From Saururus chinensis (lineage: Eukaryota; Streptophyta; Magnoliopsida; Piperales; Saururaceae), in the NCBI GenBank assembly GCA_035235625.1, contig CP141149.1:1645001-1709000 (forward strand): a stretch of 64,000 bases of DNA, read 5' to 3'. A program made the position numbers and the translations under genes. Positions 1 to 64,000 of this stretch are shown piece after piece. Every line of letters begins with the position of its first letter. Within the stretch, counting starts at the first letter, position 1. Under the pieces are notes generated by a model that worked only from the letters and a program-made list of their open reading frames with translations, had not been told where the DNA came from and did not search any database.

Positions 1-332
1 TAATTGTTTACTTGTTTCAAGTATTTGTGGTTGGTTCTTTTTAAAAATAGTTATGTGTTTTTAAGAGAAGATTGTTTTTCAAATTTTTGTTTTCTTGTTT
101 GTTTTATTTTTTTAGGTTTTCATGTTTGTGGGTATCATTACTGCAAACCCTCACGAGACACAACTCGTCCATCTAGGGACACATAGGGGTTTAAAGGCTT
201 GTTGCATACGCTAAATGCAATCGTGATTCCCTACGAAAGTGGCTTTTATTTATCTTTATTTTTTTTAGATCAGTTGTTTTTTTTTGTTTTTGTTTTGCTC
301 GAGGACTAGCAAAATATAGGTTTGGGGGTATT
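1..332 (+). mobile_element. 3' internal end of a Tat/Athila-like Ty3/gypsy element
   Basis: The stretch ends in a purine-rich run (GGTTTGGGGGT, about 319-329) directly before a sequence beginning TGATAAGTATG. A polypurine tract followed by this LTR start is the usual arrangement in plant Tat/Athila elements. The block with a CTCGAGGACTAGC-like phrase near 299-311 is also typical of the non-coding 3' internal region of that group. Only the tail is in the window. Family assignment rests on remembered sequence style, not on a protein domain. Confidence 0.5.
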
Positions 333-1753
333 TGATAAGTATGAATTTATATACCTTTTTAACTTATTTGCTAGTATAGATTAGGTTAATTTAGAGTTAA
401 TTATGGTTTATTTAGATTAAGATAGATATTAATATTTTAGTTTAATTATTAATAATTTTGTTGTTATTAGTAGTTTAGATGTGTATTTAAACAAAGTTGA
501 AATTTTAATTATATTCTACATGTCCAAAATATGGTATTTTATGTTTTGTAGATAAAATGCGCTTATCGAAGTACTTGGACGATGTTTGAAATAATTAAAA
601 ATAATATTCACATGCTTTAAAGTGATTTGGACAACTTTTCGGAGTTATAAACAAGTTAGAAATTAATATGGACACAAATAAAAGCTTAATGAACAGAATA
701 TGAACTGTCCAGGAAAACTGTCCAGATTGCAGAAACACTGTAGCCGATTGATCGGGCATGCAGGGCGATCGATCGGGATAACGTGGATTCAGACAAAAAT
801 ACTGTTCAAGCGATCGATCGGGCATGCAGGGCGATCGATCGGCATAAGTGCAGTTTCTTAGTTTGACCCAAATTTCAATTCTTTTCATATTGGACTTCTT
901 CCTACATAACTTATGCTTATAAAAAAGACATATTTGTCTTAAAATTGGAGGATTCCGGTAGATTTTAGAAAGAGAAAAAGGAAGAAGAAGATGGAAGAGA
1001 ATTCAAAGCTTTCAATGGAGATTCAAGTGATTTCTTCTACCATGGAAGGCTAGACTTTTCTTTTACTTAGGAGTTGATGAAGCTATAGATAAGTTTCAGT
1101 TTTTTTTCTTTTTAATTTAGATCTCAGTTGTGAATGATGACAATTGTATGATATGGATTTCCTTTTTAATGGAAGAGCTTTTAATGTTTATTCAAATATA
1201 TGTTGATTTATTGTCTTGTAGATGATAGATTGATGTAGTTTTGATATTTGCATCGATTCTAATTTCTGTGATTTAGATGAGATGGTCATACAATAGTTTT
1301 GATGTTCAGATAATTAATGACTTGGATAAGTTATACTAAGATTAGACGGGTCATGCCTATAGCTAGTTTAGTGTAAATGATTTGTGCTATTGTCGAAGAT
1401 AGTTCATGCCATGGAAGTTAATTAATGATTCTTTTTGAAGTAATTCTAGCTTGTAGCTGAGAATACTTGTTCATATTCACACTAGATTTAGATTAAAAGT
1501 TAAGGAATTGTTATGGTTTTATAGTGGATTCAATTTCCTAAGTAAATTTCATCGAAATAATCTCTTGTTTTTAAACTAGTTAATTTCTTTCCTTTACTTA
1601 ATTAAAGTTTAAGTTATTTTTAGTTTTTTAATCAGCAAATTTCTCTTTAGATTTAGTAATAATTCATCCGTCCCCGAGGTTCGACAACCCTTAAATACTT
1701 ATCCTAGTACAATTACCTTGTACACTTGCAAAGGGTTTAATTATAAATGATCA
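333..1753 (+). repeat. LTR, Tat/Athila-like
   Basis: The LTR starts with TG at 333, right after the polypurine tract. Near 1,670-1,690 it carries the phrase TCCCCGAGGTTCGACAACCC, which is characteristic of the 3' part of Tat/Athila LTRs. It probably ends near ...GATCA at about 1,753. The expected Asp-type primer site is not seen after it, so the right edge is approximate and the element seems truncated or recombined there. It contains the paired CGATCG motif listed separately. Confidence 0.45.
740..850. repeat. Duplicated CGATCG palindromic motif
   Basis: Two copies of a short unit occur at about 743-778 and 809-843: a GATCGATCGGGCATGC half followed by AGGGCGATCGATCGG. The two halves are imperfect inverted repeats of each other around a GCATGCAGGG centre, so each copy can fold. 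Related units occur at 7,925-7,990 and 62,994-63,092 inside other LTR-like sequences. Confidence 0.7.
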
Positions 1754-2126
1754 AGTACCTCAGAGGAGGAGTAGCAGAGTTGCTGGTTCCTAGAGCAGAG
1801 ACTCATTGCTTCAAAGTAGGATTGGCTTTATTTTATTAGATTGTAATAAGGTACGAGAGTTGTCATTTCATACTTTTTTTGTTATTCTTAGTTAGATATT
1901 GGATTTTACACATAGATGAGACTTGGTTCTTTATTTATTGAATTTGATCAACTATTATTGTTAATTATGTCTTATATATTATTATTATGTTGGAAAACAC
2001 AGATTGGGGTTTATTTTAGTCGTTGGTTTGCATGATTTGACTTGAGTAAAAGAAAAAAAAACTTACTTGAATTTTTCTGTAGTATTTACTTCGACAAGGT
2101 TATTTAGAAAACACCAGCCATGATAG
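1754..2126. other. Unassigned AT-rich spacer
   Basis: AT-rich DNA between the Tat-like LTR and the primer-binding site of the next element. It may hold the remains of that element's own LTR, but no clear LTR start was found. No gene is visible. Confidence 0.4.
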
Positions 2127-5100
2127 TTGCTATCGGAGCCCAGGTTAATTCTATCTGCAAGTCAATGAATAATGAGAGTGATAACTAGAGCATGAAATGG
2201 AATGTTTATGGGTAGAAAATTTACTTTAGATTTTGTATTATCTTGTTGGTTGAGATGATACCAAATCGACTATATTATAGTAACGAGAGAGCTGCTCCTT
2301 AGCAGAATGTGCTAGAGAACCCTTCTATGTTGGCTTCTACTATTGCAAATGTTACCATGACTAGAAGACATGATGGAGGATCTGGTGCATCTTCATCAGG
2401 TATCGCTGCACAAGTTCAAGATCTTAGAGACGAGGATTATGTTTTAAGAGATGACTAGAACAATTCAATCCCATATAGAGCTTATCCAAGCACATGCAGC
2501 ACATACACAAGATTTACAGGAACAAGCAATGCAGGCAAGAGAGGTTCAGGTGTAGGGTCAACAACATGCTAAGGTGGAGAGGCATGAAGCATGTGATGTT
2601 GCATTTGGTGGAGCGTTTCAAGAAGCTAACACCCTCTTTTAAAGAAGAAGATGACCCTAAAGAGTCAGGAAAATAGGTGGAAGCTATGGAGAAGACATTT
2701 GTGGCTATGGCCTTGAACCCTAAATGAAAGGTAAATGTGGCCTCTTTCATCTTTAATGGGGAGGCACACTTCTGGCTAAAGATGGTCAAAGATACTCACT
2801 TCCAAGCTAGAATTAATATATCATGGGATGAGTTCATTGATATCTTTTATTAGAAATATTTTCCCCCAAATGTTAGAAAAAGGAAGGAAGAAGAGTTCTT
2901 AGACTTAGAACAAGGAGAGACGTAGTTGTCCAATATGTGAATAAGTTTAAGCAGCTTTTGAGATTTGCACGACAAACTATGCAGACAAACAAACAGAAGA
3001 GGGACCACTTTGTTGGGGATCACTTTGTTGGGGGTCTAAAGGAGGGATCGAGGTCTAAGGTACTGTCTTCCAGGTTGACATCATTTGTTGATGTAGTGGT
3101 TCAGGCCTCAATTCATGAGGAATACTTGAGGTCTAAAAGCCGGAGGAGAGTGGCAGAGACCAAGAAGAATGGGAACAAGGTGGACTTAAAAAGGCCCAAA
3201 AATGATAATCAGAATTGGAAGCCATTTAAGCAGCAAAGGGTATTGGCCAAGGTGCTAGCCAAAGCTCTAGTCAGGGTTCCAGACACCAATAGAAGAAGAA
3301 ATTTGATAAGTGTGGTACTTGTGGAAGATATCACCTTGGGCAATCTTGTGTAGATGAAACTAGGACTTGTTTTGTATGCAACAAGCATTGACATATTGCA
3401 AAAGATTGTCGTGACAAACAAGTGAAGATCAAGGTTGAAGATTCCTAAAATAAAGAGAAGGCCAGTGTTTTCTCACTTTCATTTGAAGATGTAAAGAAGA
3501 ATGATGTCGTTGAAGGTACACTTTCTATCTTTGATCAGTTTGCTAAGATTCTTTTAAATCCGGGTGCAACTCACTCTTTTATATCCACTGTGTTTGCTTT
3601 GAGCCTAAAGTAAGTTAAGTTTGTTTTTTACAACATGAATTACTTTGTTCATACCCCCATTGGAAATTTAGTTTATGCATTGGATTACCTCCTAGGTGTA
3701 CCTATTTGCTTGGGTAAGCGCAAATTACCAGATGACCTAGTTATCCTTGATATGTTAGATTTTGATGTAATCCTAGGGATTGACTAGTTGTCTAAATTTA
3801 ATGTCATGGTTGATTGTAATTAGAAAAAGGTTACCTTTAAAATTCATGGGGAGATTGAAATTGTATTTCGAGGGAGAGAAAACTCTTGTATCATTTCAGC
3901 ATTGAAGGCCAACAACTCTTGACAAAGGGCTGTGTAGCCTACCTTGCTAGCATAGTCACACTAGAGTCTACCAGACCTAGCATGGAGGACATAGAGTTTG
4001 TATCTGAGTTTCCAAGGGAGGTTGATTTTACCGTCGACCTCATTCTAGGCACATTCCAAATTTCTAAAGCACATAAATGGGTGGCTGCAGCTGAATTAAA
4101 GGAGTTGAAGGAGTAGCTTCAAGATCTGCTATACATGGGTTTTATTTGTCCCAGTGTCTCTCCTTGGGGGCACTTGTCTTGTTTGTGAAGGAGAATGATG
4201 GTTCACTTCATCTGTGCATAGACTATTGAATGTTGAATCAAGATACCATAAAGAATAAATATCTACTTCCTCAAATTGATAATCTTTTTGACCAACTTTA
4301 GTCAACAAAAGTCTTCTCTCATATTGATTTGAGATCCAGTTATCATCAATTGAGGATCCTAGAAGAGGATATACTTAAAACTGCTTTTAGAACCAGGTAT
4401 GGCCATTATGAAATTTTAGTTATGCCTTTTGGACTGAATAATGCCCCTACAGGCTTCATGGATCTTATAAACAAGATATATAAACTGTTAGACAGATTTG
4501 TAATAGTACTTGTAGATGACATATTAATTTATTCAGCCACAATTGAAGAAGATATAGAGCATCAACTTCTTGGGGGCATGTCATATCCAAGGATAGGGTA
4601 GCTGTCGATCCTGCAAAAGTAGAAGTTATGATGAGTTGGGAAAGATTGGGAAAGACTCTTAGTGAAAGTCATAGTTTTCTTGGTTTAGCGGGTTATTACA
4701 GGAGATTTAATGAAGGATTTTCCACCTTGGCCTTACGTATGACCAAGCTAACTAGGAAGGGTGTTAGATTTTCCTAGGACAAAGCATGTGAAAATAGTTT
4801 TAGGGAATTGAAGAGAAGGTTGACTAGTGCCCCTATCCTTACCTTACATTTTGGAGTTGGGTTTGTGATTTATAGCGATGCCTCTAACAAAGGGTTGGGT
4901 TGCGTATTAATGTAATGAAGCAAGGTCATAACATATACATCCAAGTAGTTAAAGGTTCATGAGCAAAACTATTCCACACAATTTAGAATTAGTTATTGTG
5001 GTTTTTGCTTGAAGATGTGGTGGCATTACCTTTATGTAGAAACCTTTGAGGTTTACACTAATCACAAGAGCTTAAAATATGTATTTTCACAAAAAGATTT

Positions 5101-5240
5101 AAATATGAGACAGAAAAGATGACTTGAGTACTTGAAAGATTATGATTTTATAATTCTATATTACCCTTAAAAATCTAATTTGGTAGCAGATGTTCTAAGT
5201 AAAAAATTTAAAATCATGACAACATAAATGATGATTAAAA
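2127..5240 (+). mobile_element. Decayed Ty3/gypsy chromovirus (Tekay/Del-like), PBS to RNase H
   Basis: A sequence resembling the initiator-Met tRNA primer site (TATCGGAGCC, 2,130-2,139) starts the internal region. Parts follow in the normal gypsy order: gag (about 2,280-3,450, with a zinc-knuckle region near 3,310-3,415), protease with a GATHSF active-site neighbourhood (near 3,560), reverse transcriptase (about 4,130-4,720, with the [10 protein letters not shown]-like and VDDILIYS blocks), and RNase H (about 4,850-5,215). No integrase is seen. The element is broken in many places, well over ten by eye, and looks old. Tekay/Del affinity is inferred from the PBS and protease style. Confidence 0.75.
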
Positions 5241-6099
5241 ATAAAATTAATAGAGAGTATGACTAGTCTTTATATTAAAGTTCCTTACAAAGGTCTTTAT
5301 ATAGAAGTTTCTTTTGAAGGGAAAAAGCCAAGAATCCCGTTTGTAAGTGCCCAGGCTCATCTAAGTTATAAGTGCCTAAATCGTAATAGTCATCTGATTA
5401 ACATCCAATCGTTGAGGCGCTTAACCATGGTTAATGAGCCCCTTGCATATTGCTTAAGCCCTCAGCTCCTTATCTTGGGACAACCTCCCTACCAACCCTG
5501 CAAGGGATCCCCTCCTAGTTGCCAATCCCCCACCTCCTGGAGCCTCTATTACACTGTCCACCACAAACCTCTTGTCCAGTGGGTTCCCCATTGTCCGCTG
5601 CTTAGAACCAGACACCTCTACGGCTGGTTCATGGGCTTCCCAATCTTCGATCACCTCATGGTGCCACAGCTACCCCTTCCAGCCAGCCCGTGACAATCAA
5701 CACCATCAAATCTGGCAAATCACCGATTCTCTTGTGCTCTCAGTTGTCGGCCACTCTGGAGCTACCCCTTGCCTTCTTGCATTATATTGGCCACTGGCTC
5801 TTCCCCAAGCTAGTTTACTGGCTTCCAAATTTTGACCACCTCCCGAGCTGGCACTACCCCCTCTTGCCACCCGCAATGGATGAGCACCTTCATCTTTGGA
5901 CCTCTCAATGTCATGCCCTGGTACCTGCCCTACCCGACCCAAACCCAGTCCAAGGGCAGGTAGAGGCACATGGGGGCAACAAGATTGTTAGTTTAAATAT
6001 GTTGTCTTAATCTCTCTTGCTAGTGAAAAACATACACGGAGTCGTGCAGTTTTGATCCTTTGTGTAAGAGAAATAAAGAAAATAAAAGAGGAAAACATC
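5241..6099. other. Unassigned GC-richer block
   Basis: From about 5,440 to 5,990 base composition shifts to a pyrimidine- and GC-rich sequence quite unlike the AT-rich surroundings. Reading frames are open on both strands, but none encodes a domain I recognise. The style is like the non-coding parts of the LTR elements in this window. A weakly similar block lies at about 59,370-59,690 (shared short phrases such as TTGTCGGCCA). I treat it as repeat-derived rather than as a gene. Confidence 0.35.
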
Positions 6100-8236
6100 T
6101 TTGAAATAAATCCTCAACTCAACCCATTTAGCACCTGAGCTGACATGTGGCTTGAATCAGAAGGTCTGAAAAAGATCTTGAATCATAAGAAATACATGAG
6201 TTTGGACTATAATCATCCATACATAGTGTTCTAGTATCATAAAAAAGTAAATCATAATGCATATTAAGGTCCAAAGGCATCCACATGTATCCCATGCATA
6301 ACCCAACCGTCCCTCATACAGAGGATTTTGATTAACTGCATGTTGCACCATGCAGCCCCAAAACAAAACATAGAAAGAAGGGTGAGAAAAACATAGTAAG
6401 GTTTGAAATACGGTAACGTTACTAAGAAAAAAACCATAGCACATCAACATGGTAATTCAAATCCATATTTCACATATTATCCCCATTTCTAACTATTTCC
6501 CTTACCATACCCCTACTTACCCATAAGTAATTATCATGCATACAAGTATCTTATACATACTATTCATGGCATGAATAATCACATTATGACATAATATCTA
6601 TCTTGCATAATAAGTGATTCTCACCCAATCACATTATACAAAAACATCACATATAACTTGCATGAGAAGTGTCTCTAACACATATTTCAGATCAGTCATA
6701 AATATCATATAAACCTACATGAAAAGTGTCTCTAACACACATTTCAGATCATGCATAAACATCATATAAACCTACATGAAAAGTATCTCTAACACACATT
6801 TCAGATCATTCATATCTATCACATACCAACCTGTATATAAAGTGTCTCTAACACACATCATAACAATGCAAGTCAATAAAACCAACCCTACTTAATCAGC
6901 TGAAGTATAAGCAATCCCTGCACACTCCAAACAATCCCCAATAGGAAAGTCTAAAGGAATTTCACAGTTTGGGTAAATTCCCTAACAGGGAAAACTACCC
7001 CTTAGTAAGCCAGTGCACTTGGCTACACTAGCCAGGATTCTCAAAGTTTAGATGATCTCAACAGTTTATCTTCTTATAGCATTGCCACTCTTTTTAACCA
7101 GGGGAGGAGAACCCATCCTCAAAGGACATAAAACCCCGTCCTCTCGAACATAAAACCAACTTGATAAGCCTCTGATTGATTAACCTGGTAAACAATATCA
7201 CATAATTGTATCCAATCGATTAGAAGCCGCTAATCTTGATAAAGTCTCATTTAAGAAATCCGCTTCATGATGCATGCAACATGATACATACATGAGAAAT
7301 CTTTACATGAATTCTAATTCATGGAACATGCTCCCATCGGCCTCACATGCATCATATTTAATCATAAATATCAACAATTACTATGATTACGCCCTGTGTA
7401 CTAGGTAGGAACATCTAAACATATGTACATGCTTTATAGATAATTCATTAATATTCAAAACACATGCTCTTTAACATCTAATGATGGCTCCTTTCTGAAA
7501 TCATGAGTGAAAACTATCGAAAAACATCAATCAAATTAAGTGCAACCTCGTGCTAGACCTATATAAGCATATGTACACCATACTTGAAGCTAGACAGGAC
7601 ACAATCATTCACCCATAATTTACTCACATTATATAAAGATATACAAGTCAATTCTCATCCTACAATCTTGGTGGAATCATACTTAAAACATACGAAATCA
7701 TTCAATTATGGATTCAAGATAAGCAATCCTTACATGTTTAACCAACAACATGCAATTTCACTTAATACTTAAATATTCTTTATAATTTTCAACATCAATT
7801 TGATGCCCTTCTAGTAGCTCATCCTAGCATAAAATTACTCAGCATGAACATAGAAAATAATATTTAAGAGTAAAAACTTAAAAATGGAGAAAATAGTAAA
7901 AATCAATAATCTGCTATGTTGGAGTTCGAATGCCCTGCAAGGTCGTTTGAACATGCTATTTGATCGGCCCTTTGGCCAGTCGATTGCCATAACTCGAATC
8001 TCGGGCTCGTCTTCCCCACTTTGAAATCAAAACCGAAACTCCGCATACACTTTATAATCAAATATCACTCCCAAACTTTGATGATAATCAAACCCTAGCT
8101 TAGAAAACATCAAATCTAGACATTTCTAAACAAAAACACAAAGAAATCTCATCAAAGATTAAACTTTTCAAAATTTGCTATTAAAGCTCATAACCATGGA
8201 AACCCACTTCAAACTCTATCAAAACTCAATCGTGCA
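6100..8236 (-). mobile_element. LTR-like fragment, inverted relative of 61,898-64,000
   Basis: Reverse-complementing about 7,100-7,360 gives a run of phrases that also occur in order at 63,660-63,930: GGGAGCATGTT, then CATGTA(A/G)A, ATGTATCA, GCATCATG, a GGTTAATCAATCAG-type phrase and GTTGGTTT. The CGATCG-type motif also recurs (7,925-7,990). The block is therefore a diverged minus-strand copy of the plus-strand LTR at the right edge of the window. It stops where the 317-bp repeat begins. No coding domain is present. Confidence 0.6.
6660..6870. repeat. Tandem repeat, about 57 bp, 4 copies
   Basis: The phrase GTGTCTCTAACACA recurs with starts of the surrounding unit at about 6,661, 6,718 and 6,775, and a fourth, more diverged unit near 6,835. 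Each of the first three units carries TTTCAGATCA. It lies inside the LTR-like fragment and is a minisatellite of that element. Confidence 0.8.
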
Positions 8237-8707
8237 TGCTTGGGTGCTTTATTCTAAAACTAGTTGAGTAAATGAAATCACATAAGTAAAGGAAGGACAA
8301 TCAACTTGTGGTATCACTTTCTCCATTTGATTCGTAATTACGAATGTAACAAATAGTTCAGAGGATATTTAGTTATTTTAAAGAAATACATACTCATTTA
8401 CTATGTTTGTAAGAATTAATCAAATACACTAAGCGATGAACCAATCACACCATTTTTTGTCTAGTTATATCCTTTTAATCAACTAAAACAGAAGTTTGTT
8501 AAGAATGTGCACAAATTGTTATATCATTAAAAGTTTAAATAGACCTCCAAATCATTTGTTATGTTAGCTATTACGAATTAAATGGAGAAAGTGATGCCAC
8601 AATTTGAACGTTCTTTCTTAACTTATGTGATTTCATTTTCTTAACTAGTTTTAAAATAAAACACCTAAGCTCGTCACGAATGTATATTTAGTTGTTTAAA
8701 AGAAATA
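8237..8707. repeat. 317-bp family repeat array, left part
   Basis: This holds about 110 bp in reverse orientation (8,237-8,345: GTGCTTTATTC, AACTAGTT, then GATTCGTAATTACGAATG), then units in forward orientation (GTCTAGTTATATCC near 8,457; ATTACGAATTAAATGGAG near 8,571). The orientation switch makes a local palindrome. The array is interrupted at 8,708 by a solo LTR and continues at 13,372. Confidence 0.75.
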
Positions 8708-9349
8708 TGTTAGGCCCGAGGTTTTTTCTTACATTTTAATTAACAATTTTTTTAAATATTTTATTTTGAAATACAGATGTAAATCAAAAGAACTAACAAA
8801 ATTCAAAACGCATGAAAATAATTTCTGTAAATTAATTCATCATACGACAAAACTAATATTCTCTAGCATGACCTGAAACGAAAACATAAAAGTAAAACCT
8901 TCCATGGCCATGGGCTTTCAAAACAAATATCTCCGAGGCATCTCTGAGTACAAGTTCTTTCATAGTTTGAAAAATGAATCGTATATACATACCCAAGTCC
9001 AGTACATAATACATTTCTCTCATCTTAAATAATACATAAGATCATGGCACAAAAATTCACACAACATTACTACAAGTCTATTGTACTTAAAGTCGAGGAA
9101 GAACGGTCCGCCAGGGGGAAAAGAGTCAACTCCAAAAAGCTATCGATCTACCTGCAAAAGCCTCCTAACGAAGGGGCTAAAAAAGTAGGGTGAGTATTTT
9201 CATACTCAATAGGAAAATAACCAGTAGGGGAAATAAATCAATGAACTTCATAAGTTCATACATAGATACATTCATGCAACTACACATGAAGCAACAAAAT
9301 ATGAAACATATATATGGTCTCATACACAAATCATCGTAGTAGCTGAACT

Positions 9350-9625
9350 TGCACTTACTCTTATGTCATACTCTTACACTTACACTCCGAATCAGAGTCT
9401 TACCAACTTACTCATACAATGATATACATACACTTACAACATACACATACTCGTATGACCTTATTCATACGAACTTAATTGTACAACCTTACTCGTACAA
9501 TCTTACTCTTACGCATAAACGTACTCTTACGTCTTCCTTAGAAGCTTCACTTACACTAGATCTTACACATACAACTTACTCAAAATCGAATACATATAAC
9601 TTACTCTTACTATTGTACACATACT
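9350..9625. repeat. Irregular CTTACTC/ATAC low-complexity array in the solo LTR
   Basis: CTTACTCATAC-like words of about 12-14 bp recur irregularly through this stretch. A long open frame crosses it only because the repeats lack stops. It is part of the LTR. Confidence 0.6.
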
Positions 9626-9829
9626 ACCGACAACTGAAGCTCATTAAATTAATAAGCTCTAGCGTCAGAAAGGAAGGGAATGCCACTGGGGCATCACTTT
9701 AACCTTCAGGGAGCAACTAGACGCCATGGACTTTTCCGAAGGCAAGGCACACCTATGCTCATGGGGCACAAGATCAAATAGGTAAGAGCAGATCCATGAT
9801 ACTACTTACTTGAGCACACAAATGTCCAC

Positions 9830-10020
9830 TCGATGGGGCCATATAGTGCCAACAAGGGCCATACAGTGCCAACTAAGGGTAGAAAAATATACGGTGCCAC
9901 TCTTGGCAGGAATCTTATAGTGTCACTCTTGGGCAGAACATATAGTACCATTTGTAGGCACAAAACTTACAGTGCTATCTACAGAGTATCAAACATCTAG
10001 GCCGAAATACAGTACCAAGA
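9830..10020. repeat. Minisatellite with AGTGCCA core in the solo LTR
   Basis: Roughly seven diverged units of about 25-30 bp share a core like ATATAGTGCCA followed by a TTGGCAG- or AAGGG-type spacer. Such arrays are common in Tekay/Del LTRs. Confidence 0.6.
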
Positions 10021-13000
10021 CTAATCCTATAGGATAACACCATGGCTAGACCAGGAAGAACGCTCAGTCGATGACTTATCGACTCGCACAAAAATGGAAC
10101 TTAATTTGTCGAAACCCTCAGTCTCAAACTCACAACATAATCAAATTAGGGTGACTTACCATTCAAGTTCATATTAGGTAATTATGCATGTACAATTATA
10201 TTCGGAACTACTTTCGTCTTACATTCTTTAGCTAATAAAGCTAGATCTGTGCTCGTTCTGAAGCTCTAAACCAACAAAAATAACATTCTTTACTTAGCTC
10301 ATCCCCCACCCTTACACTTACCATCTTTCAAATCTCAACATAGTCTTACTTGTCGAACTCGAATTCCATACTCACACTCTTGCCATCAAATACTTATGGC
10401 CCTACATCTTACACCATCCGTCTTAAAATCAAATTGTCTTACTTGAACTCCTCAAATGAAAACTTTTAGATCTAAGTCCCGTCATTAAACTATTACTAAT
10501 CCCTTACTCATTATTCTTTCCTTACAATTTATATTATATACATTATACATGTATAATTATGTATCTCTTACTGACTCACAATCCCCCAAAGGCGCTCTAA
10601 AACTTAAGTCTTCAAAATTCTTGGATTCCTCTAAGTCTCTTGCTTGTTGCTTCAATGTACCCTCTGACTCAATCAACACTGATCCTCCAATCTCATAAAG
10701 TCCAACCTTTGCTCGTCATTCATAAGTCTTCCCTCGCTTTGCATACAATTGTAGTTTCCACATCATAATCCTTGAAATACCCCTTTGGCAAACTTACAAT
10801 CAAACACATGTACTCATGCCCATTGACCACACACACCACCAGCCCACAATGAAGATCTAACACACGCTCTGATCACATACATATAATTCCTAACAACTTA
10901 TTACCGTATCCTTAGTCTTCACTAACATATGCACAATTCACATACATAAAACATGCTCATTTAATCAGCATTTATCATGCAAAATATTAAATTATAAACT
11001 CCTGGCATGCTACTACACAATCAAAGCATGCTATAATGAAATTACGAGGTCAAGGTCCCCTACCTCGTAATCCACATGAGTTTGATGGTGAGCAAACGAT
11101 GGTGGCAGTGTTGATAGCGGAATAGGCAGCCAAAAACATCGCACTGAGAGAGTCATTGTCCCGAAAATTTTTAGAGATGTTGGAATTAATCTCGATAAGG
11201 TTAGATTAATTTCACTCAAAGCATAAGATTGGGCGCATTAAGATGGCTGGACACAAGGTCGTGCCACTAGGGATGGCAAGAGCGACTACAGAATAAGAGG
11301 TGACTAATTGAAGGACAGACAATGTTTTAAAACACTTGTTGGCCACAAAAATAAAAATAGACTGCGGACTACATCCAACGGCAACAATTCCGCATTGTCG
11401 AAGCCTCACAATATAGCAGAGGGCTTGGTTGCATACTATGGACATCGGAGAGACAGAGGAGGGCTTTAGCGGCCATATTGCCTAGTGGTGGAGTCGTTCC
11501 ATAAAAAACATGTTGAGGCACTAAGGCCTGGCGTAGGTGGCTGAGAAAGGCGGCGACATTTCTGCTACCACAACCAAATCATCGTATGAACAGTCATGCA
11601 TCAAGAACGGCTTATGGTGGAGGATATGAGCACGACATTGGTCAAGCCTTCAATGACTGAGTCTAATGGTTGACAATTTTACTTCCCCTTGGAAGAATCG
11701 GAATTCGGGAACTCTTTCAAATAGATTTTGGATCATGCATAACAAATGTGGGGGTGCATAGGTGGAATATAGCTAGAAGTGCTAGCCCTTGCTGTCATTG
11801 GGCCGGGACAGAGCCCACGTCAATTGAACATGAGGCCCAAGTTCGCGCGCTGGACATGTTGGCTTGGGTTGGAGTGGAGCCCATTAGCGACAGTAAGAGA
11901 TGTACCCCAAAGTTTAGGGGCGTTTGGTATGTTCTAAAGAAGTGCAGAGGAGACCGGGAGAGGTGGCCCCTTGCCGTTACTGGGTCAAGCCGACATCCTC
12001 AACTATCTGCGGCTAAACAGTTGATCAGAGAATTGAAGAGACCCAATTTACTTGGGGTGATAGTGTGCCGAGTTGGGGCGGTAGACACGTATCGCAGGGC
12101 CACGAACGACTAAACATGGCCAAGGGCTAGACCTGGGAGAAGACGGGACCCGATAGTCGCCGAATTGCGGCAAGTCAAATGGACGTCGGTGTGATGTCAT
12201 CCGACGTCCGACAACAGAGAATGGACATCGCAAGAGAAAAGGGAAAATCTTTCTCTGGCACGGTTCAGCCGGTTGAGCAAAACAGGATCGATTGGGGTAA
12301 GGGAGGCCAGACCTTGGTGTCTTGTCGGCGACAGCTCAAGGTGGCATACCGAAGGTGGATCGGTGGTTTGTGGACGATAGCAGAAACACAAGGCAGATGA
12401 CCACGGTGGAATTTCTGTCTAGATCAAAATTGGCAGAGGGAAGGGGTCAGAGAAAAATGGCAATTCAGGCTGGGGGTGGCCGAAGGCGGCAGTATTTCCA
12501 TCGCCATGCCAATGTAGGTCCATAGACTGGACACTAGTGGTTGGTCACCAGCGGCCGCAACACACAGAGACAAAACAAAACAAGGGAAAAATGCTCTGTT
12601 AGAATTGGAAAATGGCGGAAGGAGGGGTGACGGGCCGGGGAGGCGGCAGTTTGGGCTGAGGGCAGCCTTGCTGTTGCTGGTCTAACTTAGGCCAAAGGCT
12701 GGCCAGTGGTGGCTGATAGCCTACAACACCGCCGTTGGATGAAACACACAGAAACAGAATAAAAAGGAGAAGAATGGTTTTTACCTCACGCCAGCAATGG
12801 AGGGGCAGGGAGGCTGGGATGACGGTGGCCGGTAGTCGCTCTAGCCAGGGCAAAACAGTGGCGGCGTTTTGGAAGCCATATAATCGTCGGCGGTGAATCG
12901 GGCGAAGATTTTAAAAAAGGGGGTCACAGGGTCAAAACGGAAAAGGGGAGGAAGAGGCAGCGATGGCCAGCGGGGCCAGGCTAGGGAGGAGGCTGCGGCA

Positions 13001-13371
13001 TCGTCACACGCTTCACAGAAGGAAGGGGAGTAGTCCCCTTCCACTATTCCTTCCACGGTCAAGCGTTCCACGCCGGATCCGCTTTTTTTAATTTTTTTGT
13101 CTCTTTGTTTTTCCTTCTCCTTCTTTCTTCCTGTTTTTGTTCTCCCGTGTCTCGTCCTATTTTCTCTCCAAAAAATTTGTGTGGTGCATTGAGGCCTATG
13201 ACCTGCAACTAAACACCACTCCCAACACTTACAATCATAAATATTACAAATACGGATACACCGAAGCATCAAATTTCTTCATAACAAATATGAGCAGAAC
13301 ACTGCAAAACATTGCAGAAAATAAAAAAAATATGCAAAAAATTACAAAAAAATCGGGGATGTTACAAACTA

Positions 13372-13948
13372 TGTACTCATTTACTAGGTTTGTAAGAATA
13401 AATGAATTGCACTAAATGACGAACCAATCAGACCATATTTTTTCTAGTTATATCTTTTTAATCGATTAAAACCGAAGTTTGTTAAGAATGTGCACAAATT
13501 GTTATATTGTTTAAAGTTTAAAGAGACCTCCTAATTATTTAATTTATTTATAATTATGAATTAAATGGAGAAATTCTACCACAATTTGACCGTTTTGTCT
13601 TAAATTATGTGATTTTATTCACTTAACTAGTTTTAAAACAAAGCACCCAAGCTTGTCCCAAATGTATATTTAAATATTTTAAAGAAATACATAATTATTT
13701 ACTAATTTAATGAAAATGAATTAAACGCACTAAACGATGAACCAATTGGACAACTTTTGGTCTAGTTATATCCATTTAATTAATTAAAACCGAAGTTCGT
13801 TAAGAAAATACACAAATTATTATATCGTTTAAAGTTTAAAGAGACCTCCCTATTAATTGATTAAAACCCAAGTTCGTTAATAATATCCATAGATTTTTAT
13901 ATTGTTTAAAGTTTAAAGAAACCATCTAATTATTTGTTACGCTCATAA
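13372..13948 (+). repeat. 317-bp family repeat array, interrupted by the Helitron
   Basis: CTAGTTATATC occurs at 13,444 and 13,762, a spacing of 318 bp. The sequence between these marks contains the family hallmarks (GAAGTTTGTTAAGAATGTG, AATTATGAATTAAATGGAG, CTAGTTTTAAAACAAAGCACC). A shorter internal duplication follows at 13,855-13,945. The array stops in mid-unit at ...GCTCATAA (13,948), where the Helitron begins. Confidence 0.8.
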
Positions 13949-14707
13949 TCCTTCCTATAAAAAAGCCGTGACCAGTTTGACTTTTCAATGGACGAATAAC
14001 AGTTTTGGTTATGAATGAGTATTACATGCTTATGTGGTATACTTTCTATGAAAATTTATATAATTTATAGGGGTATTCTGGGAATTTAGGGGTAAAACTA
14101 ATGGCATCCGAGTCCTTTTGCCATATCCGGATGAAAATGCCCTTCATTATTGGCCTCTATTTGGACGAAAATGCCCTCCATTCATTGGCCTCTTTTTTGT
14201 ACTCGTTTTGATGTTAATTTTGTGAATTCCAAGGGCATATCTGCATGAGATGTAAATATTTGATGTTGATTAATGAGAATGACAAAACTAACCTTGATAC
14301 ATATGTTTTGGTTTGGTATAATGGTGTCGTAATTAGAAAGTTTTTTTTTATAGTTTTGGCATTGATGCCAATATTGGTTGTCAAAAATTAATGGGATATT
14401 TATGGGATTTAATTAATTTGGTAAGTTTGTTTAATTAGTGGCAAATTAATAGATTCCAATTTGGCTTAGGTGGGCCGTTGGGTTTAATTTAAGAAGGGTG
14501 AGCATTTAAGAATGGTGAACATTCATTGCTTTTTTAAATTCCTTTTGTTCATATACCCAGTTGTGTGTGCCTTTTGAACTCTTTCCAGTTTGATCGGAGT
14601 TTTTCATGTGACTATTGAGATTCAGCGAGATGCATTACTCTCATATGGTTTGGCGTTTGGGTGTTTAGGACCAATGGACACTTGTACCTCTCTCTCAGTT
14701 CATCAGA
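13949..14707 (+). repeat. Helitron 5' end region, copy A
   Basis: About 759 bp that is repeated in diverged form at about 20,622-21,386. Shared phrases include TTCCTATAAAAA, CAGTTTGACTTTTCAAT, TTTTGCCATATCCGGATG, AAAATGCCCTCCATTCATTGG and GGGTGTTTAGGAC(C/T)AATGG. Copy A starts precisely at the Helitron boundary. The similarity fades at a CATCA(C/G)A point near 14,707. It includes no clear gene. Confidence 0.75.
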
Positions 14708-14813
14708 TGGGGCAGCAACGAGGCGGACAAGCCGAAGTCGGAGACCTTGAGGTCGCCATGTTCGTCGAGTAGCAGGTTCTCGGGCTTGAGGTTGTGGCCC
14801 TTCTACGAATCAA
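14704..14813 (-). pseudogene. Captured protein-kinase fragment (SnRK3/CIPK-like)
   Basis: On the minus strand this stretch reads [19 protein letters not shown] followed by FGLSASLLP. That is the catalytic loop and activation segment of a Ser/Thr kinase: the usual RDLKPEN is altered to HNLKPEN, and the metal-binding DFG is kept. The [18 protein letters not shown] wording is that of plant CBL-interacting kinases. The arginine and aspartate of the HRD motif are missing, and a stop lies just upstream of the loop. The GC content is higher than in the neighbouring sequence. Only about 33 residues of a protein of roughly 430-470 are present, so it is a gene scrap acquired by the Helitron. It lies immediately after the 5' end region and opposite in strand to the ATR piece. 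Confidence 0.75.
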
Positions 14814-15259
14814 AACATCATTGACCGCTGCCTCCAAACTAATCTACTTCTGCAAAACAGGTAACACCATTTTCTTTTATCCTTTTCTTTTCTTGTTTGA
14901 TTTCGTCTTCTCTTCTTCATCGCATACTTTGCTGAATTTTTTAGCCATGCATTTTGATTAGGGCGATTCCTATGTAAAAAAAGATTTTTTCTGATTTTGC
15001 ATACTGCAAGTATGGCAATCACCCAACTCTTTTTCATCCAATCCACCCCATTCTCTCCAAGTTGGGTGAAAACTGAAAACTTGGATCTCTTGATTTTATG
15101 TTTGCCTCTGGATCTGTTTTCTATTTCGCCTTCTTTGATTGGATCGGTAAATGAAGGTGATCTAAAGTTCTGAGAATTGGTTATTTGGAGTTATTATCTT
15201 CTTATCCACTGCTCATATAGTTTCTGGCCTGACAGAAATTAGTGTGCACGATGTTGTAG
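14814..15259. other. Unassigned sequence between captured fragments
   Basis: A TTTTC-rich stretch with no recognised coding content. The last part probably represents intron sequence brought along with the FTHFS exon, since it ends in a good splice acceptor (GATGTTGTAG, 15,250-15,259). Confidence 0.4.
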
Positions 15260-15358
15260 GTTCTGCTATCTGTGATTGACGAGCTTAAGGAGTCGGGAGA
15301 TGGATACTATATGGTGGTTGGAGGCCTTACTTCCACACCTCTTGGTGAAGGAAAGTCT
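15260..15358 (+). pseudogene. Captured exon of 10-formyltetrahydrofolate synthetase
   Basis: The translation runs [20 protein letters not shown] then [13 protein letters not shown]. This matches the N-terminal nucleotide-binding part of plant FTHFS (formate-tetrahydrofolate ligase, one-carbon metabolism in the cytosol), where the family reads [14 protein letters not shown]. The P-loop GEGKS is intact. The exon starts right after a splice acceptor (AG at 15,258-15,259). After GKS the similarity decays quickly (TCTATAGTGGAAGCTTG), and a stop follows. Only 33 of about 630 residues are present, so it cannot encode an enzyme. It lies directly upstream of the ATR piece on the same strand. Confidence 0.85.
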
Positions 15359-15494
15359 ATAGTGGAAGCTTGATTTGTATGCTGTTTATAGTCCTGGTTG
15401 ATTTGGCATTATTAGATGAGGGGAATAAATATTATTAGATAGGAAGGTCAAATCTGGAAGAAGACCTTGATTTAATTCCTATAATTCGACCTTA

Positions 15495-18400
15495 GAACAT
15501 TTTTTGGCCTTCACTTGCCATTTTTCACTACTTATGTTTTTGCCATTTACAAAGATTATGTAGATTACATGAGAGAATTGCTCCTGTTATCCATAGATGT
15601 TGTGAGACCTGAAAATATTGATATTTCTACTTTGAAGCCAGAAACTTCACTAATGGAGTTTCGCATGCTCTGTATTGTCTTCTGTAATTACCGGAAGGCC
15701 GAGATATCTCAATTTGTTTTTCAGAAACTGCATGCTTGGATGCCTTGGATATGCAAGTAGGTATGTAGGATCCTGTCTGCTGCGTGTTTCTTACCATTAC
15801 AAGTATGGTAAATTTGTTTTTTAACTTTTTTCAACTAGCACAAAACTTTACTGTAGGTTCCATATAAGCTCATTTACATGTTTCTGCTTCTTACTTCTTT
15901 CTGTTCCATATATCATGCTTATCAAGAATTACATTTTTCAGGCAAACGAGAACAGTTCAATTCTATTTGATATATCCATCTACTTGGAGGCAATCTATAA
16001 TGTTGGTATTTTGCAAGGTAAGCAGTTGAAATTTTAATTTCAAATAAAGGAAGTTGTATCAGTTTGCGGACGTAAATAAATGCTCCACATGTATTCTTAT
16101 TTGTTATTCAAATGTTAGATGATGGTAGTACTCAAGGTGCGGGTTATGAAGGCTAATTTTTTTCTTTGTTTCTTGGTTGAGATTCCCATCCTGATGAGGT
16201 TAAATTTCTAAGCAATGATGGTATGCATGGCTTTAATAGCAGAGATACCTTAATTTTTATATTAAAAGTTCCATGGACTCATTCTCTTGTTGGCTATCAG
16301 TCTCATCCTTTGTGGAGAATAAAATGCGTTTCTGTTCAAAATTTCTCCAAGATTAGTTCTAAAATGAGTTCTGAAAGCGACCTTGAAGTTTTTGACTTGG
16401 CTCTTCGTGATGAACATGAAGATGTTAGAGCTGAAGCTATTATTTCTATGCCATTCTTGGTCTTATGTTCTGGCCTGGGACTGTTGGTGCATATAGCCAG
16501 GAGACTAGAGTAAGTTAATTGCATTCATTGGATTATGCTTGCTGATTATTATTGTGTCAATTTCTTTTGCATTTACCTGGATTATAATGCATTGCTGCAG
16601 AACTATTTTTTTGCTTATAAACGGTTGTTGCTTGTAGGCTTCTGGACAGAAGAGCTTCTATTATTGTTAACAAAATTGTACCTTATGCAATTCACTACTT
16701 GTCCTGCCTTTATGGTTCTTCTATGGATAAAGACGAAGGTAGCACTTCTTGCAAATTGTTCTTGATTGATAACCATGAGAGAACTAAACAGACATTGGAT
16801 TTCCTTTTGAGTGGATTTTGGTGTCCAAAATGTGACGAAAGAATTAGACGTGAGCAAGAAAATTTTCCTTCCCTTTCGGGTCTGTTTGATGTCCAATTCA
16901 GGGAAGGCTGTACTAATTTTAGCATTGCTAATCTGCACAATCTTTTCCTTGCACTTATTTTTGATGAATCATCAGAGGAGGTTCAAGTTGCCTGTGTGGA
17001 GAATATGTCACAAGTTCTCATGCACGGCGTGTAGGAGCTGCAGTCCGAATTGAAGTCTCAGTGGATGTGCTGTTTTGAATATTTACTCTTTCACAAGAAA
17101 AGGGTTCTAAGGGAAGCATTTTCCCAACAGATTAGTTGCTTCATGGAAAACCATATTTGGGATTCTTTGTTCATTGATGGTAAAGCGTCCTATAAAATGA
17201 AGGGATACAACCTTCTGCACAAACTAATGCATGCTTTGGATACAACTGAAGATCCACAGATTCTTGAAACTCTTCTGGAATCTATAGCTAATGCTATGAA
17301 TGCTGTTGAGATTCAAGAACAGTTCTTCCTTTTTTCTCTAATTTTATTGGTTGAACAACTTGATTGTTGTCACATGACGATAAGAATGAATGCAGCAAGG
17401 TTAATACATAGATCCTGTCAATTCCATTTAGAAGGTGGAATTGAAAGAGTATTTTTTAAGTTTGTCCACATAGGGATGAGTTGTATGATTATATTTGTGC
17501 GAGGCTTGTGGACCGTCCAGTTTTGATAAGAGAGTTCTCAGAGGCTATTGTTGGAGTTGAAATAGAGGAATTTGTACGGAGAATGGTTCCCATTGTTCTT
17601 CCAAAACTTGTAGTCTTGCAAAAAGATGAAGACAAGGCTTTTATGACCTTAATTGAATTGGCCAAACTGATGAACATGGAATTGATACCTTTGGTTGTTA
17701 ATTGGTTGACCAAAGTGCTTGCTTTTGCTCTTGTTCAAGATGACAGCATAGTGCTATCTTCTGCCTTGGAGTTCTATCATTCTCAAACCGGGTCCAACAA
17801 TAAGGAGACTTTGCTGCTGCTTTACCTACTCTTCTTGACGAGCTTGCGTACTTTCTGAGTGATGGGGATTCTGAAGAAACAAATAAAAGGTGGTCATGTC
17901 TTTTGTAAGTTGTGCAATGCCCTTGCAAATGCATTTTGCAGGGCTATAATAGCCAAAGGGAATTAATACCTGCTGCTTTTTGGCTTTCAATCCAACTATA
18001 TAAAACCTAGAACATATAGATTGAGGAAGACCAATAAGCTTGATAGAATTGCATTTAGAAAATGTGAAATGCTGAGGCCACCGGCAGAAGGCAATGCCTG
18101 CATGATGCTGCGGATCCCACGCCATCAGTGCAAGCGTCTCTGGTTACAAGCAAAGCAGAAAACATGCCTTTATCAGCGTTATACCTTCCCATACTTCATT
18201 GTGTTGTTTTAATAAATTCTGATGTAGTTTTAATCTTGTATATCAAGAATTTAATGGTACTCAGGAGGCTAATACATTTCTCCAGGAAAATTTATTCTTA
18301 CAAAGATTCTGGATTTACATCTTCGGAATTTTATTGTTTATTTAGTTCATTAGTTGAATTTTACTTGAGTGCATATCTATTTTAGCTATATTATTAAAGT

Positions 18401-18655
18401 AAAGGTAGGAACTCATTGGTTGAAAATAATTTTACGAGCATTTCGTATATTTATAATATTTTTTTTGGGTATCTCTGCTCTGGTTCTGCCATTTTTAATG
18501 TTGCTCCATGTGATGATTGTCCTCTTATCATGTCATGTCACTAAACTTTTATGTTTTATTCTATACGCCTTTGCAGGCTAGAAAGAGTTAGAGTTCCGCA
18601 CATGATAAAAGAGGTAGCCCAGATTTTCATTGGCTGTGACGAAATGCGGCTCCGT
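15495..18655 (+). pseudogene. ATR: Captured N-terminal part of the ATR checkpoint kinase gene
   Basis: A multi-exon helical-repeat protein piece. Visible exons are about 15,515-15,757; 15,942-16,017 (AG before, GTAAG after); about 16,180-16,509 (donor GTAAGT); 16,638-17,889 (after CTTGTAG); and 18,577-about 18,650 (after TTTGCAG). Characteristic stretches are FWCPKCDERIRREQENFPSL, MVPIVLPKLVVLQKD, LVVNWLTKVLAFAL, LPTLLDELAYFLSDGDSEE and VPHMIKEVAQIFIGCDEM. I recognise these as the HEAT-repeat region of plant ATR, the PI3K-like DNA-damage kinase of about 2,700 residues. The last junction is in phase (...NK R|LERV...). One in-frame stop lies at 17,032-17,034 and a one-base frame change near 17,470. 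There is no FAT or kinase domain. Introns are retained, so the piece was acquired as genomic DNA and not through RNA. Confidence 0.85.
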
Positions 18656-18783
18656 CCATGTGAATAAACTTATATGGATACATGTGTGGGGAGACAGCCT
18701 AAATACTTGATCCCTGTCATGTTTTACCCATTTTAAACTCTTTCAAAAGATCTCATTTGCTTATAATAGACGTGAAAATTCTA

Positions 18784-19240
18784 AACTTGTTATAGGAAAA
18801 ATAAATAAGACCTTCTTTCTTGGTCTACATGCATTTCAGAAACCTATGCCTGAATCAAACTTTTCTTGTCATTCTTGATTGAGAAAGTTTGTGTGATACA
18901 TTTATTTATTTAATCAATAATATGAATGATATAGTTAGAATTTTTCTGTGGAATTTGTAGATAATGGGTTAAGCATCTTTTTTCTTTATTATCTAGGAGA
19001 GAGATATAACTTGTTATATGAAAAATGAATACGACCTTCTTTCTTGGTCTACATGCATTTAGGAAACCTATGCCTGGTGAATCAAGCTTTTCTTGTCTTT
19101 CTTGAATGAGAAAGTTTGCGTGATACATTTATTTATTTAATCAATAATATGAATGATACAATTACAATTTTTTTGTGGAATTTGTAGATGATGGGTTAAG
19201 CATCTTCTTTCTTTATTATCTGGGAGAGAGATATATTATG
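18784..19240. repeat. Tandem duplication, about 224 bp, 2 copies
   Basis: AACTTGTTATA starts copies at 18,784 and 19,008. Both contain GACCTTCTTTCTTGGTCTAC, TTTATTTATTTAATCAATAA and GGGAGAGAGATATA-type endings. The copies differ at perhaps one position in ten. This is non-coding DNA after the ATR piece. Confidence 0.85.
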
Positions 19241-19369
19241 ACCTTTATTTTCTAATCATTATGCCAACTATGGAATTGCTATTCAAATGAAGAGAGGCCG
19301 AGTGTGTGTAATTGGGTGTGTTAATGTTTGAATGCTTTAACTTAATAATGATCCTGTATCAACATGGAT

Positions 19370-19374
<5 letters not shown>

Positions 19375-19400
<26 letters not shown>

Positions 19401-19402
19401 AC
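19375..19402. repeat. (CT)n(CA)n microsatellite
   Basis: Simple TCTCTC then ACACAC run near 19,375-19,400. Confidence 0.85.
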
Positions 19403-19424
19403 CCACTCACTATTAATCATGATG

Positions 19425-20355
19425 CATGATTAATGTGTCCACAAGAATTTGATTGGTGTGTCCATTATTCATGATTATTGCTTTTTTTTAATGCTAAAGT
19501 TGGGTGTTTGGGGTTGCAGGTTGATGTGAATGGATGTTGGAAGCGTTTGCTACTCATCTCCAGATCTGAGACCCAGCTTCCACGACCATGAAGAACGAGA
19601 CCAGTGCACAGTTATCCTTTATACTTTTGCTTTTTTCTGATATGTTGATTTATTGTGCCATGTTGTATGTGGATTCTTAGAAGATTATGCCAGGAAAGTG
19701 TTGTTCGTTGCTAGATAGATTATGTTAATATGATCAATTTATTTGCATAGAGCTTGGGCTGCAGTTAGGAGAAAATGAAGCTGTGAAATATAAATTCTAT
19801 AGTGAAAAGTACTTGATGATAATGTAGCTAATTGATGGATTGGAGCTTTGGTTTTGTTTCGTTATTATTTTTGATAGCTTGAGTGCCTAGTACGATTAGA
19901 AATGTCCTCCATCAAAATTTTGTGATTCACACTTCTTCTTTTGTCATGAATACTGCCTATTTTTAAATATTGGATCATAAAAATGGTCGTGGTATTACTT
20001 CAATTATTGAAAATTTGGATTAATGTGTCCACAGGAATTTGATTGGTGTGCCCTTCATTCATGATTATTGTTTTTTTATTATCCTAGAGTTGGGTGTTTG
20101 GGGCTCCAGGTTGATGTGAATGGATGGTTGGAACTGTTTGTTAGTCATCCCCAGATCGGAGACATAAATTCTGCTGTCAAAAAGAATGAGACCAGTGTAC
20201 GGTTATCCTTTATACTTCTGTTTTTTCTGTTATGTTGATTCATTGTGCCATGTTGTATGTGGACTATTTGAAGTTTATGCCGGGAAAGTGTTGTTTATTG
20301 CTAGATAAATCATGTCAATATGACAATCTGTTTGATCAATTTATTTGCTCTTCAG
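19425..20355. repeat. Direct repeat pair, about 320 bp, spaced about 590 bp
   Basis: The blocks at about 19,428-19,750 and 20,018-20,350 share ATTAATGTGTCCACA(A/G)GAAT, GGTTGATGTGAATGGATG, GAATGAGACCAGTG-type phrases, GGTTATCCTTTATACTT and AGGAAAGTGTTGTT(C/T). They are diverged and carry small indels. No coding function is recognised; they may derive from a captured transcript end. Confidence 0.75.
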
Positions 20356-20587
20356 AATAGAAGAAAGTTGTACAGTTGACATTATATGTCTATGTTCTTT
20401 ATAGCTAGTGGTGTTTTTTTCTATAATGGGACTGTTGTAAAGGTGGTGAAAATATAAATCGGAATGTGGAGACACAAAGAGGCTCAGCTGCTATTTTGTC
20501 AATTTCCAAGTTTAGGTTACTAGGGATGTCTTCATTTAGAGGTCTTTTGGTTTTCTCTTTTAATGTTAAAATTTTTGGCTATATTAT

Positions 20588-20621
20588 TTTGTGTGTGTGT
20601 GTGTGTATATATATATATACG
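20588..20621. repeat. (TG)n(TA)n microsatellite
   Basis: A TGTGTG run passes into TATATA directly in front of the second copy of the Helitron 5' region. Such dinucleotide runs often sit at Helitron junctions and may have favoured recombination here. Confidence 0.85.
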
Positions 20622-21386
20622 CTTCCTATAAAAAGAGCAGTGGCCAGTTTGACTTTTCAATAGATCAATAACAGTTTTGTTCACGAATGAGTGAGTAATT
20701 ACATGCTTATGTAGTTTACTTTCTATGAAATTTTATGTAATTCATAGGGGTATCCCAGGAATTTAGGGGCAAAATTAATGATGTCTGAGCCCTTTTGCCA
20801 TATCCGGATGAAAATGCCCTGCATTATTGGCCTCTATTTGGATGAAAATGCCCTCCATTCATTGGTCTCTATTTCATACTCGTTTCGATGTTAATTTTAT
20901 GAATTCCAGGGGCATATTTGCGTGAGATGTAAATATTTAATGCTAATTAATGAGAATATAAGCATTTGTAGTGGTTGGACAAAACTATCCTTGATACTTA
21001 TGTTTTCATTTGGTATTTATGGTGCTTGTAATTAGGATTTTTTTTGGGATAGCTTTGGCATTGACACTATTATTGGTTATAAAAAATTAATGGGATATTT
21101 ATGGGTATTGATTAATTTGGTAAGTTCATCTAATCATCCTTGTGGAAAATTAATAGATTCCACTTTTGGCTTAGGTGGGACGTTGGGATTAATTTAAGAA
21201 TGGTGAGCGTTCATTGCCTTTTCAAATTCCTTCTGTTTGTATACCTGTTGTGCGTGCCTTTTGAACTCCTTCCATTTCGATTAGAATTTTTCATATGACT
21301 ACTCAAGATCCAGCAAGATGCATTGCTCTCATGGTTCGGCATTTGGGTGTTTAGGACTAATGGACACATGTACCTCTTTCCCAATT
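20622..21386 (+). repeat. Second copy (B) of the Helitron 5' end region
   Basis: It begins CGCTTCCTATAAAAA and follows copy A (13,949-14,707) for about 760 bp with an estimated 85-90% identity by eye. It ends near TTCATCACA (21,386). The TC start is not conserved, being CG here. It is either the 5' end of an older, nested related Helitron or an internal duplication. The captured CIPK, FTHFS and ATR pieces lie between copies A and B. Confidence 0.7.
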
Positions 21387-22902
21387 CATCACATGTAACT
21401 CTTCTTATTTTTTTGGAAGGTAGGTTGTTGAGTATGAGATCTGTTGTTCTTAATCATGGTAATTTAGATTTGGATTTTGTTCAATCTATTGTTACATAGA
21501 TTTGTTGCCTACCTATGCATGTTTTGTTTAAGGGGTTGCGGATCAGGGCTGAGAAAGGATCATTTTGGTCATTTGGTGTCTAGGGCCGATGCACGCCTCT
21601 CTTCCGTTGTTAGTTCGACAGATGTAGCTCTTCGTTTTTTTGGAAGATGGACTATCGAATATCAGATTTCTTGTTTATGTTGTTTGTGCGATAACAATCC
21701 CTATTGATATATTGAATATGTCTTTTATTTATTGGAATTGAATAGATAGATTATACTAAATGAATTTTCAAGTATGTTTGAAGCTTCTTTATACTAAATA
21801 CCACTTCTGTCATTCATTCTTAATATATTCAGTATGATTATCATTTCTTTAAATTAAATACTTAGATTATACTCAATGAATTTGTGGATTAGAATAAAAT
21901 GAATATTTCCATAATAACTAGGTGTACATTATCAATTTTATATTCACATAGAAATAAAAAAATGTGAATATGGCATAACCGCCAAAAAATTTTGGCGTTG
22001 GGAACGTAATTTTCTGTTTAGCGAAAAGGAATAGTTTGTTAAGAATAGTTTAGTTAGAATCATATATTTTTACAAATAATGCTGAAATATTATTATTGAA
22101 GATGTAAAGTCCATAGCATTGGGACATGGTTATGTATAGTTATTTAGAATGCATGGTTGTGCAATTGATTTACCTTCCTTTCTTGGCTTTCCTTAAGTAA
22201 TGACCTTTGACTATTTTTTAATTTATATTTAATGAGTGAATTCGAAACATTTGTAACATTCTATCTATTAAATACAATAAGCAATTATAGTATATAATTT
22301 TGTGAGAAACACATATGGTATTTATAGTATTTATAGCTTTTTTAAAACGTTAATAATAATGGTAGCATCCTTCAATGCCAATTTAAGTTATTGCCATGCA
22401 CATTGATGGTTCTATTATTTATATACCATTCATTGGTATTTAAATACATATAGTAGTGGGCATTTAGAAATGTTTAATCATTAATAACCCATATGTCTTT
22501 TCATTTTCCCAAGTTGACATTTGAAAGAGGTATAAAGTGCGTATATGCCTAGATGAGATGGACAATCTAATTAGAATTTGTTTAATTTGTCTAGGTGTAG
22601 CCGCCAATCAAGATATATATTATTGGTAAAATTTTTCAATTACATATTAAGATGTGTTTTGATTGCTTATACATGGGATGTTTTTGATCAGTTCAAATTT
22701 TATGTTTCATATGTTCTTCATTTACCCATATTTTATACTCCAGTTATATGGGTCGTTCACTACTTTAATAGTATGTTAGTGTATATGTGTTGTGTTACCA
22801 ACTATGTACTATGGCTTTTAAAGGCTTGATACTTTTATGTAGATGATGGTCCGTACTTTTAGAGCCGCATGAAAGAATACGTCGCGGTCCGTTTCCTTTG
22901 AT
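21387..22902. other. Unassigned AT-rich sequence
   Basis: No recognised gene. There is a short open stretch at 21,477-21,704 with no domain I know. A short palindrome occurs near 21,985-22,000 (GCCAAAAAATTTTGGCG). The last few hundred bases may hold 5' parts of the unknown gene that follows. Confidence 0.4.
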
Positions 22903-23084
22903 TTGAACACACCTGTTAGTATTGTACCGATGTCTACTGCAAGTTATAGTTCTGTTGAAGTTGAGGTTGGATCTGATCTTGAGTCAGATGAACCTACAGA
23001 AATTAGTTCGGATGTTGGGTGTATGATCAGTACTTATGCTTCAACTCAAGACAATTCAGCCAATGCATCTCCTTGCAACACTTC

Positions 23085-26000
23085 TGTTGTGCACATTTCT
23101 AGGGCTCTATTGTGCACGTTCTAAGGCTGTCACTGGAGCCACATGCTAGGGTAATTAGTGCTAATGGACCTTAGGTGCTCGTTAGTGAGCCCATTAGTTA
23201 GCCTATTTAAATGTAAGGGCTATGCCCTAAGTGGAGGGGTGAATGATTAATTCTCTGATTTTCTTTCCTTTCTTCTGTGTTTCTCCCCTTTCTGTTTGAT
23301 GGCCATGCCATCCACTCTTTCCTTTCCCGGTCCCCCTGCGCCGCTCCATGTTGTGGACAACCATCCACAACATTGGTATCGGAGTATTTACGATCCTCGG
23401 CCATGGCTCAAGGTGATCCTGCGATAGTCCGTGAACTCAAGTTCGACAAAATCCTGGCTGCATTGGAAGTCCTAATGACGTATATGGTGAGCACAACAAA
23501 TGGCACAGCGACGGCACACGGCACACACAGGAGCCACTCTACCGGGGCCGAGTCTTCTGCCTGGGTCGTCCCCTTCTGTACTGGGCGGTCCATCACAGCC
23601 TTGCGAACAACACCACCTACTCCACCGTCCACCTCCTCCCCCGTCGGTGCACCCTCCACCGCGGTTGCCCAAAGTTCAGCCCGGCGATGTTCAATTGCCA
23701 CCTTCCTGGCCAAGCGGGCACGGAATCAAAGGGTTTTTGACTGAATTGGAGGTCAATGCCCGAAGCGTCTTGCCGCTGTGGAATCGGCTCCAACTGAAAC
23801 TCCGGTGGGGAGCGAGGTTTGAGGACGAGGGGCGGGTAACATCCTCGGAAAAGTCCGCCTCGTCTACCTCTTGGTGGCCCATCACCCTCCAGTGGCCACC
23901 CATTCAGCCCCTGCCAGTCGCCGGCCCCCTTGTCGCTGTCATCGGAACAACCCGATTAGTTCCCTGTTCCACTGACGAAAGCAAAGATCAGTGGCCAAAT
24001 CTCCAAAGTTGGTGCCTTTCCCGTCGTCGCTCACTCGCCTGACCACCAGCCTCGTCCTCCGCCCGCCACCGCCGCCATGTCCTCCAGCTGAGCCGTCCGA
24101 CTTTCCTTCCGCAGACCAGCCACGATTTTCGGTCTGGGGAATTTTTTCCTTCTACAGCCGGTGGGGAAGATTTTCATTGGGAGATGTACGGGATGTCGGG
24201 GGAAGTTTTTCCTTGCTGGCAATGATTCCGGCCTGGTTTCATGGGATTACTCTGGCAGTCCGCTGCAGATATCTTTAGCTGGAGGCATTGTGCTAATTTC
24301 CATCGGGCTTGCACTGGAGATCCTGATCACACGGGCTTTTCTATTCCCTTCGGATATGATTTCGCTGATACTCCATCGGCAGTGTTTGACGGAACGTCGC
24401 CTCTTCAGGAAATTGCCTTTTGCAGCCACCTCTTATGATATTGAATTTGATCATCGGCAGCTGCGTTCCTATCATGATTCTTATGGTTCAGGGTGGGTAA
24501 AAGAGGCAGAGGACCCGTTTGATGAACTGTCCGGCAGGTTGTTGAATCATGAAGTGGCGTGTTCTGATGCGACGACCTTTGGGTTCATGATTAACAGGTA
24601 CCTCAGAGAAGTTAAATCAAATGATGCACTCCAATATCTGGCCACGATGGTGAATGCCAATGTGGAGACCGGACTGAAGGTCGCCATGGGCTTATATAGA
24701 CACCTGATTGGGACATTGGTGGAGATGGACCTCATTGAGGAGGCAGTGGGTGTTCTCGGGCTGATGAAGGTTGGGAGGATGATACCTGCACCTGCGAGCT
24801 ATGAGAGCTTAGTCGTGGCTCCCTACAAGGCTGACAAGATATTCCTATTGTCACTCTATCTAGATAAGGATCTATTGAGTGCGAAACGATTCCTTTGAAA
24901 GCAGCTTCAGAAGCGCAGGAACTCTGATCCTACTAAGGCACAGAGTAGTGATCTATGCTCGGATTCACGGATGAGGATTACTTGCGACAGTGTAGTCAGT
25001 CAAAATCTTGCAGCGCCCATGACACCAATGGTACATGCAAAGTCTGATGGGAGTGCAGACAGCTTTCTGAGTAGAGATTTGCTGCAGCTGATGTCTTCTT
25101 GGCATGAGGAGGAATACCACATGTATCCATCGTTTTCAAAGTTCTCCTATGCAATGTATATCCTATTCCTTTCAAGACTTTCCCTGCTTTCTTTTGCAGT
25201 ACAGAACCGAGTGTTAGAGAAGAAGGTCAAAATCTATCCGGCAGCAAAAGTGGATGCCTTTCCTTCGCAGTCCGGTAATAATTTTGTGGTTGCATTGATG
25301 AAACAATTAAAGGAGACACCTGCTCGATCTGATGTGAATCCACTTCAGATCGGACCTCCTATTCTATTGGCATTTATGATTAATACAAGAGAATTACCAA
25401 GTCTGCACGATGCTGTTTTAAAGCTGGCAACGGCACAGGCTTCTAATGCTAATTTCCTTCCCTCTGTTGCGGTGATTTTGGGGCCTGATTGGTCCGATGA
25501 AGCTGGGACAGACTTGGGGGAGATAGGGATCACAATACTGGGTACAATGGTGTTTGGAATGCTGAGGGCAAGCTGCGGAAATCCTTGTTTCCTGGCAGTT
25601 CATGAAGAGGAAGGTGCTAAAGGAATTTTATGCACGGATGATGGCCGCCCATACAAGCCAATAATTCAGGATTGTGCAGTGCTTCTACAGCACATTGTGG
25701 CTTGTGACGAGGCAGATTTTGCTGTGGTGTATGGAATTCCCAAGAGCTATGAGGCTTCTGGCTATTCCCTCACAACAAATGTTTATACCGGACTACTCAT
25801 CGGGTAGTGTCACTAGCAAGAATGGCAGCCCTACCCAGGATGTTGTCGGTGCATGCGGAACTGGAGTTGCTGTTCATGCCATCATTTGGACTCGCCTTGT
25901 GATTTCTAGTCTTTGCTTGTGACTTAGCCGCATTCGCTGTTCTGGACTGGTTGATCACAGCAGAGCTGTGGTGGGCCCACGGGTTGGAGTTTACGTCACC

Positions 26001-26408
26001 TCGAGGACGAGGTGATGCGAAAGCGGGGTGGAATGTTGTGCATGTTGTGCACGTTTCTAGGGCTCTGTTGTGCATGTTCTAAGGCTGCCACTGGAGCCAC
26101 ATGCTAGGGTAATTAGTGCTTTAATTAGTATTATAAAATAAGGGTATTTAAGTAATTTAGTTAATTAGGTTAATTAGTGATTTATTTTAATTATGTTAAT
26201 AGGCCTTAGGTGCTTGTTAGTGAGCCTATTAGTTAGCCTATTTAAATGTAAGGGCTACACCCTAAGTAGAGGGGTGAATGATTGATTCTCTGATTTTCTT
26301 CCCTTTCTTCTGTGTTTCTCCCCTTTTTGTCTGATGCTCATGCCATCCACTCTCCCCTTTCCCGATCTCCCTGTGCCGCTCCATGCTTGTGGACAATCGT
26401 CCACAACA
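23085..26408 (+). mobile_element. Non-autonomous LTR retrotransposon (LARD-type), copy 1
   Basis: The 5' LTR is 23,085-23,372 and the 3' LTR 26,034-26,408, both TGTTGTGCA...CCACAACA. The 5' LTR lacks an internal stretch of about 85 bp present in the 3' one. A primer site TTGGTATCGGAG (Met tRNA type) follows the 5' LTR at 23,373, and a purine tract (AAGCGGGGTGGAA) precedes the 3' LTR. The target duplication is a perfect ACTTC (23,080-23,084 and 26,409-26,413). No gag-pol domains are seen. The interior instead has GC-rich sequence, a block shared with the element at 32.8 kb, and host-like open frames, including a PPR-like helical stretch (about 24,440-24,900). It inserted in an exon of the unknown gene. 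LTR divergence suggests a moderate age. Confidence 0.85.
24440..25805 (+). other. Host-like open frames (PPR-like) inside the LTR element
   Basis: Two long frames lie here on the plus strand. The first contains helical pairs such as DATTFGFMINRYLREVKSND and LYRHLIGTLVEMDLIEEAVG that look like pentatricopeptide repeats, RNA-binding helical repeats of organelle proteins. The second, from about 25,000, has no family I can name. They are likely cargo taken from host genes by the retroelement lineage. The PPR call is by eye only. Confidence 0.4.
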
Positions 26409-27416
26409 ACTTCAATCCTAGTGGGCAAAGTATCGGTCGAGGAAAATGATAATGTTGTTGTTATTAGCGATTCAAAGGATGATCTATGTGAGACAAATGG
26501 AAACACTTACGTCTCGGCTGGCAAAGCACATGGTTGTCTCAATCTTGGTAATCCATGTGCAGGTGGTTAATGCTATGTTAGTTTTGTTTCATATATTGCA
26601 TAGAAATATTTAATTGCTATTTTTTTTATATAAATATTTTTTAAATGTCTTCGACCTCCTTGGCTTAGTGGTTGCAGAAAGTTATGGTTGCAGTGGTCGT
26701 GCATGTCATGTGATTATGACTAATCCAATTCGGGTTGTGTTCCATTCAATGGATTTGTTCAAGGCTAATCCACAATGCCCACATTTTGAACCGTTAATAT
26801 TATATGATGTGAAAGAGCGTGAAGACAAGGGTATAATGCTCATGCTTGATTATATAAATCTTGTCCATAGCTTCCCTGTGACCACCTACATGGGAGTTGA
26901 TTCTATCTCAAACGTTAACAGTCGAGTTGGAGGAAATTTGATTTGGAACATGTAAAGAACCGTGTGCAAGAGTTGCATGATAGTCAATTGCATGGTGTTG
27001 ATAGTGGCTATGAAACAACATTACTAGCTGTTCAGATTGCTGGACTCCAAAGGAAGAAGGTGGAATTAGCTCGAGAGCTTAATGACATAGATGCCAAAAT
27101 GCTTGCATTGGCCCAAAAGGAAGAACTCCAAAGTGAGAATGCACGATTTGATGAGCAAGAATCTTATTTATGTAATAGGCTTAAAATGTTTGAGTCTGGG
27201 AATTCGTCAACGTCATAGGTTAGTTCAATGTTCCTGTTTTTCATATGCATGATACAGATAAGTGTTTATCATAAGTCTCGTATTTTACGGCTTCTTGGCT
27301 ACTTTCAAGATGTCTTGTTCATGTGGCTCCATAGTCATGTTTTTGTAAGCAAGTATTTACTACTTGTTGCTATCAATCACATGTTTGTTAGTTTATCAAA
27401 CCGGCCATTTAAATTA

Positions 27417-28238
27417 TTACTTGTAAGGTTCTATTTATGAGATACTTCACATATTTATGCCGGAAGTCTAAAGAATGTGTGTAACACAACAATTTTTTTG
27501 GTGTTAAAATAATCCATGCAACATACCCTTAAGGAAAAAAAAAGGAAGCAAACCTGTTCTACATGTATTTCCAAACTATTGAATGTTGACTATTTTCATT
27601 TTATTTTTTCATAGATATTATTGTTATTTGTTTTTGCCTCTAATTGTATCGGTGTATGGCATGGGTTTGCAATCTTGATCATATATTAATATTAATATGT
27701 CCTTAATGGATTTTGACATCCATCATTATTGTCGAATATTACTTTTACCAAGAAATTTAATCAATTTTGGGTGCGCAAGCTAAATTGTATCAGCCCTTGG
27801 ATAATTATTTGAAGTTTTAAATAATTATTACTTGTAAGGTTCTATTTATGAGATACTTCACATATTTATGCCGGAAGTCTAAAGAATGTGTGTAACACAA
27901 CAATTTTTTTGGTGTTAAAATAATCCATGCAACATACCCTTAAGGAAAAAAAAAGGAAGCAAACCTGTTCTACATGTATTTCCAAACTATTGAATGTTGA
28001 CTATTTTCATTTTATTTTTTCATAGATATTATTGTTATTTGTTTTTGCCTCTAATTGTATCGGTGTATGGCATGGGTTTGCAATCTTGATCATATATTAA
28101 TATTAATATGTCCTTAATGGATTTTGACATCCATCATTATTGTCGAATATTACTTTTACCAAGAAATTTAATCAATTTTGGGTGCGCAAGCTAAATTGTA
28201 TCAGCCCTTGGATAATTATTTGAAGTTTTAAATATTTG
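27417..28238. repeat. Exact 411-bp tandem duplication
   Basis: The sequence from TTACTTGTAAGGTTC at 27,417 repeats at 27,828, and I find no difference through to ...GAAGTTTTAAATA. The unit is non-coding and AT-rich. It is a very recent duplication or an assembly artefact. Confidence 0.9.
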
Positions 28239-28239
28239 T

Positions 28240-28995
28240 GTTCATTCAGACTAACATGTTATATGCAGATGTCTTCTACAAAGTAAAAACATAATAATCT
28301 TAGAAGTACTTGTAGCCACATGCCTTCTTCACATACGTAATTGTTCACTCTGTCCAGAAAGACAAAGAAATTAAAATGAGTGGACACATAAATATAAAGG
28401 CAATAGAATCTACAATGTAGTGTTCATGGATAAAAGCAAATGGTTGTAACTTGGCATATCATTAAATTTAAAATAGGACTTAGTTGCTACTTTTGTTTTT
28501 AAAAATATGAAGTTGAATTATTAATTTCTTGGTGATCATTAAATCATATTAATCATACGTGGGTTATAAGTTTTAAATAAGAAAGAGATTGAATGAGGAT
28601 AATTATTGACTATATTTGGCTGTGTCAAATTATTAACTTTAAGGTTGGATAATGGTTATTATAAGTAGACTATATCCTCATTAAATTTGAAACAACACAT
28701 ACAGTCAGTTTTCATTTATAATAAAGGTGAGAGATCATAATGACTGGTTTAGATCATATAATACAAAAACTATTTTTGAAAATAGTATTGCTTTAGTCTA
28801 ATAATCATTTTTGGTTATGTTTCTTGACTCTTCATATTATTTGCATTATGTGCAGTGATTGTTTTGTGTCATTATGGATTTCATGTTAAATTGAGCTTTA
28901 AGTAAATCATTAGATGGTTTTTTTTGCATGATAATATTTTGAAACCTACATTTTAAATGTTTGAGAAAGTGCTCTCATAATTCATATCGAATTGG
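28240..28995. other. AT-rich intergenic sequence inside the Helitron
   Basis: No coding potential is recognised. The right end leads into the F-box gene promoter. Confidence 0.5.
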
Positions 28996-29005
28996 ATGTT
29001 CATCT

Positions 29006-29050
29006 CTATAAATACATCGTACTTTTGGCTTATCAGCGACCTATATAAAC
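29006..29050 (+). promoter_or_regulatory. TATA-type promoter of F-box gene 1
   Basis: CTATAAATA at 29,006-29,014 and a second CTATATAAA at 29,041-29,049 lie upstream of a pyrimidine-rich leader (CTTTCTTCATTC). A 5' UTR intron is predicted from the donor at 29,129 (CT|GTAAG) to the acceptor at 29,866 (TTTGTAG). The downstream ATG is at 29,907. Prediction from consensus only. Confidence 0.5.
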
Positions 29051-29906
29051 TATTTCTTCACAAATTCAAAGATTAACTTTCTTCATTCAAAAGTGGTTCG
29101 AATTCCGTGGATTCCTTTCATATTATCTGTAAGTTCATTCTTTATATAGATCTGTTCTTCTCATATTACATAAGGCAAATTGTAGCTTGTCTTTGGTGAA
29201 TTGTGACCTATCACCTAATAGATTGTTGACATTACTGTATTTTTTTGCTCAAAAGAGTTTTTCATTTTCTTAAAAACTCCTGTTAGAAAATTTGTTATTG
29301 TTTTACTACACAAATTATTACTTTTATACACATTGATTTGAATCACATATATTTTCATATGATTCAAAGTTTCTTTTATGCAAAGTTATCGTTTTACTCC
29401 GCAATAAAGATTTGCCTATTTTTTTATATTTAGTATGCATAGGTACTTGTCTTTTTGCTTTGATAAAGTATTGTGCCTCTATTCAATAAATATATTATGT
29501 TCATATATGATTTATTCATCTAAATAATCATGTGCAGTTTATCTTTCCACTTGGGTATGGTTAGATTAGAATAAACTCTATTCCTACCATCATAAATTCT
29601 TTAATGAGTTTGGCTAAATATTCATTGGCTTATAAGTCTATATGTCACAGTTTCTTCTTAACTAAAACCATATTTGATAGTCCATTATTTTGGCATTATT
29701 TATCTTATTTTAAATAGTAATGTATGTGTTGTTGAAACTTATCCCGTCATTATAAGTGCTTCCCATTATGAACAAGCATATTACTGATCATACCATGCAC
29801 AAGATATCTTTAGTGTAAAGTGTTAGTTTAGATATTTCAATCTATTAATTGTTGTATGGTTTGTAGGTTGACATCAACATGTTTCAATTATCTTTGATTA
29901 GATAAA

Positions 29907-31020
29907 ATGAATCATCTTGATTTATGGAGCAACATCCCTCGTGATATATTTTTAACAATTCTCGTTAGAGTGAACTATGAATCAGCCTCTACATGCAAAT
30001 ATGTTTCTTCAATGTGGAAATATATTTTGGGTACATCACATTATATTATACAACGATGTCTTCGTTGTGGTGGTACATCTGGTTATTTCTTACAATGCTT
30101 TTGTTCTGGGTTAACAGTTAGAGAGTTTGTCCTGCTTGATACTTTGATAGAGTTGAATGGTATATCAGAATTTAATTTACCAGAGCCTCTCTCTGTAATT
30201 GCATCGTCCTTGCATGGTTTTGTATTGTTGAAAGGATTGAGGGGGGTACGAAGACGATATTATATATCCCGCTCAACTACACATGATTGGGTTTCAGTTC
30301 CTTATCCTCTAATTTGAGCTTCAGCGGTGAAATACATATTGACTGTCAATCCATTTGAAAATTGGCGGTCTAAAATAGTTCAGTTCATTTGGCTTTCCCC
30401 TGTTCTTGGGCATTATTGTGTTGAATGTTTTGACTCAACCAATTGGTGTTGGTCGTGGGCTGGGGTCTCGTGCCTCCAATGTACATCATCTTTTGGGAGA
30501 GAACCGCCAGTTGTTATTGGATCGTTGGTTGATTCAGCTGAAGTTGTTGTGTTCAGCATGGATTCTTTTCAGTCAACTACATTTGAGTTACCCAACAACT
30601 GTTCATCTACAGGTGCAAATAGTAAATTATTTTTGTGTAGCATGCAAGGTTCTCTCAATCTATTACAGTTACATAATGACACCCTCGATATTTACACGTT
30701 AAAAATGGTGCTACTATTACATTGGTTCCAATTCTACCGGTTGTTCCAACATTGGTTACTTTGCTATCTTATGCTATCAATTTATTCTTCTTTGTTTCTT
30801 CTCATAATGTGCTTCTATGGAATGTTGAAACTGGTGAATGTCGCAAGGTTCACAAAGGTGGAATAATAGATTGAGGGGCAATATCTTTGCATATCAAAGT
30901 GCCGTGACATCATTTCGAATACCATGTCATCCAGATACTCGCACCAGCTACTTTGGAAAATGGCGTGTATTTGGGCAACATCTTGAACTACTAGCTCGAT
31001 TAATATTTTTTAGACTACTT
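29907..31020 (+). pseudogene. F-box protein gene 1, degenerate
   Basis: The start at 29,907 opens an F-box (NIPRDIFLTILVRVNYESAS...SSMWKYIL, residues about 9-42). F-boxes bind SKP1 in SCF ubiquitin ligases. Beyond it lies a C-terminal region of beta-propeller style (YFLQCFCSG; VKYILTVNPFENW; SKLFLCSMQGSLNLLQLHND). The gene preceding the RepHel at 45.9 kb is a diverged relative with matching blocks in the same order. One in-frame TGA lies at 30,315-30,317. The frame changes after about 30,705, where another frame gives a sensible WNVETGECRKVHKGG. Thus about 370 residues were encoded but the copy looks dead. It has a plausible promoter and 5' UTR intron. It belongs to the plant F-box superfamily; I cannot assign the subfamily securely. 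Confidence 0.65.
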
Positions 31021-32762
31021 TGAAAGATCAAAATTGATATGTACTTTTTTTTCTTTTCAATAGTTTTGAACTATCGAAATTTCATCCTTATATGTATATG
31101 CTTCCTTTTTGCAATATTGTATGACAGTTAATAATGTTATTTGATTTTGAATACTTGGGAAAAAGGTTTCTTCAAAATACTTTAGTACATTCATTTATTA
31201 AAAAAGCCATTTTGAAAATTTGTACATGTTTTCGACTAAACACTTTTTTAGTGTCCATATTTTTTTATTATATTCTCAATTACTAACAAAATGTTTATAT
31301 TTTTATAATAATATTAACATCATTGGTGTAGTACTATTGAGCATCTGCACAAAATATCTTCGTGGAATGATTAGACTTGTGCAAAAGACTTCCTACATAA
31401 GATGGTAGGTGTTAACTTCAATCTTGTTTAGACAAGTATATTAACAAGTTGTTAATTATATATTTTATCGGGTTAAATTATGTTAGCTTTGTTGTATATA
31501 TACATTGTATATATTATATAATGTGATTAGTGTGTTTGCGAGGTATTGTAAAGTTTTTCTTATGTGGATTGACATTATTGGATATAAATAGTATGTAGAT
31601 GCATAGAACTTAAATGTGCCAATTCGTATGGAAATAAATCCAATCAATGAGGTTAATAATTTATGATTTGTATTTCATGTTATCATCTAATTTTTTAATG
31701 CCCCATTGAGATTTAATGCATTTAAAATTTATATATTGAGATTAACCAAAACTCATGTGTTCAAAATAGTTGGTAGTTTGAGTCTGATCACGAACATATG
31801 TTGGAAAAGAGTAGATTGCATATTATATATGAGTAAATCAATATAGTTTAATAGAATTGACCGAAGTTAGGATATCAACATATTTTGTAAAAAAGACTAA
31901 AAATAGGATAAATGTTTCATTATTTATTGTTATAAAATATACAATGGCTTTTCTTGTATCATTTTGAAGTCTTATCAACACAAATTCAAATAATAATAGA
32001 AACTATTTAAGTTTGAAAACTCATGCTATTTTTTTTAATGGTGAAGGGCTCTCGCTAGAAGTATATACTATATAAATTTCAATATTTGTATCTTCTTATA
32101 TCACATGTTTATTATTATTAGATTTTTATAAATATAAATATTGGTTTAATAGAAGGAAGCAACATATGGAAATGCAACAATTACTTTTGAATTCTGAATA
32201 TAGCATTATGAATATTTAGCTAAATAGTATGTACATACCTCGTGATCATGTATATATTTACCCAGTTATGTTATCAATTGTCTGATGGTTGTAATCATGT
32301 GAATAGATGGTTATGTTCTCCAAGTCAAGATCGATTATCCAGAATGTCATATAGAAAATGTATAGATATGTCTAGTTCCTAATCCTTATATGACGAATAC
32401 AAAATAGCAATTTTGTTGCTGACTGAATTTGTAAATATTAACTTTGTGATCAATGCATGTTGAACGTATATAAAGTAAGGCGTAACTAAAAAATATGAAT
32501 TAAAATATTTTTATGTACTATCTAATTATATTATTAACATACTTGTATTGCATACTATACTTGTTAGGACTTATGTTTTAATATGTACTTGAAATACAAT
32601 GTACACTGACAGCCAAATCAATGGGTCGGATCTATGAATGACTGTTTTATGATTTAGATTGTATGATATTAAATGACTAATTGTGCTTCATTAGGTAGGT
32701 TATATATGTTTAAATAGTTTATATATTTTGTATATAATCGTGAATGTATACAAAATAATATT
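31021..32762. other. AT-rich non-coding, first part of the 1.3-kb duplicated unit
   Basis: No gene. From about 31,640 the sequence is a diverged copy of the DNA at 36,000-37,040; see the tandem duplication entry. Confidence 0.55.
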
Positions 32763-35700
32763 GTTAATGTTGTGAACATCCTAAGGGCCTATTATTAGGT
32801 AATTATGCAATAAGAGGCGTTTAGGTAATTAGGTTAATTAAATAATTAATATTTTCTTTTAATTATGTTAATGAGCCTTAGGTGCTTGTTAGTGAGACTA
32901 TTTAAGTGTAAGGGCTATGCCCTGGTTTAATTATGAAATGAATGATTAGTTCTCTTGTCTTCTCCCCTTTCTTCCTTATCTTCTCCTCTTTCTGTCCGGC
33001 GGCTATGCCGCTCCCTCTCCCCTTTCCTGGCCTTCCTGCACCGCTCCCTGCCCATTACCGGCTACCCAGGCCATTGTAGACAACCGTCCACAAAGCTGAA
33101 CCCCAGACACCACACTTGCCAGAGCCACCGGATCCTCCAGTGACTTGTGCACTTTGGGCATTAGCGGCGGCAGCAACATCACCATCGGAGAGCTCTCTGC
33201 TAAGTGTCTCCCCATCCTCGGCCACCATCAAATTGCACAAGTGCTCCATTCCATCCTGAAACGGGTGCCTACCGGTGCTGATGGCCAGCCACCATCACCT
33301 CCTGCCGCCATAGACCCGGGCACCAATCATTTCTCCGCCGTGCTCCCACGAGGACCTACGTCTGCGGCACAAGGCCACTACCTCCACCCTAGCAACCGTC
33401 TTCATCAGTGACATCGTGGGCCTCAAGCACCTCATCGCGGACCTGGGCGAGCAGCTTAGAGCGGTTGCGTGCCTTTTGGACGATGGAGTTGGCGTCAACA
33501 GAGAAGCAGGAGAAGGATCCAAAAAATGTGAGACTGCCTGCAAGCAATCAGGGCCTCGCAGATCTCCACCCTGGCCCGCCTGTGCTTCACCCACAGCCAG
33601 AACCCCGAATGCCTCCTCCTCCACTGGATCACCTCCACCCCAAGCAGAGTGTCCTTGTGCAACTGCCTCACTGAGATCTCTACGGATCCATTCTCCTGCG
33701 TCCATGGCCGTCCTGGCACTTGCATCGACACCGGAGCACAAGTAGTGATTTTATGGGGGAACTGGACCAACCATGCTTCCCTCAGTCCTGGCGGCAGTGG
33801 CCCAGTCTGCCACCTTTGTCGATGCCAGGAACAACTGGGTCCACAATGGGTTCTAGACCGCGGGGTGATGAAGGAGAAGAAGCTCTGCCCATTCCTCGTC
33901 CTCAAAAACCTCATCCTCTCCAAGCCCGGCCCATGCATGCTATCAAATTCCTCCACAATTACCCCTCCATGTTCGTCGAGTTCCACTGGGGAGCCTCTTC
34001 CACCCACATGGGGTGCATCGTTGAAAAGCTTCAAAAGCCCCGCTGCTGCTCCACCGTTCTTCCTTTGTTTCATGCTCCACTCCCTCTCCGAATCCAGCTG
34101 CGGCATTCCAGCCTCCGTCAGCCTGTCATACGAAAAATCATCGCCAAACTCGACGCCCTCCAGATTGAGCAGCTTCCCTGTTTCACAGTCGAAAACAGGG
34201 GACGTGGCCTTCCAGCAATCTGGGCCGCGGCAACGTTCGCCACGACATACCTATGCTCCGCCCACCAGAAAATTCCTTGCATCCTCCTCCGGTCGCTGCT
34301 CAACCTCACAGAATCCGGCCAGCAACTTCTGTTTTGACAACTGCAAGCGATCCGGGATTTGCTTCCTGGAAATGGTGGTTCTGAATGAAGACGGGATCAC
34401 TGAAATTTCTTCCATTGTTGCGTCGGATGATCAGTCGGCCTCTCCTACCTCAGAACTGCTGCAATCTTCGGCCCCGGGATATTCCTTCCTTCACCAGCCG
34501 GAGGGGAAGATTTTCCTTGGGAGATCTACGGGATTGCAGGAGAAGTTTTTCGTTGCTGGAGAAGATACCGGCCTGATGCCATGGGATTTCCCATTCCCTT
34601 CGGATCCGATTTCGCTGATATTCCATCGGCTGTTTTTGACGGACCGGCTCTTCAAATCATGTTGTGAATGTGGCGTTGATGCACACATTCGTTGGGTGAG
34701 GAGGACCACGTGGCCGTAGGCATTAAGGAGGTCTTCTTCGTGCTCAAGTGGGCTTGCTCTATGATTGAGCTATGCCCCACCGAAAGCCAGATTGCCACAC
34801 TCCTGATGGCCGATGCTCACTGCCACGAGTTCTGGACTCTTGTAGGGGGGCTGGCTCAGGTGCTTGGTCTCTTTCCGTGGAGGTCGCTCGGCTTCGTCAA
34901 GTATGTGAAGTCGAGCGAGGCGGAGATGAGCTCGCTACCAGCTGTCCGCTAGCTGATTGATGAGTGGTGCAAGCAATATGCCTTTTGTGGGCAGACCGAT
35001 GCCTTCTGTAGGCTGACTGATGCCCTCTGTGGGCCAACCATGATGTTGTCTGATCCCCTCTATGGGCCAACCTTAATACTGCATGATGCCTTATGTGGGC
35101 AAGCTTGGGGGGCTATATAGCCTATATGGTGACCCGGTTTGTTGGAGATTTGTGCAGGCACCCCATGTTGTTGTACATGTCGGGCCCGTTCCTTTGCTCT
35201 GCCGCCCACAGTTATGTCTTGTCCTTGGATTCAGTTAACTGCACTCCCCTCAAGTTTACTTTGGCTTCTGCATGTCTGCCTATGAGTAGTGACCCACTAT
35301 CTCCATCATTCTGTGTGTCTAATCCACGGTTCCGGACCAGCTATTCGCAGTGGAGCTTTGGTGGGCCCAATGCTTGGAGTTTTAGGTCACCTCGAGGATG
35401 AGGTGAGGCGGAAGCAGGGTGGAATGTTGTGAACGCCCTAAGGGCCTATTATTGGTAATTAGGTTAATTAGGTAATTAGTGTTTTCTTTTAATTATGCTA
35501 ATGAGCCTTAGGTGCTTATTAGTATTTAAGTGTAAGGCCTATGCCCTGGTTTGATTATGAAATGAATGATTAGTTCTCGTCTTCTCCCCTTTCTTCCCTG
35601 TCTCTCCCCTTTCTGTCCGGCGGCCATGCCGCTCCCTCTCCCCTTTCCCGGCCTTCCTGCACCACTCCCTGCCCATTACTGGCTATCCAGGCTGTTGTGA

Positions 35701-37420
35701 ACAACCGTCCACAATAGTTTTCTTTTAGAAACAACTTAACATGTAGTGTAAGGTACAATATATATGTTTCATATGGCTCATTAATACGTATTTTAGTGCT
35801 AGTTCTCAATATGAAATAGATTTTCAATTTGGACATTCATAAAATATAGAGCTGATCACTGTCTCATACCTATTTAGTAGACACTTTTATTATGTCAAAA
35901 TAAATTAAATTTTCTATATAAATAAGGTCTAGGTTTTAATGTGCTTCTTATGTAGTCACATTTAGTTCTTAATATCTCCACCGACACTGGATATGAACTA
36001 CATATAAATAACATAAATTGTGTCCACCAAATTTGGTGACTACATGTTTTAAATACTTGGTAGTTCAATGTAGGTCATGAACATATGATTGAAACCAACA
36101 ACTTACATTTACATTATGTGTTTACAAATATAGTTTAATGGAATTTGTCAAAATAGCATATTAACGTACTTGGCAAAAAACTTGAAAATTAGATAAAATT
36201 TTTATTGGCTATTGATGTAAAATATATTGTGACTTTTTTTATATACTTTTGAAGACTTGTCCGTAAAATTTCAAAGGATAATACAAAGTCTCTAATTTTC
36301 AAAACTTATTTTTTTTTGTTTACAATGTTGAAGGGTTCTCACTAGAAGAGTATACTGTATATATTTCAATGTTGGCATCTTCTTATATCATACATATGTT
36401 ATTATTAGATTTTTAGAAAATATATCTATTGATAACATCTGGAATTGTGGCAACTACTTTTGAAATGTGAATAAAACACTATGAGTATTTAGCTCATAAT
36501 TGTGTACATATCACATTATTATCTATATATATTTACCCAATTATGGTGCAAGTCGCCTCATGGATTTAGTCATGAGGATACATGTTTCTGTTCTTCAAGT
36601 CAAATTCGATAATCTAGAATGTCATAAAAAAAATGTATAGAACTGTCCAGTTCCTAATGGTTCTATTATGAATATGATACACCAATTTTGTTGCCGTTTA
36701 AATTTGTAAATGTTAACTGTGTCCATGGCATGAGAATATATCTAGCTTTATGTAAACTAAGGGATAATTAAAAAATATTACTTAAAAGAATTATATGTGC
36801 AATATAATTATATTATTAACATACTTATGCTACAAATTATACAAGTTGGGAATTATGTTATAAAATGTGGATGATATACGATGTCGAGCATCACCCAAAT
36901 CAATGCGCCACATCTATACACAATTGTTTTATGATTTAGATTGCATGATAGTAAATGGCTAATTGTGCATCATTAGGTAAGTTAGATCCATTTAATACTA
37001 TATATAATTTATATATAATTGCAAATATATACAAAGTAATATTGTTTCCCTTTAGGGATGACTTAATATGTAATGTAAGCCGCATTACACATGTTTCATA
37101 TAGTTGATTAACACATGTGTAAGTGTCGCGTCTCAATACGACATACAACTTGGTATAATACTTTCAATTTGGATTTTCATAAAATATAGGGCACATCACT
37201 GTGTCATACCTATTAGTTTGATACTTTTATTATGTCAAAAAAATAATAATTTTCTACATAAGTAAGGATCAAGGTTTTAAGCTAATTCTTATGCGGTCAT
37301 ATTTAAATCCTAGAATCACCATCGGAACTGGTCGTGAACTGCACATAAATAACATAAATTGTGGCCCTTCAATTTGGTGACCATGTGCTTTAAATCAATC
37401 ATAAATCATTCTTATTTGAT
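31640..37420. repeat. Tandem duplication of about 1.3 kb, split by an LTR element
   Basis: Unit 1 is about 31,640-32,767 plus 35,717-about 36,000. Unit 2 is about 36,000-37,420. Marker pairs are GAAGGGCTCTCGCTAGAAG (32,044) with GAAGGGTTCTCACTAGAAG (36,330), and GTCTAGTTCCTAAT (32,371) with GTCCAGTTCCTAAT (36,645). After subtracting the 2.95-kb inserted element the spacing is about 1.3 kb. Copies are clearly diverged, so the duplication is older than the LTR insertion. Unit 2 supplies the sequence of the empty insertion site (ATATTGTTTCCCTTTAG near 37,042). Confidence 0.7.
32768..35716 (+). mobile_element. Non-autonomous LTR retrotransposon (LARD-type), copy 2
   Basis: LTRs lie at 32,768-33,093 and 35,425-35,716. 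They are of the same family as the element at 23,085 (shared CCTTAGGTGCTTGTTAGTGAG, GTAAGGGCTATGCCCT, CAACCGTCCACAA). The 3' LTR is preceded by the shared purine tract (GGAAGCAGGGTGGAA). A degenerate target duplication is likely (GTTAA before, GTTTT after). The block at about 34,490-34,650 matches 24,150-24,420 of copy 1. The middle part (34,680-35,350) differs from copy 1, so the two copies carry different cargo between common ends. No gag-pol is visible. It is broken and more decayed than copy 1. Confidence 0.75.
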
Positions 37421-37783
37421 TTTAATTATCTTAATATATCATATAGATAAAGTTCTAACTAACATATCAGTAAATAGTATTACTTGATCAGAAACATTAA
37501 TTGGAACCCACATTATATTATTATCATGAGCCATGAACTATCTGTTCAATTTTAAGTGCATGTTAAAAATTAATTTTTTTAAAAAACATAAATGCAATAT
37601 TAAATTGAAAGATTTTAGCTCTATTGTTATATTTGACACCATATAAAAAACGTATCGTCTAGCTATTTTTATTCCGTATTTATGGCAATAAACTAAATGG
37701 AGAGTATATAGAAAGATTTCAAAAATGTTGATTTAAAGTAAATTAATAAAGATTCGTAAGTTACGAGATATAAATAAGGAAAA

Positions 37784-38017
37784 CTTATGGTTTGTCGGTT
37801 ACACAAAAAAATTTCTTAAAGCTCACATGATGATTTGGTTTCTTTAATTTAGGTAACTTCCCTTGAATTAATTTTCTTCTTGTCATTCTTATTACTTATA
37901 TGTGTAAATTTGTGTCTGTTTATGGAAAACAATATATATGCAATGTAATTTGAGTGCATTACATATATTAATTATATGCATTAGACTTGGAAAGTGACTA
38001 ATTAGTCCTTCAACGTG
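37784..38017 (+). repeat. Inverted repeat, left arm
   Basis: About 234 bp whose reverse complement recurs at 48,070-48,302. Matching phrases include CTTATGG(G/T)TTGTCGGTTAC, TTAGGTAACTTCCCTTGAAT and GGAAAGTGACTAATTAG. Arms look about 85% alike. The left arm ends about 290 bp before the Reina-like element. Confidence 0.85.
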
Positions 38018-38313
38018 ATAGATATAGATTTCTTGAGCATATGTCATTTAATCCATAAATATTAGTATATGCACATAGATAAAACCAAACTATAAAACCA
38101 TTGTTACACCTTATAACCCCTAATTCAACAAACAGTCCAGGATATGAATTTTGGTTGTCTCAAAATCTGTGTATTAAAAAATGTGGTATGTACATTGGTC
38201 TCATTATTTATTTTTTTATGTAATTAAAATTTTTTATTTTGAAGCTTGCCACAGTAGCTAGTTGATCTTTTATTCTATGTTTATCATTTAATTTTTTGCA
38301 TGAAGAATTTACT

Positions 38314-38644
38314 TGTTGTGCCCAGCATGGGCTTAATCGGTACACAAGAGTTCTACGCAGAGAAAGAGAAAGAAGTAGGAAGAAAGGGGAGAAAATAATT
38401 GGAATTTAATTAACATCCTAACCAAGGAGGGAGATCACCCATTATGGGGAGTCATGCCCTCCCACATTGGGAATCATGCCACTAGTGGGCCCGGCTCGCC
38501 CGTGGTCCACTAGTATACCCATTACAGTTCATAACAGAATACAAATAATAGTCAACTAGTAACATAAGGGAAACTAGCCTAAGAAACTGAAATAAAGTAC
38601 TAAAATAAAGGTAAATTCTGAACCAAGTGCACACGTGCACAACA
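38314..38644 (-). repeat. 3' LTR of the Reina-like element
   Basis: 331 bp, TG...CA ends, aligned along its whole length with 43,325-43,653. Confidence 0.9.
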
Positions 38645-41600
38645 CTCCACCATGCTTCCTCACACTCCTTGACCTCAAGGCGACCATGAGGGGTATCGAG
38701 ACATAAACTCATCCTCAGACAGCCAAGTAGCATCCTCAAGTGGCTACCCCTGCCAAGAAACTAAAACCTCTGTGATAATACTACAGGAGCAACGGACATG
38801 ATGCTTATCAAGCATCGCGGTAGGAACCGGTTCTGCAAAAACAACTGGACACATCAAAGGAGGTGGTGGAACATCAGTGGCCAAAGATGAGTTGCCAATG
38901 CAACGACACAGCCTGGATACATGAAAGACAGGGTGGACCAGCGACCCAGGCAGAAGAGTTAGGCGGTAAGCAACCGAACCAATGCGCTCCTCTATAGCAT
39001 ATGGCCCATGGAAATGGGGGGCGAGCTTGGAGTGCTCAGGCTGAAACAAGGAAACCTAGTGCTGAGGAAGAATAGAAACATAAACTAAGTTGCCCACTGT
39101 GAACTCTCTATTCGTGTGATGAGTATCATAGATCTACTTCATCCTGTTTTGAGCCGAAGACAAGTTATCCTTAAGCTGACGAAGAACCTCGTCCCATGTC
39201 TGAAGCATATAATCAACCTCAGCCATCGAGGAACGATGGGGAATATATGATAACACTGTCGTGGGCAGCCTCCCATATAATACCTCAAAAGGAGTAAAAC
39301 CGGCACGAGTGTGATAGGCGGTGTTATAAGACCACTCCACCCATGGAAGAAGCTGAAGCCAGTGGCATGGCTGAGACATGGTGAAACAGGGCAAGTATTG
39401 CTCCAAACATCGGTTCACCACCTCTATCTGACCATCCATCTGAGGGTGATACACGGTGCTCATGTGCAGAAAAGTGCCCTGTAAGGTGAAAAACTAATGC
39501 CAAAACTGAGAGATGAAAACCCAGTCGCAATCAGAAACAATAGTGTGAGGCATAGCGTGTAATTTGGCCACCTCCCGGACATAGAGTTCCGCGACTGACT
39601 TGGCGGTGTAGGGGTGTCCTAGAGCACAAAAATGAGCGTACTGGGACAGCATGTCAACTACCACCATAATGACCGACTTGCCCTGTACCATGGGTAAGGC
39701 CTCCACAAAATCCATGGAAACATCCTCCCATACCTTATCCGGAATATGTAATGGCTGAAGCAACCCCGCAAGAGACACCATGGTGGGCTTAGCTCTCTAA
39801 CAGTCACAAGCGGCCACATATGCAGTAACAGCCCGGCGAATGCCCTGCCACATGAAGCTCTGACTGACCCGCTTATACGTACGGAGGGCACCCTCATAAC
39901 CGGCCATAGGGGAGTCATGGAAATGGGAGATGATACGCCGTCACAGATCAGCAACCTCGGGAACCCATAAGCGGTCTTTCCAAAAGAGGAGGGCATCCTT
40001 CCATGCAAAGAAAGGCCGGGCCGTTGGGTCATTCTGAAGTGATGAAATCAGGGTGCGGGTCAAAATATCATCCTGGTATGCCTGTTTTAACTCATCAAAG
40101 AAGGGACAAGTCGGACTAGAAAGAGCCAAACACGAACCTGGAGCGGCCCGGCGAGAAAGGGCGTCGGCCACGGTGTTATCGGATCCCTTCTTGTACACCA
40201 CTTCATAATCATAACCAAGAAGCTTACTAACCCACCGCTGCTATGCTGGAGTGGACACCCGTTGTTCGAGGAAATACTTGAGGGGTTGGTGGTCAGTGCA
40301 AATCAAGAACCAGCGTCCCAGCAAATAAGGGCACCACTTGTCGACTGCAAGGACGATGGCTAGTATCTCTTTTTCGTATATAGACAAGGATAGTGAATGG
40401 CCACACAAAGCCTTGCTGAAGTAGGCAATGGGATGCTCTTCCTGGAGTAGCACCGCCCCTAAGCTTGTATCAAAAGCATCGGTCTCCACCACAAAGGGCC
40501 GGCTGAAGTTAGGGAGGATAAGATCAGGGGCAGACTCCATAGCCCACTTCAATGTGTCAAAGGCCTCCTGGGTAGCCTTAGGCCAGATGAAGGCCCCCTT
40601 CCGCAGCAGCTCAGTAAGGGGTTGAGCAATCTCACCATAGTGGGGGATGAATCGCTGATAGTAGCCAATAAAGCTGAGAAAGCCCTGAAGCGCTCGGACG
40701 CAAGCAGGGGACGGCCAGGATAGCATGGCGGTCACCTTAGAGGGGTTAGTAGCGACGCCATCACGAGAGATGATATGACCCAAATATTCCACTTGTGGGC
40801 TGCCAAACGAACACTTCGAACGTTTAAGAAACAAGGAATTATCTTTCAGAATAGCAAAGATAGACCTGAGATGCTCCAAAATGTTCCTCCCAGGACTTGT
40901 TGTAGACAAGGATATCATCAAAGAAAACCTAGATGAAGCGGCTGAGGAAAGGCTAGAAGAGATCATTCATTAGGCTCTGAAATGTAGAGGGGGCGTTCGT
41001 AAGGCCGAACAGTATGACAAGGAACTCGAAGTGGCCATCGTGAGTTCGGAAAGCCGCCTTGTGCACATCGGTGGGCTGCACCCGTATCTGATGGTAACCC
41101 GACCTGAGGTCGAGTTTGCTGAAGACAGTAGCGCCAGCTAGCTCATCAAGAAGCCCCTCCACCACTGGGAGAGGATATTTGTCCTTCACTGTGATAGCAT
41201 TTAAAGCCCGGTAATCAACACAGAAATGCCAAGTACCATCTTTCTTACAAACCAGCAACACCGGGGAAGAGAAGGAGCTCGTGCTCGGTTGAATGATACC
41301 AGAATGAAGCATGTCAGCCACAAGATGTTCTATTTCAGCCTTCTGAATGTACGAATAGTGGTATGGACGGACATTGGCTGGAGAAGCACCTGGAAGGATA
41401 GGGATAGAGTGATCATGTGACCGCACCGGAGGAAGGCCTTGCGGTTCAGCATAACGTCAAGGAGATCCTGTGGCAACTCATCTTGCATAACATCCACCGA
41501 TGTCTGCTGCTATAGGAGTAGCCCATGAGATGCAAACCAGAATAAGGACCCCGTCGATTGAGCAGAAAGGGGAGTGCTTGGCTGAGAGCCTTGGAGGCAC

Positions 41601-43324
41601 ACCCGCTACCTGTGAATTGCGAAATCCATCACCAGGTCCTTAAAGTTCCATAGCATGTCCCCAAGCTCTTGGAGCCACTGCACCCCTAACACCACGTCCG
41701 CCCCCTTTGTAGAAAGCAGAAAGAGGTCTGTCTCGAAGGTGTGTCCCTGAATGGAAAGCGCTGCCCCGGAACTCTGGAGGTGCTTGCCATCGCCAATCAA
41801 TACGTCAAAGGGTGTCGAGTCAGACACAAAGCAGCCTAGCTGCTGGGCAACTTTGTTGTTAATGAAGTTGTGAGTAGACCCACTGTCAATCAGAATAGCC
41901 ACCTGCTGTCACTTGAGATAACCCTGTACCCGCATTGTGCGCAGAGTGAATGCCCTCGAAAAGGCATGCACAGAAATCTCTGGCAGTGTGTCAGCATGGT
42001 ACGAAGAGTCAGGCCTGTCCGCCACCTCTGTCTCTTCATCGATCTCCTCCACTAAGAGACTGCCCTTGACGGAACAACGGTGCCCTGGAACATACTTCTC
42101 ATTGCAGTGAAAGCAAAGCCCTTTCGAACAACGTTCCTCCATTTGAGCCGGAGTGAGACGGCGGACAATCGGGCTGGCCTGAGGGGATGGTTGGCCAATG
42201 TGGCCAGCCACTAAGCTGCTAGCTGGGGTGGCAAGAGGGGAGGCAGTCACAACAACTAGAGGAAAAGGTCCTAGCCTGCCCCCATGCCTCTGTCTAACCA
42301 GTTTCTCTTCTTCGATGCGTGCATGATGCACGACATCCCGCATGCTGGAACAGGAAAAATGGTGCATCTCCTCAAAAATATCTAGTTTGAACCCTCTCTT
42401 GAACGTGCCCACCAAGGCTGCCACCGGCCAGTCAGGGAGGCGGTTGGCCACCTTCATGAACTTCATATAGTATGCTCATACGGTGGATGTCTGTCGCAAA
42501 GAGGAGAGCATTTCGTTGAAGTCTTGGAACTCATTTGGGCCGCACTGGATGCACAATTTGTCGGAGAAGGTGGTCCAAGTGGGGTAGCGCACCTCCTTCT
42601 CAAAGCTCTGAAACCATACCGAAGCATCCCCGTCTAGGTGGAAGGCCGCTATGCGCAGTCTTTCAGCCTCTGAATGTGTTCCCTGGTAGGCGAAAAACTT
42701 CTCCGCCTTGTACAACCATTCAACTAGGTCATCGTCCCCGTTATAACGTGGGAATTGTAGATGGGCCAAATGAGGTTCCGCCCCACCACGGGGTGCTCCA
42801 CGGGGCCCTAGGTACTCCTCCCAGTCATCTTCCATCTCTTGGAACAAGTTTCGGGGAGGCGGCACCATTGGGGCATTTTCTCGTACACCTAATGTGCCTC
42901 GCGAATCCTAGGCCCGGTGCCTCCCATCCATTGCCTGGTCGAAAGTGCCGAACTGCAGAGCATCTTGGGAAAAGTGCATATCGCAGTCTGCCTGTACCGG
43001 TATGTCAGAGCGGAGAAGTTCAGGAGCCTGGGACAGACCCCCCTTCTCCATGGATACTGGTGGCGGCTTGGACAGAAGGGGCGCTATGTGCTCTGCTTGA
43101 AGCTGGGCAACGACCAAGCCCAAAGCATCGATCTTGGCTACGCCCATGCTCAAAGCCCTGATCTCCGCCATGAGTTGTGCCATCGTAAGCTTGCCACTGG
43201 AATCAGGTGCTGTTTTTGGGCTGTTCGCAAAGGCGAGAGCCCCCTTCTCGGGTTGAATTTTTGGGGCCTCGGCAGCTTGTTTGCCTCAAGCCATGGCCGG
43301 GGATCATAAAAGCTCTAATACCAA

Positions 43325-43653
43325 TGTTGTGCCCAGCGTGGGCACAATCAGTACACAGGAGTTCTACGCAGAGAAAGGGAAAGAAGTAGGGAGAGGGGAG
43401 AAAATAACTGGAATTCAATTAGCATCCTAACCAAGGAGGGAGACGACCCTTTATGGGGAGTTGCGCCCTCCCACATTGGGAATTGTGCCACTAGTGGGCC
43501 CGGCTCGCCCGTGGTCCACTAGTGTACCCATTACAGTTCATAACAGAATACAAATAACAGTCAACTACTAACATAAGGGAAACTAGCCTAAGGAACGTAA
43601 ATACAGTACTGAAATAAAGGTAAGTACTGAACCAAGTGCACACGTGCACAACA
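43325..43653 (-). repeat. 5' LTR of the Reina-like element
   Basis: 329 bp, TG...CA ends, next to the Met-tRNA-type primer site on its internal side. Confidence 0.9.
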
Positions 43654-43658
43654 TTACT

Positions 43659-45814
43659 TATATCAAGTTTTTAGGTCATTCATGCACTGTCTTTTTTTTA
43701 CACATATATGTTCTTTCTATACCAAATTATGTGATCCACATTTTTGTTTTATAGTATTAGTTCTTTTCATAATTGCATTCTGAGACCCCTAAATACAATA
43801 TAAAATGAATTGTAGATCTGGCTATTCTCATTCCAGCTATAGTTTTGTATTACTTACAGCTACATGATCAAAGGGACTGAAGTTTCCAAAAAATTTGAAG
43901 AATCATAGGTATTTCATAAGTAGAGATTCAAATTGGATTGTAAATTCCAAAATGTCTAGAGATGGGAGATATAAAATAAAACATGTTACATTAGTGCACT
44001 ACAAACAATGATACCTAATCACATGTTTAATTAAAACATCATAAGTCCGGGTTTCCAGGCTACACCAAACTATTTTTTATTAGGAGGAATTCATACATCC
44101 AATAATGAGTACATAATATGTGTGGTATACTAACATGTTATGTTGTTTTGCATGTGATAAAATCTAATTGAAGTCAAGGCATATATGATACAAACTACTA
44201 AATTATTTTTACATAAATAACATCATACAACCTTGTACGTAAAAGTGGCCAATGTTCAAGCCACTTCACATACAAAGGTGTTAGCTTGCTAAAATGAAAT
44301 GATAGCATGATATCTTCATCCATTTATGTTTCAATAATAGCATGATTCTTTAATGAATAAATTCTAATATAGGAGAAGTAGATATTGAGTGGTCAAAGTT
44401 TAGATGTTTCATCTAGAAACCAAAAAGGGATTATTGTTATAAGAACCACATATCTAAATATTCATATTGATTTTCTATTTCATAAATGATTCTCCATGTT
44501 TTTTTATTAATATGTTTCACGCTTGATTCTATTTTACTTTGGCTATATCACGTTTTCTTCTTGTATACTTAGAATATATAATGCTCTAAATAGTAAGTTG
44601 TTAGGGATTGCAAACATGTAGGGCAATATTTTGCACAGGCCACTTTGTGTGTTTTCGAGGATTGACCATCCCGAAAAAACTATTTTATGCAATATTCTAT
44701 ATGTCTATATATTCAATAATGCATAATTTTTAACCGTGTTGTTCTATTAGCTTACACAAAATAATATACTAACCATTTAGACACAACCATTTGGTGTATG
44801 CTCCCTTAATTATGTATTAAGGAGTTGACCAAACAGGCAAACAATAAACTTTTTTCTCATTATTAAATGCCTTAATGGTTGATTATATGTTCTTGGTTTT
44901 TAAATTCCCTATATCTGAGGTTGTTTTATGGTTGTAGTATTAATGTTGAACTTCAATATAGATTTTATGATATTAAATTAAAACATTTCTAGCAACACAA
45001 TTAGTTATTTTTCATTTCTTTTTGTTGAAAACAATTGAATTCAAAACTTAGAAATAATCAATTGCAATTAGTACACCCAAAGGCTAAGGTATGGTCTGAA
45101 AGCTATAGCACCATGAAATAATGAGTATATAGCATGTTTAGTTTTTTCTAATATCATAGTTTCTCGTTTGTTTATATCATATTTTTTTCCAATATCATGC
45201 CCTACATTAAGCTCAATCTGGTTAATGAATAGGAGATTACTCATGCTAATTATTCTATTTTCTACCAAGCAAAGAGTTTGTTTCTCTTGTCATAAATATT
45301 AAAATGTTTAATTTTGTTGTGAGGTAAAGCTATACTGGTCTGACCCATTCAATTTGGTTCTCTTTTCCCTTAGAGTCAAATTATTATTTCATATGTCAAT
45401 GAGAAATCAATTCAATATTAAATCTTATTTTTAATCTGAACGCTTCTAAGGAAATTGTAAATAATGGTGAATTGGAGACTATTTTAACATTAAAGCTATA
45501 TCTTTCTACCATTTTTTTATTTAACATTAGCACTTTCGTATTCAGTATCCAATTGGTAAAGACACATTATTTGATTAGCATTTTTTGATTCATTTTTAGT
45601 TCATTTTTTTTATTTTAGCCATTACTAATTTATATATAAAGTTCATTGATAGGCTAGTCCACATGGATATATTTTTCGTTTCTTAACATATATATGTTGT
45701 GCCTGAATTGGTGTAGTGTATTGAGGTTGTTCTAATATTTTAGTTGCGGGTTTAGTGGTTCACTTGTACTATGTCATTTTCATGATGTAAGCTGACTTCG
45801 TCTCTCTTTTTTAG
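43659..45814. other. AT-rich non-coding sequence upstream of F-box gene 2
   Basis: No coding domain seen. A TATATATAAAG box near 45,635 and a splice acceptor TTTTTTAG ending at about 45,814 mirror the promoter and 5' UTR intron layout of F-box gene 1. Confidence 0.45.
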
Positions 45815-45821
45815 GTTATTA

Positions 45822-47000
45822 TGGATTGAATTATGTTGTTTTTGGAACAAGCTCAATCTGGAAATTACTTTCCCACCCTGTCTTTGTTGGAAACACTTAC
45901 TCTTTAGATTATGTTGAAAGCAGCAGGGTTTGATTTTGAGCATTGTAAGATGGTCTGTAAAGGTTGGAGGCGTGCTATGAGCACTTCCAAATTTATTGTT
46001 GAGTGGTGTTCCACAAACCATCAAACATATGGTTATTTTCTTCAATGGTTAGCACATATGCAGGTTGCTCAAAGTTACCTTCCATTTCATCCATCACTTG
46101 CACTAGATGCTGATCTAGAATTCTTGTTTCCTGAAGAGATGATTTATTTGGCAACCTCTCTTGGTGGGCTGGTTCTATGTAAAAATGATGCTCAACGCAC
46201 AGATAGATACTATCTGAGTCTCCAACCATTATTCGGCCAATGGTTGGAGACTGGGTTCTTATTCCATGTCCTAGATTGAGGTATATGTCACTGGCATATG
46301 CTATTCTTGAAAATTGTATGAATGGCCGCCATTATAAGATATTTTGATTATGTTTGTCTGACAAGCATGACAATTACCTTATCGAAGTATTTAGTTCTGA
46401 GACTTGGAAATGGAAGCATATTGGTGAATCAAATATAGGGAATTTCTCTTCAATTGGCTCAGAACCACCCATATGTGTTGATAAGTATGTGCACTTACTT
46501 ATAGATTCTACAATGTTTTTTGTTTTTTATATGGACACTTGTGCTTGTGGTTATATTAAACTGCCTACCATTATCAAAAAACATGATGCAGATCAAATGG
46601 TTTTAGCAAGCTGTGAGGGGCGTCTTGATCTTGTCTCCCTTATTGGAGGGATCATGAATGTTTATACATTGGATTGCCAGGTAAAAGCAGTTTGGTCCCA
46701 AGTTTTGAGTTTTCCTATATTAGATTTAGTTCCCAAGAATGTTGAAGTAATTAGTGTTTTATACCACTCATTTGATGTATTTGTCATGCTTACAAAAAAG
46801 AGGTTTTCTTTTGCGATGTAATTAATAGAAGCATTACAACTGTCAAACTGGCGTATTCTTTTCGTGAACCTGGAATTATGCTTTTCATGAGTGATCATGG
46901 CATTGATCCAATTCCTCATAGCGGTGAAGAACCAACAAGCTAGGCAAATGGATTGTTGAAAATCGAGTTCTAATTCGTCTCCTAGATGATGAGTAGATTT
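45822..47000 (+). pseudogene. F-box-family gene 2, degenerate
   Basis: A relative of the gene at 29,907. The first open part (45,911-46,276) carries the end of an F-box-like segment (FDFEHCKMVCKGWRRAMSTS) and then YGYFLQWLAHMQ and LATSLGGLVLCKND. A second open part (46,354-46,818) has LIEVFSSETWKWKHIGESN, IKLPTIIKKHDADQMVLASC and GRLDLVSLIGGIMNVYTLD, the same block order as in gene 1. The N-terminal LPxDL part of the F-box is not recognisable, and a stop lies shortly after the first ATG (45,822). The two open parts are separated by stops, and the 3' part decays. I judge it a pseudogene of an SCF substrate-receptor-type protein. It is on the same strand as, and about 16 kb from, gene 1. Confidence 0.6.
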
Positions 47001-48069
47001 GAAATTTGTGTGGTGGCCCAATTTTTTTACAACTTTTGATGCGTATTTCTTTTGTTTCCAGAACATGTGTTCCTTTTTTTATATATATTGACTACTGGGT
47101 AAGTAGTCTGTATTTAACTTGTGCTAAAAGTGATTGGTATAATATATGATGCTCTCTTATTAATTTTATTGTTTACATATGTATCTAATTATGCAAGCTA
47201 TTGCCCATGTAATAAAAGAAATTGATTTATCGTATCCCCATTCTAGGCTATGTTCGTATGTGCTATAGTTTCTAACTAATAGTAGTTTTAATTTTTGTCA
47301 TAAAAATTATTAGAATATTATAATTTGCATTTATTATATATTATGTTCATTTTTTAATGTATCAAATTATGTGAGTTTTTCCAGTATTTGACAAAAGAAA
47401 ATGCTTTGTTATGGTCTTGATTTACACCATGCACAAATGTTATATCTTTGAACTTATAATAGATTTACCTAACTTATTTCATAGTTTATATACATATCTA
47501 AGAATACAAATGTATAGTATAATATATATTAATAATATAAATTAAAAAACAAAATGTAAGGTGAGGAATTAAGAGTACATTTATCTTTTCTTTTGATAAT
47601 TTGTGAAGTTTCAAATGATGGTTTCAAGTATGGAATGCAAAATATCAATTAATAAATTAATGTATTGACCCATATGAACATTCATTATCTATGGGAAAAA
47701 CATTGTTGTAGTTGAGTTCATTATAATGAATGCGTGTCTTTTTTTTAGATTAGTCTTTTTTTTTCGAGCCAATCATCTCTTGTTAAGAACTTTAATGTTT
47801 AAAATAGATCCAAACGGTAATCTATTAAAGCTACTATGAATAACAATAGTTAATCATATCTTCAAAACTAACTTCGTAATACTCTCCTTTAAGAACTCGT
47901 TAATCTACTTAATTGATGGCATAATTTTGAAATGTATATGTGAGACTTGATGCACCAAGGACAAGGAGACACATGAATTGGTTAAACATTTCCAAATCCA
48001 TTGAAATTTATAGTCGATTCTTTCTCATTCACTAAATAGTTCAAAAAACATATGTCATGCCTAATTAAT
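47001..48069. other. AT-rich non-coding sequence
   Basis: No gene, RNA or repeat recognised apart from the inverted-repeat arm that follows. Confidence 0.5.
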
Positions 48070-48302
48070 AACGTTGAAGGCCTAATTAGTCACTTTCCAA
48101 ATCTAATACATATAATTAATAGATGTAACGCACTCAAATTACATATAATATATATTGTATTCCTTAAATAGTCACAAATTTATATATATAAATAATAAGA
48201 ACGACAAGAAGAAAATTAATTCAAGGGAAGTTACCTAAATTAAAGTAACCAAATCATTAGGTGAGCTTTAATCAAATTTTTTGTGTAACCGACAACCCAT
48301 AA
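48070..48302 (-). repeat. Inverted repeat, right arm
   Basis: Reverse complement of 37,784-38,017 with moderate divergence. The arms enclose about 10 kb holding the Reina-like element and F-box gene 2. Confidence 0.85.
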
Positions 48303-50527
48303 GTTACATATAATTAATTTTTTTGTGTAATCACACTCAATTTTTATTGCACCAGCTGTCATTGAAACACATGTCTTAGTTGAGCATTTTGAAAACCCTT
48401 CCAATTTGTAGTGGATTCTTGTAATTCAGTTAATAGATGGAGAAATGTATGTATCTAACTCAGTAAATATGTCATTTTGATTTGCAATCCGAAACTTTAG
48501 TGCACCAAATTATGTTCTACTTAATTGACCTAATGGTATTTTCTATTTGTAGAGTATATTATTTAGTAACTAATAGGAGTATTATGAATACATATATGGA
48601 GGCACATAAAAAATAATAGTTTCACCTATATGTAATACTTTAATTACTTTCATTTAATTTCAACAATGATGCCACTATTACATTCAATTTATGGGTAGAC
48701 ACCTATGCATGTTGTGCTTCTAATTTCATATACGAAACACTGCTAACATCTTTGATTTAGAAATGCATGTAATAAATCATGTATTTATTTTTATGTTATG
48801 ATTACTTAATAGTAAATATTTAATCTGATTGACTCAAATTAATTGATAGCAATTATAGTTTCAAAACCACAAATTCTATTAATAACAGAACTTGAATGGT
48901 TTTACCATGATTCGTGATAGTCAGTTACTTAACCATTAATAGTACAAGTTGTGGTGTGTAATAAATATATAATTTATGGTAATTAAATATGTATGCAACT
49001 TTTCATTTCCACACCCATATGATCTTCATTAGCTTCACGTCTCTACAGGTTAGTAGTTTCGCTCCACATGATTGTTGATTCAATTCCCTCGACTTCTTTC
49101 GGGGTCTTCTAAGAGGTATTGCACTAAATCTAAAAATCAATCCCTTGTAGAGAATTCAAACTTTTATAATTTGCATGGTCCAAATTCTTTTCTTGAAAGA
49201 TCCACATAGTTAACGTATAAACGTGTGATTTGCTCGAATAATTTTGCTAATTTAAAAACCAATACTTCATTATTGGTGTATGCATCTTTTTCCCCAAAGA
49301 AGTGTTCTCTGAAAAAGGTGATGCCTAGATCTTATTTTGATAACAAAACTACTCAAACAAATGCATTGAATATTGACACATGTTTTTTTAAGAAAAAGTT
49401 CACTACATATATGATTGTAATATATAATATAATTATTTTACCATATTCCAACGTTTAATGTACTGGTTTAAACTTTATTATATGAAACTAATTGAAGTCC
49501 ATTAGTGGTTATGGGTTACTTTTATGTATATACCAAGCGTGTAGCATTATCATTTGTTGCTTTCTATGTATTTTGAGTCTATTCAAACATAAAAAATTCT
49601 ACTTCTCTTTTCAGAATGTTATATTTTTTTTAAAAAAAAATGGGAAATTGCAATCAAGTTAAATATACTCATTCATGTGACTTCTCAAATTATTATGTTA
49701 TTGACAAAATTAAACATATCCTATTTTTGTATAAATTGTTCAACTATATTGATAGGTATAATATATATGTATATATGTATTGAAATTAATATAATAATCA
49801 TTTTTTAAATCAATTGTTATGTGTTAAAAGAAGATGTTCCCTTTGTTGAATTGATGTTTACTTTATTCCGATGTAGTCGGCAGAGATACAATCAACTACC
49901 TGCTTGTGGTCGCTATTTTTAACTACTTCGGTTAGGTACATGATACTCTTGTTTCTTTCTATATGTATCAATATATATTATGGTATTTATCCTAAGATAT
50001 TAAATTAATCTATATAATTTATTTGTTGCCTTCACATGGTTATTCTTTCTCCTAAACTTGTTACTATTTTTAGATGTTCGTATGGTAATAGCAATTGCTC
50101 ATAATTACATGTAAATTAATCACTTGTATATGACAATTGACTAAGCCTTTCCTCCTTCGAAAACTGATTTATTTTCTGTTAAGCTATTTTTAGCTATATG
50201 GTTGTCCTACTTGTTATCATAATTTATATGTTCCTTCGTTTTTTTAATAGGTTACACATTGTTTTTTTTTTAAATTGAAGTCTTCATGGTTATATCCACT
50301 TATATATACACACCTTTATATACATCTCTTTCTATTAGCTTCATCTAGAATATCAAATCATATATTATTCCCATATTGAAAAAACAAAACTTGATTATAT
50401 ATTCAGTAAATAGACTTGGACTTTCATATATAAATGGTGTGCTCATGTTTGAAATGATATTTACATAAAACATGTGTGTTAGGTATATTACTAGTTTATT
50501 TTTTGTTTCGATTTTTGAATGTGTTCG
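48303..50527. other. AT-rich non-coding sequence upstream of RepHel
   Basis: No gene recognised. Short TA-rich runs occur near 49,760. The last part should contain the promoter of the transposase gene, but no element stands out. Confidence 0.45.
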
Positions 50528-53500
50528 ATGGTATCAGATAAATCGACATCACATAGAGAAGCAAAAAGTGCTAGAAAACACGCATGGTATGCCCAACTCT
50601 CGGTTGCAGAAAAAGATCGAATATGCAAGAAGAGGACTTTAAATAGGGCTGCCGCAAAGGATCGGTTGAATCTAGAAAATTAAAATTCATCGAGTTCACT
50701 CATGGATTCCAATGCAATCGGTGCTTTAACAAACCATGATGATCAACTTATATATATAAATAACAGTAACTTGACTATATATTTGATAGCTTCCTAATTT
50801 TTTTTGCAATTGATTTTGGGAATAATATTTTTTAGATCTTCCTCATTGGTAGACCAAGTGGATGATCAAATTGTTGCTACTCATGATCGTCTCACTTCCA
50901 ATGAGGAGTCGATTGTCATTAGACCTAATCTATTGGATAAAAAATCATTTGAATTGCCCTCAATGTCAAAGGCTGTAAGAAAGAAGGCTAAGGTTTATCA
51001 TATAGACGTAACCGTGGACTACATATATTGTGGAGCAAAGAAATTTAGGCGGAAACAAAGGCTTTTCGCTGTCAAAATGGGGGCATTATGATTCGTCTTA
51101 ATGGAATTCCACCGGAGTTGGAGGAACTCTATCTAGGAACTTCAGATGAGTGTAGGGCTTTCCGTGATTGTGTCAGAGGTTATAATAGCCTCTTTTCTTT
51201 CACATCGATTTATGTTGAGATCGATGAGAGTGTCAATAATATGAGCGTTGGAACATATACCTATCAAATTCATGGCCAAATTTATCATTCCCTCAACTCT
51301 CTAGAACCAACGGATCTAGGTCCCCGCTTCTTGCAGCTGTATTTTTATGATATAGATCATGAGGTAGAAAATTGCATGCACTTAATGTCAAACTTGTCCC
51401 CAATATTGGTACAAAGGAATATTAATATTCTTGATATGAATCCTTATGCACAGTTTCTGCGGCAGCTTAGATATATGGGGGACGTTTGTGAACTAAGAAT
51501 TGGTATTCAAAAGAGTTGTAGTCATGATCAACGTGTCTACAATGCACCATCTTCATCTCAAGTGGCTGCTATTTGGATCAAAGGAGATGAGGCAACAGGT
51601 GAACGAGAACGACATATTATTGTTCATGGAAAACATGGTGAATCATATAAAGTTCAACCTTATTATGGGTGCTATGACCCTTTGCAATACCCATTGTTGT
51701 TTCCAAGTGGTGAGACTGGTTGGCATGCTGGGATTAAATGTCGTTGTTTGGCAAATTCAGCGTATCTAAATAGCATTGAGCAATTTGAGCAAGAATTACA
51801 GGTTGAAGACCAACTTCAAAGACGATGCACTGATGTGACTTGTAGAGAATATTATGCCTATTTATTCCAAATGAGATCAAACACGTCATGGAGTATTATC
51901 AATGGTGGGCGTTTATTTCAACAATATATAGTTGACATGTATGTGAAAATTGAGACAACAAGATTGAACTTTATACAACATAATCAATGCGCTTTAAGGG
52001 CAGAATTTTACCAAGGTGTAGTAGATAGTGTCACTGCTGGAGAGATAGAAGGAAGAAGAATAGGTAAACAAGTTGTGTTACTTGCGTCATTCATTGGTGG
52101 ACCATGTGATATGAAACGAAGACATTTGGATGCAATGGCTCTTGTTTAAGCATATGGTAAACTGGATTTGTTTATTACAATGACAAGCAACCCAGAATGG
52201 CTTGAGATTACCAGTCATTTGAAACCTAGGAAAGTTGCATCTAATAGACCTGATATAGTCTCCCAAGTTTTTAAGGCCAAGATAGATGATTTGAAGGGCC
52301 TTATTATAAAATTAGGTTTCATGGGTAGAGTTATTGGCTACGTGGATGTTATAGAGTTCCAAAAACAAGGGTTTCCACATATGCACTTATTGGTTATAAT
52401 GGTAAAAGAAGACAAGATAATGGGCGTTAATATAAATGACAAGTTTGTTTGTGCAGAAATTCCAAAGGTTGAAGAAGATGCATTATTATAAAGCCATGCC
52501 ATGAAACATATGATGCATGGACCTTGTGGGATTTCTAGAATGAACTCACCATGTATGACACAAGGAGTTTGCCTGTTTAGATATCCAAGAAGATTTACAT
52601 ATGTCACTATAGAAGGTGATGATTCATACCCAGTATATAGGAGACGAAACAATGGTTCGTCTGTATATGTGAGTGGTCACACATTGGATAATCGATAGGT
52701 TGTTCCTTAAAATCCTTTTTTGTTGAAGCGTTATAATTGTCACATGAATGTTGAGGTATGTTCAAGTATTAAGGCAGTAAAGAAGGGTCATGATCGTATC
52801 TCTATGCAGTTGATGAATAACTTACATGTTGATGATGTTGATGAAATTAAGAGTTATGAAAACGCACAGTGGGTATCTCCACCTGAAGCAGCTTCGCAAA
52901 TTTTTGCATTCAGCCTTAGTGATAATCGTTCAGCTGTTATCAATTTGCAACTTCACTTGCCAAATAAGCATACAGTCACTTTTTATGATGGACAAAATTT
53001 AGCTAATTTTCTTGAGAATGAGGTGATTTGCCAGACAATGTTGACAACTTACTTTGATAGAAAAAAGGTTGATCCACATGCTCGTATGTTACTCTACCGA
53101 GAATTTCCAACTTTGTATGTGTATAGTTGTCAAAGTCGTTCATGGGATCCTCAAAAATCTGGTTTTCAATTGGTAGAATAAATGCTGCAAATCCAGTTGA
53201 AGGAGAGAGATATTATTTAAGGCTTTTGTTGAATCATGTTCGTGGAGCAGAATCATTTGATCATTTTCTATGTGATAACGGCATGCAATGTAAGACATTT
53301 CGTGAGGCAGCACATATAATTATATTTTTGGTTGATGACAATGATATATTACTATGTTTGGAAGAGGCATCAACATTCTCAATGTCAGCTTCTTTAAGAA
53401 CATTGTTCGCAACAATTTTAGTATTATGTGAACCCGTTGATGTGCGAAATTATGGGATACAATGTTTTTGGATATGTCTGATGACTGTCTTCTCGCGAAT

Positions 53501-55083
53501 GGAGTTTCAAACACTATACATGTTGCTTATGTTCTTAAAGAAATTGGCGAGTGTATTGCAAATTTAGGTTGTTCTTTAGAAGATTTTGATTTTCCAAGGA
53601 TTGAAATTGATTCTTTAAGATATAGCCGAGCAAGGGAGGCCATCAAGGAAGGCTTAGTTCCAATATCCTATCAAGATTTGGAAGCAGTCAATTATTTAAA
53701 TGAAGATCAATGAAGAGCATATGACATAATTATTGCACGTGGAAGCTAGGTCCACACGTGTTTTCTTCATTGACGGTCCTAGTGGGACGGGTATGACTCT
53801 CTTGTATAGAGTCATTCTTGCAACAATTAGGCAATGAGGAATGATCGCACTTGCAACAACAGCCTCTGGGGTTGCTGCATCAATGTTGCATGGAGGACGT
53901 ATTGCACATTCCAGATTTAAGATACCGATTGAGATTGACATTAATTGCTCATGCAATATTTCAAAACAGAGTGGTATGTTACAATTATTTACATAAGCAG
54001 CTTTGATTATATGGGATGAAGCACCAATGACAAAAAGGTATGGATTTGACGCATTGGATCGCACACTTCTAGATATACTAGATTGTTCAAAATCTTTTGG
54101 TGGAAAAGTGGTTGTGTTTGGTGGAGATTTCTGACAAGTATTGCCTGTGGTTCCCAAAGGTACAAGAGAAGAGATAGTTGATGCATGTTTGGTGTGCTTA
54201 AAGATTTGGCAAACTATTGAGATATTGCCTCTCACTAAAAATATGCAAGCAATGAATAATCCAGATTTTTGTTCGTATTTACTTCAGATTGGTGATGGAG
54301 ATGAAACATGTATTCAAGACGATTACATTAGAATGCCATCCGATATGTTGAGTGAAGCCACATATTTTGAAAATGGAACTTGCAAACTGATTGTGGAAAT
54401 ATTCTCATCTTTAGAAGCACGAGTTTTGGAATCAAGTTACTTGGGAGAGAGGTGAATATTGACAACAAAGAATGAATATGTTGATCAAATAAATTCAAGA
54501 ATCATTTCGATGTGCAGTGGCAATGCAGTAACATACAACAGTTATGACATGACAATTGATGATAAAAATAATTTTTATCCCATGAGTTTCTTAACACACT
54601 TACTCCAAATGGCCTGCCTCCACATAACTTGGTACTCAAGCAAAATTGCCCAATTATGTTATTGTGAAACCTTGATACAAGGAATGGTTTGCATAATGGC
54701 ACAAGGTTGATTTGTATCAAGTTTGATCGTAATGTTACACATGCTCAAATTGCAACTGGGGAATATAAGGGAAGAAATGCTTTCTTGCTAAGGATTCCAC
54801 TCATGCCAATAGATAATGAAAAGTGCCCGGTTAGATTTAAATGTTAACAATTTCCGATAAGGCTTGCATTTGCAATGATTATTAATAAAGCCCAAGGTCA
54901 GACCATTGAAAATGTAGGGTTGTACTTACCAGAACCTATTTTTTTGCATGACCAATTATATGTTGCTTTGTCAAGAGGTACTTCTAAGTCGAAAATTTTT
55001 TTTTGATCAAGCATTCATTAGACAAGACTATACCACGTAGAGTGACAAAAAATGTTGTATTTAAAGAAATATTTACCAAATAA
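50528..55083 (+). pseudogene. Helitron RepHel transposase (Rep/helicase), defective
   Basis: This is the rolling-circle transposase of plant Helitrons, normally about 1,300-1,500 residues, nicking and unwinding DNA in the nucleus. The ATG at 50,528 gives a typical basic N-terminus (SARKHAWYAQLSVAEKDRIC). A probable intron lies before 50,840. A CxxC-like region (IYCGAKKF) and a frame change near 51,055 come next. The Helitron-like N domain runs to about 52,490, with the metal-binding HUH motif FPHMHLL (His codons 52,378 and 52,384). The catalytic tyrosine block, normally between SIKAVK and KGHD, is absent here: the text reads SSIKAVKKGHD (about 52,755-52,790). The PIF1-type helicase has Walker A GPSGTGMT (lysine replaced by methionine at 53,793-53,795), Walker B IIWDEAPM, and the C-terminal motifs INKAQGQTI and YVALSRG. 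It ends VVFKEIFTK at 55,083. In-frame stops (52,147; 52,489; 52,696; 52,708 and others) confirm it is dead. Confidence 0.92.
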
Positions 55084-56018
55084 CTTATGAATTGTATAAT
55101 AATATATCTTCCTTATTGTTTATATGAAATTATATTATTGTTTCATGATAACATTTATATTGTTTACTATTTTCCTAGGTTTACAATGGCAATGACCTGC
55201 ATTCCAATATCTAAACTATCAACGATTAAAGTTCAATGAACAATAAAATGTCTAGTATTGGAAAAGACCAAAATACGCTCATTTGACAACTCAAAGGGTT
55301 GTAGAATCATTATGAATATACGTGTTATTGATAAAGAGGTTAGTACCTAAAATTTCCTTACATATAGTTGTTGCTCTTCTTGTTTGCAATATTTTAAATT
55401 TATGTTTATCCAAAGCTGATTGAATTGTTATAAAAATATTTTGATGGATATTGGTCTTTACTTGATTGTCTATTTTGATAGGGCTCTAGAATTCAAATGT
55501 CGGTTTTTAATGAGTTAGTTGAAGCATTCAAGCCTACTACCTTGGAAGGTAAAACATACTACATATCAAATGGCTTGTTCAAATGTTCAACTCCAAGATA
55601 TCATTGGGGTACAACTAAGTATGAGATAATTGTTTAAAAGTGTAACAATTGTTCTTGTACCAGATGAATTTGCTATAATGAGTTATGACAATTGTGGAAT
55701 AACTTGTCAAGATGCACTTCAAGTCCCAAAAAATATACAAGAAACAATCAGTAAGAAAACATGCTTGAAAAGTAATTTTTTTACATCTATGCATTGGGTA
55801 AACGTATTGGTTATTTCTTTCTGCAGATGTACTTGGAGTTGTAATTAGCATTGGTAATCGTACCATTGTACACAGGTGTAATGGAACTGAAGTAAATCGT
55901 CAGCCACTTGAGTTGATTGATAAAAAGTGCATTCACAACCTAATTTCGTAGTTTTTATGATATGTTGGTTTTCTAAACATTTTTCTTTTTAGGTATACAA
56001 TGCCGATTTCAATAAGCT

Positions 56019-56461
56019 TATGGGGAGATATTGTAGAAAATGATGTACCCATTCTTTAGAAATGTCATGGCGATTACCTAATTATTTATTTGATAGCTGT
56101 GCGAGTCCAAGAACTTCAAGGTATCCTTATTTTGTTGACAATCTAAGGTATTGCGTGAACAACTCTTATGGGGAGATATTGTAGAAAATAATGTACCCAT
56201 TCTTTAGAAATGTCATGGCGATTACCCAATTATTTATTTAACAGCTGTGCGAGTCCAAGAACTTCAAGGTATCCTTATTTTGTTGACAATCTAAGGTATT
56301 GCGTGAACAACTCTTATGGGGAGATATTGTAGAAAATAATGTACCCATTCTTGAGAAATGTCATGGCGATTACCCAATTATTTATTTAACAATGCGAGTC
56401 CAAGAACTTCAAGGTATCCTTATTTTGTTGACAATCTAAGGTATTGCGTGAACAACTCTTA
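56019..56461. repeat. 148-bp exon triplication in the RPA1-like gene
   Basis: TATGGGGAGATATTGTAG starts at 56,019, 56,167 and 56,315, a period of 148 bp. Each copy holds the LWGDIVEN-coding piece and the following exon and intron border (GCGAGTCCAAGAACTTCAAG). Copies differ at only a few positions; the third has a short deletion. Confidence 0.95.
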
Positions 56462-56499
56462 TTATGTATAATATTATTTTACTATTATATTTGTAGAGC

Positions 56500-58192
56500 G
56501 ATTAACGTTATCATCAACAATTGAGACTAAAACAACCATCAACCCAATGTTTGAAACGGCTTTAGAACTTAAAACTGGGTAAGTTTTACCTAAATATTTC
56601 CATCGTTAAAAAACACCAAATGCTTGCTTTAAACTAAACTGCTCAATTTAAAGGTAACCTATATGGTATATTGTATTATTTAATAATATACATAATTCAA
56701 ATTTATACATATAAGTATAAAAGTTAATATATGCATTTGTTACATTATGAAGGTATCTATTGATCGTGGATTCAAAACAATTATAGATGATTTCATTTAG
56801 AAATCATTTATGTTTGTCCTCAAAACAGATCGGAAAATTATTGCAGACAAGGTCATTAGGTCGACCACATGTGTTTCAATTACAGGAACCGAAAAGGGTA
56901 CTTTTTGTTTTCCCAAATGTTTGTAACCCACATTTGTTTATCAATCTATGATAAGGTTATTCTTAAGTTTAATGTTTCTATATTTTTTATTTCTAGGTAC
57001 AATTGAACATGAATGTTAATTTTAACGTTATCATCAACAATTGAGACTAAAATAACCATCAACCCAACGTTTGAAATGGCTCTAGAACTTAAAACTGGGT
57101 AAGTTTTACCTAAATATTTCCATCGTTAAAAGAAACCAAATGTTTTCTTTAAACTAAACTACTCAATTTATTTGTTCTTTCCTGTAAAAAAAAACATGTT
57201 AGGTACTTCAAGAATATGTCAGAAGTTTCGAATATGGTGGACACATAGGTGTCACATCGAAACAGTTTGAAAAGACTTGTAAAACAAATTATGGATATCA
57301 TGAAAATTAAATAACCACTTCAGGTTTTATTACTTGCTCTTTCAATTACGTATATATAATTATCATTTTTTTGTTATATATGTATATATATATATATATA
57401 CATACATATTTATATAGACAAAGACAGAGGGAAAGATATTTGTAATACTTAACTTTACTTTCATGCCCTTCTTTAGCCTGAATTTGTTGTTGTTGATGCG
57501 TGGGTTTTAAAGATAAGTTTGGATCAAGATATTTGGTGCATTGTATGCTCAAAATACAACGAAAAAGTTAACAATCATCATAATATTGATGCGTGTGATA
57601 AATGTCATGTTACTCCGATAGTGAAAGTCCACAAGTATATTTCATATTTATCTTCATCTATTTAAATTCATTTCACAATGGTGATAACTATTTTGTTATT
57701 ATTATTCATATATAGGTTTTATTTTCGAGCAAATATAGCAGACAATACTGGTAACATGTGAATAATTGTTTTCGATGCACAAGCAGAAAAAATGTTAAAT
57801 AACTCAGTCGATACAATGCATAATTTAAAGGTAACCAATATAGTATATTATATTATTTAATAATATACATAATTCATATTTATACATATAAGTATAAAAG
57901 TTAATATATGCATTTGTTACATTATGAAGGTATCTAATGATCGTGGATTGAAAACAATTATAGATGATATCATTTGGAAATCGTTTATGTTTGTCCTCAA
58001 AATAGATCAGAAAATTATTGCAGACGAGGTCATTAGGTCAACCACATGTGTTTCAGTTATAGGAACCGAAAATGGTACTTTTTGTTTTCCCAAATGTTTG
58101 TAACCCACATTTGTTTACCAATCAATGATAAGGTCATTCTTAATTTTAATGTTTGTATTTTTTTATTTCTAGGTACAATTGAACATGAAGAT
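56500..58192. repeat. Two interleaved direct duplications in the RPA1-like gene
   Basis: About 150 bp at 56,503-56,652 recur at 57,025-57,172 (ATCATCAACAATTGAGACTA, CTTAAAACTGGGTAAGTTTT). About 360 bp at 56,652-57,012 recur at 57,829-58,190 (GATCGTGGATT, CATTAGGTC(G/A)ACCACATGTG, CCCAAATGTTTGTAACCCAC). The second pair duplicates the penultimate-exon region, so parts of the gene exist twice in shuffled order. Confidence 0.9.
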
Positions 58193-58768
58193 GACAATGT
58201 TTCCCCAGCAAAATAAATTGTACCTTCTTTTTCTTTACTATATAATTTTTGTTTATTTTCTTACTTTAATAAATTATTGGCTTGTCTTATATATACCTTC
58301 TGACTAATTTGGTCAAATTAGATTGTAAGACTTGGGATTGTCATGATTTATGATTGATCTATGCACTTTGTAGCTTCATTTTTAAGTAACCTTATTAGGC
58401 ACAATAACAAATGCTATATATTTGTGTTATTTAAAAAACTATATAGATTTTATCGCAGTAATATCTTTCTTGTTTGTCTGACATTTGAGAATGGTTACTC
58501 TTTTATACAAGGAAAAAAAACAATTACATCTTTACTTATGCGATGGCTTCCATTTTAAATGCACTAAAAATGATCACCATAAAATGACTACTCTCATTTT
58601 TTTTGTTAAACCCTATCTATGCATTCAGTTAAGGGACACTACGTTGTTCAATGTTGTTATAAATCACAAAATGTAACAAAAAACATGTCAAAGTAATGAG
58701 CTATCGATTTTAGTCAAATAATAGTTATAATCACTTACATTTAAGACATATTTTACCGTAAAAGTTTT

Positions 58769-58799
58769 CACGTGCTTTTTGCACGTGCATTATTCCTAG
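58769..58799 (+). other. Helitron 3' terminus: hairpin plus CTAG
   Basis: Stem CACGTGC (58,769-58,775), loop TTTTT, stem GCACGTG (58,781-58,787), then CATTATTC and CTAG (58,796-58,799), followed by host T at 58,800. This fits the CTRR terminus and subterminal hairpin that stop rolling-circle transfer. The 8-nt spacing is slightly shorter than the common 10-12 nt. Confidence 0.92.
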
Positions 58800-59370
58800 T
58801 TATGAATTAAATAGAAAAAGTGATACCACAATTTGATCGTTTTTGCTTTACTTACATGATTTTATTTGCTTTACTAGTTTTAGAATAAAGCACCAATGCT
58901 TGTCACAAATGTATATTTAGGTATTTAAAAAAAATATGTACTTATTTACTATGTTCGTAATAATGAATCAAATACACTAAATGACGAACCAATCAGACCA
59001 CTTTTGGTCTAGTTATATCCATTTAATCGATTAAAATGGAAGTTCGTTAAGAATATGTACAAATCATTATATCGTTTAAAGTTTAAAGAGACCTCTTTAT
59101 TATTTGTTACATTCATAATTTTGAATAAAATAGAGAAAGTAATACCACAATCTAACTGTTCCTTTACTGATGTGATTTTATTCGCTTAACTAGTTTTAGA
59201 TCAAAGGGCCTAAGCTCGTCACAAATATATATTTAGTTATTTTAAAGAAATACGTACTACTTTATTAAGTTCGTAAAAATGAATCAAATGCATTAAATGA
59301 AGAACTAATTGGACCACTTTTGGTCTAGTTATATCCTTTTAATTAATTAGAACTGAAGTTCATTAGATAT
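58800..59370 (+). repeat. 317-bp family repeat array, right of the Helitron
   Basis: It begins in mid-unit (TTATGAATTAAAT), the exact continuation of the unit broken at 13,948. CTAGTTATATCC occurs at 59,009 and 59,325, a 316-bp spacing. Hallmark phrases match 13,372-13,948. Confidence 0.85.
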
Positions 59371-60732
59371 GGATCTCCCAGTGCAGCCTGCGCCTGTCGG
59401 CCATCGTCAACGTACCACTAGCCGCAGAGCCAAGACGGAATGAATTGCCATCAAGTGGCAATTCCAATGGCGCTGGCCCGCTGGAGGTTGGTGGCTACTC
59501 CCCTTCTGCCCAGTACCCTGAAGGCTCTACCTTTCCTATCACTATAGCAATTCATTGTCGGCCATTCTAGCCACCTCCTCAGCTGGGCACAGGGCCAGGA
59601 CTAGTCAGCTCGCCGTTCAATGGTGATTTTGATCATCTTGGCCCTGAGTCCAGCCAGTGATTGGCCGGTCTCCACTGAGAAAGAACTAGCCAGCAGACAG
59701 AAGAATCATTGTTTAATAAAATTACGAGCAGTTGTTGCAAGGTTAACTGTTCATTAAAACTATCGAAATAATAATTGCAGAAATTATCCTTTGCATTTAG
59801 ATTTAATCAACAAAACTTCCGCCAAGCTCGAATTCAAGTCTAAGATAAGGATCCTACCTCAAGTGCCAATTTTCCATCAATCCAGTGCCATCGGAGCCTT
59901 GTCGAAAAATTCCATTGATGTCTCTTCCACCTTCCCGGTCCAAAAGCTAACCCCTAGAGCCCTACTTATCTTTTTATAGGCATGGGGATTAGTGTTCTTA
60001 ATCCCCAAAAAGTTGGGCCAAACCTCCCCTCTTAGGCCACCTAATTGGGTCCCAAAATCTTAATTTCGTAGCATTAATTAATCGGGCCCATAAAGCGATT
60101 TAAACAGCCAATTTACGCGTCCAATTCGGGTAAACGAGTCCTACGTGATATGTTAAACTTTGAACAGCTCCCTCATCTGAACTCCAATTTGCATGTTCCT
60201 GGTGGTGTTTCGAAGCTCTTTCTATCTACTTTCCATCTATATATGTTTTAACTAACAATTCTAGCTGATAATTAAGCTATTTCCATGAGAATGTCAAGGC
60301 ATCCCCGCAATTCTCTAAAGCCAATACTAAACAAGCTTGGCCCTAGAGGGCATACTCACCCCTTTTAGGGTTTCACATTAATCCTACTCGAGCGTGAGCA
60401 TCCATTGCACACTCAAGTTAAAATAATCACCACCAGGTAACATAACTTAGAGTGTACATGTAAAAGTACCTCTATGTCGACCCTAGCACTCACATCCCAT
60501 ACCATGAATATTTGCGATGCCACAGAAGTAAATTCAACTAAGCACTAGCGCAGCGAACCTTCGAGCTATCCATCAATATAATACGGCCCATACCGCAAGT
60601 GTTTAATGGTTTCTCCTCGACAGTTCCACAGCTCTTCTACAATAAACACCTAGGGGTGCTTCTTACCCAAACCCATCCACCTCAACAAGATCATAAATTT
60701 TCAGACAACTTTAGACTTGTAATTAGATAAAT
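59371..60732 (-). other. Probable 5' internal region of a minus-strand gypsy element
   Basis: It lies downstream, on the minus strand, of an LTR edge and Met-type primer site at 60,733-60,748. Part of it (about 59,370-59,690) is GC-rich and resembles 5,440-5,990. No gag or pol domain was identified, so it may be a leader region or a second fragment. A TATA-like CCTATAAAAAG exists on the minus strand near 59,968-59,978. Confidence 0.35.
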
Positions 60733-61335
60733 GGCTCCGATACCAACTGTAACGACCTGGATTTTAAAGTCTTTTTAAATAGCACAAAATTTGATTCGTA
60801 ATTACGAATGTAACAAATGATTGAGAGGTCTCTTTAAACTTTAAACGATATAATAATTTAACTAAATTCTTAATAAATTTTGGATTTAATCGATTAAAAA
60901 TATATAACTAGACCAAAAGTGGTTTAATTGGTTTATCATTTATTGTGTTTGATTTATTCATATGAACAAAACTAGTGAAGCGAATAAAACAACTAAATAT
61001 ATATTCGTAATGAGCTTTGGTGCTTTGTTATAAAACTAGTTAAGCGAATAAAATCGCATAAGTTAAGGAACAACGGTCAAATTATGGTATAACTTTTTTA
61101 ATTTGATTCATAATAATTAATATAACAAATGATTTAAAAGTCTCTCTAAACTTTAAGCGATATAACATTTTGTGCACATTCTTAACGAACTTTAGTTTTA
61201 ATTGATTAAAAGAATATAACTTGAACAAAAGTGGTCCGATTCATTCATCATTTTGTGCATTTGATTAATTCTCATGAATCTAGTAAATTAGTACTTAATT
61301 CTTTAAAAATACTAAATATATACATTTCAATCTCA
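60733..61335 (-). repeat. LTR edge with primer site; 317-bp repeats inside the LTR
   Basis: On the minus strand the sequence reads ...CCAGGTCGTTACA (LTR end, 60,748), 2 nt, then TGGTATCGGAGCC (60,745-60,733), the initiator-Met primer site. This is the standard LTR/PBS junction of Tekay/Del-like gypsy elements. The LTR part to the right is made of the same 317-bp family units in reverse orientation (AACTAGACCAAAAGTGG near 60,908; AACTTGAACAAAAGTGG near 61,217). So the repeat array is LTR-borne, at least here. The 5' start of this LTR was not found. Confidence 0.65.
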
Positions 61336-61897
61336 CGAGAGAGTTAGCGAGAGAGAGTACGCATGGGCGAGAGAGGTAGAGAGAGGGAGGGAGAGAAGGA
61401 TGGAGCATGCACACACAAGAGAAGGAGAGAGCGAGAACATGCGTGTGAGAGGGAGGGAGACGGGGAGAGAGCTAACCTAAACTCTCTCTCTCTCTCTCTC
61501 ATGTGCGTGCTATCTTTCTAACTCTCTCGCAAGGGTGTGTGCTCTCTCCCTTGAGCGCGCATGCTCTCCTTCCCTCTCTCCCTCTCCCTCTCTCCCCCCT
61601 ATTAGAGAGAGATAGCAAGAGCACGTGCGCTTGAGAGAGACAAAGAGAAAGCACGTGCAAGAGAGAAGAGAGCATGTGATCTCTCTAGCTCTCTATCTCT
61701 CCCCCTCTCTCTCACATGCATGCTCTCTCTAGCTCACTCTCCCTCCCCCTCCCCTCTCTCTCTCTCGTGGATGCTCTCTCTAGATTGCTCTCCCTCTCTC
61801 TCTTTCTCTCTCTCTATGTCGAGCGCACGTGATCTTTGTTTCTCTCTAACTCTCTCACAAGCATGCATGCTCTCTCTCTCTCTCTTGAGTGCGCATG
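61336..61897. repeat. GA/CT-rich imperfect microsatellite tract
   Basis: About 560 bp of GAGAGA runs switching to CTCTCT, with interspersed ATGC/GCGC words (GCATGCATGC near 61,861; GTGCGC). The purine-rich first third and pyrimidine-rich remainder are partly self-complementary. Open frames here are only repeat translations. Confidence 0.85.
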
Positions 61898-64000
61898 TGT
61901 AAGATCCCTGATTATAAACCAGTTTGAATTCATTTTGTTTAAATGCTTTTCTGTGGTTTAATATTAATTTTGATCGGTTCGGGATGATTTTCTAAATTTG
62001 AGTATTTTCTAAAGGTTTTAATAAAAACAAACTTCACATTTATGAGTTTAAGTGGTTTTGGGTCAAATCTAAATTTTTGGGAATTTTCTAATTTTTAACT
62101 AATTTTCTAAAAATTAGGGTTTGGCGGGACCCCCTGTGGGCCCCACCGTCAAAACTGAAGTTTTTGGACCAAATTGACACAGGCATTAAAACAAGTTTAT
62201 CTAAAAAAATTTAGAATTTTTTAGGATTTAATTAGTGCTGAAATCTTTAAAATATCTATTTTTAGCTAAAATTTCTATTTATATCCCATTAGTTCATTAG
62301 GTATACCCCAAGCCCTACTATAAATAGAAAGGGCTGAGCCATTCCCAATTTGGGAATAGGCTGGGAGAGGGTGATTAAGGCTTATTTCCCCAATTAGGCC
62401 TGAATTAGAAAGGGATTAAGGTATGTTCTTCTTTAATCAAGCCTAAACCCTAGGTTTTCTTTTATCCATTCTTAATCTTGACTTCAATCATCATTTTAAT
62501 CTATTTTGAAAGCATAAAACTACTATTTTACCTCTCTTCTCCAAGGTTTAATCTTCAAATTTTACTTTTTAGGCTTCTAGAACCCAAGATCTAATGTTTA
62601 CTTTTGATTGTTCAAAGCTAAATCAAGATTAGTTGTATGTTAACTTAAAATCGTGTTTTTGAAATGTGTTGGAGGAGATTGAAGGTTTAATCCAAACCAA
62701 ATCAACAAGGAAAGGTAATAGGTTCTTCAATCTCAGCTTTGGATGGTAAAAATCTCATTTTTCATGATTTTATTTGAATGAGATTTTCTTGATTAGGATT
62801 CTAATGGTAGGTTTAATAAATGTTAAACTTTTACTTCGATTTCTTAGGGTTTTGTCTTAAAATAGTTTAGATTAGCATTCTGGAAGGTTTGATGAGTTTT
62901 TTATATTGTTTGATACCATGGATGGAAGTTTTAAGGTATATGGTGTCTTGGTTTTGATTTTTGAAATGAAGAAGGTTAAAACTGCTTTGTTGGCGATCGA
63001 ACGGCCTACCAGGCCGATCGATTGGCAACACTACATCTTTGGCAAATTTTCAATTTAGACGATCGAACGGCCTTGCAGGACGATCGATCGGCTACATAGC
63101 AATTTCGCAATTTTTGAAATTTATGCTCATTTCAATGTTCTACTCCATCTAATAATTATAATGGTTATGGGAGGTGTGTTATGTTGAAATTAGGCTACTG
63201 GAGGTGTGGAATTGATGATGGAAGTTTATGGATTATGTTTAGGTGTTGTCATGTGGTATTGTATTATATGTTGACAATTATACATGTTGATATTGAAGTA
63301 ACTTGAACCCTTAAATGTTGGAATTCTTGTGATTATAATATGTTCCAGCAGGGATAGTATATGGAAAATGGTGAGATGTGTCCTCTTATAATAAGGATAG
63401 TTTATTGGTAATTGATGTGATTATGTTGTGGCTTAATGTGTGGAAAAATCATGTTTGTGGGAGTGAACGTTCAATTTCACATGGATGGATTAAGCTTTAT
63501 GGTTGGATTTCGCTTTGATTTCAGTTTAGAATCATTGTTTTAAATGTGTTTAAGCATGCGTATATTGTCTTATGAGTTTATGTTAAGCATTGATCATGTG
63601 CTTGGAATATGCATTAATTACATATATGGGGAATCTACTATAAAATTATAGTTAATTATGCTTTGATTATGATGCACGAGGAGACTAATCGGGAGCATGT
63701 TTCATGTGTTGGAACCCATGTAGACTTTTGCTCACGGATGTATCACAATGTCATGCATCATGTTTCGGACTTCATGAATGAGGTTTTACCATTGTTTAAC
63801 CAAAATTTATCAATTGTATGCAATGATTGAGATCGCATGTCGGATTAATTGATTGGTGAATTAATCAGAACTTGGTTGGTTTGAAAGGGCATGTTTTCGA
63901 TTTAAGTTCCTGTGTGGAACATGTATACTCCCTGGGTTGAGTCGAGTCAAATTGAGTTATGTGGGAATGAATTGTGTACTTGTTTTGTGGATGAGATTAG
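61898..64000 (+). mobile_element. LTR of a Tekay/Del-like gypsy element, running off the window
   Basis: It starts TGTAAGATCCCTGATT at 61,898, similar to the TGTAACATCCCCGA start of Tekay/Del LTRs. A TATA box CTATAAATAG lies at 62,318-62,327, and a purine-rich leader (GGGAATAGGCTGGGAGAGGG) follows about 30 bp later, as expected for the LTR promoter. It carries two CGATCG-type units (62,994-63,025; 63,060-63,092). The part from 63,300 on is the inverted relative of 7,000-7,400. Its 3' end and internal region lie beyond the window. Confidence 0.65.

Follow-up and report, generated by a model that had tools for sequence, protein, structure and literature searches.

Giant Helitrons are open to the suspicion of being separate nested insertions. 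In the stretch of Saururus chinensis contig CP141149.1 analyzed here (64,000 nucleotides, positions 1,645,001 to 1,709,000; the window), an initial annotation had proposed one Helitron of roughly 45 kb with both termini visible, which raises the question of whether this DNA was inserted as one unit. The features of the locus are listed in Table 1, and related copies were searched for in the genome (516 Mb, 11 contigs).

Table 1. Features of the giant Helitron and its surroundings (window positions).
Feature	Position	Strand	Remarks
Left flank	13366-13948	+	1.8 units of high-copy 317-bp repeat; ends ...CATAA
Whole Helitron	13949-58799	+	44,851 bp; ends, fused flanks, genome copies with same ends
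A-type 5' terminal module	13949-14709	+	starts TC; identical start in other genome copies
A-type subterminal repeats	14083-15359	+	partly tandem in other copies
Captured host ATR piece	15549-18642	+	contiguous genomic DNA, 92% to C11:7640800-7643903(-)
Filler, ~14 nt	18643-18658	.	right edge of ATR capture
A-type internal segment	19266-20334	+	direct duplication ~317 bp: 19428-19745 / 20018-20334
A/B junction	20340-20720	+	at TG/TA microsatellite; common to three other loci
Inner (B-type) 5' terminal module	20622-21395	+	without terminal TC; 81% to 13951-14709
DUF724-type gene	22873-27218	+	split by LTR element 1 (23,085-26,403); without that split in C5b
Nested LTR element 1	23085-26403	.	5-bp duplication ACTTC; absent from sibling and ten other loci
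Perfect tandem duplication, 411 bp	27412-28234	+	single in C5b
F-box gene 1	29907-30866	+	one internal stop in part read; Pfam F-box match below cut-off
Nested LTR element 2	32768-35716	.	imperfect duplication GTTAA/GTTTT; absent from C5b
Nested LTR element 3	38314-43653	-	reverse transcriptase and RNase H matches; 5-bp duplication TTACT; absent from C10b
F-box-type gene 2	46228-46967	+	C-terminal propeller part, with stops
RepHel pseudogene	50807-54841	+	Rep 51,850-52,395; PIF1 helicase 53,739-54,308; 2B domain 54,584-54,724
RPA1 C-terminal domain, weak match	57708-57833	+	Rep_fac-A_C E 0.0002, 21.6 bits, below cut-off 28.5
Conserved 3' terminal 48 bp	58752-58799	+	hairpin 58,769-58,787, CTAG end
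Right flank	58800-59365	+	same 317-bp repeat as left flank, in phase
Repeat copies matching fused flanks	13,458-13,848; 59,023-59,365; 61,212-60,824(-); 8,471-8,710		alignment

The left end reads ...GCTCATAA|TCCTTCCTATAAAAA at 13,949, i.e. A|TC, while the right end consists of a 7-bp hairpin (CACGTGC-TTTTT-GCACGTG), 8 nt, CTAG (58,796-58,799) and a following T, so that the canonical 5' TC, 3' CTRR and subterminal hairpin (canonically ~10 nt before the CTRR) are all present. A hairpin followed by CTRR-T is a weak signal without significance by itself: it was found at three places on the + strand of the window (stems all 7 or 8), and block shuffles (n=40) gave a mean of 0.6 per strand with stems of at least 7. 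The 3' end was settled by the terminal 31-mer, which recurs genome-wide with 18 matches at up to three mismatches, compared to none for the reversed control. With the first 200 bp, at least 45 genome matches were obtained, 23 of them from base 1 (40 of 147 candidates scored). Both termini were thus borne out by the letters and by genome copies. A second 3' end at 26,421 (8-bp stem, CTAG) was rejected, as its hairpin lies within the 3' LTR of nested element 1.

When the two flanks were fused (300+300 bp), they aligned through the junction, with no adjoining gap, to repeat copies in the window. In the whole genome, a fusion of 93+95 nt gave 45 listed matches, of which 43 crossed the junction (40 of 3,904 candidates scored); the top identity among the matches listed was 85%. 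Because the listed repeat matches run through the junction, the fused flank is the usual form of the 317-bp repeat, and the proposed joining of the flanks into one unit, with insertion between A and T and no base gained or lost, holds in the window and in the genome. The genome search for the fused flank therefore recovered the normal repeat form, but not the exact unoccupied locus: the listed matches included neither an allelic nor a near-identical empty site, the unit hit being at most 85% alike. A direct duplication of similar length within the A-type internal segment showed no relation to the flank repeat.

Further copies sharing both ends, for which the initial annotation had advised a search, were present in the same genome. 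Five were read at both ends (13,408, 16,161, 17,978, 24,250 and 43,930 bp), and for the largest of these, three unoccupied paralogous sites were found (94-96%), all with a length of exactly 140 bp for 70+70. Insertion between A and T without target duplication was hence observed twice, in the 44,851-bp copy compared with repeat units and in the 43.9-kb copy compared with its three unoccupied sites. The boundaries of the window element are intact, as was claimed, but their supposed rarity at such a size is tempered by the 43,930-bp copy, in which they are intact as well. All 5' ends that match from base 1 and whose flank was read showed A|TC (16/16, a count that leaves out two C5a 5' ends with 69-77% and inner ends starting after base 1), and all recognized 3' ends showed CTAG|T (14/14); no 3' terminus was recognized within the stretches read of C5b and C8b. 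Among the matches listed, a 5' end no more than 90 kb upstream was present for 13 of 41 3' places, and this low pairing may be caused by broken copies or by the scope of the listing. We conclude that 13,949-58,799 is, with high confidence, a single insertion of a canonical plant Helitron (A|T target, TC...CTAG), probably of the RPA-bearing type.

The unit that was inserted is itself a composite of an A-type 5' module (13,949-20,621) and a B-type element (20,622-58,799). A-type copies begin at the 13,949-type end, and four of them (C8a, C9b, C1a and C9a) share 13,949-15,359 and 19,266 to ~20,000-20,210. B-type copies (C5b and C10b) begin at the 20,622-type end and are colinear with 20,622-58,799 apart from deletions and the absence of the LTR elements. 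At four loci, the window copy included, both 5' ends occur in tandem. The 5'-like end near 20,622 that had been mentioned earlier is therefore real, and the proposed test, whether other copies start only there, gave a mixed outcome, with A-type copies starting at the one end, B-type copies at the other and four loci having both. The description as one Helitron stands as regards both termini and the empty form of the target, but has to be amended to a composite of two Helitrons. The A/B junction was matched through at C9:15068822-15069261 and C9:15786607-15787058 and in two pieces at C5:26525266-26524741. The inner 5' end lacked TC in 4/4 composite loci, and their outer 5' ends lie in differing flanks. 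For the copy at C9:15.79 Mb the ends and the junction were read and the interior was covered by search matches only, making it a candidate for the same 5' end, junction and 3' end. A 56.6-kb composite (C9:15733756-15790354) has good ends; for its fused flanks, the 40 places listed included no empty site, and the left and the right flank resemble different repeats. More than one family terminus thus lies within one unit that moved together, as in multiple-termini Helitrons.

Since 20,622-58,799 is colinear with B elements having their own TC start, and several repeat units lie on each side, the locus could also be read as two separate events, namely a B-type Helitron at 20,622-58,799 and an older, 3'-truncated A-type element upstream, with flanks in phase through a coincidence of the tandem repeat. 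This is highly improbable, as in-phase fusion at one base of 317 would be a coincidence of about 1 in 300, the inner end is without TC, and three further loci, set in other flanks, have the A/B junction too. Even less credible is an assembly artefact joining two Helitrons: the 411-bp tandem duplication might stem from a local error of assembly, but the junction of the composite and its colinear order are found at other places as well, and the ends fuse exactly.

For the composite unit, rolling-circle movement would have started at the outer A-type 5' end, passed the TC-less inner 5' end and ended at the 3' hairpin reached first, which belongs to the B element, by which two Helitrons would have become one unit. 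Its likely source would be a B-type element in the same orientation within or just downstream of an A-type element. We consider it a serious possibility, with a somewhat less than even chance, that instead of a nested B terminator the A element was without a 3' end and intervening DNA was read through to the next 3' end. Read-through to a downstream terminator was demonstrated for Helraiser (PMC4778049), and no hairpin with CTRR-T was found between 13,949 and 20,622. Against this, a match to 20,340-20,592 lies at C4:26278810, at a distance of 2.4 kb from an A-type 5' end, and the DNA reaching up to the junction therefore resembles the interior of an A-type element rather than host DNA.

The initial annotation had listed several captured gene pieces, of which one was recovered, a 3.1-kb piece of host ATR that replaces about 96 bp of the element. 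The ATR identity is based on a single UME domain match beside the donor piece; Pfam scans of the captured region detected no ATR domain, and a comparison of the piece with solved structures gave no useful match. It shows near-neutral change and is present in one sibling and absent from eight other loci. This sibling (C9:15.06 Mb) was followed to ~15.073 Mb, and none of the listed 3' matches corresponded to its 3' end, so that the full ATR-bearing unit is demonstrated at one place only. The piece would have been acquired at a later time within the element, through break repair with filler and not by read-through past the 3' end. With the ATR donor, the filler and the pre-capture state all available, the route of internal gene capture becomes testable.

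Among the element's own genes, RepHel was recovered by its domains, but as a pseudogene. Helitron_like_N and PIF1 were matched, with an H-M-H motif near 52,380 and stops in between, in line with the Rep (HUH) and PIF1-type helicase of the family. The catalytic-tyrosine stretch is missing at ~52,782, the Walker A lysine is lost and many stops are present; the tyrosine stretch was found in 5/7 other copies with Rep matches and not in C1a and C5a. Because the tyrosine stretch and the Walker A lysine are absent, the window copy, as judged from its sequence, cannot at present be autonomous (a catalytic role is assigned to these residues partly from PMC4778049 and partly from general background). 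It may have been moved by its own RepHel prior to decay or by the RepHel of a relative. Of the annotated RPA1-like gene, a weak C-terminal match was found.

The two annotated F-box genes were recovered as F-box-type genes. In a Pfam scan of six F-box-type proteins, one passed the F-box cut-off, two gave F-box matches and one a propeller match below cut-off, and two gave none. One element carries four F-box-type regions. Of 25 F-box matches, 9 lie away from any listed family end (ends as listed, which are incomplete). F-box-type genes are recurrent cargo. Pairwise dN/dS of the main F-box gene was 0.24-0.39 between copies, compared to the near-neutral change of the captured ATR piece. That the F-box genes, together with the DUF724 gene, are standing accessory genes of the giant Helitron family, under purifying selection during its spread, is a tentative and rather doubtful idea; these genes might serve the transposon, for example in the role of ubiquitin-ligase adaptors directed against factors of host silencing or repair.

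Plant Helitrons of giant size and with multiple termini are already known, and the window element is a very large example. Maize helB elements (ZmhelB1, ZmhelB2) share the 5' TC, the 3' palindrome with CTAG followed by T, Rep and DNA helicase and stepwise gene-fragment capture (Dong et al., 2011, PMC3288121); they also have an RPA1-like part downstream, for which the window copy gave a weak match below cut-off. They differ in size, with 128 to 20,874 bp compared to 13 to 45 kb here, and RepHel is broken in the window copy. No multiple termini were reported for these helB elements. Multiple-termini Helitrons are likewise composites of one Helitron inside another with a degenerate inner terminus; as described, they have extra 3' ends with damaged CTAG, whereas the window element has an extra 5' end without TC. 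In maize, the largest Helitrons reach 39 kb and carry as many as nine gene fragments (Du et al., 2009, cited in PMC6431247), and by description they are comparable in gross size and host-gene cargo; for the window family, in contrast, one genome contains the empty form together with the donor gene and earlier states. Helraiser/Helibat shares TC/CTAG, the terminator hairpin and a two-tyrosine HUH transposase, but captures by 3' read-through (PMC4778049), whereas the ATR piece is internal. For a wheat family, extrachromosomal circles were sequenced under heat and reduced DNA methylation (PMC13286980).

For the window element, the copies of one genome allow the ends, the junction, one capture and the later insertions to be placed in order. 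Subtraction of the three nested LTR elements left 33,232 bp, in agreement with the earlier estimate of ~33 kb. LTR pairs showed K values of 0.083-0.121 compared to 0.038 for the sibling; 60 transitions and 12 transversions were counted, compared to 51 and 29 in the sibling. A dating of the LTRs as older than the transposition by K was dropped, as transversion rates agree within error and divergence is indecisive. The timing of LTR element 1, and of this element only, relative to transposition is informed by its absence from the sibling. The DNA load of one rolling-circle event becomes testable, and would here amount to ~33 kb if LTR elements 2 and 3 were also later, or up to ~41.5 kb if only element 1 was.

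At its left end the element begins at 13,949 in CATAA/TCCTTCCTATAAAAA, and its right end has a hairpin (58,769-58,787; 7-bp stem, TTTTT loop), eight bases and CTAG up to 58,799, followed by TTATG. The sequence on either side belongs to a 317-bp repeat, and the two flanks, when joined, align to several repeat copies in the window straight through the junction, with no gap next to it. In the genome (516 Mb in 11 contigs, C1 to C11, with the window at C10:1645001-1709000), 43 of 45 listed matches to a 188-nt fusion of the flanks (93+95) span the junction (best 40 of 3,904 candidates scored). The single Helitron with both termini proposed in the initial annotation was thus confirmed by the ends as read, by the flank fusion and by a family with the same ends. 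Of its reconstructable empty site, the fused form of the repeat was recovered, but an empty allele was not seen among the matches listed; since the closest of these reached at most 85% identity, the fused form represents the empty form of the 317-bp repeat. Copies of this repeat lie at 13366-13948, 58800-59365, 60788-61327 (minus strand) and 8238-8710. Inverted copies surround a different 1.4-kb stretch (59,366-60,787), 8,238-8,670 is an imperfect palindrome, and the host repeat may belong to a foldback or long-inverted-repeat element that contains tandem units. At 58752-58754, 94-291 bp that separate the subterminal repeat from the last 48 bp in three other copies are missing, so that the studied copy has a small deletion adjoining its 3' end.

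The terminal 31-mer occurred 18 times in the genome at up to 3 mismatches and 0 times in the reversed control. With the first 200 bp as query at least 45 rows were obtained, 23 of them beginning at base 1 (best 40 of 147 candidates scored). The further copies with the same ends that had been predicted therefore exist, and five were read at both ends (see table). Where the match started from base 1 and the flank was read, the 5' end was A/TC in 16 of 16 cases, and T followed all 14 recognised 3' ends. Among the matches listed, 13 of 41 3' places have a listed same-strand 5' end within 90 kb upstream. The family copies C5b and C8b yielded no recognisable 3' terminus. Some family hairpins are changed in both arms yet still pair, e.g. 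CATGTGC/GCACATG at C9:15733756.

Features of the studied element and related loci in the genome
Feature	Position	Length	Identity	Remark
F-box-type gene 1	29,907-30,866
F-box-type gene 2	46,228-46,967
Family copy C8a	C8:25291341-25307501	16,161 bp		both ends read
Family copy C9a	C9:11927356-11971285	43,930 bp		both ends read
Family copy C9b	C9:9458653-9472060	13,408 bp		both ends read
Family copy C10b	C10:3540256-3564505	24,250 bp		both ends read
Family copy C1a	C1:27644028-27662005	17,978 bp		both ends read
Unoccupied site for C9a flanks	C9:12264309-12264448	140 bp
Unoccupied site for C9a flanks	C9:12250763-12250902	140 bp	96%
Unoccupied site for C9a flanks	C9:12099072-12099211	140 bp	94%
A/B junction	C9:15068822-15069261			matched through
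A/B junction	C9:15786607-15787058			matched through
A/B junction	C5:26525266-26524741			matched in two parts, TA run between

The joined flanks (70+70) of the 43,930-bp copy C9a matched three unoccupied places of exactly 140 bp each, so that this stretch with the family ends, now about 44 kb, came in as a single insertion that parted A from T and duplicated nothing; its length at that time depends on the nested insertions within it. For a 56,599-bp copy (C9:15733756-15790354), whose two flanks resemble different repeats, no empty site for the joined flanks was found among the best 40 places listed. Its right flank (C9:15733681-15733758, minus strand) forms the margin of a further repeat family, many listed matches to it starting only a few bases from the CTAG boundary. 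Large size has precedent, as maize Helitrons are cited as reaching 39 kb in a passage of PMC6431247. The interest of the studied element lies in the completeness of its readable history and in its F-box cargo.

The first 760 bp recur at 20,622-21,395 with 81% identity, the homology starting at the terminus, and this inner 5' end is explained by the layouts of other copies. Those with a 13,949-type 5' end (A-type: C8a, C9b, C1a and the 5' part of C9a) have 13,949-15,359 and 19,266 to about 20,000-20,210 in common with the studied copy, followed by parts absent or only partly present here and then by the RepHel region. The B-type copies C5b and C10b have a 20,622-type start and are then colinear with 20,622-58,799, with some deletions. 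From these alignments, the studied element is an A-type 5' module joined to a B element, which extends the earlier interpretation, itself supported. A junction query (20,340-20,720; best 40 of 321 candidates scored) matched three other loci (see table). The inner end lacks TC in all four junction loci, the TA run leading directly to CTTCC or GTTCC; in the studied copy CGCTTCC follows the TA run. Each of the other three loci has an A/TC outer 5' end in a flank of its own. A junction common to four loci with separate outer flanks argues that the composite is a lineage that landed several times and not a local accident. Most likely, the source would have been a B element that sat within an A element or immediately after it, with movement beginning at the outer 5' end and stopping at the first hairpin. 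This kind of composite is already known, in that a section of Dong et al. (2011, PMC3288121) proposes nested Helitrons as the origin of maize Helitrons with multiple termini.

The stretch 15,549-18,642, a piece captured from the host ATR gene, matches C11:7640800-7643903 (minus strand) with 92% identity as a single piece. The sole match in the genome to the UME domain, a domain of ATR kinases, lies 10 bp beyond this donor piece (C11:7640487-7640789), and the open frame containing it is 1,140 aa long. Since the captured piece contains several exon-like open frames with other sequence between, it seems to include introns. A second locus, C9:15063999-15067723, carries the piece (90-95%), with K 0.038 to the studied copy over 2,164 aligned sites read. 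Between these siblings, 11.5 synonymous and 30.5 other changes were counted (four segments, two overlapping), which is near neutral overall, with one of the four segments at 0.11. In all eight further loci matching the left border (query to 157), ATR is absent and the right border is close by, its match beginning at query 3266, 3267 or 3292; the stretch between the borders measures 95-97 bp in six of them and 88 and 110 in the other two. At base level, the left junction is a direct join at which one A is common to element and donor, whereas about 14 nt of filler occupy the right junction. The piece would therefore be an internal replacement resembling break repair rather than a transduction past the 3' end, and a single capture preceding the split of the two ATR copies is the simplest reading.

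Concerning the predicted cargo, RepHel domains, two F-box-type genes and the ATR piece were recovered, together with a weak RPA match. Of RepHel, the Rep (Helitron_like_N), PIF1 and Pif1_2B domains can be recognised. Among 120 listed Rep matches, named relatives were nearly all from flowering plants; the top match was from Camellia (47% identity over 99%), and none exceeded 52%. The reading frame has many stops overall, four of them in the 441-residue main Rep match and four in the main helicase match. Also lost are the Walker A lysine and a 21-bp stretch that includes the catalytic tyrosines; 5 of 7 other Rep-matching copies keep this stretch. Today the studied copy cannot move with its own machinery. 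Local duplications occur in the RPA region (56017-56462, 56645-57013 and 57822-58189), namely a 148-bp unit three times and a 369-bp unit twice (94%).

Without its three nested LTR elements the Helitron measures 33,232 bp, in agreement with the earlier estimate of about 33 kb. LTR element 1 (23,085-26,403) has ACTTC on either side and is absent from 11 loci with both flanks adjoining, the ATR sibling included; LTR element 2 (32768-35716) is absent from C5b and LTR element 3 from C10b. Divergence gives no order of LTR elements 2 and 3 versus transposition. Elements 1 and 2 share 71-78% identity in parts, and within 24,161-24,898 element 1 has a weak PPR match that falls below cut-off; both may be non-autonomous LTR elements that have captured sequence. 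Near full-length relatives of element 1 lie at C8:12279418-12282768. A 411-bp unit in perfect tandem (27412-28234) shows 0 differences over 411 sites and is single in C5b, and the duplication is therefore either very recent or an assembly error. A 238-bp sequence occurs twice in inverted orientation with 90% likeness (37782-38019 and 48068-48305), enclosing LTR element 3 together with 4.4 kb of B-type sequence.

LTR element 1 interrupts a DUF724 gene, whose match in C5b has E 1.5e-19. Four F-box-type regions were found in C9a. In a Pfam scan of six F-box-type proteins, F-box scored above cut-off in one and below it in two, a propeller below cut-off in one, and neither in two. From 91 matches listed, 25 rows over F-box-type gene 1 were picked, the studied element's own included; for 16 of these, a listed same-strand family end is no more than 45 kb away, against roughly 0.4% for a random stranded position, part of this association being expected because the query was B-type DNA. 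Pairwise dN/dS was 0.24-0.39 for the main F-box gene, and RepHel comparisons were scattered from 0.29 to 1.3. Helitron captures on record include F-box sequences, according to a passage in PMC2575219. After the common 5' module, at about 14800-14900 on the minus strand, the sequence as read by eye resembles a piece of the catalytic loop of a protein kinase.
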